Part shown: piece by piece, positions 1 through 40,654 of the stretch
Numbering within the stretch: position 1 is the stretch's first letter
Layout: each line of letters opens with the position of its first letter
Origin: Bacteroidota bacterium
GTDB taxonomy: Bacteria; Bacteroidota; Bacteroidia; JABEUT01
Direction of reading: 5' to 3'
DNA: 40,654 bases
NCBI GenBank assembly: GCA_013288205.1
Contig: JABDCH010000013.1
Coordinates: 1 to 40,654, forward strand
Position numbers and translations under genes: made by a program
The notes under the pieces: generated by a model
Database searches by the model: none
Told to the model about the DNA's origin: nothing
Seen by the model: only the letters and a program-made list of their open reading frames with translations

Positions 1-453
1 TTTACTTCCTGCAATCTTTACCTTATCCAATAAGTTTAACGCAAGTGTTTCTTCTTCTATTTGTTCTTTCACAAACCATTGCATAAAGTTCCATGTTGCC
101 CAATCCCCTTCGTCAAAACTCATTTTTACCAGCTTATAAATAGCTTTTGTATTATCCACTTCATGTTCAAATACTTTTTCAAAACAATTATTTATACCTG
201 TCGGGTTTTCAGGAGGAGCAGGAATAGTTGTAACGACGACTTCAGCCCCTCTTTTTAGAATATACTCTAATATCTTCATCATGTGATTACGTTCTTCATG
301 TGAGTGCCTGAAAAGAAAATTAGCTACGCCGCTAAACCCCTGGTTTTCTGCCCATGCTCCATAAGACAGATATATTTGTGAGGCATGAGCTTCTTTCGTC
401 ATTTGTAGGTTTAATGCTGCTGAAAGAGTTTTTGAAAGACGGTTCATATTCAT
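1..453 (-). CDS. Non-heme ferritin, partial (C-terminus beyond left edge)
   Basis: Bacterial non-heme ferritin, a cytosolic 24-mer that oxidises Fe(II) and stores iron as a mineral core. The frame is open from ATG at 453 to the left edge, giving 151 residues of a family usually about 165-180 long, so only the C-terminal tail is missing. Visible ferritin features are an N-terminal helix (LSAALNLQMTKEAHASQIYL), the ferroxidase motif HEERNH in the second helix, and FVKEQIEEETLALNLLDK in the fourth helix, which carries further metal-ligand glutamates. A second in-frame ATG at 447 is possible (protein begins MNMNRLSK). It lies 46 bp after a CsbD-like gene and has no promoter of its own that I can see, so it is probably co-transcribed from the 21-bp-repeat promoter at 723-790. 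Family assignment is firm; the operon link is inferred. Confidence 0.93.
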   Translation of the reverse strand, partial: MNMNRLSKTLSAALNLQMTKEAHASQIYLSYGAWAENQGFSGVANFLFRHSHEERNHMMKILEYILKRGAEVVVTTIPAPPENPTGINNCFEKVFEHEVDNTKAIYKLVKMSFDEGDWATWNFMQWFVKEQIEEETLALNLLDKVKIAGSK

Positions 454-499
454 AAATTGAGTTTTTAGTGGATTTAGTAGCCTCCTTCCTGGTATTTGA

Positions 500-685
500 T
501 TAAAGCCCTGCGATAATCTTTCGCAGTTCTTCCTTGGTTTTACCCAGTTTGATTTGAAGTTTTCCAAACATTTCATCTTTTTTGCCTTCTTCAAACATCA
601 GGTCATTATCGGTTAAGATTGCAAATTTTTGTTTCAGTTTACCTTTCTGTTCATTCCAGTTTCCTTTTATTTCGGTAGTATTCAT
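500..685 (-). CDS. CsbD-like stress protein (copy 1)
   Basis: A 61-residue CsbD-like protein. The family is small, charged, cytosolic and linked to general stress; its molecular role is unknown. The hallmark pattern is present: an N-terminal IKGNWNEQKGKLKQKF, then LTDNDLMFEEGKKDEMFGKLQ and a C-terminal LGKTKEEL helix. It is about 75 percent identical by eye to the copy at 11427-11612 and more distantly related to the one at 15211-15468. ATG at 685 lies 40 bp after the -7 box of the 21-bp-repeat promoter at 723-790. The ferritin gene follows on the same strand. Confidence 0.9.
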   Translation of the reverse strand: MNTTEIKGNWNEQKGKLKQKFAILTDNDLMFEEGKKDEMFGKLQIKLGKTKEELRKIIAGL

Positions 686-722
686 CTTTTTAATTTTTAG
701 TTTTATTTGAAAATATGCTTAG

Positions 723-790
723 TACAAAGGTGTTATTATTGAGCTATCCAGGTATTACATAAGTATAAGAAAACCTTACATAAATTACAG
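723..790 (-). promoter_or_regulatory. 21-bp direct-repeat promoter A (CsbD copy 1, ferritin)
   Basis: Read on the minus strand: TGTAA (785-789, in place of TGTGA), N4, TGTAAG (775-780), then TGTAAT (754-759) exactly 21 bp downstream, then the -7 box TTTG (725-728) 31 bp after the start of the second copy. This is the architecture shared by eleven transcription units in the window. Function as an activator site is inferred. Confidence 0.8.
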
Positions 791-823
791 ATTTAAGGGG
801 TGCTTTCCCATGCTCAACATAAC

Positions 824-851
824 AAAAAGCACTATGTTTTACATAGTGCTT
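824..851 (-). terminator. Rho-independent terminator of the His-rich secreted protein gene
   Basis: A perfect 10-bp inverted repeat, AAGCACTATG and CATAGTGCTT, with a 5-nt loop. On the minus strand it is followed by a U-rich run. It begins 33 bp past the stop codon of the gene at 884-1306 and separates it from promoter A. Confidence 0.8.
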
Positions 852-883
852 AAGTGAGTTTATCAAATCTATGTCAGCAGATT

Positions 884-1306
884 TTAATGCTTATCATGGT
901 CCCTGTTATCATGCCCACCGGGTTTTTCAGCAAAGTTTTTTTGAGGTTGTCCTCTGTGATATCCTTTAGGATAGCTCTTCTGGTGGTCTTTATAATTTTC
1001 ATAGGGTCTTTCTCCATGGTAGTCCTTAAGTGCAACTTTCTGTCCGCCATAAAGGTCGTAATTCCTATATTTATGAGGCAGATTAGATGAATGAATCCAT
1101 CTCCCACCTGTCATATAAACATAGTTTCCATCCGTAACATCATAGTATGCCTGGATATCCGGAATATAATAGAATCTTACCCCTACTCCATCAGCCGGGC
1201 CCCAAGGCGGTGGATTACCGACAGTAGCAGTAATAACAACCTGTGCTTGTAATGTTCCGGCAAGAACTAATAATAATCCGCCGATCATTAATTTTAATTT
1301 TTTCAT
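884..1306 (-). CDS. Secreted His-rich protein of unknown function
   Basis: A 140-residue protein with a clear Sec signal peptide (KKLKLMIGGLLLVLAGTLQAQ, cleavage near residue 22), so it is exported. The mature part opens with VVITATVGNPPPWGP, contains several Tyr-rich segments (YYDVTDGNYVYMTGGRW) and ends in a basic, His/Asp/Gly-rich tail (HDNRDHDKH). The tail could bind metal, but no known catalytic motif is visible. ATG at 1306 is 42 bp after the -7 box of promoter B, and a palindrome lies in the 5' leader. It is a single-gene unit closed by the terminator at 824-851. I do not recognise a named family. Confidence 0.8.
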   Translation of the reverse strand: MKKLKLMIGGLLLVLAGTLQAQVVITATVGNPPPWGPADGVGVRFYYIPDIQAYYDVTDGNYVYMTGGRWIHSSNLPHKYRNYDLYGGQKVALKDYHGERPYENYKDHQKSYPKGYHRGQPQKNFAEKPGGHDNRDHDKH

Positions 1307-1323
1307 TTTTATTTGATTTATAC

Positions 1324-1341
1324 TGTGAATGAATTTTCACA
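1324..1341 (-). promoter_or_regulatory. Leader palindrome TGTGAA-N6-TTCACA (copy B)
   Basis: A perfect 6-bp inverted repeat with a 6-nt spacer, 6 bp downstream of the TTTG of promoter B, so it spans the likely transcription start and early leader. Near-identical elements occur at the same place at 11628-11645 and 11107-11124. It may be a second operator or an RNA hairpin. Confidence 0.55.
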
Positions 1342-1345
1342 ACAG

Positions 1346-1412
1346 TACAAAGGTGGAGCTATTCAATAAGTCAAGCGTTATATATCGCCCTCTGGATATT
1401 ACACATATCACA
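1346..1412 (-). promoter_or_regulatory. 21-bp direct-repeat promoter B (His-rich secreted protein)
   Basis: On the minus strand: TGTGA (1408-1412), N4, TGTAAT (1398-1403), TATAAC (1377-1382) 21 bp downstream, and TTTG (1348-1351) 31 bp after the start of the second copy. The TGTGA overlaps the last codon and stop codon of the upstream AraC gene. Confidence 0.8.
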
Positions 1413-1968
1413 TATTCTCCAGGTTGGCTTGCCTCTTTCTTTTTAGTTGTTTATAAAAGGAAGGAGACACACCGGTAATTTTCTTAAATTGATTTGATAA
1501 GTGAGCTACACTACTATAATGAAGTTTATAAGAAATCTCCGTGAGATTAAGCTCATCATAAAGTAGCAATTCCTTTACCTTTTCAATTTTATTTATTATA
1601 ATATATTGCTGAATAGTGGTGCCCTTCACCTCTGAAAATAGATTGGAGAGGTAGGTATAATCAAGATTGAGTTTTTCACTGATATATTCCGAATAATTCA
1701 CACGGGGCAACTCATCGGAATAATGAATCATTTCAGTAATTATATTTTTTATTCTTTCAATCAGGATGCTTCTTTTATCATCCAGCAATTCCAATCCTGA
1801 TTTAAGCAGGTTTATTTTTAGCAGCCTACGTTGTTCGGGGGTTAAATCCTCCAGAATTTCAATAGTTCCAAGGTCAACAAATACATACTTCAGTCCGAGT
1901 TTTTTCAACTCATCCTTTACCATCATCTTGCATCGCAAGCTGACCATATATTTAATGTATAATTTCAA
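1408..1968 (-). CDS. AraC-family regulator with HMA-like N-terminal domain (copy 1)
   Basis: A 186-residue DNA-binding regulator. The C-terminal half (about residues 85-175) is an AraC double helix-turn-helix: DYTYLSNLFSEVKGTTIQQY for the first helix pair and NLTEISYKLHYSSVAHLSNQ followed by FKKITGVSP for the second. There is no cupin sensor. Residues 1-65 instead look like a heavy-metal-associated (HMA) beta-alpha-beta-beta-alpha-beta unit, with MVSLRC at residues 8-13 where HMA domains have MxCxxC; the first Cys is Ser. The start is TTG at 1968: an in-frame TAG lies just upstream, and the N-terminal sequence is conserved in the paralogue at 14422-15018, which also starts with TTG. It lacks the 21-bp-repeat element and seems to be driven by an ordinary promoter near 1994-2001. 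The HMA assignment is inference. Confidence 0.88.
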   Translation of the reverse strand: MKLYIKYMVSLRCKMMVKDELKKLGLKYVFVDLGTIEILEDLTPEQRRLLKINLLKSGLELLDDKRSILIERIKNIITEMIHYSDELPRVNYSEYISEKLNLDYTYLSNLFSEVKGTTIQQYIIINKIEKVKELLLYDELNLTEISYKLHYSSVAHLSNQFKKITGVSPSFYKQLKRKRQANLENM

Positions 1969-1993
1969 AGTACCCTATTTAATGAAATATAAG

Positions 1994-2001
1994 CAAAGGT
2001 A
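1994..2001 (-). promoter_or_regulatory. Bacteroidota -7 box for the AraC gene (copy 1)
   Basis: TACCTTTG on the minus strand matches the TAnnTTTG consensus perfectly, 25 bp upstream of the TTG start at 1968. No TGTAAC repeats occur upstream of it, so this gene appears to be outside the regulon. Confidence 0.55.
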
Positions 2002-2104
2002 CTCCATTATCAGGTAATTATTTAGAACCCAAAAAATGAAAAATCGTTAGTTAATAAACCTGATAAAAGAAGGCTTTTACATCAAGAGCAGTAAAAACAT
2101 CCAA

Positions 2105-2800
2105 TTATTTCTTCTCCTCTTTCTTTTCGTCTTTCTTCTCTTTTTTCTTTAAGAAGCCCTTTAAAAGAAAACTGTGTCCCGCTGCATCCATATTCTGTTT
2201 AAACCCGCCGGCACCTTGCTTAATATTTACCATAGCCTGGCCCACATTTTGAGCCATCGTACTATCCATTAATAGTTTCCCTATAGTTCCCTTTCCTTCA
2301 TGAATACTTTTCATTACAGCAGAAAGGTCACCAGTTATACTTGCCAAATTATTACTGGTCGTTTTTACGTTTGCCATTATCTCATCAATATTTACAGGTT
2401 GAATGGTTTCAATTATATCATTATTTGATATTTCTTGTTTCCCGGGAGGCCCGGGGATTATTGAAATGATCTTATTTCCCATTAACCCATCGGAGCCAAT
2501 TATTGCCTTTACATTTTTTTTCATGAATTTCCTGGTATGCTCATCAATTTCCATATCTACCCTTACAGTTGAATCTGTAACTTGCTCAATGTTTTCAACT
2601 ATACCAACATTAATACCTGCAAATCGTACATTATTTCCAATCTGTAGCCCGCCTATATCCTTAAATATACCGCTTATCTGGTATGTATTACTAAACATCT
2701 GTTGTCTTTGCCCGATAAAATAGATTCCTGCAATAAACAATACGACACTAACAGTAACAAAAATCCCAAGTCTTGTTTTATTTCCTGTTTTCTTTTCCAT
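2105..2800 (-). CDS. mlaD: MCE/MlaD-family lipid transport protein
   Basis: A 231-residue MCE-domain protein, the periplasmic lipid-binding part of an Mla-type ABC transporter that moves phospholipids across the envelope. It has one N-terminal membrane anchor (about residues 11-30, LGIFVTVSVVLFIAGIYFI), then the MCE domain (about 38-115; GLQIGNNVRFAGINVGIVE is typical), then a helical region and a very Lys/Glu-rich tail (KKKEKKDEKKEEKK). It is the last gene of the operon starting at 5587, 11 bp after the ATPase gene. The order permease, ATPase, MCE protein matches the family. Direction of lipid flow cannot be read from sequence. Confidence 0.9.
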   Translation of the reverse strand: MEKKTGNKTRLGIFVTVSVVLFIAGIYFIGQRQQMFSNTYQISGIFKDIGGLQIGNNVRFAGINVGIVENIEQVTDSTVRVDMEIDEHTRKFMKKNVKAIIGSDGLMGNKIISIIPGPPGKQEISNNDIIETIQPVNIDEIMANVKTTSNNLASITGDLSAVMKSIHEGKGTIGKLLMDSTMAQNVGQAMVNIKQGAGGFKQNMDAAGHSFLLKGFLKKKEKKDEKKEEKK

Positions 2801-2811
2801 AATAATATTCT

Positions 2812-3537
2812 TTAGTTAAAAAATGAGCGTATCCACTCATCCTTAGATTCTGAAATTTCTTTAAAAGTTCCTTCCGCCAATACTATTCCTTCTTTAATTA
2901 TGATAACCCGGTTGGCAGTTATACGCGCACATTCAATATCATGGGTTATAATAATGGAAGCAGTATTGTATTTTTTTTGCATGTTCAATATCAGTTGGCT
3001 AATTTCCCTGGAGGTGATTGGGTCTAAGCCTGTAGTGGGTTCGTCGTAAAGAATTATTTCGGGTTTTAATATTAGGGTACGTGCCAATCCAACCCGTTTT
3101 CTCATTCCACCGGAAAGCTCAGATGGCATTTTATCAATAGCGCTTTCGAGTCCGACATTTTGTAAGGCTTCTATAACTAATGCGTCTGTTTCCTCTCGCG
3201 GTTTAGCTTTCAAATCACGAAGGGGGAATTCAAGGTTTTCACGTACACTCATAGAATCATATAACGCAGCGCTTTGAAAGAGAAATCCTACCTTCTTTCG
3301 CAGGATATTTAATTTGCCTGTTTTTAACCCTGCTATGTTTTCACCAAATAGAAATATCTCTCCTTCATCTGGTTCAATCAGGCCAACAAGACATTTTATA
3401 AGTACAGATTTGCCACTTCCCGATTTACCTAATACAACAAGGTTTTCGCCTTTGTTAATTTTAAGATTGATGTCATTCAGCACATGATTAGTTCCAAATG
3501 ATTTACGTAAGTGTGTTATTTCTGCAACAGTTTCCAT
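2812..3537 (-). CDS. mlaF: Mla-type ABC transporter ATPase
   Basis: A 241-residue ATPase subunit on the cytoplasmic face of the MCE lipid transporter. Walker A is GKSGSGKS (near residue 37), the ABC signature LSGGMRKRVGLA, Walker B ILYDEPTTGLDP and the switch His is in ITHD. The variant signature GGMRKR is typical of MlaF/Ttg2A ATPases. The start is ATG at 3537, one base after the permease stop, which implies translational coupling. All catalytic residues are present. Confidence 0.93.
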   Translation of the reverse strand: METVAEITHLRKSFGTNHVLNDINLKINKGENLVVLGKSGSGKSVLIKCLVGLIEPDEGEIFLFGENIAGLKTGKLNILRKKVGFLFQSAALYDSMSVRENLEFPLRDLKAKPREETDALVIEALQNVGLESAIDKMPSELSGGMRKRVGLARTLILKPEIILYDEPTTGLDPITSREISQLILNMQKKYNTASIIITHDIECARITANRVIIIKEGIVLAEGTFKEISESKDEWIRSFFN

Positions 3538-3538
3538 T

Positions 3539-4282
3539 TTAATATAACATGCTGGTTATTTGAACTGCTATCATATCAATAATAAATACCGACAATGACC
3601 CTAGAACAACCGAGGTATTGGCTGCCACCCCTACTCCTTCCGTTCCGTTGGTAGAATTATACCCTTTAAAACAACTAATCAATCCGATAGCAAATCCAAA
3701 GAAGAAAGTTTTAATAAAGGCGGGGAAAACATCAGAGAAGTCAAGGCTTTTGAATACCTGTAAAAAGAATAAATGAAAACTGACAGATCCTTTTAGATTC
3801 ACTGCTATATATGCCCCATATAGTGAAATAGCATCGCCAAGTATAACTAATAAGGGAAGCATTAGTGTAGTAGCCAATACCCTTGTTACTACAATATATT
3901 TATACGGATTCATTCCGGAAACTTCCATAGCATCTATTTGTTCCGTAACCTTCATGGAAGCTAATTCTGCTCCAATACCCGAGCCCACTTTTCCGGCAAA
4001 GATCAAGGCAAATATAGTGGGGCCAAGTTCACGGACAATGGAAACGGATACCATTGCCGGCAACCATGACACCGCTCCAAATTCGGCAAGTGTTGGCCTG
4101 GATTGTATAGTCATTACTAGGCCCAAAATAAGTCCTGTAATTGCAACCAAAGGAAATGACTTATAGCCTATTAAATAGGATTGCCTCACAAATTCATTAA
4201 ACTCATAGCGGGGCTTAAACAACTCCCTGAAAAAACGAAATGTAAATTTTGTCAATAGTGTAACTTCTTCAAAAAAACCCAT
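3539..4282 (-). CDS. mlaE: Mla-type ABC transporter permease
   Basis: The MlaE/YrbE-type permease of the MCE lipid transporter, with several membrane spans. Family hallmarks include SYLIGYKSFPLVAITGLILG near the start, then SIVRELGPTIFALIFAGKVG followed by SGIGAELASMKVTEQIDAME. I chose ATG at 4282 (247 residues, protein starts MGFFEEV), which gives the usual family length. An upstream ATG at 4420 would add 46 residues unlike the family and overlap the preceding gene by 88 bp, so I consider it unlikely but not excluded. It sits between the AI-2E-family gene and the ATPase gene. Confidence 0.9.
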   Translation of the reverse strand: MGFFEEVTLLTKFTFRFFRELFKPRYEFNEFVRQSYLIGYKSFPLVAITGLILGLVMTIQSRPTLAEFGAVSWLPAMVSVSIVRELGPTIFALIFAGKVGSGIGAELASMKVTEQIDAMEVSGMNPYKYIVVTRVLATTLMLPLLVILGDAISLYGAYIAVNLKGSVSFHLFFLQVFKSLDFSDVFPAFIKTFFFGFAIGLISCFKGYNSTNGTEGVGVAANTSVVLGSLSVFIIDMIAVQITSMLY

Positions 4283-4332
4283 TAATACATTCGTTTTAGA
4301 GTTATCTGAAGGTTCAGTTGGCTTGTCTGATG

Positions 4333-5436
4333 TTACTTCGTGTTTGATAGTGTATGTTTTTGTTTGATTAAAGAAAATTTCACAGACGAAGGTACGGTAT
4401 TTCCTAATAAAAATCCCCATGGTTTTAATGGTTCAATGTGATCAAAAATAACTTTTAGGATGGCTGTTAACGGAATAGCCAAAAACATCCCTGGAATACT
4501 CCATAATGCTCCTCCAATAAGAACTACGATGATAGATACTAGTGCGTTTATTTTTACTCTTGATGCCACAATTCTTGGAATGATATAATGATTATCTATA
4601 AATTGTATGAAAATATACACAATAAAAACCAGAATAGGATAAGTAATAGTGTTTTTAGTTACAAAAGCAATGCTCATTGGCAATGCGATGGCAAGGATTC
4701 CCCCAACATAAGGGATGATGTTAAGGATAGCCCCAGTGATTCCGAGTATAATGGCGTAATCAATACCCAACAATAAAAGTCCTGTTGAATTAAGTATGGC
4801 TATAATTACCATTTCGAAAAACAGCCCTACTAAATAACTCTGGATAATTTTTTTGGAGTTTGTCAATACCTCCGCAACTGCAATATGATGCTCTGTACGG
4901 AAAAGCTTCCGGATAAATTCAATAAGCAGGGGTTTATAATAAAGTATCATAAATAAATAAACCGGCAGCAATACACCGGTAAGTAACATTTGCCCGGCTT
5001 CTGTAAGCTTTTCGCCTACCACCAGGTTACTTATGGCCTGCGTTTGGGTTAGGGTAATCCATTCATTTATTTTTGAAACTTTGATATTGAAATTTCCTGA
5101 AATCCATTTTACAACCTGACTGCTTGTTAAATTGAACTTTAACTTCAGCGCCGGATAGGTATCGCTAAGCATGCCAATCTGCGAGGAAATAATGTAAAGA
5201 ATTCCAAGTACTACAAAAATGGCCAGGATTACTGCAATCGAAATCGAAATTATTTTGTTCACCCTTTTCCGGAGTAAATAATTCACAATAGGATTCAACA
5301 GGATAGCAATTATAACTGCATACACGATAGGAACAATAATCCGCTGACCAATATATAATGTAAATACAAAAGCAAATATGCCAATAAATATTAAAGTTGC
5401 CTTTGCATAGAAAGGCGTTTTAAAGGCTCTATCCAT
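4333..5436 (-). CDS. AI-2E family transporter (PerM-like permease)
   Basis: A 367-residue inner-membrane protein of the AI-2E transporter/PerM family. There are hydrophobic spans at the N-terminus (two or three between residues 10 and 85), a central amphipathic region, and a C-terminal cluster of spans with the family pattern GITGAILNIIPYVGGILAI and IIPRIVASRVKINALVSI. Members include autoinducer-2 and Na+/H+ exporters, but most have no known substrate. It is the second gene of the operon, after a tiny His-rich lipoprotein and before the Mla genes. This suggests an envelope role rather than quorum sensing; that is inference. Confidence 0.9.
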   Translation of the reverse strand: MDRAFKTPFYAKATLIFIGIFAFVFTLYIGQRIIVPIVYAVIIAILLNPIVNYLLRKRVNKIISISIAVILAIFVVLGILYIISSQIGMLSDTYPALKLKFNLTSSQVVKWISGNFNIKVSKINEWITLTQTQAISNLVVGEKLTEAGQMLLTGVLLPVYLFMILYYKPLLIEFIRKLFRTEHHIAVAEVLTNSKKIIQSYLVGLFFEMVIIAILNSTGLLLLGIDYAIILGITGAILNIIPYVGGILAIALPMSIAFVTKNTITYPILVFIVYIFIQFIDNHYIIPRIVASRVKINALVSIIVVLIGGALWSIPGMFLAIPLTAILKVIFDHIEPLKPWGFLLGNTVPSSVKFSLIKQKHTLSNTK

Positions 5437-5464
5437 TTTTTAATATTTAAAGACATTTACATTA

Positions 5465-5587
5465 CTAATCATGATGATGTTCATCGTGATCGTGATGTTC
5501 ATACCCGCGATGCCCACCATGACCAACAAAGCAACCCTGCATGCAGAGTAGACCCAACAGGGCTAATAGAAGAAGTGATTTTTTCAT
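5465..5587 (-). CDS. Tiny His-rich lipoprotein (40 aa)
   Basis: A 40-residue ORF that is easy to miss by length. It encodes a signal peptide (MKKSLLLLALLGLLCMQGC) with a plausible lipobox ending at Cys19, then a 21-residue mature peptide, FVGHGGHRGYEHHDHDEHHHD less its last residue, holding eight His. Such a tail should bind Zn, Ni or Cu. ATG at 5587 is 26 bp after the -7 box of promoter D, within the 21-42 bp range of the other ten units, which is independent support that it is translated. The stop is 28 bp before the AI-2E-family gene. It would be an outer- or inner-membrane-tethered metal-binding peptide; function is inferred. Confidence 0.75.
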   Translation of the reverse strand: MKKSLLLLALLGLLCMQGCFVGHGGHRGYEHHDHDEHHHD

Positions 5588-5612
5588 TTTGATTATTATT
5601 TGTTTATAGTCA

Positions 5613-5677
5613 CAAAATTCGCCTTACTACATGGAAAGGATGTTACACAAGCTAACCTAAAGGTTACATGTTTCACA
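5613..5677 (-). promoter_or_regulatory. 21-bp direct-repeat promoter D (lipoprotein, AI-2E, Mla operon)
   Basis: On the minus strand: TGTGA (5673-5677), N4, TGTAAC (5663-5668), TGTAAC (5642-5647) 21 bp downstream, and a TTTTG -7 box (5613-5617) whose TTTG is 31 bp after the start of the second copy. It drives five genes down to 2105. Confidence 0.82.
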
Positions 5678-5694
5678 CTATCAACTAACAGCCA

Positions 5695-6603
5695 TTAGAG
5701 ATTACTTCCGTGTTTTGCAATTACGATGGTATATTCATTAGGAATTATACCTTCCCCATATGTTTTGGAATATACTTTGGTAAATTCAGCTCCGAAATAG
5801 AGGATGATGGCTGAATAGTAGACCCAAGCAAGAACCAAAATAACAGAACCTGCTGCTCCATATACTGAACCAATACCTGAACTGGTCAGGTAAGAGCTGA
5901 TTAAATATTTACCTCCTGTAAAAAAAATAGCCGTAAGGGAGGCCCCTACCAGGCTGTGGCGAAAGGATACTTTACCATCTGGCAGGGCTTTGAAAATAGC
6001 GACAAAAAGGAGTGTGATTAAAAGAAACAGAACAACAAAACTAAATATATGATATAAATACATAGTTTCGGGAGGATGATAGGGTATTATTCTTCTATTA
6101 AGAATATCTGCAATTGAGTTAATAAACAAACCGACCAGCAACAGGAATCCGGCGGCAACTATCATAAAAAATGACATTAAGCGATTTATTAAAAATCGCA
6201 TTAACCCGCGTTTGGGTTTTGCTTTTATTCCCCATATATAATTTATAGAATCCTGAATTTCAGCAAACACCCCGGAAGCCCCAAGAATCAATACAATTAC
6301 TCCTATGATAGTAGCAAAAGTGTTGTGAAACGTAACATTTACACTTTTAATAATTTCCTGGATTTGCAGAGCAGCTTTACTACCTACAAAACCTTGTATT
6401 TGCCCGTATAGTTCGCCACGTACAGCCTCCGGCCCATAATATACTCCGCAAAGAGATGTAACAATAATAACTAACGGTGGTAGCGAAAAAATGGTATAAT
6501 ACGATAAGGCGGCGCTTAATTTCAACACATTATCGTTAATAAACTCACTAAACGTCTGTCTAAAAACATACGTAATCTTTTTAAAATTTCCTTTAGGTTT
6601 CAT
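5695..6603 (-). CDS. YihY/BrkB-family membrane protein
   Basis: A 302-residue YihY/virulence-factor-BrkB-family inner-membrane protein with about six spans. Family signatures are KLSAALSYYTIFSLPPLVII near the start, GASGVFAEIQDSINYIWG in the middle, and YGAAGSVILVLAWVYYSAII near the end, followed by FGAEFTKVY. The family's role is unsettled; it was once wrongly called RNase BN. I start it at ATG 6603, two bases after the PAP2 stop. A TTG at 6612 would add three residues and overlap that gene. It is the last gene of the six-gene envelope operon. Confidence 0.92.
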   Translation of the reverse strand: MKPKGNFKKITYVFRQTFSEFINDNVLKLSAALSYYTIFSLPPLVIIVTSLCGVYYGPEAVRGELYGQIQGFVGSKAALQIQEIIKSVNVTFHNTFATIIGVIVLILGASGVFAEIQDSINYIWGIKAKPKRGLMRFLINRLMSFFMIVAAGFLLLVGLFINSIADILNRRIIPYHPPETMYLYHIFSFVVLFLLITLLFVAIFKALPDGKVSFRHSLVGASLTAIFFTGGKYLISSYLTSSGIGSVYGAAGSVILVLAWVYYSAIILYFGAEFTKVYSKTYGEGIIPNEYTIVIAKHGSNL

Positions 6604-6604
6604 C

Positions 6605-7501
6605 TTAATCAATCACTGGAATATTAATTTTATGTCGCTTTCCTTCGTGCAGGTTTACTACCCATTCACCTGTACTAAAGCCAATAACAGCACCTAGCAA
6701 TTCATCCGATGCCCAATGCTCATTCTGATAGATACGTGAGAATAAAGTAAAAGCAGCTGGTACAAATGCCATTATTTTCGAGAAGGTAGAATTGGTATGT
6801 CGATACGTAATGATAGAAAGTGCAAAGGCCAACGAGGCATCACTGCTGGGCATAGATTCAAAATTTGTTTTAAATATAGTAAAAGGATGATAATAGAATG
6901 CCCCGTGATAAGCATTCGGACCGGCTCTGCCAATGCCAATTTTAAGCATTCCGGCAATTAGTTCCGAATAAACCCCTGCCTGAATTAATTCAATATCAAC
7001 TTTTTCAGCCTCTGTATTATGCGTTATTAAAGTATATCCTGCCGAAACGGCAATTAATGTACCTGTGAAATACCATTCACCATAAATTTTGCCAATTATA
7101 ACGGGAACCGTATAATAATAGCTCTTATGAGTTTGCGTAACATAATCGAAATTTTGGTCAAGAGGCATAATTGCCACAGTCGCAGCAGCTATTAAACTAA
7201 AACGGGCCCAGTCTGTTCTATGCCATTTTATAGGTGTTTCAATAAAAAGAAAAGTCTCATGCGTAAACTGTCGGAATCCATAAAATATCGTATCTAACTT
7301 CTTTTCTAGTAAACTGTCTTTTGGGGTTTCTTTTTTTGAAATAGTATCGGTAACAACTAACTGGACTATTCTCCCTAGCTTTTGTACGATGCTTGTGTCT
7401 TTCTTTGTGATTGTATCTCTTGCAATTTCCTGGGCGGAGACATTCATTGAAAACACAAACGAAGAAAAAAGAAATAACCAAATAAGATGTTTGATATTCA
7501 T
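6605..7501 (-). CDS. PAP2-superfamily protein with degenerate active site
   Basis: A 298-residue protein with a signal peptide (LIWLFLFSSFVFSMNVSAQ), a linker rich in Thr/Lys, several membrane segments and a C-terminal PAP2 (type 2 phosphatidic acid phosphatase) fold. Motif 3 is intact: SRIYQNEHWASDELLG gives the SR, nucleophile His and Asp. Motif 1 is KIGIGRAGP, where the family has KxxxxxxRP, so its last Arg is Gly. Motif 2 is MPSSDAS instead of PSGH, so the acid His is Asp. Canonical activity is therefore doubtful; it may use altered chemistry or only bind lipid phosphates. It lies 48 bp after the DUF5670-like gene and ends two bases before the YihY gene. Confidence 0.82.
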   Translation of the reverse strand: MNIKHLIWLFLFSSFVFSMNVSAQEIARDTITKKDTSIVQKLGRIVQLVVTDTISKKETPKDSLLEKKLDTIFYGFRQFTHETFLFIETPIKWHRTDWARFSLIAAATVAIMPLDQNFDYVTQTHKSYYYTVPVIIGKIYGEWYFTGTLIAVSAGYTLITHNTEAEKVDIELIQAGVYSELIAGMLKIGIGRAGPNAYHGAFYYHPFTIFKTNFESMPSSDASLAFALSIITYRHTNSTFSKIMAFVPAAFTLFSRIYQNEHWASDELLGAVIGFSTGEWVVNLHEGKRHKINIPVID

Positions 7502-7549
7502 TTTATTTGGCTATGATGCACATTCATCATTATAAGAATGGGCGTTGGT

Positions 7550-7705
7550 TTAGTCTATCCTTTTTCCCTGGATAATTCTAAATAATACTGCAATAACTGC
7601 CAACACAAGTAATATATGAATTAAGCCACCGGCATTATAACCCAGGTAACCGATAGCCCAAAGTATTACTAATACTACCGCTGCTAAATAAAGTAGGTTG
7701 CTCAT
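7550..7705 (-). CDS. Small DUF5670/lmo0937-like membrane protein (51 aa)
   Basis: A short ORF: MSNLLYLAAVVLVILWAIGY, then LGYNAGGLIHILLVLAVIAV, then LFRIIQGKRID. It shows the two-helix hairpin typical of lmo0937-type (DUF5670) membrane peptides: a first helix ending in LWAIGYLG, a Gly-Gly-x-Ile-His turn, a second helix and a basic end. Function is unknown. The family is common in Bacteroidota and Firmicutes and often appears near stress genes. It lies 55 bp after a lipoprotein whose own C-terminus has the same type of hairpin. Confidence 0.8.
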   Translation of the reverse strand: MSNLLYLAAVVLVILWAIGYLGYNAGGLIHILLVLAVIAVLFRIIQGKRID

Positions 7706-7760
7706 GATGTTTGTTTTATTGTTATTAGTTTGTTGATAGGTTAGTCAGAATCATTGGCGA

Positions 7761-8354
7761 TTACCAAATTCTTAATAACCATAGTATGAATAGTATCAGT
7801 GCAATTAACAACAGCAGGTTAATGAGTCCGCCTAAGCCAAACCCACCCGCTATAATGCCGATTAACCATAAGATTAATATTACTACTATAACTATCCACA
7901 ATAAGCTTAGCGCATCTCTTTCAGCCCCTCTGTCACCTCCTATGTTACCTTCATACGAAGTTTGTTTATTTTCCAGAACCGGGATGTCAATAATCTTATT
8001 GCTGTTTATAACAGAAATATTCTTATTGGTTGCTGTTAGATTGATGGTCTTAGCATCACTAGCTTGCTGCTTTGAGGGATTGGGAGTATTTTGAAAGACC
8101 TCCGGTTTTACCACTGTCGAAGTATTCATTGCAACCAGGTTTTCCGGTTTAGTTGTAATTATCTGCACACTTTTATGCTTGTTATCCGGAAGTATTCTGG
8201 CAACAGCTGGGGTAGGCCTTCTCCTGCTAAAGTCAACATAGTAACCGCTTCTGTAATGCCTTTTGGTAATGGCGAGTTTAGATGAATTACTGCATGAGGA
8301 AAGTAATATTCCTGAAAGTGCAAATAATGTGAGGGATGCTAGTATTTTTTTCAT
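7761..8354 (-). CDS. Lipoprotein with C-terminal DUF5670-like membrane hairpin
   Basis: A 197-residue protein of two parts. The N-terminus is a lipoprotein signal (LFALSGILLSSC, Cys21) followed by about 120 residues of low-complexity, Asn/Thr/Lys-rich linker. The C-terminus (about residues 148-197) is a strongly hydrophobic hairpin, SLLWIVIVVILILWLIGIIA then GGFGLGGLINLLLLIALILF, which resembles the separate peptide at 7550-7705. A lipid anchor at one end and two membrane helices at the other would tether both ends of the linker, perhaps across the periplasm. It lies 32 bp after the OmpA-like gene. No enzyme motif is visible. Confidence 0.8.
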   Translation of the reverse strand: MKKILASLTLFALSGILLSSCSNSSKLAITKRHYRSGYYVDFSRRRPTPAVARILPDNKHKSVQIITTKPENLVAMNTSTVVKPEVFQNTPNPSKQQASDAKTINLTATNKNISVINSNKIIDIPVLENKQTSYEGNIGGDRGAERDALSLLWIVIVVILILWLIGIIAGGFGLGGLINLLLLIALILFILWLLRIW

Positions 8355-8386
8355 AATAAGGTTTTAAAATTTTAGTAATGGACCTT

Positions 8387-9169
8387 TTATTGGTTAAGTA
8401 ATTTGAATAGCTCTGTCAAATCAGGTGATAAAATAATATCCGTTCTGCGATTGCTGGCCCTTCCTTCAGCGGTTGAATTGGTAGCTACCGGTATATATTT
8501 CGACCTGCCAGAAGCAACCATGGCATTTGGGTTCACGTTATAATCTTTGATGAGGATACGAACTATAGAAGTAGCACGTGCTGTGCTTAGAGCCCAATTA
8601 TCCTCATATTTTCCGGTCATGGGAATGCTATCCGTGTGTCCTTCTACATCCACCGTAATACCGGAGGTGTTATTAAGAACACTAGCCAGAGTTTTCAAGG
8701 CATCTTTACCTTGAGCATTAACCACAGCGCTGCCCGAAGCAAATAAGAGTTTTTCCTGGAGCGAAACATACAGTTTACCATCTTTCAAGGTAACTGTTAA
8801 TTCATCAGGTTTAAAGTTAATTAAAGCATCTGCAACCGTCTTTTTCAGTTTAGTCATAACATCTTTTTGAGACTGGATAAGTGCTTCCAGGTTCTTTAAG
8901 CGTTTAGCCTGATCAGTTATAGTCATATTTGAATTCGCTTCATTTGTCTGGTAGCTGATTGAAAGATCATTGATTGAATTTTTCAAATCAGCTTTATCCT
9001 TTTGAAGTGAGGCAACCTGTGTATTGCAATCGTTTAATTGGGAATGCATATTAGTGCTATCCCTTTGCAAGCCTTTCACTCTTTTTTGTTCACTAATTAA
9101 TTTGGCTTTAGGAACACAGGCGGCAAAAAGGAGCACAAAGCCTGATGCTAGTAGAATATTTCTTTTCAT
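8387..9169 (-). CDS. OmpA-family peptidoglycan-binding lipoprotein
   Basis: A 260-residue lipoprotein: signal and lipobox LLASGFVLLFAAC (Cys18), a coiled coil (about residues 25-110) and a C-terminal OmpA-like domain (about 135-255). The peptidoglycan-binding pattern is clear: VDVEGHTDSIP, the conserved Asp and Arg in NWALSTARAT, and GRASNRRTDI. It probably links the outer membrane to the cell wall. ATG at 9169 is 14 bp after the small ORF at 9184-9336, and both belong to the operon driven by promoter G. Confidence 0.92.
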   Translation of the reverse strand: MKRNILLASGFVLLFAACVPKAKLISEQKRVKGLQRDSTNMHSQLNDCNTQVASLQKDKADLKNSINDLSISYQTNEANSNMTITDQAKRLKNLEALIQSQKDVMTKLKKTVADALINFKPDELTVTLKDGKLYVSLQEKLLFASGSAVVNAQGKDALKTLASVLNNTSGITVDVEGHTDSIPMTGKYEDNWALSTARATSIVRILIKDYNVNPNAMVASGRSKYIPVATNSTAEGRASNRRTDIILSPDLTELFKLLNQ

Positions 9170-9183
9170 AATGTATTTGGGGT

Positions 9184-9336
9184 TTAATAAGTTACTACAA
9201 TTGCTTCAGGATACTTTACAAGCCAAGTTTTTAGCATTGCAATATCCGTTAGGTAGATAAGGGTTTTATAATCTAAACGAACCTTTATTAATTTCCGTTT
9301 CGAGGTGGTTATTATATTTTTTAGTTTAGTTTTCAT
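9184..9336 (-). CDS. Predicted small basic protein (50 aa), first ORF of the envelope operon
   Basis: A 50-residue ORF beginning MKTKLKNIITTSKRKLIKV and ending in AIVVTY, with no recognised family. Its start is the evidence: ATG at 9336 lies 30 bp after the -7 box of promoter G. In the other ten units the first gene starts 21-42 bp after that box, whereas the OmpA-like start would be about 200 bp away. The ORF ends 14 bp before the OmpA-like gene and has the AAAACA-ATG-AAA context seen at other starts here. It could be a leader peptide or a small cytosolic protein. Confidence 0.5.
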   Translation of the reverse strand: MKTKLKNIITTSKRKLIKVRLDYKTLIYLTDIAMLKTWLVKYPEAIVVTY

Positions 9337-9363
9337 TGTTTTATTATTTATGAGTTATTATGG

Positions 9364-9430
9364 TACAAAGGTGGCTATCATTGAAGCCAGGGGCGTTACA
9401 CAACACTATACAATAGTTGCATAATTCACA
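9364..9430 (-). promoter_or_regulatory. 21-bp direct-repeat promoter G (OmpA/YihY envelope operon)
   Basis: On the minus strand: TGTGA (9426-9430), N4, TGCAAC (9416-9421), TGTAAC (9395-9400) 21 bp downstream, and TTTG (9366-9369) 31 bp after the start of the second copy. The upstream arm is identical over 16 bases to that of the transketolase promoter at 19162. Its TGTGA is also half of a perfect 8-bp palindrome at 9423-9441. Confidence 0.82.
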
Positions 9431-9441
9431 CATTGTGAATT
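9423..9441. repeat. Perfect 8-bp palindrome AATTCACA-N3-TGTGAATT
   Basis: An inverted repeat with a 3-nt spacer that overlaps the upstream edge of promoter G and lies 18 bp past the stop codon of the DUF3494 gene. It has no GC-rich stem and no U-run, so it is a poor terminator and more likely an extra binding site. Confidence 0.5.
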
Positions 9442-9458
9442 ACATTTTTATGATAAAA

Positions 9459-11090
9459 TTAGTTCTGTGCAATCAGCTTACCTGATTGTATTAACGTGTT
9501 ATCATTTATCAATTGATAGAAATAAATTCCGGATGGAAGATTACCTGTTGCAAGCGTTGTGGCTTGTTGGGTAATATTTACATTCATTACTTCTTCCCCT
9601 AAAACATTATACATTTTTAGTACAGCATTGTTTATTTGCAATGCACCATTTATGCTGATGGTGGTATATTTCCGGAATGGGTTCGGATAAATGGTAGCCA
9701 CATCGTCCCCATTTTTCCCATTGATAGAGGAGATACCTAAAGCTCCACAATCGCTAGGTATCATTGGAGCCTTATCATTCATAGCCGTGGTTGTTAACGC
9801 TCCATTGGTTGTAAGCGCCCTGCCATTGAGTGTAACTCCTGTATTTAATGCGCCTAAAGCGCCGTTGTTACAAATTATCGTTCCGCAGAAAACAGAATAA
9901 TTATTTATTTTCACAGCACCATTAACCAGCCAATACACATTTTGCGCTTGTGCTCCATTGATCAATATAACCCTTGAATATGTACTGGTAGATATAGCGC
10001 CATATATCTGGATAACAAATACTGCATTGGCGTTATCTTCTGCATTCAGGTAAAGTGAATCGGTGAATGTGGTGGCAGCATTTAATAGATAAGTATGTGG
10101 CGTGAGAACAAGACCATTTCCAAATTGTGCAGGGTATAATAGTTGTATATCGTATGGCAGTGTGCTTATATCTGTATAAGCGGTTGATACATCTTTTGCA
10201 CAGGCTGCAGTGGAGCCATCAGGTATAGGATGAATAGTTCCAGTTACGTCAGCAGGATTAAAACCGGTAGCAGAGCCATTATTGCTGCCAACATCGCCCG
10301 TTACATAAGTTGTACCTGAATTAGAAACGGCACCATCTGAAGAAAATAATGCATAGCAGGCAGCGCTGCCAAGTACTGGGGCAGTTGGCCCTGTAAGAGT
10401 GGGGCTTCCGCAGCCTATAGGGGTATAGGCCAATATGCCATTAACAGTTACGGCTCCATCAGTAGAAAGCGCCCTTCCTTCCAGGGTATCGCCCGTATTC
10501 ATTTTAATTGCTGCGTTATTTGCAATAACAGTTCCTCTCATAGTAGTGCCTGAAGCCATGCTTACAAGGCCTTCTACTTTCCAGAACACATTACAGGCCA
10601 ATGCTCCGTTTACTAATATGATTTTAGAAGATGCATTGGCAGAAAAAGAGCCCTTAATTTGAAAAATAAATACAGCATTTGGATTTCCTTTTGCATTCAG
10701 AAAAAGTTTAAGATTCAGCGTTGAAGCGCTGGTTATGGAATAAACACCCGCTACAAGGGTGTCTCCATTTCCCAATGTGGGAGCAGGAAAAAAAGTTGGA
10801 ACATCGCTGTTCAATTGATTATATGCAATTAATAAATCAGTTGAGCATTGGGCGCTTGCCGCATTATTATTGTCCATTACACCGTTTACATTTCCAAAAC
10901 CGGTGCTGGAGCCATTGTTTGTCCCTACATTGCCTGTAAGCTGCGAAATACTAGTATTGGTAACAGCTCCGTTAGAAGAGAAAAGAACAAAATTTGCAGC
11001 AGTTCCCATCGTCGGAGCTTGTGCAAAATTTAAACTTGGTATTAAAAATAGTATACATATTGTTACTAGTTTGAGGCGTTTTGCATTCAT
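9459..11090 (-). CDS. Double DUF3494 (ice-binding-like) protein with T9SS sorting tail
   Basis: A 543-residue secreted protein with a signal peptide (KLVTICILFLIPSLNFAQ) and two tandem DUF3494 ice-binding-like beta-solenoid domains, about residues 25-225 and 240-445. Each repeat starts with a FVLFSSNGAV or YALFSSDGAV strand, then LTGNVGTNNGSSTGF or VTGDVGSNNGSATGF. The C-terminus (from about 465) is a T9SS type A sorting domain with IYPNPF, MYNVLGEEV and LPSGIYFYQL. It is thus exported to the cell surface or medium. DUF3494 members bind ice or act as adhesins; which applies is not visible. I use ATG 11090: an upstream GTG at 11123 lies at the predicted transcription start of promoter E and cannot be used from that promoter. 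Confidence 0.9.
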   Translation of the reverse strand: MNAKRLKLVTICILFLIPSLNFAQAPTMGTAANFVLFSSNGAVTNTSISQLTGNVGTNNGSSTGFGNVNGVMDNNNAASAQCSTDLLIAYNQLNSDVPTFFPAPTLGNGDTLVAGVYSITSASTLNLKLFLNAKGNPNAVFIFQIKGSFSANASSKIILVNGALACNVFWKVEGLVSMASGTTMRGTVIANNAAIKMNTGDTLEGRALSTDGAVTVNGILAYTPIGCGSPTLTGPTAPVLGSAACYALFSSDGAVSNSGTTYVTGDVGSNNGSATGFNPADVTGTIHPIPDGSTAACAKDVSTAYTDISTLPYDIQLLYPAQFGNGLVLTPHTYLLNAATTFTDSLYLNAEDNANAVFVIQIYGAISTSTYSRVILINGAQAQNVYWLVNGAVKINNYSVFCGTIICNNGALGALNTGVTLNGRALTTNGALTTTAMNDKAPMIPSDCGALGISSINGKNGDDVATIYPNPFRKYTTISINGALQINNAVLKMYNVLGEEVMNVNITQQATTLATGNLPSGIYFYQLINDNTLIQSGKLIAQN

Positions 11091-11106
11091 TGTTTTGAAG
11101 ATTAAT

Positions 11107-11124
11107 TGTGAAATAATTTTCACG
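11107..11124 (-). promoter_or_regulatory. Leader palindrome TGTGAA-N6-TTCACG (copy E)
   Basis: The palindrome found in two other leaders, here with one mismatch at its outer edge, 3 bp from the TTTG of promoter E and just before the ATG at 11090. Confidence 0.45.
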
Positions 11125-11127
11125 ATG

Positions 11128-11192
11128 CAAAACTGCGCACTTTGATTGCGGTGTGCGTTACATAACGACTGATAAGAGTTGCATAAATCCCA
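11128..11192 (-). promoter_or_regulatory. 21-bp direct-repeat promoter E (DUF3494 protein)
   Basis: On the minus strand: TGGGA (11188-11192, one mismatch to TGTGA), N4, TGCAAC (11178-11183), TGTAAC (11157-11162) 21 bp downstream, and a TTTTG -7 box (11128-11132) whose TTTG is 31 bp after the start of the second copy. It occupies the whole gap behind the small membrane protein gene. Confidence 0.8.
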
Positions 11193-11194
11193 CT

Positions 11195-11389
11195 TTATGC
11201 TTCGTCCTTGGTAGTTCTTACAAGGCTAATGCCCGCTATAAAGAATATAACACAAAGTATGCCGTAAATAGCAATTGCTTTAATATCGCGCGTGGTGCCG
11301 CTGGTATTTACAAATAAAACGGCAACGTATATAAGCCCTGCTATTCCGAGCATGGTAAGCAGTCCGCCAAAAATTCTTTTTAAGTTCAT
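11195..11389 (-). CDS. Small two-helix membrane protein (64 aa)
   Basis: A 64-residue protein with two transmembrane helices (about residues 8-28 and 38-56), KRIFGGLLTMLGIAGLIYVA and AIAIYGILCVIFFIAGISLV, separated by a polar TSGTTRD loop, and a charged end (RTTKDEA). It has no named family that I recognise. It lies 37 bp after CsbD copy 2 and is probably co-transcribed with it from promoter F. Confidence 0.8.
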   Translation of the reverse strand: MNLKRIFGGLLTMLGIAGLIYVAVLFVNTSGTTRDIKAIAIYGILCVIFFIAGISLVRTTKDEA

Positions 11390-11426
11390 GATTTTTTTAT
11401 TTTAGAACCGGATAACTCTCGCAAGA

Positions 11427-11612
11427 TTATAAGGACGAGATAAGTTTCAAAACTTCTTCTTTGGTCTTGCCAAGTTTTACCTGAAGCATTCCAAGCAACT
11501 CGTCTTTCTTGCCATCTTCAAACATCAGGTCATTATCCAACAGGATAGCAAATTTTTGTTTTAGTCTGCCTTTCTGTTCGTACCAACTTCCTGTTGCTTC
11601 TGTAGTATTCAT
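11427..11612 (-). CDS. CsbD-like stress protein (copy 2)
   Basis: A 61-residue CsbD-like protein, closely similar to copy 1 throughout, including GSWYEQKGRLKQKF, NDLMFEDGKKDELLG and LGKTKEEVLK. The start is ATG at 11612, 40 bp after the -7 box of promoter F. Its leader carries the TGTGAA palindrome also found before the His-rich secreted protein. Function is general stress by family only. Confidence 0.9.
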   Translation of the reverse strand: MNTTEATGSWYEQKGRLKQKFAILLDNDLMFEDGKKDELLGMLQVKLGKTKEEVLKLISSL

Positions 11613-11627
11613 ATTTAAATTTTGAAT

Positions 11628-11645
11628 TGTGAAGTTATTTTCACA
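11628..11645 (-). promoter_or_regulatory. Leader palindrome TGTGAA-N6-TTCACA (copy F)
   Basis: A perfect inverted repeat, extendable to 7 bp per arm (11627-11646), 6 bp downstream of the TTTG of promoter F. Spacing and arms are identical to copy B at 1324-1341. Confidence 0.55.
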
Positions 11646-11649
11646 ACAT

Positions 11650-11716
11650 TACAAAGATCAACATCTTTGCTTTGATAGCTATTACAGATATTTATAGAAG
11701 AGTTACATGATTCACA
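11650..11716 (-). promoter_or_regulatory. 21-bp direct-repeat promoter F (CsbD copy 2)
   Basis: On the minus strand: TGTGA (11712-11716), N4, TGTAAC (11702-11707), TGTAAT (11681-11686) 21 bp downstream, and TTTG (11652-11655) 31 bp after the start of the second copy. Confidence 0.82.
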
Positions 11717-11746
11717 CATTCGGAAAAAAATAGAAAAGAAAACGAA

Positions 11747-12178
11747 TTACATCCGTTCCATATACCAATTCAAGGTTTTTTCCATTTTTTTATACTGAAA
11801 AATGGAAGTTATAATTTTTTGCAAGCGCGTAAATGCTGTTTCACTTTTCACAACATAATCAAAGGCCCTGTGGTGCATACAATTCACGGCCACTTCAATT
11901 TTATCTTGTGAGGATAACATTACAACGGCAATATCCTGATTATAGGCTTTTATCTTATCCAACGTTTGCATTCCGTTCATGGCATTTTTATCGATACCAT
12001 TGAGAAAATAGTCTAAAATAATTACATCCGGATTATGTGATAAATTATTCATACAAAGTTCCCCGGTGGCATACGTTTCAATATTAAAATCAGCATGTTG
12101 CAGAAACTCAATTTCCAATGATTTTAAGAATACGGCATCATCATCTACCAGGAAAAGCTTTATTTTTTCATTTTTCAT
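11747..12178 (-). CDS. Single-domain response regulator (CheY-like receiver)
   Basis: A 143-residue protein that is one receiver domain with no output domain. The acidic pair is in LFLVDDD, the phospho-acceptor Asp is in DVIILDYF (about residue 56), the Ser/Thr switch is in VVMLSSQD and the conserved Lys is in DYVVKSE. A C-terminal extension (YKKMEKTLNWYMERM) is helical. ATG at 12178 overlaps the kinase stop by 4 bp, so it is translationally coupled to the hybrid kinase and likely receives phosphate from its Hpt domain. With no DNA-binding part, it probably acts by protein contact or as a phosphate sink. Confidence 0.92.
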   Translation of the reverse strand: MKNEKIKLFLVDDDAVFLKSLEIEFLQHADFNIETYATGELCMNNLSHNPDVIILDYFLNGIDKNAMNGMQTLDKIKAYNQDIAVVMLSSQDKIEVAVNCMHHRAFDYVVKSETAFTRLQKIITSIFQYKKMEKTLNWYMERM

Positions 12179-14418
12179 ATCGGGGTATTTTTTATCATAT
12201 CAAACTCTATTTCCAATTCTTTACACGCCTGGGCGCATATATTTTCAAGTTGTCGCACAAGGTCAGGTATTCCATCGGCCTGCTGTTGGGTGCTTGCATA
12301 TTCCTGAACCTTTTTTGCCATATTTTCAAAATCTATATTAATACCCATAATGGAAAATGAAGGAATCATTTTATGGACAGCCCCGTACAACGAATCCCAG
12401 TCCTTATCCAGCAGGCTCTGCTTCATGGTAACGACTAAGGGCGGGGTTTGTTCCAGGTAAAGCGATATCATTTCCATCATCAATTTAGGATTGGATTTTG
12501 TACGGTGAATCAAATAAGCGAGGTCAATGCATTTTACTTTATTGCTTTGAAAACTTCCAATCCCTTTGTTCCCGGTAATTTTCGCATCCACGGGCTTTTT
12601 AACCAATGTTATTATTTTACTGTACAATAGTCTTTCGTCAACAGGTTTGGCGATATAATCATTCATGCCAACTGCCTTGCATTTTTCAAGATCAACTGTT
12701 GTTACGTCAGCAGTTAAGGCTATAATAGGAATTTTGGAGTTTAGCTTATTGCGGATATAATCTGTTGCTTCAAATCCGTTCATCTCTGGCATCTGCAAAT
12801 CCATTAGTACTATATCATACTCTTTGTCCTTGAGTTTTTCTATAGCTATTCTACCGTTGGAAACAATATCGCGTTCAAATCCGAAGTCATCTAAAAGCGT
12901 TTTCATTAATAATTGATTGAGCGCTATGTCTTCCACTACTAATACTTTAATGTTTCTTATATCCGTATCCAGCTCCATTAATTCTGTTTCTACAGGTGTC
13001 TCTTCTTTTGTTCTCTGAAAACTTAGTATAAAACTGAAGGTGGAGCCTTCATCAATTTTACTTTTCACATTGATACTTCCTCCCTGAGGCTCTACTAATT
13101 GTTTAACAATAGCAAGACCTAAGCCGGTTCCACCATATAGCCTGGAAGTGCCGCTGGAGGCCTGCTGAAAGTTTTCAAATATTTTATCTATCTTACTTTC
13201 GGGTATTCCTATTCCCGTGTCACTGACGGCAAATTGTACCGTCGCTTTCTCTCCATCTTCATCCAACAAACGGGCGCTTACGGTTATTTTTCCTTTTGAG
13301 GTAAACTTCACGGCATTGCTGACCAGGTTTAAAATAATCTGGTGCAAACGCACCGGGTCGCCAACCAATATTTCCGGAATATTCGTGTCATATTCCTTAA
13401 TTAATACCAAATTTTTTTCCTGTATTTTGGTCTCAAACAAATGGATCATAGCAGATATGGATAATGCCATTTTAAAAGGCACTTGCTCAAACGTCATTTT
13501 CCCGGCATCTACTTTTGCCAGATCCAGTATATCATTAATAAGTACGATTAATGAATCGCCACTCATTTTTATCGCTGTTAAATATTCCTTTTGTTTAGCC
13601 GACAGTTCTGTCTTCAATACCACTTTCGTAAATCCTATAATGGCATTCATAGGGGTCCGGATCTCATGACTCATGTTTGACAAAAACTGTTGTTTCGCCT
13701 TCACTGCGTCTTCCGCTATCCGCCTGGCAGTTTCAGCTTTGCTTTTTGCAACCTGGGCAATTCCTGTAGCTAATTCCGCGAATACTTTGGCTTCTATCAG
13801 CTCCTTTTCTATCTTCTTTAAATCAGTTACATCCCTCGCTACCACTACTGCACCTATCACTTTACCATCTTCATCTTTATAAACCGAACCACTTAACAGT
13901 ACATCTGTCAGTACACCATCAATTATAGTGAGTGGATAATTCAATATAAAACCCTTTGAAAAAATTTCCCTGTGTACATTTGCTGCCTTCTTAACTTCAA
14001 CAAAATAGGTAGTAAATTTCGTGCCTACAAGATTTTCACGCACTTTATCAGTAGCTTTTACCATAGCCTCGTTTACATCTGTAATTACACCTTTTAAATC
14101 CAGGGTGACCCAAGGGTCTAGCGTGGCTTCTATCAGGCTCCTTGCATATTGAGAAGTCAATTTTACAGAATGACTGAATGCTTTCAGCTTTTTATGGGTA
14201 ATTTCTTTTTTTGCTTTTTCCTTGTTCTGAAAAGCAAGTTCTATGTTGGCAACACCTAATTCTGCCGCCCGTTTATCCTTCTCAGTATCCTGAAAAGTGA
14301 GTTTCTTATGTGCAATGAGTAACTCAGATGCTAATCTTTTATTCTCTTCTTTTTGAAGGATAATTTCTTTTTGAGCATCCAGCAATTCATCCTGGACCGT
14401 TTTTTTTATTTTGGCCAT
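12175..14418 (-). CDS. Hybrid sensor histidine kinase (PAS-HisKA-HATPase-REC-Hpt)
   Basis: A 747-residue hybrid kinase. In order: N-terminal coiled coil (about 1-85), PAS domain (about 90-200, VTLDLKGVITDVNEAMVKAT), coiled linker rich in Ala/Lys (205-245), HisKA with phospho-acceptor His251 in SHEIRTP, HATPase with LNLVSNAVKF, DTGIGIP and GTGLGLAIV, a receiver domain with Asp540 in VLMDLQMP, and a C-terminal Hpt domain with His682 in AVHKMIPS. No transmembrane segment is visible, so it senses a cytosolic signal, perhaps through the PAS domain. It starts 3 bp after the AraC gene and overlaps the receiver gene by 4 bp, so the three form one operon under promoter K. All phosphorelay residues are present. 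Confidence 0.95.
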   Translation of the reverse strand: MAKIKKTVQDELLDAQKEIILQKEENKRLASELLIAHKKLTFQDTEKDKRAAELGVANIELAFQNKEKAKKEITHKKLKAFSHSVKLTSQYARSLIEATLDPWVTLDLKGVITDVNEAMVKATDKVRENLVGTKFTTYFVEVKKAANVHREIFSKGFILNYPLTIIDGVLTDVLLSGSVYKDEDGKVIGAVVVARDVTDLKKIEKELIEAKVFAELATGIAQVAKSKAETARRIAEDAVKAKQQFLSNMSHEIRTPMNAIIGFTKVVLKTELSAKQKEYLTAIKMSGDSLIVLINDILDLAKVDAGKMTFEQVPFKMALSISAMIHLFETKIQEKNLVLIKEYDTNIPEILVGDPVRLHQIILNLVSNAVKFTSKGKITVSARLLDEDGEKATVQFAVSDTGIGIPESKIDKIFENFQQASSGTSRLYGGTGLGLAIVKQLVEPQGGSINVKSKIDEGSTFSFILSFQRTKEETPVETELMELDTDIRNIKVLVVEDIALNQLLMKTLLDDFGFERDIVSNGRIAIEKLKDKEYDIVLMDLQMPEMNGFEATDYIRNKLNSKIPIIALTADVTTVDLEKCKAVGMNDYIAKPVDERLLYSKIITLVKKPVDAKITGNKGIGSFQSNKVKCIDLAYLIHRTKSNPKLMMEMISLYLEQTPPLVVTMKQSLLDKDWDSLYGAVHKMIPSFSIMGINIDFENMAKKVQEYASTQQQADGIPDLVRQLENICAQACKELEIEFDMIKNTPI

Positions 14419-14421
14419 GTG

Positions 14422-15018
14422 TTAACTTGATGAATTTATATCTTTATTAGTTAAATTTCCGATTTCTTCTATAGGGCTTCTTTTTTTATCCTTCAATTGC
14501 TTAAACTGCGTAGGAGAAAGCCCGGTAATTTTTTTGAACTGATTAGATAAATGTGCTACGCTGCTATAATGCAATCTGTATGCAATCTCTGTGAGGTTCA
14601 GTTCGTCGTAGAATAGTAATTCTTTTACTTTTTCAATTTTATGAGCGATAATAAATTGCTGTATGGTAATGCCTTTCACTTCAGAAAATATGTTGGACAT
14701 ATAGGTATAATCGTGCTTTAGCTTTTCACTAATGTAGTCTGAATAATTCATTTTAGGAATATCATTGGAATAATGAATCATTTCAGAAATTACACCGATT
14801 ATTTTTTCAATCAATACGGCCCTTTTATCATCCATTAATTCAAACCCTGAAGCAAGCAGCTCCACTTTCAGTTGGTCCAGTTGCTCTGGAGAAAGGGTCT
14901 CCATAATTTCCACCTCACCTAAATCGACCACCATAAAGTGCAATTCCATCTTTTTTAATACTTCTTTCACCGCCATTTTACAGCGGTTACTCACCATGTA
15001 TTTTATATATAACTTCAA
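14422..15018 (-). CDS. AraC-family regulator with HMA-like N-terminal domain (copy 2); candidate regulon activator
   Basis: A 198-residue paralogue of the gene at 1408-1968, nearly identical in the DNA-binding helices (NLTEIAYRLHYSSVAHLSNQ, FKKITGLSP). The N-terminal 65 residues again look HMA-like, with MVSNRC at residues 8-13: the first metal-site Cys is Ser, the second is kept. It starts with TTG at 15018, like copy 1, and the shared KLYIKYMVS segment supports that choice. It is the first gene of an operon with a hybrid kinase and a receiver protein, and its own promoter K carries the 21-bp direct repeat. AraC proteins bind direct repeats spaced by two helical turns, so this protein is my best candidate for the regulator of all eleven promoters, with positive feedback. 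That role is inferred. Confidence 0.9.
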   Translation of the reverse strand: MKLYIKYMVSNRCKMAVKEVLKKMELHFMVVDLGEVEIMETLSPEQLDQLKVELLASGFELMDDKRAVLIEKIIGVISEMIHYSNDIPKMNYSDYISEKLKHDYTYMSNIFSEVKGITIQQFIIAHKIEKVKELLFYDELNLTEIAYRLHYSSVAHLSNQFKKITGLSPTQFKQLKDKKRSPIEEIGNLTNKDINSSS

Positions 15019-15055
15019 AATATTAGTTTGTAAATGAGCGCATTTCAGGTAAATG

Positions 15056-15119
15056 CAAAGTTGAGTAACTATAAACAGAAAGAGTTACATAACTAAAGAG
15101 AATAGTTACATAAATCACA
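15056..15119 (-). promoter_or_regulatory. 21-bp direct-repeat promoter K (AraC/hybrid kinase operon)
   Basis: On the minus strand: TGTGA (15115-15119), N4, TGTAAC (15105-15110), TGTAAC (15084-15089) 21 bp downstream, and TTTG (15056-15059) 30 bp after the start of the second copy, the only unit not at 31. This is the closest match to the consensus and implies autoregulation. Confidence 0.83.
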
Positions 15120-15210
15120 GGTTAGTGGGCTGAACTTCAAAATATAGAAAAGGACGAATTGTTGAATCTCCACCCTTTTATTGCTATTAAAAACAAATAC
15201 CTACTACCTA

Positions 15211-15468
15211 TTAAAGGCTACGGGAAGGCTTACGGGGAGCAATCTCTACTTTTTGAGGTTGGCTTTTTTTGATAATACCAATCACATCTTCACGATTTTT
15301 GTTCAGCCTGGTTTCTATCCTGCTGAGCAATTCGTTTTCTTTACCGGCTTCAAACTTGAGGTCGGCATCTGTTAGTTGGGAATAGTTCTTCTTAAGCTGC
15401 TTGGATTGGGTTTCCCAATTGCCATTCATTTTGAAGGTCTCGGTGGTTTTATTTTTTGTTGATTCCAT
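15211..15468 (-). CDS. CsbD-like stress protein (copy 3)
   Basis: An 85-residue CsbD-like protein, longer than the other two: an N-terminal extension (ESTKNKTTETFK), the family core NGNWETQSKQLKKNYSQLTD, then ADLKFEAGKENELLSRIETR, and a basic Pro-rich tail (APRKPSRSL). ATG at 15468 lies 42 bp after the -7 box of promoter H. The internal Met at residue 14 would match the family's usual length but would make the leader longer than in any other unit. Confidence 0.87.
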   Translation of the reverse strand: MESTKNKTTETFKMNGNWETQSKQLKKNYSQLTDADLKFEAGKENELLSRIETRLNKNREDVIGIIKKSQPQKVEIAPRKPSRSL

Positions 15469-15507
15469 GTTATTTTTTTTATTTAAATTAGTTACTAATA
15501 ATTACGA

Positions 15508-15574
15508 TACAAAAATCGGCCTATTGAACCATTGAGGTATTACATAGTAATGAGAGATTATTATATATATCACG
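15508..15574 (-). promoter_or_regulatory. 21-bp direct-repeat promoter H (CsbD copy 3)
   Basis: On the minus strand: CGTGA (15570-15574), N4, TATAAT (15560-15565, degenerate), TGTAAT (15539-15544) 21 bp downstream, and a TTTTTG -7 box whose TTTG (15510-15513) is 31 bp after the start of the second copy. It has the weakest upstream half-site after promoter I. Confidence 0.72.
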
Positions 15575-15620
15575 TAAGCATTGTAAGTGTGCGTAATAGG
15601 GAATACGTATTATTAGCTAT

Positions 15621-15652
15621 AAAAAAGTCCCCGGCATATCCTGCCGGGGACT
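15621..15652 (-). terminator. Strong rho-independent terminator of the T9SS beta-repeat gene
   Basis: A perfect 11-bp GC-rich stem, AGTCCCCGGCA and TGCCGGGGACT, with a 5-nt loop. On the minus strand it is followed by six U. It begins 35 bp past the stop codon at 15687. Confidence 0.93.
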
Positions 15653-15686
15653 CATTAAATTTGCTTTGAAAGCTTGTTGATCAGTC

Positions 15687-17936
15687 TTATATCTTGCTGA
15701 ATTTCTTTACAACTTCCATATTGTCATTGTGAAGTCTCAGGATATACATACCATCAGCTAAGCCAGCAACAGAAACAACTGTTGCCGTATTATGAAACTG
15801 AAAGGTAGAAACTAATTGTCCAAATGCATTGTAAATTTCTCCATAAACAAGCGCTGTAGAACCTGTAGTATTTTGTATATTCAGGTTGCCGGTAGCAGGG
15901 TTAGGATATATTACAACGTTTCCGGTGCTTGCAGTTATTTCATTTACTGAAGTAGGAATTGTTTGCTGATTAAACACTGCAAACGGACTCATAGAAGTAA
16001 CATTCGCACGTACTAAACTATACATGCTTCCTGCCACTGTTGCGACCATACTGTCGCCAATATTATCCCACATAGATGCATAATGCGAAATATAACTGAA
16101 GTCGGTATGTAAAAATCCATTTACTTCAGCCGCAGCCAACCATGACAATTGCATGTTGGCATTGATGCCTGTACCTATGTTATTTTGAAATAACCAGGTA
16201 GCAGCAACCATTGGTTGGCTGGCCGATATTACAACACCTGTAGTACCTTGTGAGTAAACTTGAGGCATAGCGCTTAAGCCTACCGTTCCAACTGCAGAAC
16301 CCGGATTAAGGTTTAAGGTTGCAGGCAAATAGTTAGCTACTGTACCCACTTGATATGTGATAGTTTTACCTATGGTATCATTCATGGTTAAATAACCACC
16401 TTTGCTCGTAATTATATAAGACGTGTTGCTTGCCCCGGTAACAGCACCTGTGCGAGCTATCTCTAAATCACTGCTTCCGATATCAACGTAACCTTTTACA
16501 AAATTCAAGGTTCCGTCAATAATAAGTTCTGAACCCAATTTAAGTGAGCCTGCATTTCCTACATTCATAGTCAGATTCTTTATAGTATCGCCCAATGGTG
16601 AAAACATAATTGAATCGGTAACTGCTGTTAATGTATTTACACTGATGTTGGAAGCATGAGTTGAAAAAACCATACCTTTTCCTAATGCAGCAATGTCGGC
16701 ATTTATAGCTAAATTGTTTCCATTGAGAACGAGTGTTCCGCTTACTAAATTAAGGGTATCCACATTCAAGGCTGTTGCCAGGGTTATGCTATGTGTGTTT
16801 CCGATATTCTCAGTAAACTTACCCAGCGAGATGCCGCTAAGTGCAACATCTCCGGTAATAGTATTAATACCTGTAAAGGCTAATTTCGAAAGAGAATTCA
16901 CTGCTAAAAAGCCTGTACCAGTTAAATTACCTACTATCGTAAGAGCTTCACCACTGATGTTAAGCTCGCTACCGGTCGAAAGCACCAGGTTGCCGGCCAG
17001 GGTAAGTGCAGATGAAATAGCTACTGAATTACCAATACCTACATTAACCGTTAGGTTATTCAAATTCTGAAATCCCTTTACAAAGCCAATCGAGTTTGAC
17101 AACCCCGTTACTGTATTTACAGTAATGCTTGAAAGAACATTACCTGCTATGGCAACATTGCCCGTTATCTGGCTGCTGGTGGTAAGATTAAAGCCATCAA
17201 GCTTCAATACACCGCTGGTAAATTTTAACGAATCGTCCATTACAACGCTGGAAGTTAATGCCACTGTATCGGCACTTGGCACGTCAATAGTTACAACGCC
17301 TAATCCGACGCCACTTAGTTCCAACCCTGCTGTGGCAGAAGTATTAATATAGTTTACACTATATGGTGAAGTAAGCACGAGTGTGCCACCTGATAATGCA
17401 ACGCCTCCTCCCGATATAATTATATCAGAATTAGATCCGGCTGTTAATACACCGGCTGCATCCATTGTAAGTAAGCCTGACAGATTAAGCTCATTAAAAA
17501 ACTTAATTTGAGCTGTGGTACTGAGACTAACCATCGAATTGATGATAGTGTCGGCAATAACTGCGCCTGTGAAGGTGAATGAACCTCCTGTATTTAGCAT
17601 AAACTTGGCTGCATTGATGCTTCCTGCACCGGCTAAAGAACCGCCTGAATTTACATTCAACCTAATGTAAGGAGCTGCTGAGAGTGTTCCAAGTACATTT
17701 ACTGTACCGTTAACTGCAACATTTTGGTCCATCGTTACCGTGTAAGTCAAAGGGACAACAACTATGTCGCCTACCGGTAATGTAAATGGAGGTGCACTGC
17801 CTCCCCACGTTGCTGCGCTGCTCCAATTACCTGTTGCCGATGCTGTGTATATTGTCGCAGAGGACATTCCACATACCAGCATAAAGGATGCTATAAGCAG
17901 TCCCGCTTTTACTGGATTTTTGATATTCTTTTTCAT
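15687..17936 (-). CDS. Large secreted beta-repeat protein with T9SS sorting tail
   Basis: A 749-residue exported protein with a signal peptide (AGLLIASFMLVCGMSSA). It opens with TASATGNWSSAATWGG, an opening common in Bacteroidota surface proteins, followed by more than 500 residues of short beta-strand repeats rich in Gly, Ser, Thr, Asn and Leu (patterns such as LTLAGNLVLSTGSELNISGE and ALNVDTLNLVSGTLVLNGN) that suggest a beta-helix. The C-terminal 75 residues are a T9SS type A sorting domain: VVIYPNPATGNLNIQN, IYNAFGQLV, LADGMYILRLHN, KKFSKI. It is surface-anchored or released, possibly an adhesin. It forms a single-gene unit with promoter I and a strong terminator. Confidence 0.87.
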   Translation of the reverse strand: MKKNIKNPVKAGLLIASFMLVCGMSSATIYTASATGNWSSAATWGGSAPPFTLPVGDIVVVPLTYTVTMDQNVAVNGTVNVLGTLSAAPYIRLNVNSGGSLAGAGSINAAKFMLNTGGSFTFTGAVIADTIINSMVSLSTTAQIKFFNELNLSGLLTMDAAGVLTAGSNSDIIISGGGVALSGGTLVLTSPYSVNYINTSATAGLELSGVGLGVVTIDVPSADTVALTSSVVMDDSLKFTSGVLKLDGFNLTTSSQITGNVAIAGNVLSSITVNTVTGLSNSIGFVKGFQNLNNLTVNVGIGNSVAISSALTLAGNLVLSTGSELNISGEALTIVGNLTGTGFLAVNSLSKLAFTGINTITGDVALSGISLGKFTENIGNTHSITLATALNVDTLNLVSGTLVLNGNNLAINADIAALGKGMVFSTHASNISVNTLTAVTDSIMFSPLGDTIKNLTMNVGNAGSLKLGSELIIDGTLNFVKGYVDIGSSDLEIARTGAVTGASNTSYIITSKGGYLTMNDTIGKTITYQVGTVANYLPATLNLNPGSAVGTVGLSAMPQVYSQGTTGVVISASQPMVAATWLFQNNIGTGINANMQLSWLAAAEVNGFLHTDFSYISHYASMWDNIGDSMVATVAGSMYSLVRANVTSMSPFAVFNQQTIPTSVNEITASTGNVVIYPNPATGNLNIQNTTGSTALVYGEIYNAFGQLVSTFQFHNTATVVSVAGLADGMYILRLHNDNMEVVKKFSKI

Positions 17937-17975
17937 GATTTTTTGATTTAAATGATTTAATTAATAATTACGCTG

Positions 17976-18040
17976 CAAAAGTCCTTCTGTTTACGCAGAG
18001 AAGCATTACACATTACAGAAAAGATGTTACACATATCTTA
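17976..18040 (-). promoter_or_regulatory. 21-bp direct-repeat promoter I (T9SS beta-repeat protein)
   Basis: On the minus strand: TAAGA (18036-18040, weak match to TGTGA), N4, TGTAAC (18026-18031), TGTAAT (18005-18010) 21 bp downstream, and a TTTTG -7 box (17976-17980) whose TTTG is 31 bp after the start of the second copy. A third TGTAAT at 18012-18017 lies between them. Confidence 0.75.
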
Positions 18041-18057
18041 TCTTTAGTGTAGGACAT

Positions 18058-18087
18058 AAAAAAAAGTCCCGCATTTCTGCGAGACTA
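18058..18087 (-). terminator. Rho-independent terminator of the coiled-coil lipoprotein gene
   Basis: Stem AGTCCCGCA and TGCGAGACT with one mismatch and a 4-nt loop, followed on the minus strand by a run of nine U. It lies 27 bp past the stop codon at 18114. Confidence 0.85.
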
Positions 18088-18113
18088 CTTTAAACATCAC
18101 ACTACTACACTAA

Positions 18114-18956
18114 CTATTTTAATGCGACAACCATATATTTACTTTCTCCCCAGAATGCCGAAGGATTTGTTATGGAAACATAATCCGATTTATCATCACT
18201 GGTGATCGTATAAGAATTATCAGGATGGGTAGTGATGAACTTCTTAAACTTCCCATTTAAACTTATGCTTTTACAGGTAGTAAGATCGGCTCGTGTGTAC
18301 TTTGAGTTATCAATATTGGGGTTTACTTTGGATGTACGCCCTATTCCAATAAATCCGCCTTGTTTATCTATAATGCCATTATCTTTTAGTTGTTTCATGG
18401 TTCCGCAGGAATAATAAACAGTATTTATTTGATTGGTTAAATCGGCTACCTGTGCCCGTTGCGCATATATTACACTCATGCTATCATCGAAGTTGGCGTT
18501 AACGGTTTGCAAAGCATTATTAGTCTGTATTAGGTTATTTTGTAATACATAAATTTCTGTATCCTTCATGGAAATTTCCTGTGAAAGGTGCATTACTATA
18601 TCTGAAAGATTTGCATTTTTAATAGTCATGCTTTTTAGTCTTGCTTGAAGGCTGGTCATTTTCTTATCATTGGCAAGAATCCATTCGTCCAGTTCCTTTA
18701 CTTCTGCAACAACCGACTGTTTGTTTTCACCGGAAGTTACGGTTATCATTTTTTCACGAGCCTTGATCCTGTCCAGATTATCCTGTATTTCGCTAAGTGC
18801 ACTCAGATAAGAGGTTACATTAGAATCTTTTTGATTGGCCTGTGCAAGAAGTGTTGAATCCTGTCTGTTTAAGTCTGTTAGCTTTTGAACCTGGTCCGAA
18901 TTGGAGCATCCGGCAAGCACAAGCATTGCAATAATAATATATCCTGTTGTTTTCAT
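18114..18956 (-). CDS. Coiled-coil lipoprotein, possibly Cbp1-type adhesin
   Basis: A 280-residue lipoprotein: lipobox AMLVLAGC (Cys16), long coiled coil (about residues 20-175) and a C-terminal globular part (about 180-280) with YYSCGTMKQLKDNGIIDKQG, GGFIGIGRTSKV, ITTHPDNSY and SITNPSAFWGESKYMVV. This layout and the YY-xGT-KELK-G-I / GGFIGIG pattern recall Bacteroidota lipoproteins annotated as Cbp1-family collagen-binding adhesins; I am fairly but not fully sure of that name, and the collagen link need not hold here. It forms a single-gene unit with promoter J and its own terminator, divergent from transketolase. Confidence 0.82.
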   Translation of the reverse strand: MKTTGYIIIAMLVLAGCSNSDQVQKLTDLNRQDSTLLAQANQKDSNVTSYLSALSEIQDNLDRIKAREKMITVTSGENKQSVVAEVKELDEWILANDKKMTSLQARLKSMTIKNANLSDIVMHLSQEISMKDTEIYVLQNNLIQTNNALQTVNANFDDSMSVIYAQRAQVADLTNQINTVYYSCGTMKQLKDNGIIDKQGGFIGIGRTSKVNPNIDNSKYTRADLTTCKSISLNGKFKKFITTHPDNSYTITSDDKSDYVSITNPSAFWGESKYMVVALK

Positions 18957-18990
18957 ATTTTGTTGGTTTTAATTTATGTTTTATTGAGTG

Positions 18991-19055
18991 CAAAAGTGCG
19001 TTCATTTATGCCGAACGATATTACACATGGCTTAAAAATTGTTACACATATCACA
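18991..19055 (-). promoter_or_regulatory. 21-bp direct-repeat promoter J (coiled-coil lipoprotein)
   Basis: On the minus strand: TGTGA (19051-19055), N4, TGTAAC (19041-19046), TGTAAT (19020-19025) 21 bp downstream, and a TTTTG -7 box (18991-18995) whose TTTG is 31 bp after the start of the second copy. It lies back to back with promoter L. Confidence 0.82.
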
Positions 19056-19161
19056 TGTTATTTAAGTTAGTTTGGCATTTTTGCCTCAATTGAGTAAAGG
19101 GTAGCGATAGTTCCTTTTTTTAGTAATCCATTGACTATTATTAAGGTGCCTCTTTAAAATG

Positions 19162-19229
19162 TGTGAATTATGCAACTTTTCACGGGATTTATGTAACACC
19201 CGATTATGCAAGAATATCGTCCTTTATAC
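19162..19229 (+). promoter_or_regulatory. 21-bp direct-repeat promoter L (transketolase/glucan operon)
   Basis: The only plus-strand copy: TGTGA (19162-19166), N4, TGCAAC (19171-19176), TGTAAC (19192-19197) 21 bp downstream, then a -7 box variant TTTA (19223-19226) 31 bp after the start of the second copy. It brings central carbon and glucan genes into the regulon. The final G of TTTG is missing, which may weaken the core promoter. Confidence 0.78.
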
Positions 19230-19246
19230 AAACAATAATAGCACTT

Positions 19247-21325
19247 ATGAATACCATTACAAAGACAATATTTAACTCTGAAAAGCTAGATGAACTTTGT
19301 GTTAATACCATCCGTTTCCTTTCTATAGATGCTGTGCAGAAAGCAAATAGCGGACACCCGGGTTTACCGTTAGGTGCTGCTCCAATGGCATATACATTAT
19401 GGACCAGATTTCTTCAACATACTCCTACAAACCCTCACTGGTTTAACCGTGACAGGTTTGTGCTATCTGCCGGACACGGTTCCATGTTATTATATAGTCT
19501 GCTGCACCTCACCGGATATGATTTGCCCTTGGAAGAAATTAAGCAATTTCGCCAGTGGGGAAGCAAAGCCCCCGGACATCCTGAACATGGCTTAACCCCC
19601 GGTGTTGAAACCACCACAGGACCACTTGGACAAGGATTTGCCAATGGTGTGGGTATGGCAATTGCTGAAGCTTATCTTGCAGCACGCTACAATAAACCAG
19701 GCTTTGATATTATTAATCACAATACCTACGGATTGGTTAGCGATGGCGACCTGATGGAAGGGGTATCTGCCGAAGCCGCTCCATTGGCTGGGCATCTAAA
19801 ACTGGGTAAATTGATTTACCTGTACGATAACAACCACATCACACTTGCTTCATCAACTCAGGTAACATTCACAGAAGACCATGCCAAACGATTTGAGGCA
19901 TATGGATGGCATACTCAATCTGTTGAAGATGGTAACGATTTGGAATCCATTGAAAATGCTATTCGTATTGCTAAGGAAGAAACAGAACGCCCATCGCTGA
20001 TTCTCATTCGGACACATATTGGATATGGCTCACCTCATAAGCAAGATACCTGTGCGGCGCATGGCTCTCCCTTGGGAAAGGAAGAAGTGAAGTTGACAAA
20101 AGAAAATCTGGGTTGGCCTGCCGAACCTGACTTTCTAATTCCAAAAGAAGCTGAACTGCACTTTCGAAAAGCCATTGAAAATGGAAAACAGTTAGAAAAA
20201 GAATGGGAAAATAAATTCTCATTATATGAAAAGAGCTATCCTGAACTTGCTTCAGAACTTCGAGGTCTTATTAATGGAAAACTGCCTCTTGGTTGGGGTG
20301 CAAATATTCCTGTTTTCCCCGTTGATGCTAAAGGAATGGCAACACGTGTTGCTTCGGGCAAAATTATGCAAACATTTAGCCCCTTACTACCCGGCTTTAT
20401 TGGCGGCTCCGCCGATTTGAATACATCTACATATACAGAACTTAAAGGTGCCGGAAATTTTGAGAATCCTTCTATGGCAGTTGGTGACCTGCAAGGTTCT
20501 GCCGAGGGCGGGTGGAGTTACTCCGGGCGCAATTTGCAATTTGGCGTTCGTGAACATGGTATGGCCTCCATATCAAATGGCATGGCTGCACATGGTGGCA
20601 TTCTTCCATTTTGCGCTACGTTCTTAACCTTTTCAGATTATATGCGACCAGCTATCCGTCTTGCAGCATTAATGGAATTGAATGTAGTTTACGTTTTCAC
20701 ACACGACAGTATTGCCATGGGTGAAGATGGCCCCACCCACCAGCCCATAGAACACATTGCAAGTCTCCGGGCAATTCCACGGCTTATTACCATCCGTCCG
20801 GGCGATGCCAATGAAACAGCAATGGCATGGCGCATGGCAATTGAATCGCACAAAGCGCCGGTAGCTTTAATTCTGTCAAGACAAGATATGCCAACCCTTG
20901 ACCGAAAAATATTTGATCCTGCTGACGGGCTTCGTTTCGGTGCGTATATATTGTCAGATGCGCCTGATTATAAGCCAGAATTAATACTAATTGCCAGCGG
21001 TTCAGAAGTTAGCCTGATAGTGGAAGCGCAGAAAAAACTAATCGAAAGAAATGTTTCTGTAAGGCTTGTTTCCATGCCCAGTTGGGAATTATTCGAAGCT
21101 CAAACTATAGAATACCGTAATACGGTACTTCCACCATCCGTGAGTGCAAGAATAGCGGTAGAAGCTGGTATAACCCAGGGCTGGCATCGTTATGTGGGCG
21201 ACAAAGGTGATGTAATTGGCATTGATACCTTTGGAGCATCAGCTCCGGGAGAAATTATGCTGCGTGAATATGGATTCACCATCGAAAATATTTGTGAAAG
21301 GGCAATGCATTTATTAAAAAAATAA
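19247..21325 (+). CDS. tkt: Transketolase
   Basis: A 692-residue thiamine-diphosphate transketolase, which moves two-carbon units between sugar phosphates in the pentose phosphate pathway. Motifs: [53 protein letters not shown], the ThDP/metal-binding SDGDLMEG...DNNHI, then [14 protein letters not shown] and [11 protein letters not shown] in the pyrimidine domain. It has full family length. I use ATG 19247: the open frame extends up to a GTG at 19163, but that stretch contains the direct repeat and -7 box of promoter L, so it cannot be translated from that promoter. It is the first gene of a four-gene operon; the next ATG is 6 bp after the stop. Confidence 0.96.
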
Positions 21326-21330
21326 AAACC

Positions 21331-21813
21331 ATGATTACTGCAACAGAGCAAATACCGCAATCGGGGAAAAAAATTGGAATTGCCGCAGACCATGCGGGAT
21401 TTGAATTGAAGGAATATGTAAAGAAAATGCTGAGTAACTCCGGATACGAGGTAATTGATTTTGGCAACACTGAACAGAACCCGGATGATGATTACCCCGA
21501 TTATATAATTCCCCTTGCCCGTGCCATATCAAGTGGCAGTATCACTCGCGGCATAGCTATTTGCGGTAGTGGCGTTGGCGCTTGTATTGCAGCAAATAAG
21601 GTAACAGGTATTAGGGCTTGCCTGATTCATGAAAAGTTTTCGGCACAGCAGGGCGTGGAAGACGATGATATGAATATGATTTGTTTAGGTGGCAGGGTAG
21701 TTGACCATTCACTTGCATGGGAATTGATAGTGGTTTTTCTCGCGGCAAAATTTATAGATATAGAAAGGCATACCCGCCGTTTGAAAAAAATTACTGAACT
21801 TGTCAAACAATGA
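21331..21813 (+). CDS. rpiB: Ribose-5-phosphate isomerase B
   Basis: A 160-residue RpiB/LacAB-family sugar-phosphate isomerase that interconverts ribose-5-phosphate and ribulose-5-phosphate. The phosphate/substrate motif is GIAADHAGFELK, the catalytic Cys is in AICGSGVGACIAANKV, and DDDMNMICLGGRVV is the conserved C-terminal motif. It has about ten extra N-terminal residues (ITATEQIPQSGKK). It sits 5 bp after tkt and 33 bp before pgm, consistent with a pentose-phosphate cassette. Confidence 0.93.
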   Translation: MITATEQIPQSGKKIGIAADHAGFELKEYVKKMLSNSGYEVIDFGNTEQNPDDDYPDYIIPLARAISSGSITRGIAICGSGVGACIAANKVTGIRACLIHEKFSAQQGVEDDDMNMICLGGRVVDHSLAWELIVVFLAAKFIDIERHTRRLKKITELVKQ

Positions 21814-21846
21814 TATACCGAAAAATATTAAAAATTTAAAATACGA

Positions 21847-23505
21847 ATGAAAATAAGCCCTTATGCCGGAAAACTGGCGGAACAAAAAATACTGGTAAAT
21901 GTGCCCCGACTTGTTACTGCTTACTATACAGGAATACCGGATCCTTCTAACGTAGGCGAACGTGTCGCATTTGGCACTTCCGGCCACCGGGGTTCTTCAT
22001 TCAAAAATACTTTTAATGAGCGTCATATTCTTGCCATCACACAAGCCATTTGTTTATACCGCAAGCAAAATAAAATAGATGGCCCATTATTCCTGGGCTT
22101 TGATACTCATGCTCTTTCAGCACCAGCTTTTGCCTCTACCATGGAAGTGCTTGCAGCTAATAGTGTGGATGTAATGATTGCAGAAGGAGATGAGTATACC
22201 CCTACCCCTGTTATTTCTCATGCTATTTTAAAATACAATAAGGATCGTAAAACAGGTTTAGCAGATGGTATCGTTATTACTCCCTCTCACAATCCCCCGG
22301 ATGATGGAGGTTTTAAATACAATCCGCCCAACGGAGGGCCTGCCGGAAGTGCCGTTACCAATTGGATTGAAGCAAAAGCAAATGAACTGCTGAAGGAAAA
22401 CCTTCAACTGGTGAAAAGAATTCCTTTTGAAAAAGCGCTTCGCACCTCTACCACACATCGGCATGACTATATCCAGGCTTACATAAGCGACCTGGGAAAT
22501 ATTATTGACATGAACCTTCTGCGCGATTCCAAAATAAAAATGGGCGTTGACCCTCTTGGCGGTGCAGGTGTTCATTATTGGGAACCTATTGCCGAACGCT
22601 ATCATTTAGATTTGACCGTAGTAAGTAAAATCGTTGACCCCACCTTCCGTTTTATGACCGTGGATTGGGATGGGCAAATTCGCATGGATCCTTCATCTCC
22701 TTCTGCCATGCAGCGATTGATTGATATGAAAGATAAGTTTGATATTTCTTTTGCTTGCGATACAGACCACGACAGGCACGGAATTGTTACCAAAAGTGCA
22801 GGACTATTAAATCCCAATCATTATTTATCGGTTGCCATTTCCTATCTTCTTCAGCATCGCACCCAATGGGCCAAAACAGCAGCGGTGGGAAAAACAGTTG
22901 TGAGCACAGAGTTAATTGACCGCGTTACTGCAAAACTTGGAAGGCAGCTTTATGAAGTACCCGTCGGATTTAAATGGTTTGTAGATGGATTAATTGATTC
23001 TTCCCTCTGCTTTGGAGGAGAGGAAAGTGCGGGTGCATCTTTTTCAAGATTGGATGGCAGCGTATGGACAACCGATAAGGATGGATTTATTCCGACATTG
23101 CTTTCAGCTGAAATTACAGCAAAATTGGGAAGTGATCCGGGTGTGTTATATAATAACCTAACACAAGAATTGGGTACACCTGTTTATGTCCGTGTGGAAG
23201 CAAAAGCTACGCCTGAAGAAAAAGAGAAATTAAAAAATCTTTCGGCTGAACAAGTAAAACAAAGAGAAATTGGCGGTGAAAAAATAAAAAATATTCTTAG
23301 CAATGCCCCCGGAAACAATGCCTCAATAGGCGGTATAAAAGTATCAACGGAGAATGGTTGGTTTGCTGCCCGCCCTTCTGGAACAGAAGATATTTATAAA
23401 ATTTATGCGGAAAGCTTTTTGGGAAAAGAACACTTGAAACAAATAATTGAAGAGGCGCAACATGTAGTTGATGATGCTTTAAAAGTAAAAGAAAAGATTG
23501 TATGA
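21847..23505 (+). CDS. pgm: Phosphoglucomutase (alpha-D-glucose-phosphate specific)
   Basis: A 552-residue phosphohexomutase that converts glucose-6-phosphate to glucose-1-phosphate, the precursor of UDP-glucose. It carries FGTSGHRGSS near the start, the phosphoserine loop ITPSHNPPDDGGFKYNPPNG, the metal-binding loop CDTDHDRHGIV, the sugar-binding loop GGEESAGASF and the phosphate-binding RPSGTEDIYKIY. The length is typical of bacterial alpha-PGM. Its last codons overlap the start of the giant glucan synthase by 4 bp (ATGA), so the two are translationally coupled. That coupling suggests it supplies glucose-1-phosphate for glucan synthesis. Confidence 0.95.
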   Translation: MKISPYAGKLAEQKILVNVPRLVTAYYTGIPDPSNVGERVAFGTSGHRGSSFKNTFNERHILAITQAICLYRKQNKIDGPLFLGFDTHALSAPAFASTMEVLAANSVDVMIAEGDEYTPTPVISHAILKYNKDRKTGLADGIVITPSHNPPDDGGFKYNPPNGGPAGSAVTNWIEAKANELLKENLQLVKRIPFEKALRTSTTHRHDYIQAYISDLGNIIDMNLLRDSKIKMGVDPLGGAGVHYWEPIAERYHLDLTVVSKIVDPTFRFMTVDWDGQIRMDPSSPSAMQRLIDMKDKFDISFACDTDHDRHGIVTKSAGLLNPNHYLSVAISYLLQHRTQWAKTAAVGKTVVSTELIDRVTAKLGRQLYEVPVGFKWFVDGLIDSSLCFGGEESAGASFSRLDGSVWTTDKDGFIPTLLSAEITAKLGSDPGVLYNNLTQELGTPVYVRVEAKATPEEKEKLKNLSAEQVKQREIGGEKIKNILSNAPGNNASIGGIKVSTENGWFAARPSGTEDIYKIYAESFLGKEHLKQIIEEAQHVVDDALKVKEKIV

Positions 23506-26500
23506 AATTGATACCCGCGGCACACGAGCTTATTACAAGTATGAGGTCCTTTTTTCAAATTAATACCCCAAAAAAAGGTTATCTGAATGAGGAACCATTG
23601 AGGGAAGAATTATTTAGTTCTGACCAGATGGAACGTTTTGGCAAAGTACTTGCAGGAACCCATAAACTAAGCACCAAACGGGCAAAAGATCATTTACTCA
23701 AACGGCTTACAGATAATGAGAATACCTTATACGAAGCACGCAAGCTCCTCACTAATTCCATCAAAAAAAAATACCAGATTACGCCAGCGGGCGAATGGTT
23801 AATAGATAACTTCTACCTAATAGAAGAACATATCCGGAATGCTAAACTGCATTTCCCGAAAGATTATAGCGAAGGGCTACCACACTTATTAAATGGTACA
23901 TCAGCAGGACTTACACGGGTATATGACATTGTTCTAAGGATAATTTCGCATAGCGACGGAAGAATAGATATAGAGAGCCTGAGCAGTTTTATAAAAGCTT
24001 ACCAAACTGTTACAACTTTAAAATTAGGTGAATTGTGGGCCATACCTATTATGCTTCGCTTGGCACTGATTGAAAACTTACGGCGTGTGTCAGCCCGGAT
24101 TGCCCTTGACAGGGTGGATGGAAATTTAGCAGATTATTGGGCGAAAAAAATGATCGAAACTTCAGAGAAAGACCCTAAAAATCTGATACTCGTAATTGCA
24201 GACATGGCGCGCTCCAATCCTCCAATGGTGAGTGCCTTTGTATCTGAATTAATACGTCAACTGCGAGGAAAAGGACCTGATTTGGCATTATCGCTCAACT
24301 GGATAGAACAGCAATTATCAGAAAGTGGTTTAACAAGCGCTGAGTTGGTAAATGCGGAAATTCAGAAGCAGGCCGCCGACCAGGTTTCCATGAGCAACAG
24401 TATAGGCAGCCTACGTTTGCTCGACGCAAAAGATTGGCGTGAGTTTGTAGAAGAACACAGCATTGTTGAACAGACGCTCCGTGAAGATAATGACGGCATT
24501 TATGGATTAATGGATTTTTCGACACGCGACAGATATCGTCACGTAGTAGAATATATTGCAAAAAAAAGCAAGATAACCGAGCATGAAGTGGCTTTTATAG
24601 CTATCCGCTTAATGCGTGAAAATTCACTCGCGAACAATAACGATACCCGTACATCGCATGTGGGGTACTACCTGATTGGAGATGGTGTAAAACAAACCAA
24701 AAAATTGGCTAAAATGCACATCTCGGGTTTCCAACAGATACGGGATGCACTGAAAAAATACACTTTCCAAATGTATTTGCTTACCATTTTCTTAATTACA
24801 TTCTTAATAGGTGCTGGTCTTTTGCTGAGAGCGTATTGGGATATCAAAAATCCGTGGCTTCTTTCGTTAATTGCATTTCTTTCTCTTCTATGCACAAGCC
24901 AGCTTGCAATCTCCGTTGTTAACTTCTTTTCTACTATATGGTTTAAGCCCAATTTACTTCCAAGGATGGACTTCGCCCATGCCATTCCCCCGGAATCTCG
25001 CACGTTGGTGGTAGTTCCCTCCATGTTGACCGGTACTGAAGAGATAGAGAACTTAGTGGAAGCGTTGGAAGTTCGTTTCCTGGCCAACCGGAATGATAAT
25101 TTACATTTTGGACTATTGACTGATTTTACCGATGCTTCCCAGGAAACACTTCCTGAAGACCAATCACTGGTTGATTTAGCCAAACAAAAAATAGAAGAAC
25201 TAAATAAAAAATACAAGAGGGATAAAAACGATTTATTTTATCTTTTTCATCGCCCGAGACGTTGGAATGCAAAGGAAGGCGCATGGATGGGTTACGAAAG
25301 AAAACGCGGTAAACTATCAGAATTAAATTCCTTATTGCGGGGAAGTTCACAAGATCGATTTTCCCTTGTCATAGGCGACCAGTCTATTTTTCCTGTTATA
25401 AGATATATTATTACGCTGGATGAGGATACGCAATTGCCTTTAGGGTCTGCCTGGAAGTTAATTGGAACAATGGCGCATCCCCTGAATCATGCATGGTATG
25501 ATGAAACGAAAAAACGGGTAACAAAAGGATATGGCATTCTTCAACCGCGGGTAACGGTAAGTTTACCCGACATAACAGGTTCTTTATATGCCCGCATGCA
25601 TGGAAATGAGCCGGGCATTGACCCTTACACCCGTGCGTCTTCAGATGTCTACCAAGATTTATTTGCTGAAGGCTCCTTTATAGGCAAAGGAATTTATGAT
25701 GTAGACATTTTTATAAAAGTATTGGATGGAAGATTCCGTGAAAACAGCATTTTAAGTCATGATTTACTGGAAGGCTGTTATGTCCGCTCAGGGCTTCTAA
25801 GTGATGTGCAATTATTCGAGAAGTATCCAACCACCTATATTGCCGACATAAAAAGGCGCTTGCGTTGGATTCGTGGCGATTGGCAGATCCTTGCCTGGTT
25901 GCTGCCTTTTGTTCCAGCCCCTGGAAAGCATTGGACCAAAAATCCTGTCTCCGGATTATCACGCTGGAAAATATTCGATAACATCCGGAGAAGTCTCTTT
26001 CCCCTGGCGCTTACAACCCTATTACTATTAGGATGGATTATACTGCCTTCTTCCTTATTTTGGACAATTGCCGTTTCGGGAATTATTGTTGTGCCTATTC
26101 TTATTACTTCTGCGTGGGATACGCTCCATAAACCTAAAGATGTCATTTTAACGCATCACATAAAAAATACAATTAACGGCATTGCAGATGTTTTTGTAAA
26201 AAACTTATTTACACTTATCTGTCTTCCGCATGAGGCTTTTTCTACTTTAAGGGCCATAATCCGCGCGTTATGGAAGATGCTTATCACACGAAAAAAACTG
26301 TTGGAATGGAACTCATTCGCCCATGAACAAAGGATAAAAAAAACAAGCATACTCAACTCCTATTCTTTCATGTGGGTAGAGCCATTTATCAGCTTAGCTG
26401 TATTTATCTGTTTAGTAATTTATTCTCCCACCAAGCTAATGATAGCGGAACCTATCCTGATACTTTGGCTCGTGGCGCCTTTTATCACCTGGTGGACAAG

Positions 26501-29500
26501 TAAACCAATTGCAAAACAGGTATCCGTACTTACTCATGAGCAGAATATTTTCCTGCGGAAGTTAGCAAGAAAAACATGGGCATTCTTTGAGCGTTTTGTT
26601 GAGAAGCAAGATAATTGGCTGCCTCCTGATAATTACCAGGAACAGCCGGTCATACTATTAGCACATCGAACATCTCCTACCAATATTGGGTTGTCATTAC
26701 TCTCCAGTTTATCGGCCTGCGAATTTGGCTACATAACTACGGGGCAACTTATTGAGCGAATAGCAAAGACAATAGGTACCATGGAAAATATGGAACGCTA
26801 CAAAGGACATTTTTATAACTGGTATGATACAGAATCATTGACCCCCTTAACGCCAAAATATATTTCAACTGTAGATAGTGGAAACCTTGCCGGGCATTTA
26901 CTTATATTAAGACAAGGATTGCTTGCTATACCCCATAAAAAAATATTAGGACTTAAATTATTTGAGGGCATCAGGGATACGTTACGTGTGCTTATGGATA
27001 CCTTGGAAGAAAAAGACAGCAAATTGCTACAACAATTTAAAATTGATTTAGAAGCAGCATGTAATTCTGATATTGTTACACGTTATGAAGTGAGCTTTTA
27101 CATAGGAACACTGACAAAAAATTTTACTTCCATTATTGAAAAACTGGATACGAATCCGGAAAGTGAAACCTATTGGTGGAAACAGGCGCTTGACAACCAA
27201 TTGCTGCGGATAAATGAAGATTTTAAAATCTATGAACCTTGGTTTTTATTGAGCTCTGCCCCACCTAAGTTTATAGATTTTCTTTCTATCAATACAAATT
27301 CAACACCCGAGGAATTATTAAAAACAGCCCTGGAATTACAAGCTGAGACAAATCGTTATCTAACTGAAACCAATACACCCGATGAAAATGAGTGGCTTCA
27401 ATTATTTAAAACTTCTTTAACCAATTCCATTAACCAGGTAAGCGAACAGATTGCCACCATTGAAAACCTGGCTGAACGGTGCAATCAACTGGCAGATATG
27501 GAATGGGATTTCTTGTTTAACAAATCACAAAATCTACTCACCATTGGTTACAATGTGCTGGAACACCGACTTGATTCTGGCTTTTATGATTTGCTGGCAT
27601 CGGAAGCCAGGTTATGTGTCTTCATTTGCATTGCCCAGGGAAAACTGCCTGAAGAGAGCTGGTTTGCACTGGGGCGTTTATTAACTAACGTAAATGGAGC
27701 TCCTATTCTTCTTTCCTGGAGTGGCTCTATGTTCGAATACCTTATGCCGCTTTTAGTAATGCCTACTTATGAAAATACATTACTTGACGAAACTTGTAAA
27801 GCCGCGGTAAAATGGCAAATTGAATACGGGAAGAAGACAGGAGAGGTTTGGGGCATTTCAGAATCGGGATATAATATGCTGAATGCTAATTCAAATTACC
27901 AATATCGTGCATTTGGCGCTCCGGGTTTAGGATTGAAGCGTGGGTTGGAAGAAGACTCCGTTATTGCTCCTTATGCATCTGCCATTGCACTTATGGTAGC
28001 CCCTGAAAAGGCCTGTGAAAACCTGGAGCTTCTATATAAAAAAGGATATGAAGGACGATACGGGTTTTATGAAGCCATAGACTTTACAGCGTCCCGTTTA
28101 CCAACCGGTCAATCAAGCGCTATTATTTATTCATTCATGGCCCATCACCAGGGAATGAGTCTACTGTCATTGGCTTATCTGCTCCTTGACAAACCTATGC
28201 AAAAACTATTCGAATCGGAACCACAATTTAAGGCAACACTTTTATTACTGCAGGAACGAATTCCGAAAGCCACAACATTCTTTGCGCATACTACCGATAT
28301 GAGCGATATTTCCTACACATCTGTTGGCACGGAAACAAGAACAATCACCACACCTAATACTCCTACACCCGAAGTGCAACTGCTCTCTAATGGAAGATAC
28401 CATGTAATGGTGACAAATGCAGGTGGAAGCTATAGCCGCTGGAGAAATCTTGCTGTTACACGTTGGCGTGAAGACAGCACATGCGATAATTGGGGCGCTT
28501 TCTGTTATATACGCGATTTATCCACTAATTCCATAAGCGGAAAGAAGAGAATGTACTGGTCGAATACCTACCAACCAACATTGAAAAAGGGTGAGAAGTA
28601 TGAAGCTGTGTTTTCACAAGGCCGCGCAGACTTTCATACTATCCATAACGAGATAGAAACAATCACTGAAATTGTTGTATCGCCCGAAGATGATATAGAA
28701 ATGAGAAGGGTACTCATAACTAATCTTTCGGGTGTTCGAAAAACTATTGAAGTTACAAGTTACGCAGAAGTAGTTCTTGCACCTCCCGATTCAGATTTAA
28801 TGCAGCAGGCATTCAACAGTCTTTTTGTGCAAACGGAAATCCTCCCGGAACAACATGCCATCCTTTGCACCCGCAGACCACGTTCTGGCGATGAGCAATC
28901 GCCCTGGATGTTCCATTTAATGACCTTGCAGGGAAAAGACCCGGTGGAAATATCTTACGAAACAGACCGAATGGAATTTATTGGCAGGGGGAATACAACT
29001 GCGAATCCGAAAGCGATGAAAATTCCAGGTAAGCTTTCAGGAAATCAAGGCTCAGTTTTAGACCCCATTGTTGCTATACGATATAAAATAATTCTGGAAC
29101 CCTATGAAACAGCGACGATAGACATGGTAATAGGTGTCGCTGAAACAAAAGAAGTATGCAAGAGCCTAGTAGATAAATATCAGGACAGACACCATAAAGA
29201 TCGTGTTTTTGAGCTTACCTGGACACATAGCCAGGTAGTGCTAAGGCAAATAAATGCAACAGAAGCCGATGCACAATTGTATGGTCGCCTTGCCAGTTCA
29301 ATTATATTTACCAATCCGTCGTTTCGTGCAGATGCTTCCATTCTCATTAATAACCGCAGAGGGCAGTCCGGTTTATGGGGATATTCCATTTCGGGAGATT
29401 TACCCATAGTCCTTTTGAAAGTGGAAGACCAAGCCAATATACAGTTGGTCAAACAACTTATACAAGCTCACTCCTACTGGCGTTTAAAAGGGCTTGCTGT

Positions 29501-32216
29501 TGATTTGGTGATTTGGAATGAAGAACATAGTGTATACAGGCAAGATTTTCAAAATGAGATTCAGGCATTGATTCCGGTTGAATTAAGAGACCATCCGGGA
29601 GGGATTTTTGTGAGAGCATCGGATCAGATATCCAATGAAGACAGAATATTATTTCAAACAGTAGCCCGTGTTAATATTTCGGATAGCGCCGGAACATTAG
29701 CTGACCATATTAAACGTAAACCACTTACAAAGGTGGTGATTCCATATATTACTCCTTCAGTTGTCAGTCATCCTCCAGTAGTTAATAACCTACATTCCAA
29801 AGCGACAATATTTTTCAATGGATTAGGAGGTTTCAGCTCTGATGGCAGCGAGTATATCGTTACGATGGATAGAAAAAACAGAACTCCTGCACCCTGGGTG
29901 AATGTAATTGCAAATCCATATTTCGGAACTGTGATTTCAGAAAGTGGAGGGGCCTATACCTGGACTGAAAATGCACATGAGTTAAGGCTTACCCCATGGA
30001 ATAATGACCCTGTAAGTGATTCAGGCGGAGAAGCATTTTATCTGCGGGATGAAGAGACGGGACATTTCTGGTCAACTACGCTTCTCCCGGCTGGGAGCGA
30101 ATCACCCTATATTACGCGGCATGGCTTTGGCTATAGCGTTTTTGAACATACCGAAGATGGGATATACTCGGAAATGACAGTACATGTAGATATTGAAGCA
30201 ACTATTAAATTCATCGTATTAAAAATACGCAATCAATCCGGCAGATCACGGAAATTATCGGCAACAGGTTATATAGAATGGGTTCTTGGCACTAACAGGA
30301 TGAAAACAGCTATGCATATTCATACGGAAATAGACCCGGACAGTGGAGCACTTTTTGCCAGAAATCCTTACGATATTGAAGTTTCCGGTAGGGTTGCATT
30401 TTTTGATGTAGACTATGCTAAAAAGACATTTACTGCTGATCGTTCTGAATTTATAGGCCGTAACGGCAACTTGAGAAACCCCAACGCTATGTCACGAATA
30501 AAACTTTCCGGAAGGATTGGGCTCGCGTTAGACCCCTGTGCTGCCATTCAGGTTCCGTTTGACCTGTCAGATGGTGAAGAAAACGAAATCATTTTCAGAC
30601 TTGGTTCAGGAAAAAACTCTAATGATGCAAGCAGCCTGGTTCGGCGATTCCGGGGAAGCATGGTAGCAAATGATTCATTGGAAAAGGTAAAAGAATATTG
30701 GAAACATGCAGTTGGGGCTTTGCAGGTAGAAACTCCGGATGCGGCAATAAATATTATTACCAACGGATGGCTTACTTATCAAACAATTTCCTCTCGCCTA
30801 TGGGGACGGAGCGGATATTACCAATCTGGGGGCGCTTTTGGTTTCAGAGACCAGTTGCAAGATGTACTATCCCTTCTACATACATTACCTCATCTCGCCC
30901 GCGAACAAATTTTACTCTCCGCATCACGACAATTTAAAGAAGGGGATGTGCAGCATTGGTGGCATCCGCCAATAGGGCAAGGTGTAAGAACACGATGTTC
31001 TGACGATTATCTTTGGCTGCCTCTTGCAACTGCTCTTTATTCGCTAACAACTGGAGATTCTGGTATATTGGATGAGTCAGTTTATTTTCTGGATGGAAGA
31101 CAATTGAATCTGGGAGAAGAATCCTATTATGATACTCCTACCCGATCCCGTAAATCTGCCACACTTTATGAGCATTGTGTACAAGCTATCAACCACGGGT
31201 TTACGTATGGCGAACATGGACTGCCTTTAATGGGTACCGGAGATTGGAATGATGGATATGATAAGGTAGGCAATAACGGTAAAGGAGAAAGCGTGTGGAT
31301 GGCCTTCTTTCTGTATGATATACTTGTTCGGTTTGAAGGAATTGCAATGTTACATAAAGACTCAGCTTTTGCTGATACATGCAGAAAAAAAGCTCAGCAA
31401 TTAAAAGAAAATATCGATAAAAATGCATGGGATGGACAATGGTACAAACGTGCCTGGTTTGACAATGGAACACCATTGGGGTCTTTCAGTAATGAAGAAT
31501 GTAAAATTGACTCCATTTCTCAAAGTTGGTCTGTTCTGTCAGGAGCAGGCAATGCAGATCGCGCGAAATTAGCTATGGAAGCAGCATACAAAAACCTAGT
31601 ACAAAAGGATGCCCAGATAATTCAACTATTGGAGCCGCCATTTGATAAATCTCCATTAAACCCTGGGTACATAAAAGGATATGTGCCTGGCGTAAGAGAG
31701 AACGGTGGACAATATACCCATGCTGCCGTATGGATGATAATGGCATTTGCCAAATTAGGTGATAATAACCGTGTTTGGGAATTATTAAACTTGATAAATC
31801 CGATTAATCATGGTAAAACCCCGGAAGCAATTGCAACCTACAAAGTTGAGCCTTATGTTTTGGCTGCCGATGTATATGCTCGTGCACCCCATGCCGGGCG
31901 TGGCGGATGGACTTGGTATACGGGCTCTGCCGGCTGGATGTATCAGCTCATAACACAATCTTTTCTTGGCCTTCAACAGGAGGGAAGCAAATTAAAATTT
32001 GCGCCTTGCGTTCCTAAAGAATGGGAATCATTTAAAATACATTACCGTTATTGGAAAACGATCTACCATATTGCGTTTACTCAAAAACAGTCATCAGCAG
32101 TCAGTGATCAGGTATTAAAGGAAATAAGTATTACAGTTGATGGAATTGAACAAGCAGATAAAACTATTACGCTTGTGGATGATGGTGTGGAGCATATGGT
32201 TGAAATCCAATTCTAA
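23502..32216 (+). CDS. Cyclic beta-1,2-glucan synthase-like giant protein (NdvB family)
   Basis: A 2904-residue membrane enzyme with the layout of cyclic beta-1,2-glucan synthases, which polymerise glucose from UDP-glucose, cyclise the chain and set its length. Order: N-terminal soluble region (1-410); two membrane spans (about 418-475); GT84-type glycosyltransferase (about 490-800) with TLDEDTQLPLG near 640 and RRLRWIRGDWQ near 785; further spans (about 830-875 and 955-1000); a glycoamylase-like cyclisation domain (about 1010-1575; SESGYNMLNANSNYQYRAFG, MAHHQGMSLLSLAYL); then two GH94-type beta-sandwich units and a GH94 catalytic (alpha/alpha)6 domain with GTGDWNDG near 2580. All main motifs look intact. 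The product would be a periplasmic glucan. Substrate and linkage follow the family and are not proven here. Confidence 0.92.
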   Translation: MKLIPAAHELITSMRSFFQINTPKKGYLNEEPLREELFSSDQMERFGKVLAGTHKLSTKRAKDHLLKRLTDNENTLYEARKLLTNSIKKKYQITPAGEWLIDNFYLIEEHIRNAKLHFPKDYSEGLPHLLNGTSAGLTRVYDIVLRIISHSDGRIDIESLSSFIKAYQTVTTLKLGELWAIPIMLRLALIENLRRVSARIALDRVDGNLADYWAKKMIETSEKDPKNLILVIADMARSNPPMVSAFVSELIRQLRGKGPDLALSLNWIEQQLSESGLTSAELVNAEIQKQAADQVSMSNSIGSLRLLDAKDWREFVEEHSIVEQTLREDNDGIYGLMDFSTRDRYRHVVEYIAKKSKITEHEVAFIAIRLMRENSLANNNDTRTSHVGYYLIGDGVKQTKKLAKMHISGFQQIRDALKKYTFQMYLLTIFLITFLIGAGLLLRAYWDIKNPWLLSLIAFLSLLCTSQLAISVVNFFSTIWFKPNLLPRMDFAHAIPPESRTLVVVPSMLTGTEEIENLVEALEVRFLANRNDNLHFGLLTDFTDASQETLPEDQSLVDLAKQKIEELNKKYKRDKNDLFYLFHRPRRWNAKEGAWMGYERKRGKLSELNSLLRGSSQDRFSLVIGDQSIFPVIRYIITLDEDTQLPLGSAWKLIGTMAHPLNHAWYDETKKRVTKGYGILQPRVTVSLPDITGSLYARMHGNEPGIDPYTRASSDVYQDLFAEGSFIGKGIYDVDIFIKVLDGRFRENSILSHDLLEGCYVRSGLLSDVQLFEKYPTTYIADIKRRLRWIRGDWQILAWLLPFVPAPGKHWTKNPVSGLSRWKIFDNIRRSLFPLALTTLLLLGWIILPSSLFWTIAVSGIIVVPILITSAWDTLHKPKDVILTHHIKNTINGIADVFVKNLFTLICLPHEAFSTLRAIIRALWKMLITRKKLLEWNSFAHEQRIKKTSILNSYSFMWVEPFISLAVFICLVIYSPTKLMIAEPILILWLVAPFITWWTSKPIAKQVSVLTHEQNIFLRKLARKTWAFFERFVEKQDNWLPPDNYQEQPVILLAHRTSPTNIGLSLLSSLSACEFGYITTGQLIERIAKTIGTMENMERYKGHFYNWYDTESLTPLTPKYISTVDSGNLAGHLLILRQGLLAIPHKKILGLKLFEGIRDTLRVLMDTLEEKDSKLLQQFKIDLEAACNSDIVTRYEVSFYIGTLTKNFTSIIEKLDTNPESETYWWKQALDNQLLRINEDFKIYEPWFLLSSAPPKFIDFLSINTNSTPEELLKTALELQAETNRYLTETNTPDENEWLQLFKTSLTNSINQVSEQIATIENLAERCNQLADMEWDFLFNKSQNLLTIGYNVLEHRLDSGFYDLLASEARLCVFICIAQGKLPEESWFALGRLLTNVNGAPILLSWSGSMFEYLMPLLVMPTYENTLLDETCKAAVKWQIEYGKKTGEVWGISESGYNMLNANSNYQYRAFGAPGLGLKRGLEEDSVIAPYASAIALMVAPEKACENLELLYKKGYEGRYGFYEAIDFTASRLPTGQSSAIIYSFMAHHQGMSLLSLAYLLLDKPMQKLFESEPQFKATLLLLQERIPKATTFFAHTTDMSDISYTSVGTETRTITTPNTPTPEVQLLSNGRYHVMVTNAGGSYSRWRNLAVTRWREDSTCDNWGAFCYIRDLSTNSISGKKRMYWSNTYQPTLKKGEKYEAVFSQGRADFHTIHNEIETITEIVVSPEDDIEMRRVLITNLSGVRKTIEVTSYAEVVLAPPDSDLMQQAFNSLFVQTEILPEQHAILCTRRPRSGDEQSPWMFHLMTLQGKDPVEISYETDRMEFIGRGNTTANPKAMKIPGKLSGNQGSVLDPIVAIRYKIILEPYETATIDMVIGVAETKEVCKSLVDKYQDRHHKDRVFELTWTHSQVVLRQINATEADAQLYGRLASSIIFTNPSFRADASILINNRRGQSGLWGYSISGDLPIVLLKVEDQANIQLVKQLIQAHSYWRLKGLAVDLVIWNEEHSVYRQDFQNEIQALIPVELRDHPGGIFVRASDQISNEDRILFQTVARVNISDSAGTLADHIKRKPLTKVVIPYITPSVVSHPPVVNNLHSKATIFFNGLGGFSSDGSEYIVTMDRKNRTPAPWVNVIANPYFGTVISESGGAYTWTENAHELRLTPWNNDPVSDSGGEAFYLRDEETGHFWSTTLLPAGSESPYITRHGFGYSVFEHTEDGIYSEMTVHVDIEATIKFIVLKIRNQSGRSRKLSATGYIEWVLGTNRMKTAMHIHTEIDPDSGALFARNPYDIEVSGRVAFFDVDYAKKTFTADRSEFIGRNGNLRNPNAMSRIKLSGRIGLALDPCAAIQVPFDLSDGEENEIIFRLGSGKNSNDASSLVRRFRGSMVANDSLEKVKEYWKHAVGALQVETPDAAINIITNGWLTYQTISSRLWGRSGYYQSGGAFGFRDQLQDVLSLLHTLPHLAREQILLSASRQFKEGDVQHWWHPPIGQGVRTRCSDDYLWLPLATALYSLTTGDSGILDESVYFLDGRQLNLGEESYYDTPTRSRKSATLYEHCVQAINHGFTYGEHGLPLMGTGDWNDGYDKVGNNGKGESVWMAFFLYDILVRFEGIAMLHKDSAFADTCRKKAQQLKENIDKNAWDGQWYKRAWFDNGTPLGSFSNEECKIDSISQSWSVLSGAGNADRAKLAMEAAYKNLVQKDAQIIQLLEPPFDKSPLNPGYIKGYVPGVRENGGQYTHAAVWMIMAFAKLGDNNRVWELLNLINPINHGKTPEAIATYKVEPYVLAADVYARAPHAGRGGWTWYTGSAGWMYQLITQSFLGLQQEGSKLKFAPCVPKEWESFKIHYRYWKTIYHIAFTQKQSSAVSDQVLKEISITVDGIEQADKTITLVDDGVEHMVEIQF

Positions 32217-32363
32217 TAATTCGAACTAATTAAAAACAATAGACTATCATTTTAAAAGTAGTCGCCTCAAAATCTTTATTTTAAAGAGAGCCCACAAGAG
32301 GTTCGAAATTCCTTTTTTAGTTTATTATCTGCTAAAACAAAATTTTATAATTTTTCTTTATGG

Positions 32364-32393
32364 TTGTGCTGAAAAGAAAGATTAATATATTTG
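32364..32393 (+). promoter_or_regulatory. Ordinary Bacteroidota promoter of the DUF2339 gene
   Basis: TTG at 32364-32366 and TATATTTG at 32386-32393, separated by 19 bp, match the -33/-7 consensus of the Bacteroidota primary sigma factor. No TGTAAC repeat is present. The rest of the 199-bp gap (32217-32415) is AT-rich; a weak 5-bp stem (GACTA...TAGTC) after the glucan synthase gene is not a convincing terminator. Confidence 0.65.
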
Positions 32394-32415
32394 TTTTCAT
32401 TCCAACAGTAATTCA

Positions 32416-34800
32416 ATGGCAATTACTTTTATACTTGTTGTTCTATTAATAGGTCTTATTGTATTGCCACTTGTATCTATTGCAGGTACTCAGCGAAATT
32501 CCATAAAAATGGATGAGCTCGAAAAGGAATTGAAGCAATTAAAGACTCAATTAGCTAATTACCAATCCGAAAAAAGTAAGGATTCCGCAAAAGAAGAAAT
32601 CAAAAAAGAAATATTCTCTACACCTGAACTGAAGACGGAAGATATTCCGGTGGCAAAAGAAACTGTCATTAAAGAGGCTATTGCTATTGACAGTATACCA
32701 AAATTCGAGTCGTCTGGTAAAAAAATAGCCCCTGTTAAGTCCGATTTTTATGATAAAATAACGGAACAAATCCGTTCTATGACAAGCTCGGAATGGGAGA
32801 CATTGATAGGAGGAAAAATTCTTAACCGCATCGGAGCGCTTGCAGTTATTATTGGTGTAGGGTTCTTTTTAAAATATGCTTTTGATAATAACTGGATAAC
32901 AGAAACAATGAGAGTGCTGATAGGTTTAGCAATTGGATTTCTATTGTTATTCGGCGGACATTATTATCACAAAAAAGGATTCCTTATTTTCTCAAGAGGA
33001 TTAATAGGCGCGGGTATAGCCATACTCTATTTGTCAGTTTATGCATCGTTTAACTATTATCATCTTGTTTCGCAAATTGTAGCATTCGCTATGATGATAG
33101 TGGTGACAATAATTTCTTTCTGGCAGGCTATTAAATATAACTCTCTTATTATTTCCTTATTCGGCTGGTTAGGAGCCACTCTCACCCCTTTTCTTTTGAG
33201 TACAGGTACTGCAAGCGAATCGGGATTATTATCGTATGTTGCTTTCCTGGATGTAGGTCTGCTATACATTGCAATGAAAAAGGAAAGATGGTTAATCCTC
33301 GAACCACTCTCATTACTTTCAACCATTCTTATTTACTCATCATGGAACTGGTCTTATTTTCTGCCGGATATGTGCCTCGAAACATCCTTATTTTTGTTCC
33401 TGCTCTGGGCTATCTTTTTAGCTTCTGAAATTATAAAAATATCTTCTTTAAAAAGAAAAATTACGCTGGTTGATCAAGGTATTTCGCTGACCAACGGAGG
33501 TTTTTTTTACCTATCGCTTTATTGGGCCGTAAATCCCTCACACCATCAACTGATGGGCGTACTAACCATTGTAGTTGCCGCAGCTTATTTGGGCATTTAT
33601 TTTTTAACCCGAAAAAAAAGGCAAGGTGAAGAATACTTGCTAACCCGCTATCTTTTTTCTACCCTTTTATTGTCGGTTTGCGCTTCATTTATCCAGTTTA
33701 AGAATTTTGAAATTACCATTGCACTCTCTATAGAATCTTTTCTGCTGACTTGGATAGCAAGAAAAGATAAGAACATTCTACTCAACCTAGCATCGATAGC
33801 TATATTGATACTTTCTATTTTTAATTTTCTTTTTATACCTACCGCATTTAATATAGATGCTAAAGAATTTTGTTTGTTATTTAATATGCGCTCTGCCGCA
33901 TTGATATCCGTATTATTGTCGGCTTTCGGGTCGGGTACCTCAATCCGCATAAATGATTTTAAATTTTCCAATATTATTAAGCCCGCTCTTACTTATACAT
34001 GGATTGCAGTTCTATTTACGCTAATTACGGTAGAAACAAGTGATCTATTTGATTGTTTGTGGACTAATTCAATTGGCAGCATACAAACTTTTTATAAAGA
34101 CAACTATATATGGGTTCTTGTGTTAGAGTGGATCATCCTTTCTTTACTCTTGTTTTATTATTCATTTAAACGGCAATTTATTCCTCACTTATATAGTAGC
34201 TTTATTATAACGGCGCTTATTTTATTTTTCTCTGTGATAAATGGATTCTTGAAATTCAGTCCTTTGTCTATGTTCTTACCCTTGATAAATATACGATCAA
34301 TCGCCTTATTAATTGTGTGCACATTACTATGGTTAATGTTAGCTACTATCCGAAGAGAGAATTACAACTTCCGAAAAACATTTGAAAAAATAGCCGGTAT
34401 TTCCATCGCCCTGCTTTTATTTATTTTGCTGACATCCGATACCCGAGATATATTTGGAAAGAAAATTGATTCGTTTTCGGAAAAAGATAGTACCCAGCTT
34501 TTGACCAGCACTGTTTATTTAATGCAACTTTGCCTGTCAGGAATATGGCTGTTATATTCCATTACCCTTATGATAGCCGGAATCTACAAGCGCAATTTTG
34601 GCATAAGAATTATATCTATTGTTTTATTCGGAATAACCATATTGAAGATTTTCTTTTACGACTTATCCAATTTAGATACTCTTCATCGCATATTTTCGTT
34701 TATCGGCTTAGGCTTCACTTTATTATCAGTCTCGTATCTATATCACAAGTATAAGCATCTTATTCTACCCGAAAAGCTAGCCGTTAAAAACCCGACATGA
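32416..34800 (+). CDS. DUF2339 multi-pass membrane protein
   Basis: A 794-residue inner-membrane protein. The N-terminal span (AITFILVVLLIGLIVLPLV) is followed by a coiled coil (about residues 30-60) and a Lys/Glu-rich linker. Then comes the DUF2339 core, opening with WETLIGGKILNRIGALAVII and GVGFFLKYAFDNNWI and continuing through about twenty hydrophobic spans to residue 785. Function is unknown for the family. It has its own promoter and lies 199 bp after the glucan synthase, so it is probably outside the operon and the regulon. Confidence 0.88.
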   Translation: MAITFILVVLLIGLIVLPLVSIAGTQRNSIKMDELEKELKQLKTQLANYQSEKSKDSAKEEIKKEIFSTPELKTEDIPVAKETVIKEAIAIDSIPKFESSGKKIAPVKSDFYDKITEQIRSMTSSEWETLIGGKILNRIGALAVIIGVGFFLKYAFDNNWITETMRVLIGLAIGFLLLFGGHYYHKKGFLIFSRGLIGAGIAILYLSVYASFNYYHLVSQIVAFAMMIVVTIISFWQAIKYNSLIISLFGWLGATLTPFLLSTGTASESGLLSYVAFLDVGLLYIAMKKERWLILEPLSLLSTILIYSSWNWSYFLPDMCLETSLFLFLLWAIFLASEIIKISSLKRKITLVDQGISLTNGGFFYLSLYWAVNPSHHQLMGVLTIVVAAAYLGIYFLTRKKRQGEEYLLTRYLFSTLLLSVCASFIQFKNFEITIALSIESFLLTWIARKDKNILLNLASIAILILSIFNFLFIPTAFNIDAKEFCLLFNMRSAALISVLLSAFGSGTSIRINDFKFSNIIKPALTYTWIAVLFTLITVETSDLFDCLWTNSIGSIQTFYKDNYIWVLVLEWIILSLLLFYYSFKRQFIPHLYSSFIITALILFFSVINGFLKFSPLSMFLPLINIRSIALLIVCTLLWLMLATIRRENYNFRKTFEKIAGISIALLLFILLTSDTRDIFGKKIDSFSEKDSTQLLTSTVYLMQLCLSGIWLLYSITLMIAGIYKRNFGIRIISIVLFGITILKIFFYDLSNLDTLHRIFSFIGLGFTLLSVSYLYHKYKHLILPEKLAVKNPT

Positions 34801-34958
34801 AATTTATTCGCGATACCAACATCACGAATAAGTTAATCATATAGTACTAAAGAGTTTACTCGGGTGATATAATACAAAATTCTTTCAGGGGGATTTATAC
34901 TAAATAAAACCGGGAAAAACCTCCTTTTTTTCATTCGATAGCTGATTTACTTTTGTCA

Positions 34959-34977
34959 TCGTATAACGTATACGATT
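34959..34977. repeat. Perfect palindrome ATCGTATA-N3-TATACGAT
   Basis: An 8-bp inverted repeat with a 3-nt spacer, 148 bp upstream of the Tc-toxin-like gene. Its size and symmetry suit an operator for a dimeric regulator (TetR- or MarR-like size). No regulator gene is next to it. Confidence 0.5.
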
Positions 34978-35094
34978 GCAAATTTGAATTTACAGCGTAT
35001 ATTATCTATTATTACTTTATAGAATACAAAAATTAATATATAATTAATCATAACAATACCTTGTCGCTTTAGTCATTATTTATCTTTACCAAGT

Positions 35095-35111
35095 ACTTAT
35101 TAATAATAAGT
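35095..35111. repeat. Perfect palindrome ACTTATT-N3-AATAAGT
   Basis: A 7-bp inverted repeat with a 3-nt spacer ending 13 bp before the ATG at 35125. It could form a hairpin in the leader that covers the ribosome binding region, or serve as an operator. It is AT-rich, so chance is possible. Confidence 0.4.
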
Positions 35112-35124
35112 TATAACAGTTATT

Positions 35125-38100
35125 ATGGAAGCAAATAATACTGATACTCCTTCCTCGGCCTCCTCTTCAAGCAGAAACTCTGCACAATTGCCTTCTGCTT
35201 TGCAATCTCACAAAGGTGATGATTATGCAAAGAATAATTTGCTGCAGATTCCTTCCATAAATATGCCCAAAGGCGGAGGGGCATTAAAATCTATTGATGA
35301 AAAATTCCAAGTCAATTCGGCTAATGGAACCTCATCATTCAGTATCCCAGTTCCGATGTCCAAATCAAGAAGCGGCTTTGCTCCTTTGCTCTCACTAAAT
35401 TATAATTCAGGAAGCGGTAATAGTCCGTTTGGGTTGGGCTGGAACATCAGTTTGCCTTCCATTAAGCGTCGCACCGATAAATTACTACCTACTTATAGGG
35501 ACGCTACAGATAGCGACATCTTCCAGATTGCAGGCGCTGAAGACATGGTGTTAAAATTAATAGAAGATGCTAAGGGGCAATGGCAACCGGATAATTTAAC
35601 AGTAGGTAATTACAGCATAAAAAGATATGTACCCAGAATTGAAGGCAGCTTTACATTAATTGAGCAGGTTACTTCAACGACAGGAATGTATTGGAAGACT
35701 ACGTCAAAAGACAATACTGTTATTTTTTATGGCCTTACCCAAGCCGCAAGAATAACAGACCCGGCGAATCCTCTACATATTTTTGAATGGCTACCCGAAA
35801 TTTCATATGACGATAAAGGAAACTCTTTTCAATATACCTATGCTCAGGAAAACCTTGCCAATGTGCCATCATTGCTACATGAAGGTAACAGGCTAAATGG
35901 AAACCAGGGTATTGCCAACACCTACCTGAAAAAAGTATTCTATGGTAATACTACGCCCTATAATCCAACCCTTGCCGGAGGCATAGCAGATCCGTACATG
36001 CCTGTGATACCGGATGAATCCGGGTATTTATTTTCGTTAGTACTGGATTATGGAGATCATGCTATAGATACACCCACACCGGCACCTTCTACAACATGGG
36101 CTTGCAGGTTAGATCCTTTTTCCAATTACAAAGCAGGTTTTGAAATAAGAACATACAGGTTATGTCGCCGGTTTTTAATGTTCCACAATTTTACTGAATT
36201 AGATACCAATCCTGTTTTAGTTAAATCACTGGACTTAAATTATCAACACTATAATTTCCAACAAGTAACTGACCCATACACGCTCAATTTTGTAGAAGCT
36301 GATTTTATTCTTTCTATTACAGCAAGCGGCTGGAGAGGAACTGCCGGAAGCGGATATCAAAAATCCAGCTATCCTCCTGTTAACTTCACTTACCAAATGC
36401 CGGTATGGAATTCTATAGTAGAAACGGTGAGCGCTGAAAACAGAATAAATATTCCGGAAGGATTAACCTCTGCCTATCAGTTTACTGATTTATATAATGA
36501 AGGTATTTCCGGAATTTTAAGTGAACAGTCTGAAGGTTGGTATTACAACAGTAATTTGGGTGATGGTGTTTTTACTCCGGCAAGCATGGTAGCCCCCAAG
36601 CCCTCTTTTACAGGATTGAGAAATGGAAGCCTGCAGTTGCAAAGTTTAACGGGTGATGGACGAAAATTTATCGTCTCTACCAATGCACCCAACCAAGGAT
36701 ATTTTGAATTGACCGACCAGCAGGAGTGGCTTCCTTTCATGGCTTTTGAGCAATACCCTGCTATTGATATAAAGGACCCGAATATTAAATTCATTGACTT
36801 GAATGGAGATGGAATGCCCGATATTGTTTTGTCGGAAGAACAGGTTTTCACCTGGTATCCTGCCGCAGGAACAGTCGGGTACGATTCGCCTGAATTAACA
36901 CCCAAATCATTTGATGAAGAAAAAGGTCCTGCCATCGTATTTGCCGATCCTGTTCAAAGTATTTTCCTGGCTGATATGACAGGCGATGGATTAACAGATA
37001 TTGTACGGATACGCAACGGAGAAATATCATATTGGCCAAATCTTGGATATGGAATATTCGGAGCTAAAGTGAATATGTTGAATGCTCCTTTATTTGATAC
37101 CATTGATGCCTTCAACCCTGAATATATCCACCTTTCTGATATTAATGGTACCGGCGCTAATGACATTCTTTATTTAGGAAAGAACAAACTCAGGGCATGG
37201 CTTAATATGAGTGGCAATGCATGGGGGCCACCTTTTGAAGCTCCGGCTTTTCCTGATATCGCATCACCCAACCAATTATCGGTCGCCGATTTCCTGGGCA
37301 ACGGAACAGCCTGTATCATTTGGTCGTCACCTTTGGCAAACAATGCCGACAACCCACTGAAATATATCGACCTGATGGGAGGCTACAAACCTTACCTGAT
37401 GAATGGATATACAAATGGCATGGGAAAACAAGTTACTATCAATTACAAGTCATCAACTTATTTTTACCTGCAAGATAAACAGGCAGGAACACCCTGGATT
37501 ACTAAGTTATGTTTCCCGGTACAATGTGTAGAGAGCATTATAGTGGACGATTCCGTATCTCAAACACAATATTCCAGCAGCTACACCTATCATCATGGAT
37601 ATTACGACCATAGTGAAAAAGAATACAGGGGCTTTGGAAGAGTAGAGCAAACCGACACGGATATTTTCAATACAGATGCAATAGCTGACCAGGCTCCTAT
37701 ACATACCAAAACCTGGTTCCATACGGGAGTTTATTTTGGAATGAACAATATATTGCATCAGCTTGCGAAAGAGTATTTTCAAAATACATCATTTGTAGAA
37801 TATACGCTGCCTGAACCACTACTGCCCGCAAATTTAACAGCAGATGAAGCCCGCGAAGCAGTAAGAGCTTGCAAGGGAATGATACTGCGCCGGGAAGTAT
37901 ATGCGCTTGATGGAAATATTAATCCAGGGCTGGTGAATTATCCTTATTCGGTGGCTGAGCACAACAACAATATTACCATGTTGCAGCCCCAGGGGTCTAA
38001 CATGTATGCTGTTTTTTTGTCGACGGAAAGCGAGAACATTACATACAATTATGAACGCAACCCGGCTGACCCACGCATTACTCATGCACTAAATACGGCA

Positions 38101-40654
38101 TTTGATGAATATGGAAATGTTATTGATTCTTATGGGGTGGTTTACCCGCGTCAGTCAGTAAACCCTGCAAAACCGGGAGGAATTTCATTACCGGGCAACC
38201 AGCCCTTGCCCTCAGCCGTAATACTTGAACAGCAAAAAACGTATATCGTTTATTCCCATAATGCTTATACGGGCAAAATTATAAATACATTAACCTACCG
38301 CCTTCCGGTGGCATGTGAAAATATTTCATACCAGTTAACAGGAATAAGCCCCGCAGAAAACTATTTCAGCATTAGCGACTTCACAAATCCTTCCGCCACA
38401 CCTACCCTATCAAAACTAAAGCATCAGCGTACATTATTTCTGAAGGATGATCTCGTTACACCACTGCCATTATATACGATGGATATGCTGGGGTTAGCAT
38501 ATCAGCAATACCACCTTGCTTTCAACGCAACAGTAACAGCTCTCTCTACAAAAGCAAGCACTAGCAACATGCAGGATGCAAAGTATCTTGAATCGGATAC
38601 TTATAAAGGAACCCTATTCCCTTCAACAGATAATACGGGCGAATGGTGGATAATGTCAGGAACCATAATATATGATGCTCTGCACTTCTATCTTCCAACA
38701 CAATTTCTTGATGCTTATGGCTATGCTACTTCCGTTGTGTATGATAATTATTCATTGCTCATGAAATCGGTTATTGATGCCGTTAATAATACTACTTCAG
38801 CAGTTTACGACTATAGGGTACTCGCCCCTTCATCTATTACCGACCCGAACGATAACGTTACCTATTACAATTACGATATCCTGTGTCTTTTAGTAGCCGT
38901 TGCTATGTATGGTAAAGGAGAAGGAGATATGTTTGCAGCCGGATTTACCAGCGAACTTACACCTGCACAGATATCAGCATTTTTCAGCAATCCATACACA
39001 AGCGGACTGGCAGATTCATTGCTACAAGGCGCTACCACCCGGTACATATATGACTTTGTTTCAGGTGGGCCTTTCAGCAGCGGAGTAATTGCACGACAAA
39101 TCCATGCCAATCAACAACCCGACCCAAGGGTAGATATTGCATCCATTCCCTATCAATACCTCTTTGAATATACGGATGGCTTAGGCCGAACAGCTATGAA
39201 AAAAATTCCGGCTGATGTTACAACAGGTGCGCCCGGCAGTGGCAGTTGCACCGGAACTTTATCTCCGCAGCACCAGTGGATAGGTAATGGTAAAATGATT
39301 TACAATAACAAAGGTAAGCCGGTAATGCAATACGAACCTTATTTCAGCACCACACCGGCCTATGAAAAAGCTCCGATAAATGGTGTAAGCTCTATCATTC
39401 ATTATGACCCCACCGGAAGAGTCATACGAACCGATTTCCCGGATAGCAGTTATTCAAAAACAGAATTTGATGCATGGGTGCAAATTATATACGACCAGGA
39501 CGATACCGTTAATACCGTTGATAATGCCTGGTACCAGCAATATGCAAATTCTACAGATTCCTTGGATAATGATGCTGCAACCAAAGCTTTAGTAAATAAA
39601 GATACACCGAGTGCAGCCCACTTAGACCCGCTTGGGAGAAATTTTTATTCCGTTGCTTTTAATATTGTGAATGGAAGCAATGAATTTTATGCATCACAAA
39701 CTATACTTGACCTTGAAAGTAATCCGCTTGCAGTTATTGATGCCATGGGCAATTCAGTAATGCAATATGAGTACGATTTACTAAACAGGCCCATTCATTC
39801 CATAAGCATGGAAGCGGGAGAGCGTTGGATTTTGCATGATATAATGAATAAACCCTTTGCACAGTGGGATATAAACGGGACCAATACTTTTAGCTATACC
39901 TATAGTTATGATTTTCTGCATCGCCTGCTTCAATCCAACGTAAAAATTAATGGCATATCCTATTTAACCGCATACAATATATATGGGGAAAATATATCCA
40001 TCAATGGGGCTTCCGATGTCGCTAATAATCTAAGGGGAAAACTTTACCGCCAATTCGATCAATCAGGATTAGTTACCCATTACCTCTATGATTTTAAAGG
40101 AAACCTGGTACAAAGCAGCCGGATATTTGCAACTGCATTTAATAATACCAACACGCTGCTTCCGGCAGTTTTATGGACAGGAGACCCAAGTGATTTGAAT
40201 CTACTCATAAAAAATGAAGAATATGTTAGCCTTGTTTCCTACGACGCTACAAACAGGCCCATACTACATACCCGGCCCTTTATCCCTGCTTCACTAGGGA
40301 GCATTATACCTCTTCCATATACACAAATAGCTATAAATAACGCAGATGTTTTTGTTCCCGGATACGGGGAATCAGGAGCCTTGAATACAGTTAATATTTA
40401 TAATGGCGGAGGTACAAAGGCCACCCCATATGTAACAAGAATATGCCATAACGAAAAGGTGCAACGTCTCTGCATTCAATACGGTAACAATACGGTAACG
40501 AGACATAGTTATGACCCCGATACGTTCCGCCTCACACGCCTGTTGACCACGGTAAACAGCGGCACCATTATCTTGCAAGACATGAATTACTATTATGACC
40601 CTGTGGGAAATATTACCTATCTGGTTGATAAGGCGCAGCCGCCAATTCATTATA
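35125..40654 (+). CDS. Tc-toxin B/SpvB-TcdB-type protein with Rhs repeats, partial
   Basis: Open from ATG 35125 to the right edge (1843 residues, no stop seen). The N-terminal part is SpvB/TcaC-like: FQVNSANGTSSFSIPVPMS, FAPLLSLNYNSGSGNSPFGL, GWNISLPSIKRRTDK (about residues 63-120). FG-GAP-like repeats follow at about 555-700 (FIDLNGDGMPDIVL, FLADMTGDGLTDIVRIRNG, LSDINGTGANDILYLG), forming a beta-propeller. The TcdB middle region has the hallmark EYRGFGRVEQTD near 834. YD/Rhs repeats run from about 1425 onward (YDPTGRVIRTDFP, EYDLLNRPIHS, YSYDFLHRLLQ, YYYDPVGNITY). In Tc complexes this cocoon encloses a C-terminal toxin; here that part lies beyond the edge. There is no signal peptide and no TcA gene in the window. 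It could be a toxin, or one of the Rhs-type wall-associated proteins common in Bacteroidota. Confidence 0.9.
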   Translation, partial: MEANNTDTPSSASSSSRNSAQLPSALQSHKGDDYAKNNLLQIPSINMPKGGGALKSIDEKFQVNSANGTSSFSIPVPMSKSRSGFAPLLSLNYNSGSGNSPFGLGWNISLPSIKRRTDKLLPTYRDATDSDIFQIAGAEDMVLKLIEDAKGQWQPDNLTVGNYSIKRYVPRIEGSFTLIEQVTSTTGMYWKTTSKDNTVIFYGLTQAARITDPANPLHIFEWLPEISYDDKGNSFQYTYAQENLANVPSLLHEGNRLNGNQGIANTYLKKVFYGNTTPYNPTLAGGIADPYMPVIPDESGYLFSLVLDYGDHAIDTPTPAPSTTWACRLDPFSNYKAGFEIRTYRLCRRFLMFHNFTELDTNPVLVKSLDLNYQHYNFQQVTDPYTLNFVEADFILSITASGWRGTAGSGYQKSSYPPVNFTYQMPVWNSIVETVSAENRINIPEGLTSAYQFTDLYNEGISGILSEQSEGWYYNSNLGDGVFTPASMVAPKPSFTGLRNGSLQLQSLTGDGRKFIVSTNAPNQGYFELTDQQEWLPFMAFEQYPAIDIKDPNIKFIDLNGDGMPDIVLSEEQVFTWYPAAGTVGYDSPELTPKSFDEEKGPAIVFADPVQSIFLADMTGDGLTDIVRIRNGEISYWPNLGYGIFGAKVNMLNAPLFDTIDAFNPEYIHLSDINGTGANDILYLGKNKLRAWLNMSGNAWGPPFEAPAFPDIASPNQLSVADFLGNGTACIIWSSPLANNADNPLKYIDLMGGYKPYLMNGYTNGMGKQVTINYKSSTYFYLQDKQAGTPWITKLCFPVQCVESIIVDDSVSQTQYSSSYTYHHGYYDHSEKEYRGFGRVEQTDTDIFNTDAIADQAPIHTKTWFHTGVYFGMNNILHQLAKEYFQNTSFVEYTLPEPLLPANLTADEAREAVRACKGMILRREVYALDGNINPGLVNYPYSVAEHNNNITMLQPQGSNMYAVFLSTESENITYNYERNPADPRITHALNTAFDEYGNVIDSYGVVYPRQSVNPAKPGGISLPGNQPLPSAVILEQQKTYIVYSHNAYTGKIINTLTYRLPVACENISYQLTGISPAENYFSISDFTNPSATPTLSKLKHQRTLFLKDDLVTPLPLYTMDMLGLAYQQYHLAFNATVTALSTKASTSNMQDAKYLESDTYKGTLFPSTDNTGEWWIMSGTIIYDALHFYLPTQFLDAYGYATSVVYDNYSLLMKSVIDAVNNTTSAVYDYRVLAPSSITDPNDNVTYYNYDILCLLVAVAMYGKGEGDMFAAGFTSELTPAQISAFFSNPYTSGLADSLLQGATTRYIYDFVSGGPFSSGVIARQIHANQQPDPRVDIASIPYQYLFEYTDGLGRTAMKKIPADVTTGAPGSGSCTGTLSPQHQWIGNGKMIYNNKGKPVMQYEPYFSTTPAYEKAPINGVSSIIHYDPTGRVIRTDFPDSSYSKTEFDAWVQIIYDQDDTVNTVDNAWYQQYANSTDSLDNDAATKALVNKDTPSAAHLDPLGRNFYSVAFNIVNGSNEFYASQTILDLESNPLAVIDAMGNSVMQYEYDLLNRPIHSISMEAGERWILHDIMNKPFAQWDINGTNTFSYTYSYDFLHRLLQSNVKINGISYLTAYNIYGENISINGASDVANNLRGKLYRQFDQSGLVTHYLYDFKGNLVQSSRIFATAFNNTNTLLPAVLWTGDPSDLNLLIKNEEYVSLVSYDATNRPILHTRPFIPASLGSIIPLPYTQIAINNADVFVPGYGESGALNTVNIYNGGGTKATPYVTRICHNEKVQRLCIQYGNNTVTRHSYDPDTFRLTRLLTTVNSGTIILQDMNYYYDPVGNITYLVDKAQPPIHY

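Follow-up and report, generated by a model that had tools for sequence, protein, structure and literature searches.

The contig JABDCH010000013.1 of assembly GCA_013288205.1 (Bacteroidota bacterium, GTDB JABEUT01), searched over its 40,654 nt and referred to here as the window, raises the question of why many unrelated genes share one rigidly spaced direct repeat in their promoters and which regulator would read it. On the sequence evidence gathered here, the sites are, with a probability of about 0.78, operators of one regulon under a short AraC-type activator, AraC1, perhaps acting with a second protein, AraC2.

Materials and Methods

The window and its host assembly (2.42 Mb, completeness 61.7%) were scanned with up to 3 mismatches for the 65-bp pattern TGTGA-N4-TGTAAC-N15-TGTAAY-N25-TTTG, and 294 other Bacteroidia genomes with at most 2. 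A weight matrix was trained solely on loci from other genomes and used at a threshold of at least 5. Controls were the reversed pattern, 100 dinucleotide-preserving shuffles and 100 Markov-1 windows. For the co-occurrence count, a close AraC1 relative was a protein with -log10E of at least 70. Sites, geometry, conservation, target families and the linkage and co-occurrence of AraC1 were all computed.

Results

The preliminary description had placed eleven sites in promoters of the window, and the pattern search finds every one of them in its place (Table 1). All 11 sites keep a 21-bp spacing between the two TGTAA-like copies, as had been claimed; both copies are exact in six, one copy carries a single substitution (TGCAA or TATAA) in the other five, and TGTGA is exact in seven. 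The further claim that ten sites have TTTG 31 bp past the start of the second copy stands for the distance (10 of 11, with 30 bp at 15056) and fails for the letters in one of the ten, where the box reads TTTA (19162). With up to 3 mismatches the pattern has exactly 11 matches in the window as against none in the 100 dinucleotide-preserving shuffles, which bears out the view that a chance origin is very unlikely. Matrix scores range from 17.1 to 57.6, and the matrix gives no further match of at least 5 in the window and none in 100 Markov-1 windows. A TGTAA pair at 9810-9835 (+), which falls within the ice-binding-like gene on its other strand and has no matrix match, was set aside as chance. 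The list of units served needs one correction: the site at 5613 is positioned behind YihY, and the genes it serves are AI-2E/Mla. No site stands before YihY itself, which could be reached, if at all, only as a distal gene of the OmpA unit. The true start of the transketolase is probably the ATG directly downstream of the 19162 site. CsbD2 matches its family at 39.6 bits, slightly below the cut-off of 40, and the 85-aa CsbD-like protein groups with CsbD proteins on clustering.

Table 1. Candidate operators and regulatory genes in the window.
Feature	Position	Strand	Unit or product	Mismatches	Matrix score	Distance to gene	Remarks
Operator/promoter	725..789	-	CsbD (500-685), ferritin (1-450, cut by window edge)	2	37.6	40 bp	
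Operator	1348..1412	-	140-aa protein (884-1306)		29.0		TGTGA contains AraC2 stop codon
Operator	5613..5677	-	AI-2E transporter-MlaE-MlaF-MlaD (5436-2105), perhaps also AraC2	0	33.0	177 bp	
Operator	9366..9430	-	OmpA (8387-9169), then DUF5670, PAP2, YihY	1	55.1	197 bp	
Operator	11128..11192	-	DUF3494 ice-binding-like protein with T9SS tail (9459-11123)	2	47.1		Ice_binding E=9.9e-75
Operator	11652..11716	-	CsbD2 (11427-11612), 64-aa protein	0	57.6		
Operator	15055..15119	-	AraC1-kinase-receiver operon	2	32.1	37 bp	-7 box 1 bp nearer
Operator	15510..15574	-	85-aa CsbD-like protein (15211-15468)	3	17.1		Weakest of the eleven
Operator	17976..18040	-	749-aa T9SS-sorted protein (15687-17936)	2	29.5		Por_Secre_tail
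Operator	18991..19055	-	280-aa coiled-coil lipoprotein (18114-18956)	0	39.7		NF052320 170.6 bits, cut-off 90
Operator	19162..19226	+	Transketolase-RpiB-PGM/PMM-2904-aa GH94 protein (19163-32216)	2	44.1		Box TTTA
AraC1	14422..15018	-	198 aa; predicted HMA-like N-domain, AraC DNA-binding domain				TTG start; HTH_18
AraC2	1408..1968	-	Short AraC-family paralogue, candidate second regulator				TTG start; HTH_18 E=2.9e-16
Hybrid histidine kinase	12175..14418	-	747 aa; PAS, HisKA, HATPase_c, REC, weak Hpt				
Receiver-only response regulator	11747..12178	-	143 aa				

The spacing is as rigid in other genomes. Among 332 distinct pairs scored by the matrix, 180 of which do not fit the exact pattern used for fetching, the repeat distance is 21 bp in 329, and it is also 21 bp in all 24 pairs from loci collected via the AraC gene. 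The -7 box is at its nominal place in 260 of 335 cases and 1 bp to either side in 13, the sets being overlapping. Each half of the site comprises a pair of boxes with a spacing of about 9 bp, which in the distal half are TGTGA and TGTAAC, and conserved bases extend to about -69. Since TTTG matches the Bacteroidota -7 box, the proximal TGTAAC is predicted from sequence, by the F. johnsoniae rule, to lie at about -39 to -34, which would be class II AraC geometry. A role for TTTG as a -33 element was ruled out by its sequence context, which matches the -7 rule. The box retains the primary-sigma pattern AHHTTTG, and the base at -12 is mostly C, giving mostly CAHHTTTG as against the primary consensus TAHHTTTG.

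The preliminary description had also proposed scanning the host and related genomes, and the outcome of the pattern scan favours a regulon. The host assembly has 14 matches at 3 or fewer mismatches, of which 11 fall within the window, and none to the reversed pattern; with at most 2 mismatches, sites occur in 60 of the 294 other Bacteroidia genomes, with 258 matches versus 2 for the reversed pattern. Coding regions hold few of them, with 127 of 133 named sites outside any ORF of at least 90 aa and only 6 inside one, and a same-strand ORF start lies within 300 bp in 104 of 125 cases. Three named strains not labelled as MAGs carry sites, namely Sunxiuqinia indica RC1_OXG_1F (8), Flavipsychrobacter stenotrophus RB1R16 (2) and Robiginitalea sp. 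SC105 (1). The families behind these sites are those of the window, namely DUF3494 ice-binding-like proteins, CsbD, MlaE and DUF5670, sometimes with YceI or YtxH. Ice-binding-like proteins form the largest family (18 of 145), with CsbD at 9 and YtxH and YceI at 2 each, and OmpA shows no enrichment behind sites (9/145 versus 7/145).

Both short AraC proteins of the window contain the AraC/XylS double HTH (HTH_18, E=4.7e-16 for AraC1 and 2.9e-16 for AraC2, above cut-off), and no NCBIfam model reaches its own cut-off with either. In structure comparison the AraC domain fold matches the domains of AraT, YesN and MarA. AraC1 is the first gene of an operon continuing with the hybrid kinase and the receiver-only response regulator (RR), and the site lies in the operon's own promoter. 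AraC1 is without a receiver domain, and the 747-aa kinase, whose Hpt match is under cut-off (E=0.005, 17.5 bits), has no AraC match, so that the AraC domain is not part of the kinase chain. In other genomes RR orthologues (61-89%) adjoin AraC1 and the kinase. Residues 1-66 of AraC1 have the predicted beta-alpha-beta-beta-alpha-beta order of an HMA/Atx1 fold, and Foldseek compares them with Atx1 at prob 1.00, TM by target 0.73 and E=0.04; the AraC N-terminus has no Pfam HMA match and only a STAS match under cut-off (E=0.002). The predicted fold resembles that of the HMA/Atx1 metallochaperones, but here it is fused to an AraC domain and its MxCxxC loop is incomplete, the first cysteine being serine in both window copies and in 43 of 54 aligned proteins (cysteine in 9).

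A site stands directly before the AraC1-type gene in 12 of 17 loci examined at 60% identity or more (window included) versus 0 of 17 below 60%, and before none of 21 AraC2-labelled genes. The AraC stop codon overlaps a site in 10 of 62 AraC genes, including two labelled AraC1 (L060 and L067). In a tree of 53 AraC proteins (L070, with a misaligned start, left out), most of whose finer forks are unresolved and whose bootstrap is unsettled, one set of 41 (100/99) takes in 16 of 16 proteins preceded by a site and 11 of the 13 followed by one; both window proteins belong to it. Sites are found in 32 of 39 genomes with AraC1 versus 28 of 255 without, counts that are uncorrected for phylogeny, and seven AraC1-carrying genomes have no site at up to 2 mismatches. 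Close AraC1 relatives are absent from at least four well-covered genomes with 3-8 sites, G002 (98% complete), G101 (100%), G174 (94%) and G275 (98%), of which G174 and G275 also have no RR orthologue. G224 and G188 were set aside as counter-examples because the RR orthologue is present and the kinase gene is cut by a contig end beside the place expected for AraC1. The AraC-type activator, at first a guess from geometry, gains support from the two short AraC proteins, the co-occurrence with AraC1, the site before its gene and the rigid spacing elsewhere. The site can very probably be assigned to a single small family of AraC-type activators, and AraC1 is the probable activator of the regulon.

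Discussion

The geometry suggests that the 21-bp repeat would be occupied by two AraC monomers in head-to-tail orientation, with the major-groove boxes of each half-site receiving the two HTHs of a monomer. At the proximal TGTAAC the activator would be placed next to the primary sigma factor, for which the -7 element is a weak one, and would switch the gene on. AraC1 would also activate its own operon, and the hybrid kinase and receiver-only protein are its probable sensory arm; AraC binding, activation and signal transfer we infer from these arrangements. The output would be protective, comprising CsbD, ferritin, Mla lipid transport, ice-binding-like surface proteins, YceI, YtxH and periplasmic glucan.

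Other readings differ in which protein occupies the site and what it does there. The main binder could be AraC2 or another short AraC family member, with AraC1 merely a target, as the overlap of AraC2-type stop codons with the site and the common placement of both window proteins in the supported set would allow; this is unlikely, as site-rich genomes have AraC1 adjoining the kinase and RR, and it is AraC1 rather than AraC2-labelled genes that the sites precede. LytTR response regulators bind direct repeats at about 21-22 bp, and G174 and G275 carry sites without a close AraC1, so that such a factor with 21-bp direct-repeat sites might be considered. It is quite improbable given that the domain-family scan, covering 28 of the 94 listed window ORFs, found no LytTR match, that the paired boxes of the half-site are those expected for two HTHs, and that sites and AraC1 co-occur. 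Repression by the AraC protein, for which the position of the proximal half over the -33 region would be suitable, is also improbable, if slightly less so, because activation better fits both the weakness of the -7 boxes and the use of a single exact, activator-like address before many unrelated genes. Least probable is an extended promoter for an alternative sigma factor without any activator: the constant distance to the TTTG box and the C at -12 are in its favour, but conservation reaching about -69, a repeat at two helical turns and the retained primary-sigma pattern speak against it.

As an AraC1 regulon the system can be compared with known ones. Class II activation in the AraC/XylS family, by AraC at araI1-I2 and XylS at Pm, shares the double-HTH domain, the direct repeat of 21-bp period and the proximal half adjoining the -35/-33 region (predicted here), whereas this system has the Bacteroidota -7 box, an HMA-like N-domain, an operon with hybrid kinase and receiver, and many scattered or clustered targets. 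The hybrid two-component systems (HTCS) of Bacteroidota likewise unite a hybrid kinase and an AraC-type output in one genetic unit, but they carry both in one chain; here the two are separate proteins, and the targets are not one polysaccharide locus. The general stress regulons SigB, RpoS and PhyR-EcfG overlap in cargo (CsbD, YtxH, Dps/ferritin) and are run by a dedicated sigma factor, in place of which this regulon would have a probable activator and a primary-sigma-like -7 box.

We read the regulon as a general or envelope stress regulon of Bacteroidota, a role that we infer from the target families. Somewhat short of even odds, we would extend this tentatively to a general stress response of much of Bacteroidota that runs through an AraC-type activator with no dedicated sigma factor, takes its input through a metallochaperone fold that has lost a metal ligand and now probably serves as a receiver-controlled switch, and has its targets in an island around the activator-kinase-receiver operon. 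With the same sites and regulator, the response may instead be specific, to cold or freezing or to surface or envelope damage, which is a real possibility though not one we would back: ice-binding-like proteins are the top target family, and the Mla, T9SS-sorted and glucan genes of the window have envelope functions, but the CsbD, YtxH, YceI and ferritin targets are akin to general stress sets, and csbD, dps and ytxH stand on the B. subtilis SigB core list given in PMC7824861.

The regulon had been held to be undescribed, and no description of the site, nor of a general stress regulon of Bacteroidota, was found in the open-access subset of the literature. We know of no general stress regulon described for Bacteroidota. 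The main text of a flavobacterial TSS paper (PMC9723704) reports six sigma motifs and mentions neither AraC nor TGTAA. A rigid site recurring across Bacteroidota points to a shared and apparently undescribed stress-control circuit, and we read the regulon as a new variant of AraC control. The circuit is now specific and testable, with an operator, a probable regulator, sensory genes and targets. Such a regulon would place many DUF and ice-binding-like genes in a regulatory context, and its rigid promoter grammar would allow the prediction of stress genes in uncultured Bacteroidota.

Sites in the window and across genomes

The eleven sites with the pattern TGTGA-N4-TGTAAC-N15-TGTAAY-N25-TTTG all lie where the preliminary description had placed them, and the fixed repeat that it reported holds in 11/11, with TGTAA-like copies 21 bp apart. 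The distance claimed for the TTTG box also stands (31 bp in ten of the eleven and 30 bp in one), with the correction that one of the boxes reads TTTA. At up to three mismatches the 65-bp pattern matches 11 times in the window versus 0 in 100 shuffled sequences, and 14 times in the organism's own assembly (2.42 Mb, 61.7% complete), where 11 matches fall inside the window and the reversed pattern used as a control has 0. A weight matrix trained on loci of other genomes recovers the same 11 window sites and nothing more at a score of at least 5.

Related genomes carry the sites too: at up to three mismatches they occur in 25 of a set of 60 near genomes that includes the organism's own, with a maximum of 26 per genome, and the reversed pattern gives 6 matches altogether in this set. 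Nine of ten same-genus genomes carry sites; in G007, of the same genus and 99% complete, neither sites nor the candidate regulator AraC1 were found. At up to two mismatches 61 of the 295 Bacteroidia genomes searched carry sites; setting aside the organism's own genome, one of the 61, leaves 258 matches in 60 of 294 versus 2 for the reversed pattern. A phylum sample has sites in 17 of 247 genomes (own included), of which six lie outside class Bacteroidia; two of these six belong to a single family and have 8 and 6 sites. An exact pattern scan of the GTDB collection returned at least 119 matching stretches, and of the matches listed, 117 carry the title of a Bacteroidota taxon, one of Ignavibacteriota and one of 'Candidatus Saccharibacteria'. 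As this last record (L167, genome G510) holds 15 sites and AraC1 at 78% identity, it probably represents a Bacteroidota bin that is mislabelled or mixed.

Promoter geometry

The extended consensus of 129 non-redundant sites is roughly AnGTGTGAATnATGTAACTnwTT-n-AnARTTRTGTAACAC ... CACCTTTGT, where only unspecified columns count as evidence since these sites are exact pattern matches. When half-sites are scored with the gap free by ±6, the spacing is 21 bp in 335 of 338 pairs from four overlapping locus sets and in 329 of 332 pairs counted once each; 180 of these 329 deviate from the exact pattern used for fetching, and loci taken by AraC gene give 24/24. In Flavobacterium johnsoniae, as described in PMC6847099, the -7 element reads TAHHTTTG, its G lies at -5, and transcription starts 4-5 nt further on. 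By this rule, the TTTG box would span -8 to -5, the proximal TGTAAC approximately -39 to -34, the distal TGTAAC approximately -60 to -55 and TGTGA approximately -69 to -65. At -12, where T is usual, 55% of sites have C and 30% have T. The -7 box is at its nominal place in 260 of 335 cases, displaced by ±1 bp in 13 and not found in 62.

AraC1 as the probable regulator

Two short AraC-family proteins are encoded in the window, AraC1 in an operon with a hybrid kinase and a receiver-only response regulator (RR), and its paralogue AraC2. Among 294 genomes, sites are found in 32/39 with an AraC1 best match at -log10E of at least 70 versus 28/255 without (Fisher p=1e-19, with kinship among genomes ignored), and in 25/30 versus 21/223 of those at least 90% complete. 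The contrast repeats within families, as in f16, where 21 sites accompany AraC1 in the one genome that has it, versus 0, 0, 1, 0, 0 and 0 in the six that lack a close AraC1. In the subset of AraC1-like genes that came from AraC searches with DNA fetched, a site lies directly in front of 12 of 17 AraC1-labelled genes of at least 60% identity (window included), of 0/17 below 60% and of 0/21 AraC2-labelled genes. In Sunxiuqinia indica, a site with 2 mismatches lies 10 bp upstream of the AraC1 match. AraC, kinase and RR (at least 60% identity) are adjacent in six of 11 loci taken around AraC genes, and a seventh, G283, has an RR located by separate search; of the remaining four, two contain AraC plus kinase, one is cut off by the contig end after AraC, and the last, of AraC2 type, has neither kinase nor RR. 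Coordinates in G108, G040 and G016 agree with the AraC-kinase-RR order.

At least three sites occur without AraC1 at this threshold in G002, G003, G004, G010, G101, G174, G188, G213, G224 and G275. In G224 and G188 the orthologous RR is present (86% and 80%) and the kinase gene is truncated where the contig ends, and the assemblies of G003, G004, G010 and G213 are 68-84% complete, leaving G002, G101, G174 and G275 as exceptions. Conversely, AraC1 is present without a site at up to two mismatches in G024, G051, G116, G117, G185, G263 and G283, with weak matrix sites in fetched loci of G116 (24.5) and G283 (15.3).

AraC2-type genes have a second link to the sites, as the stop codon lies within the site's TGTGA-like box in 10 of 62 AraC genes (window included), a proportion that is biased because six of these ten were retrieved through their site. 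Such a hard-wired overlap between a regulator's gene and an operator is unusual. The organism's own genome has a third short AraC gene, which precedes genes with weak matches to the ice-binding-like protein (30-33%); no site scoring at least 14 occurs in the 14 kb examined there.

Coordinates of features named in the text
Feature	Location	Strand	Remark
AraC1	window 14422..15018	-	candidate activator
AraC2	window 1408..1968	-	paralogue
TGA stop of AraC2-type gene inside the next promoter's TGTGA-like box	window 1408-1412; L053, L060, L067, L079, L106, L114, L118, L147, L171
140-aa protein	window 884-1306
2904-aa protein, glucoamylase-like and GH94 domains	window 23502-32216	+	in the only plus-strand unit behind a site
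Third short AraC gene	G000:C56 (L240, 6067-6717)

Genes behind the sites

By a simple ORF caller, 127 of 133 sites in named loci are not within an ORF of at least 90 aa, and of the 125 with more than 500 bp of DNA downstream, a same-strand ORF begins within 300 bp in 104 and within 100 bp in 80. The matrix-found sites precede 181 genes, 177 of them at most 900 aa long; a random sample of 145 of these 177 was scanned for families, giving Ice_binding (18), MlaE, OmpA and CsbD (9 each) and, more rarely, DUF5670 (5), HTH_AraC (4), YceI and YtxH (2 each). The same families occur in the units of the window itself. In a comparison set of 145 further genes from these loci, the 25 families listed do not include Ice_binding, MlaE, CsbD or DUF5670, which therefore number at most one each, and HTH_AraC counts 2; OmpA is not enriched behind sites (9/145 versus 7/145).

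In G224, of another family, 13 matrix sites (at least 14) over 60 kb accompany orthologues of MlaD, MlaF, MlaE, AI-2E, CsbD, OmpA and the 140-aa protein, together with three ice-binding-like genes. In G508, 14 of 17 sites, all on one 5.26-Mb contig, fall inside 42 kb starting at a divergent AraC gene pair. Several receiver and hybrid-kinase genes crowd near the site cluster in G224:C62 (L207) and G108:C56, which suggests a larger signalling network. In the window, the 2904-aa GH94 protein is likely a cyclic glucan synthase. From 34800 to 40654 only short closed ORFs are listed; as open-ended ORFs fall outside the listing, a long gene that continues past the end of the window may be hidden in this stretch.

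Protein fold and proposed mechanism

AlphaFold2, with an alignment of 54 AraC proteins, predicts an N-terminal beta-alpha-beta-beta-alpha-beta order followed by a helix and the AraC domain (mean pLDDT 88, pTM 0.72). The top Foldseek matches to this model are AraC-type domains (AraT, YesN, MarA), and Atx1-type copper chaperones match over approximately 66 residues, weakly by E-value (prob 1.00, TM by target 0.73, E=0.04). At the MxCxxC loop, most of the 54 proteins have MVSxRC; position 10 is Ser in 43 and Cys in 9, and Cys13 is retained in 52. Nearly all site-linked proteins fall in one clade of 41 rows, and 40 of these rows have Ser. The direction of the apparent Cys/Ser change is uncertain because the 12 proteins outside this clade are mixed (8 Cys, 3 Ser, 1 Gly). 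We infer that the N-domain may have shifted from metal sensing to another input.

In the proposed mechanism, a head-to-tail pair of AraC1 would bind the repeat and recruit primary-sigma polymerase to the weak -7 box, AraC1 would amplify the operon that encodes it, and its signal would come from the kinase and receiver. The system would thereby work like AraC/XylS class II control, with which its AraC-type domain and 21-bp direct-repeat operator agree; the window's system falls outside the HTCS class, and no LytTR protein is present among the scanned window ORFs. The claim that the regulon is undescribed agrees with a literature search of the open-access subset, in which no description of the site was found. 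As csbD, dps and ytxH belong to the B. subtilis SigB core list (PMC7824861), the cargo suggests that this may be a stress regulon.
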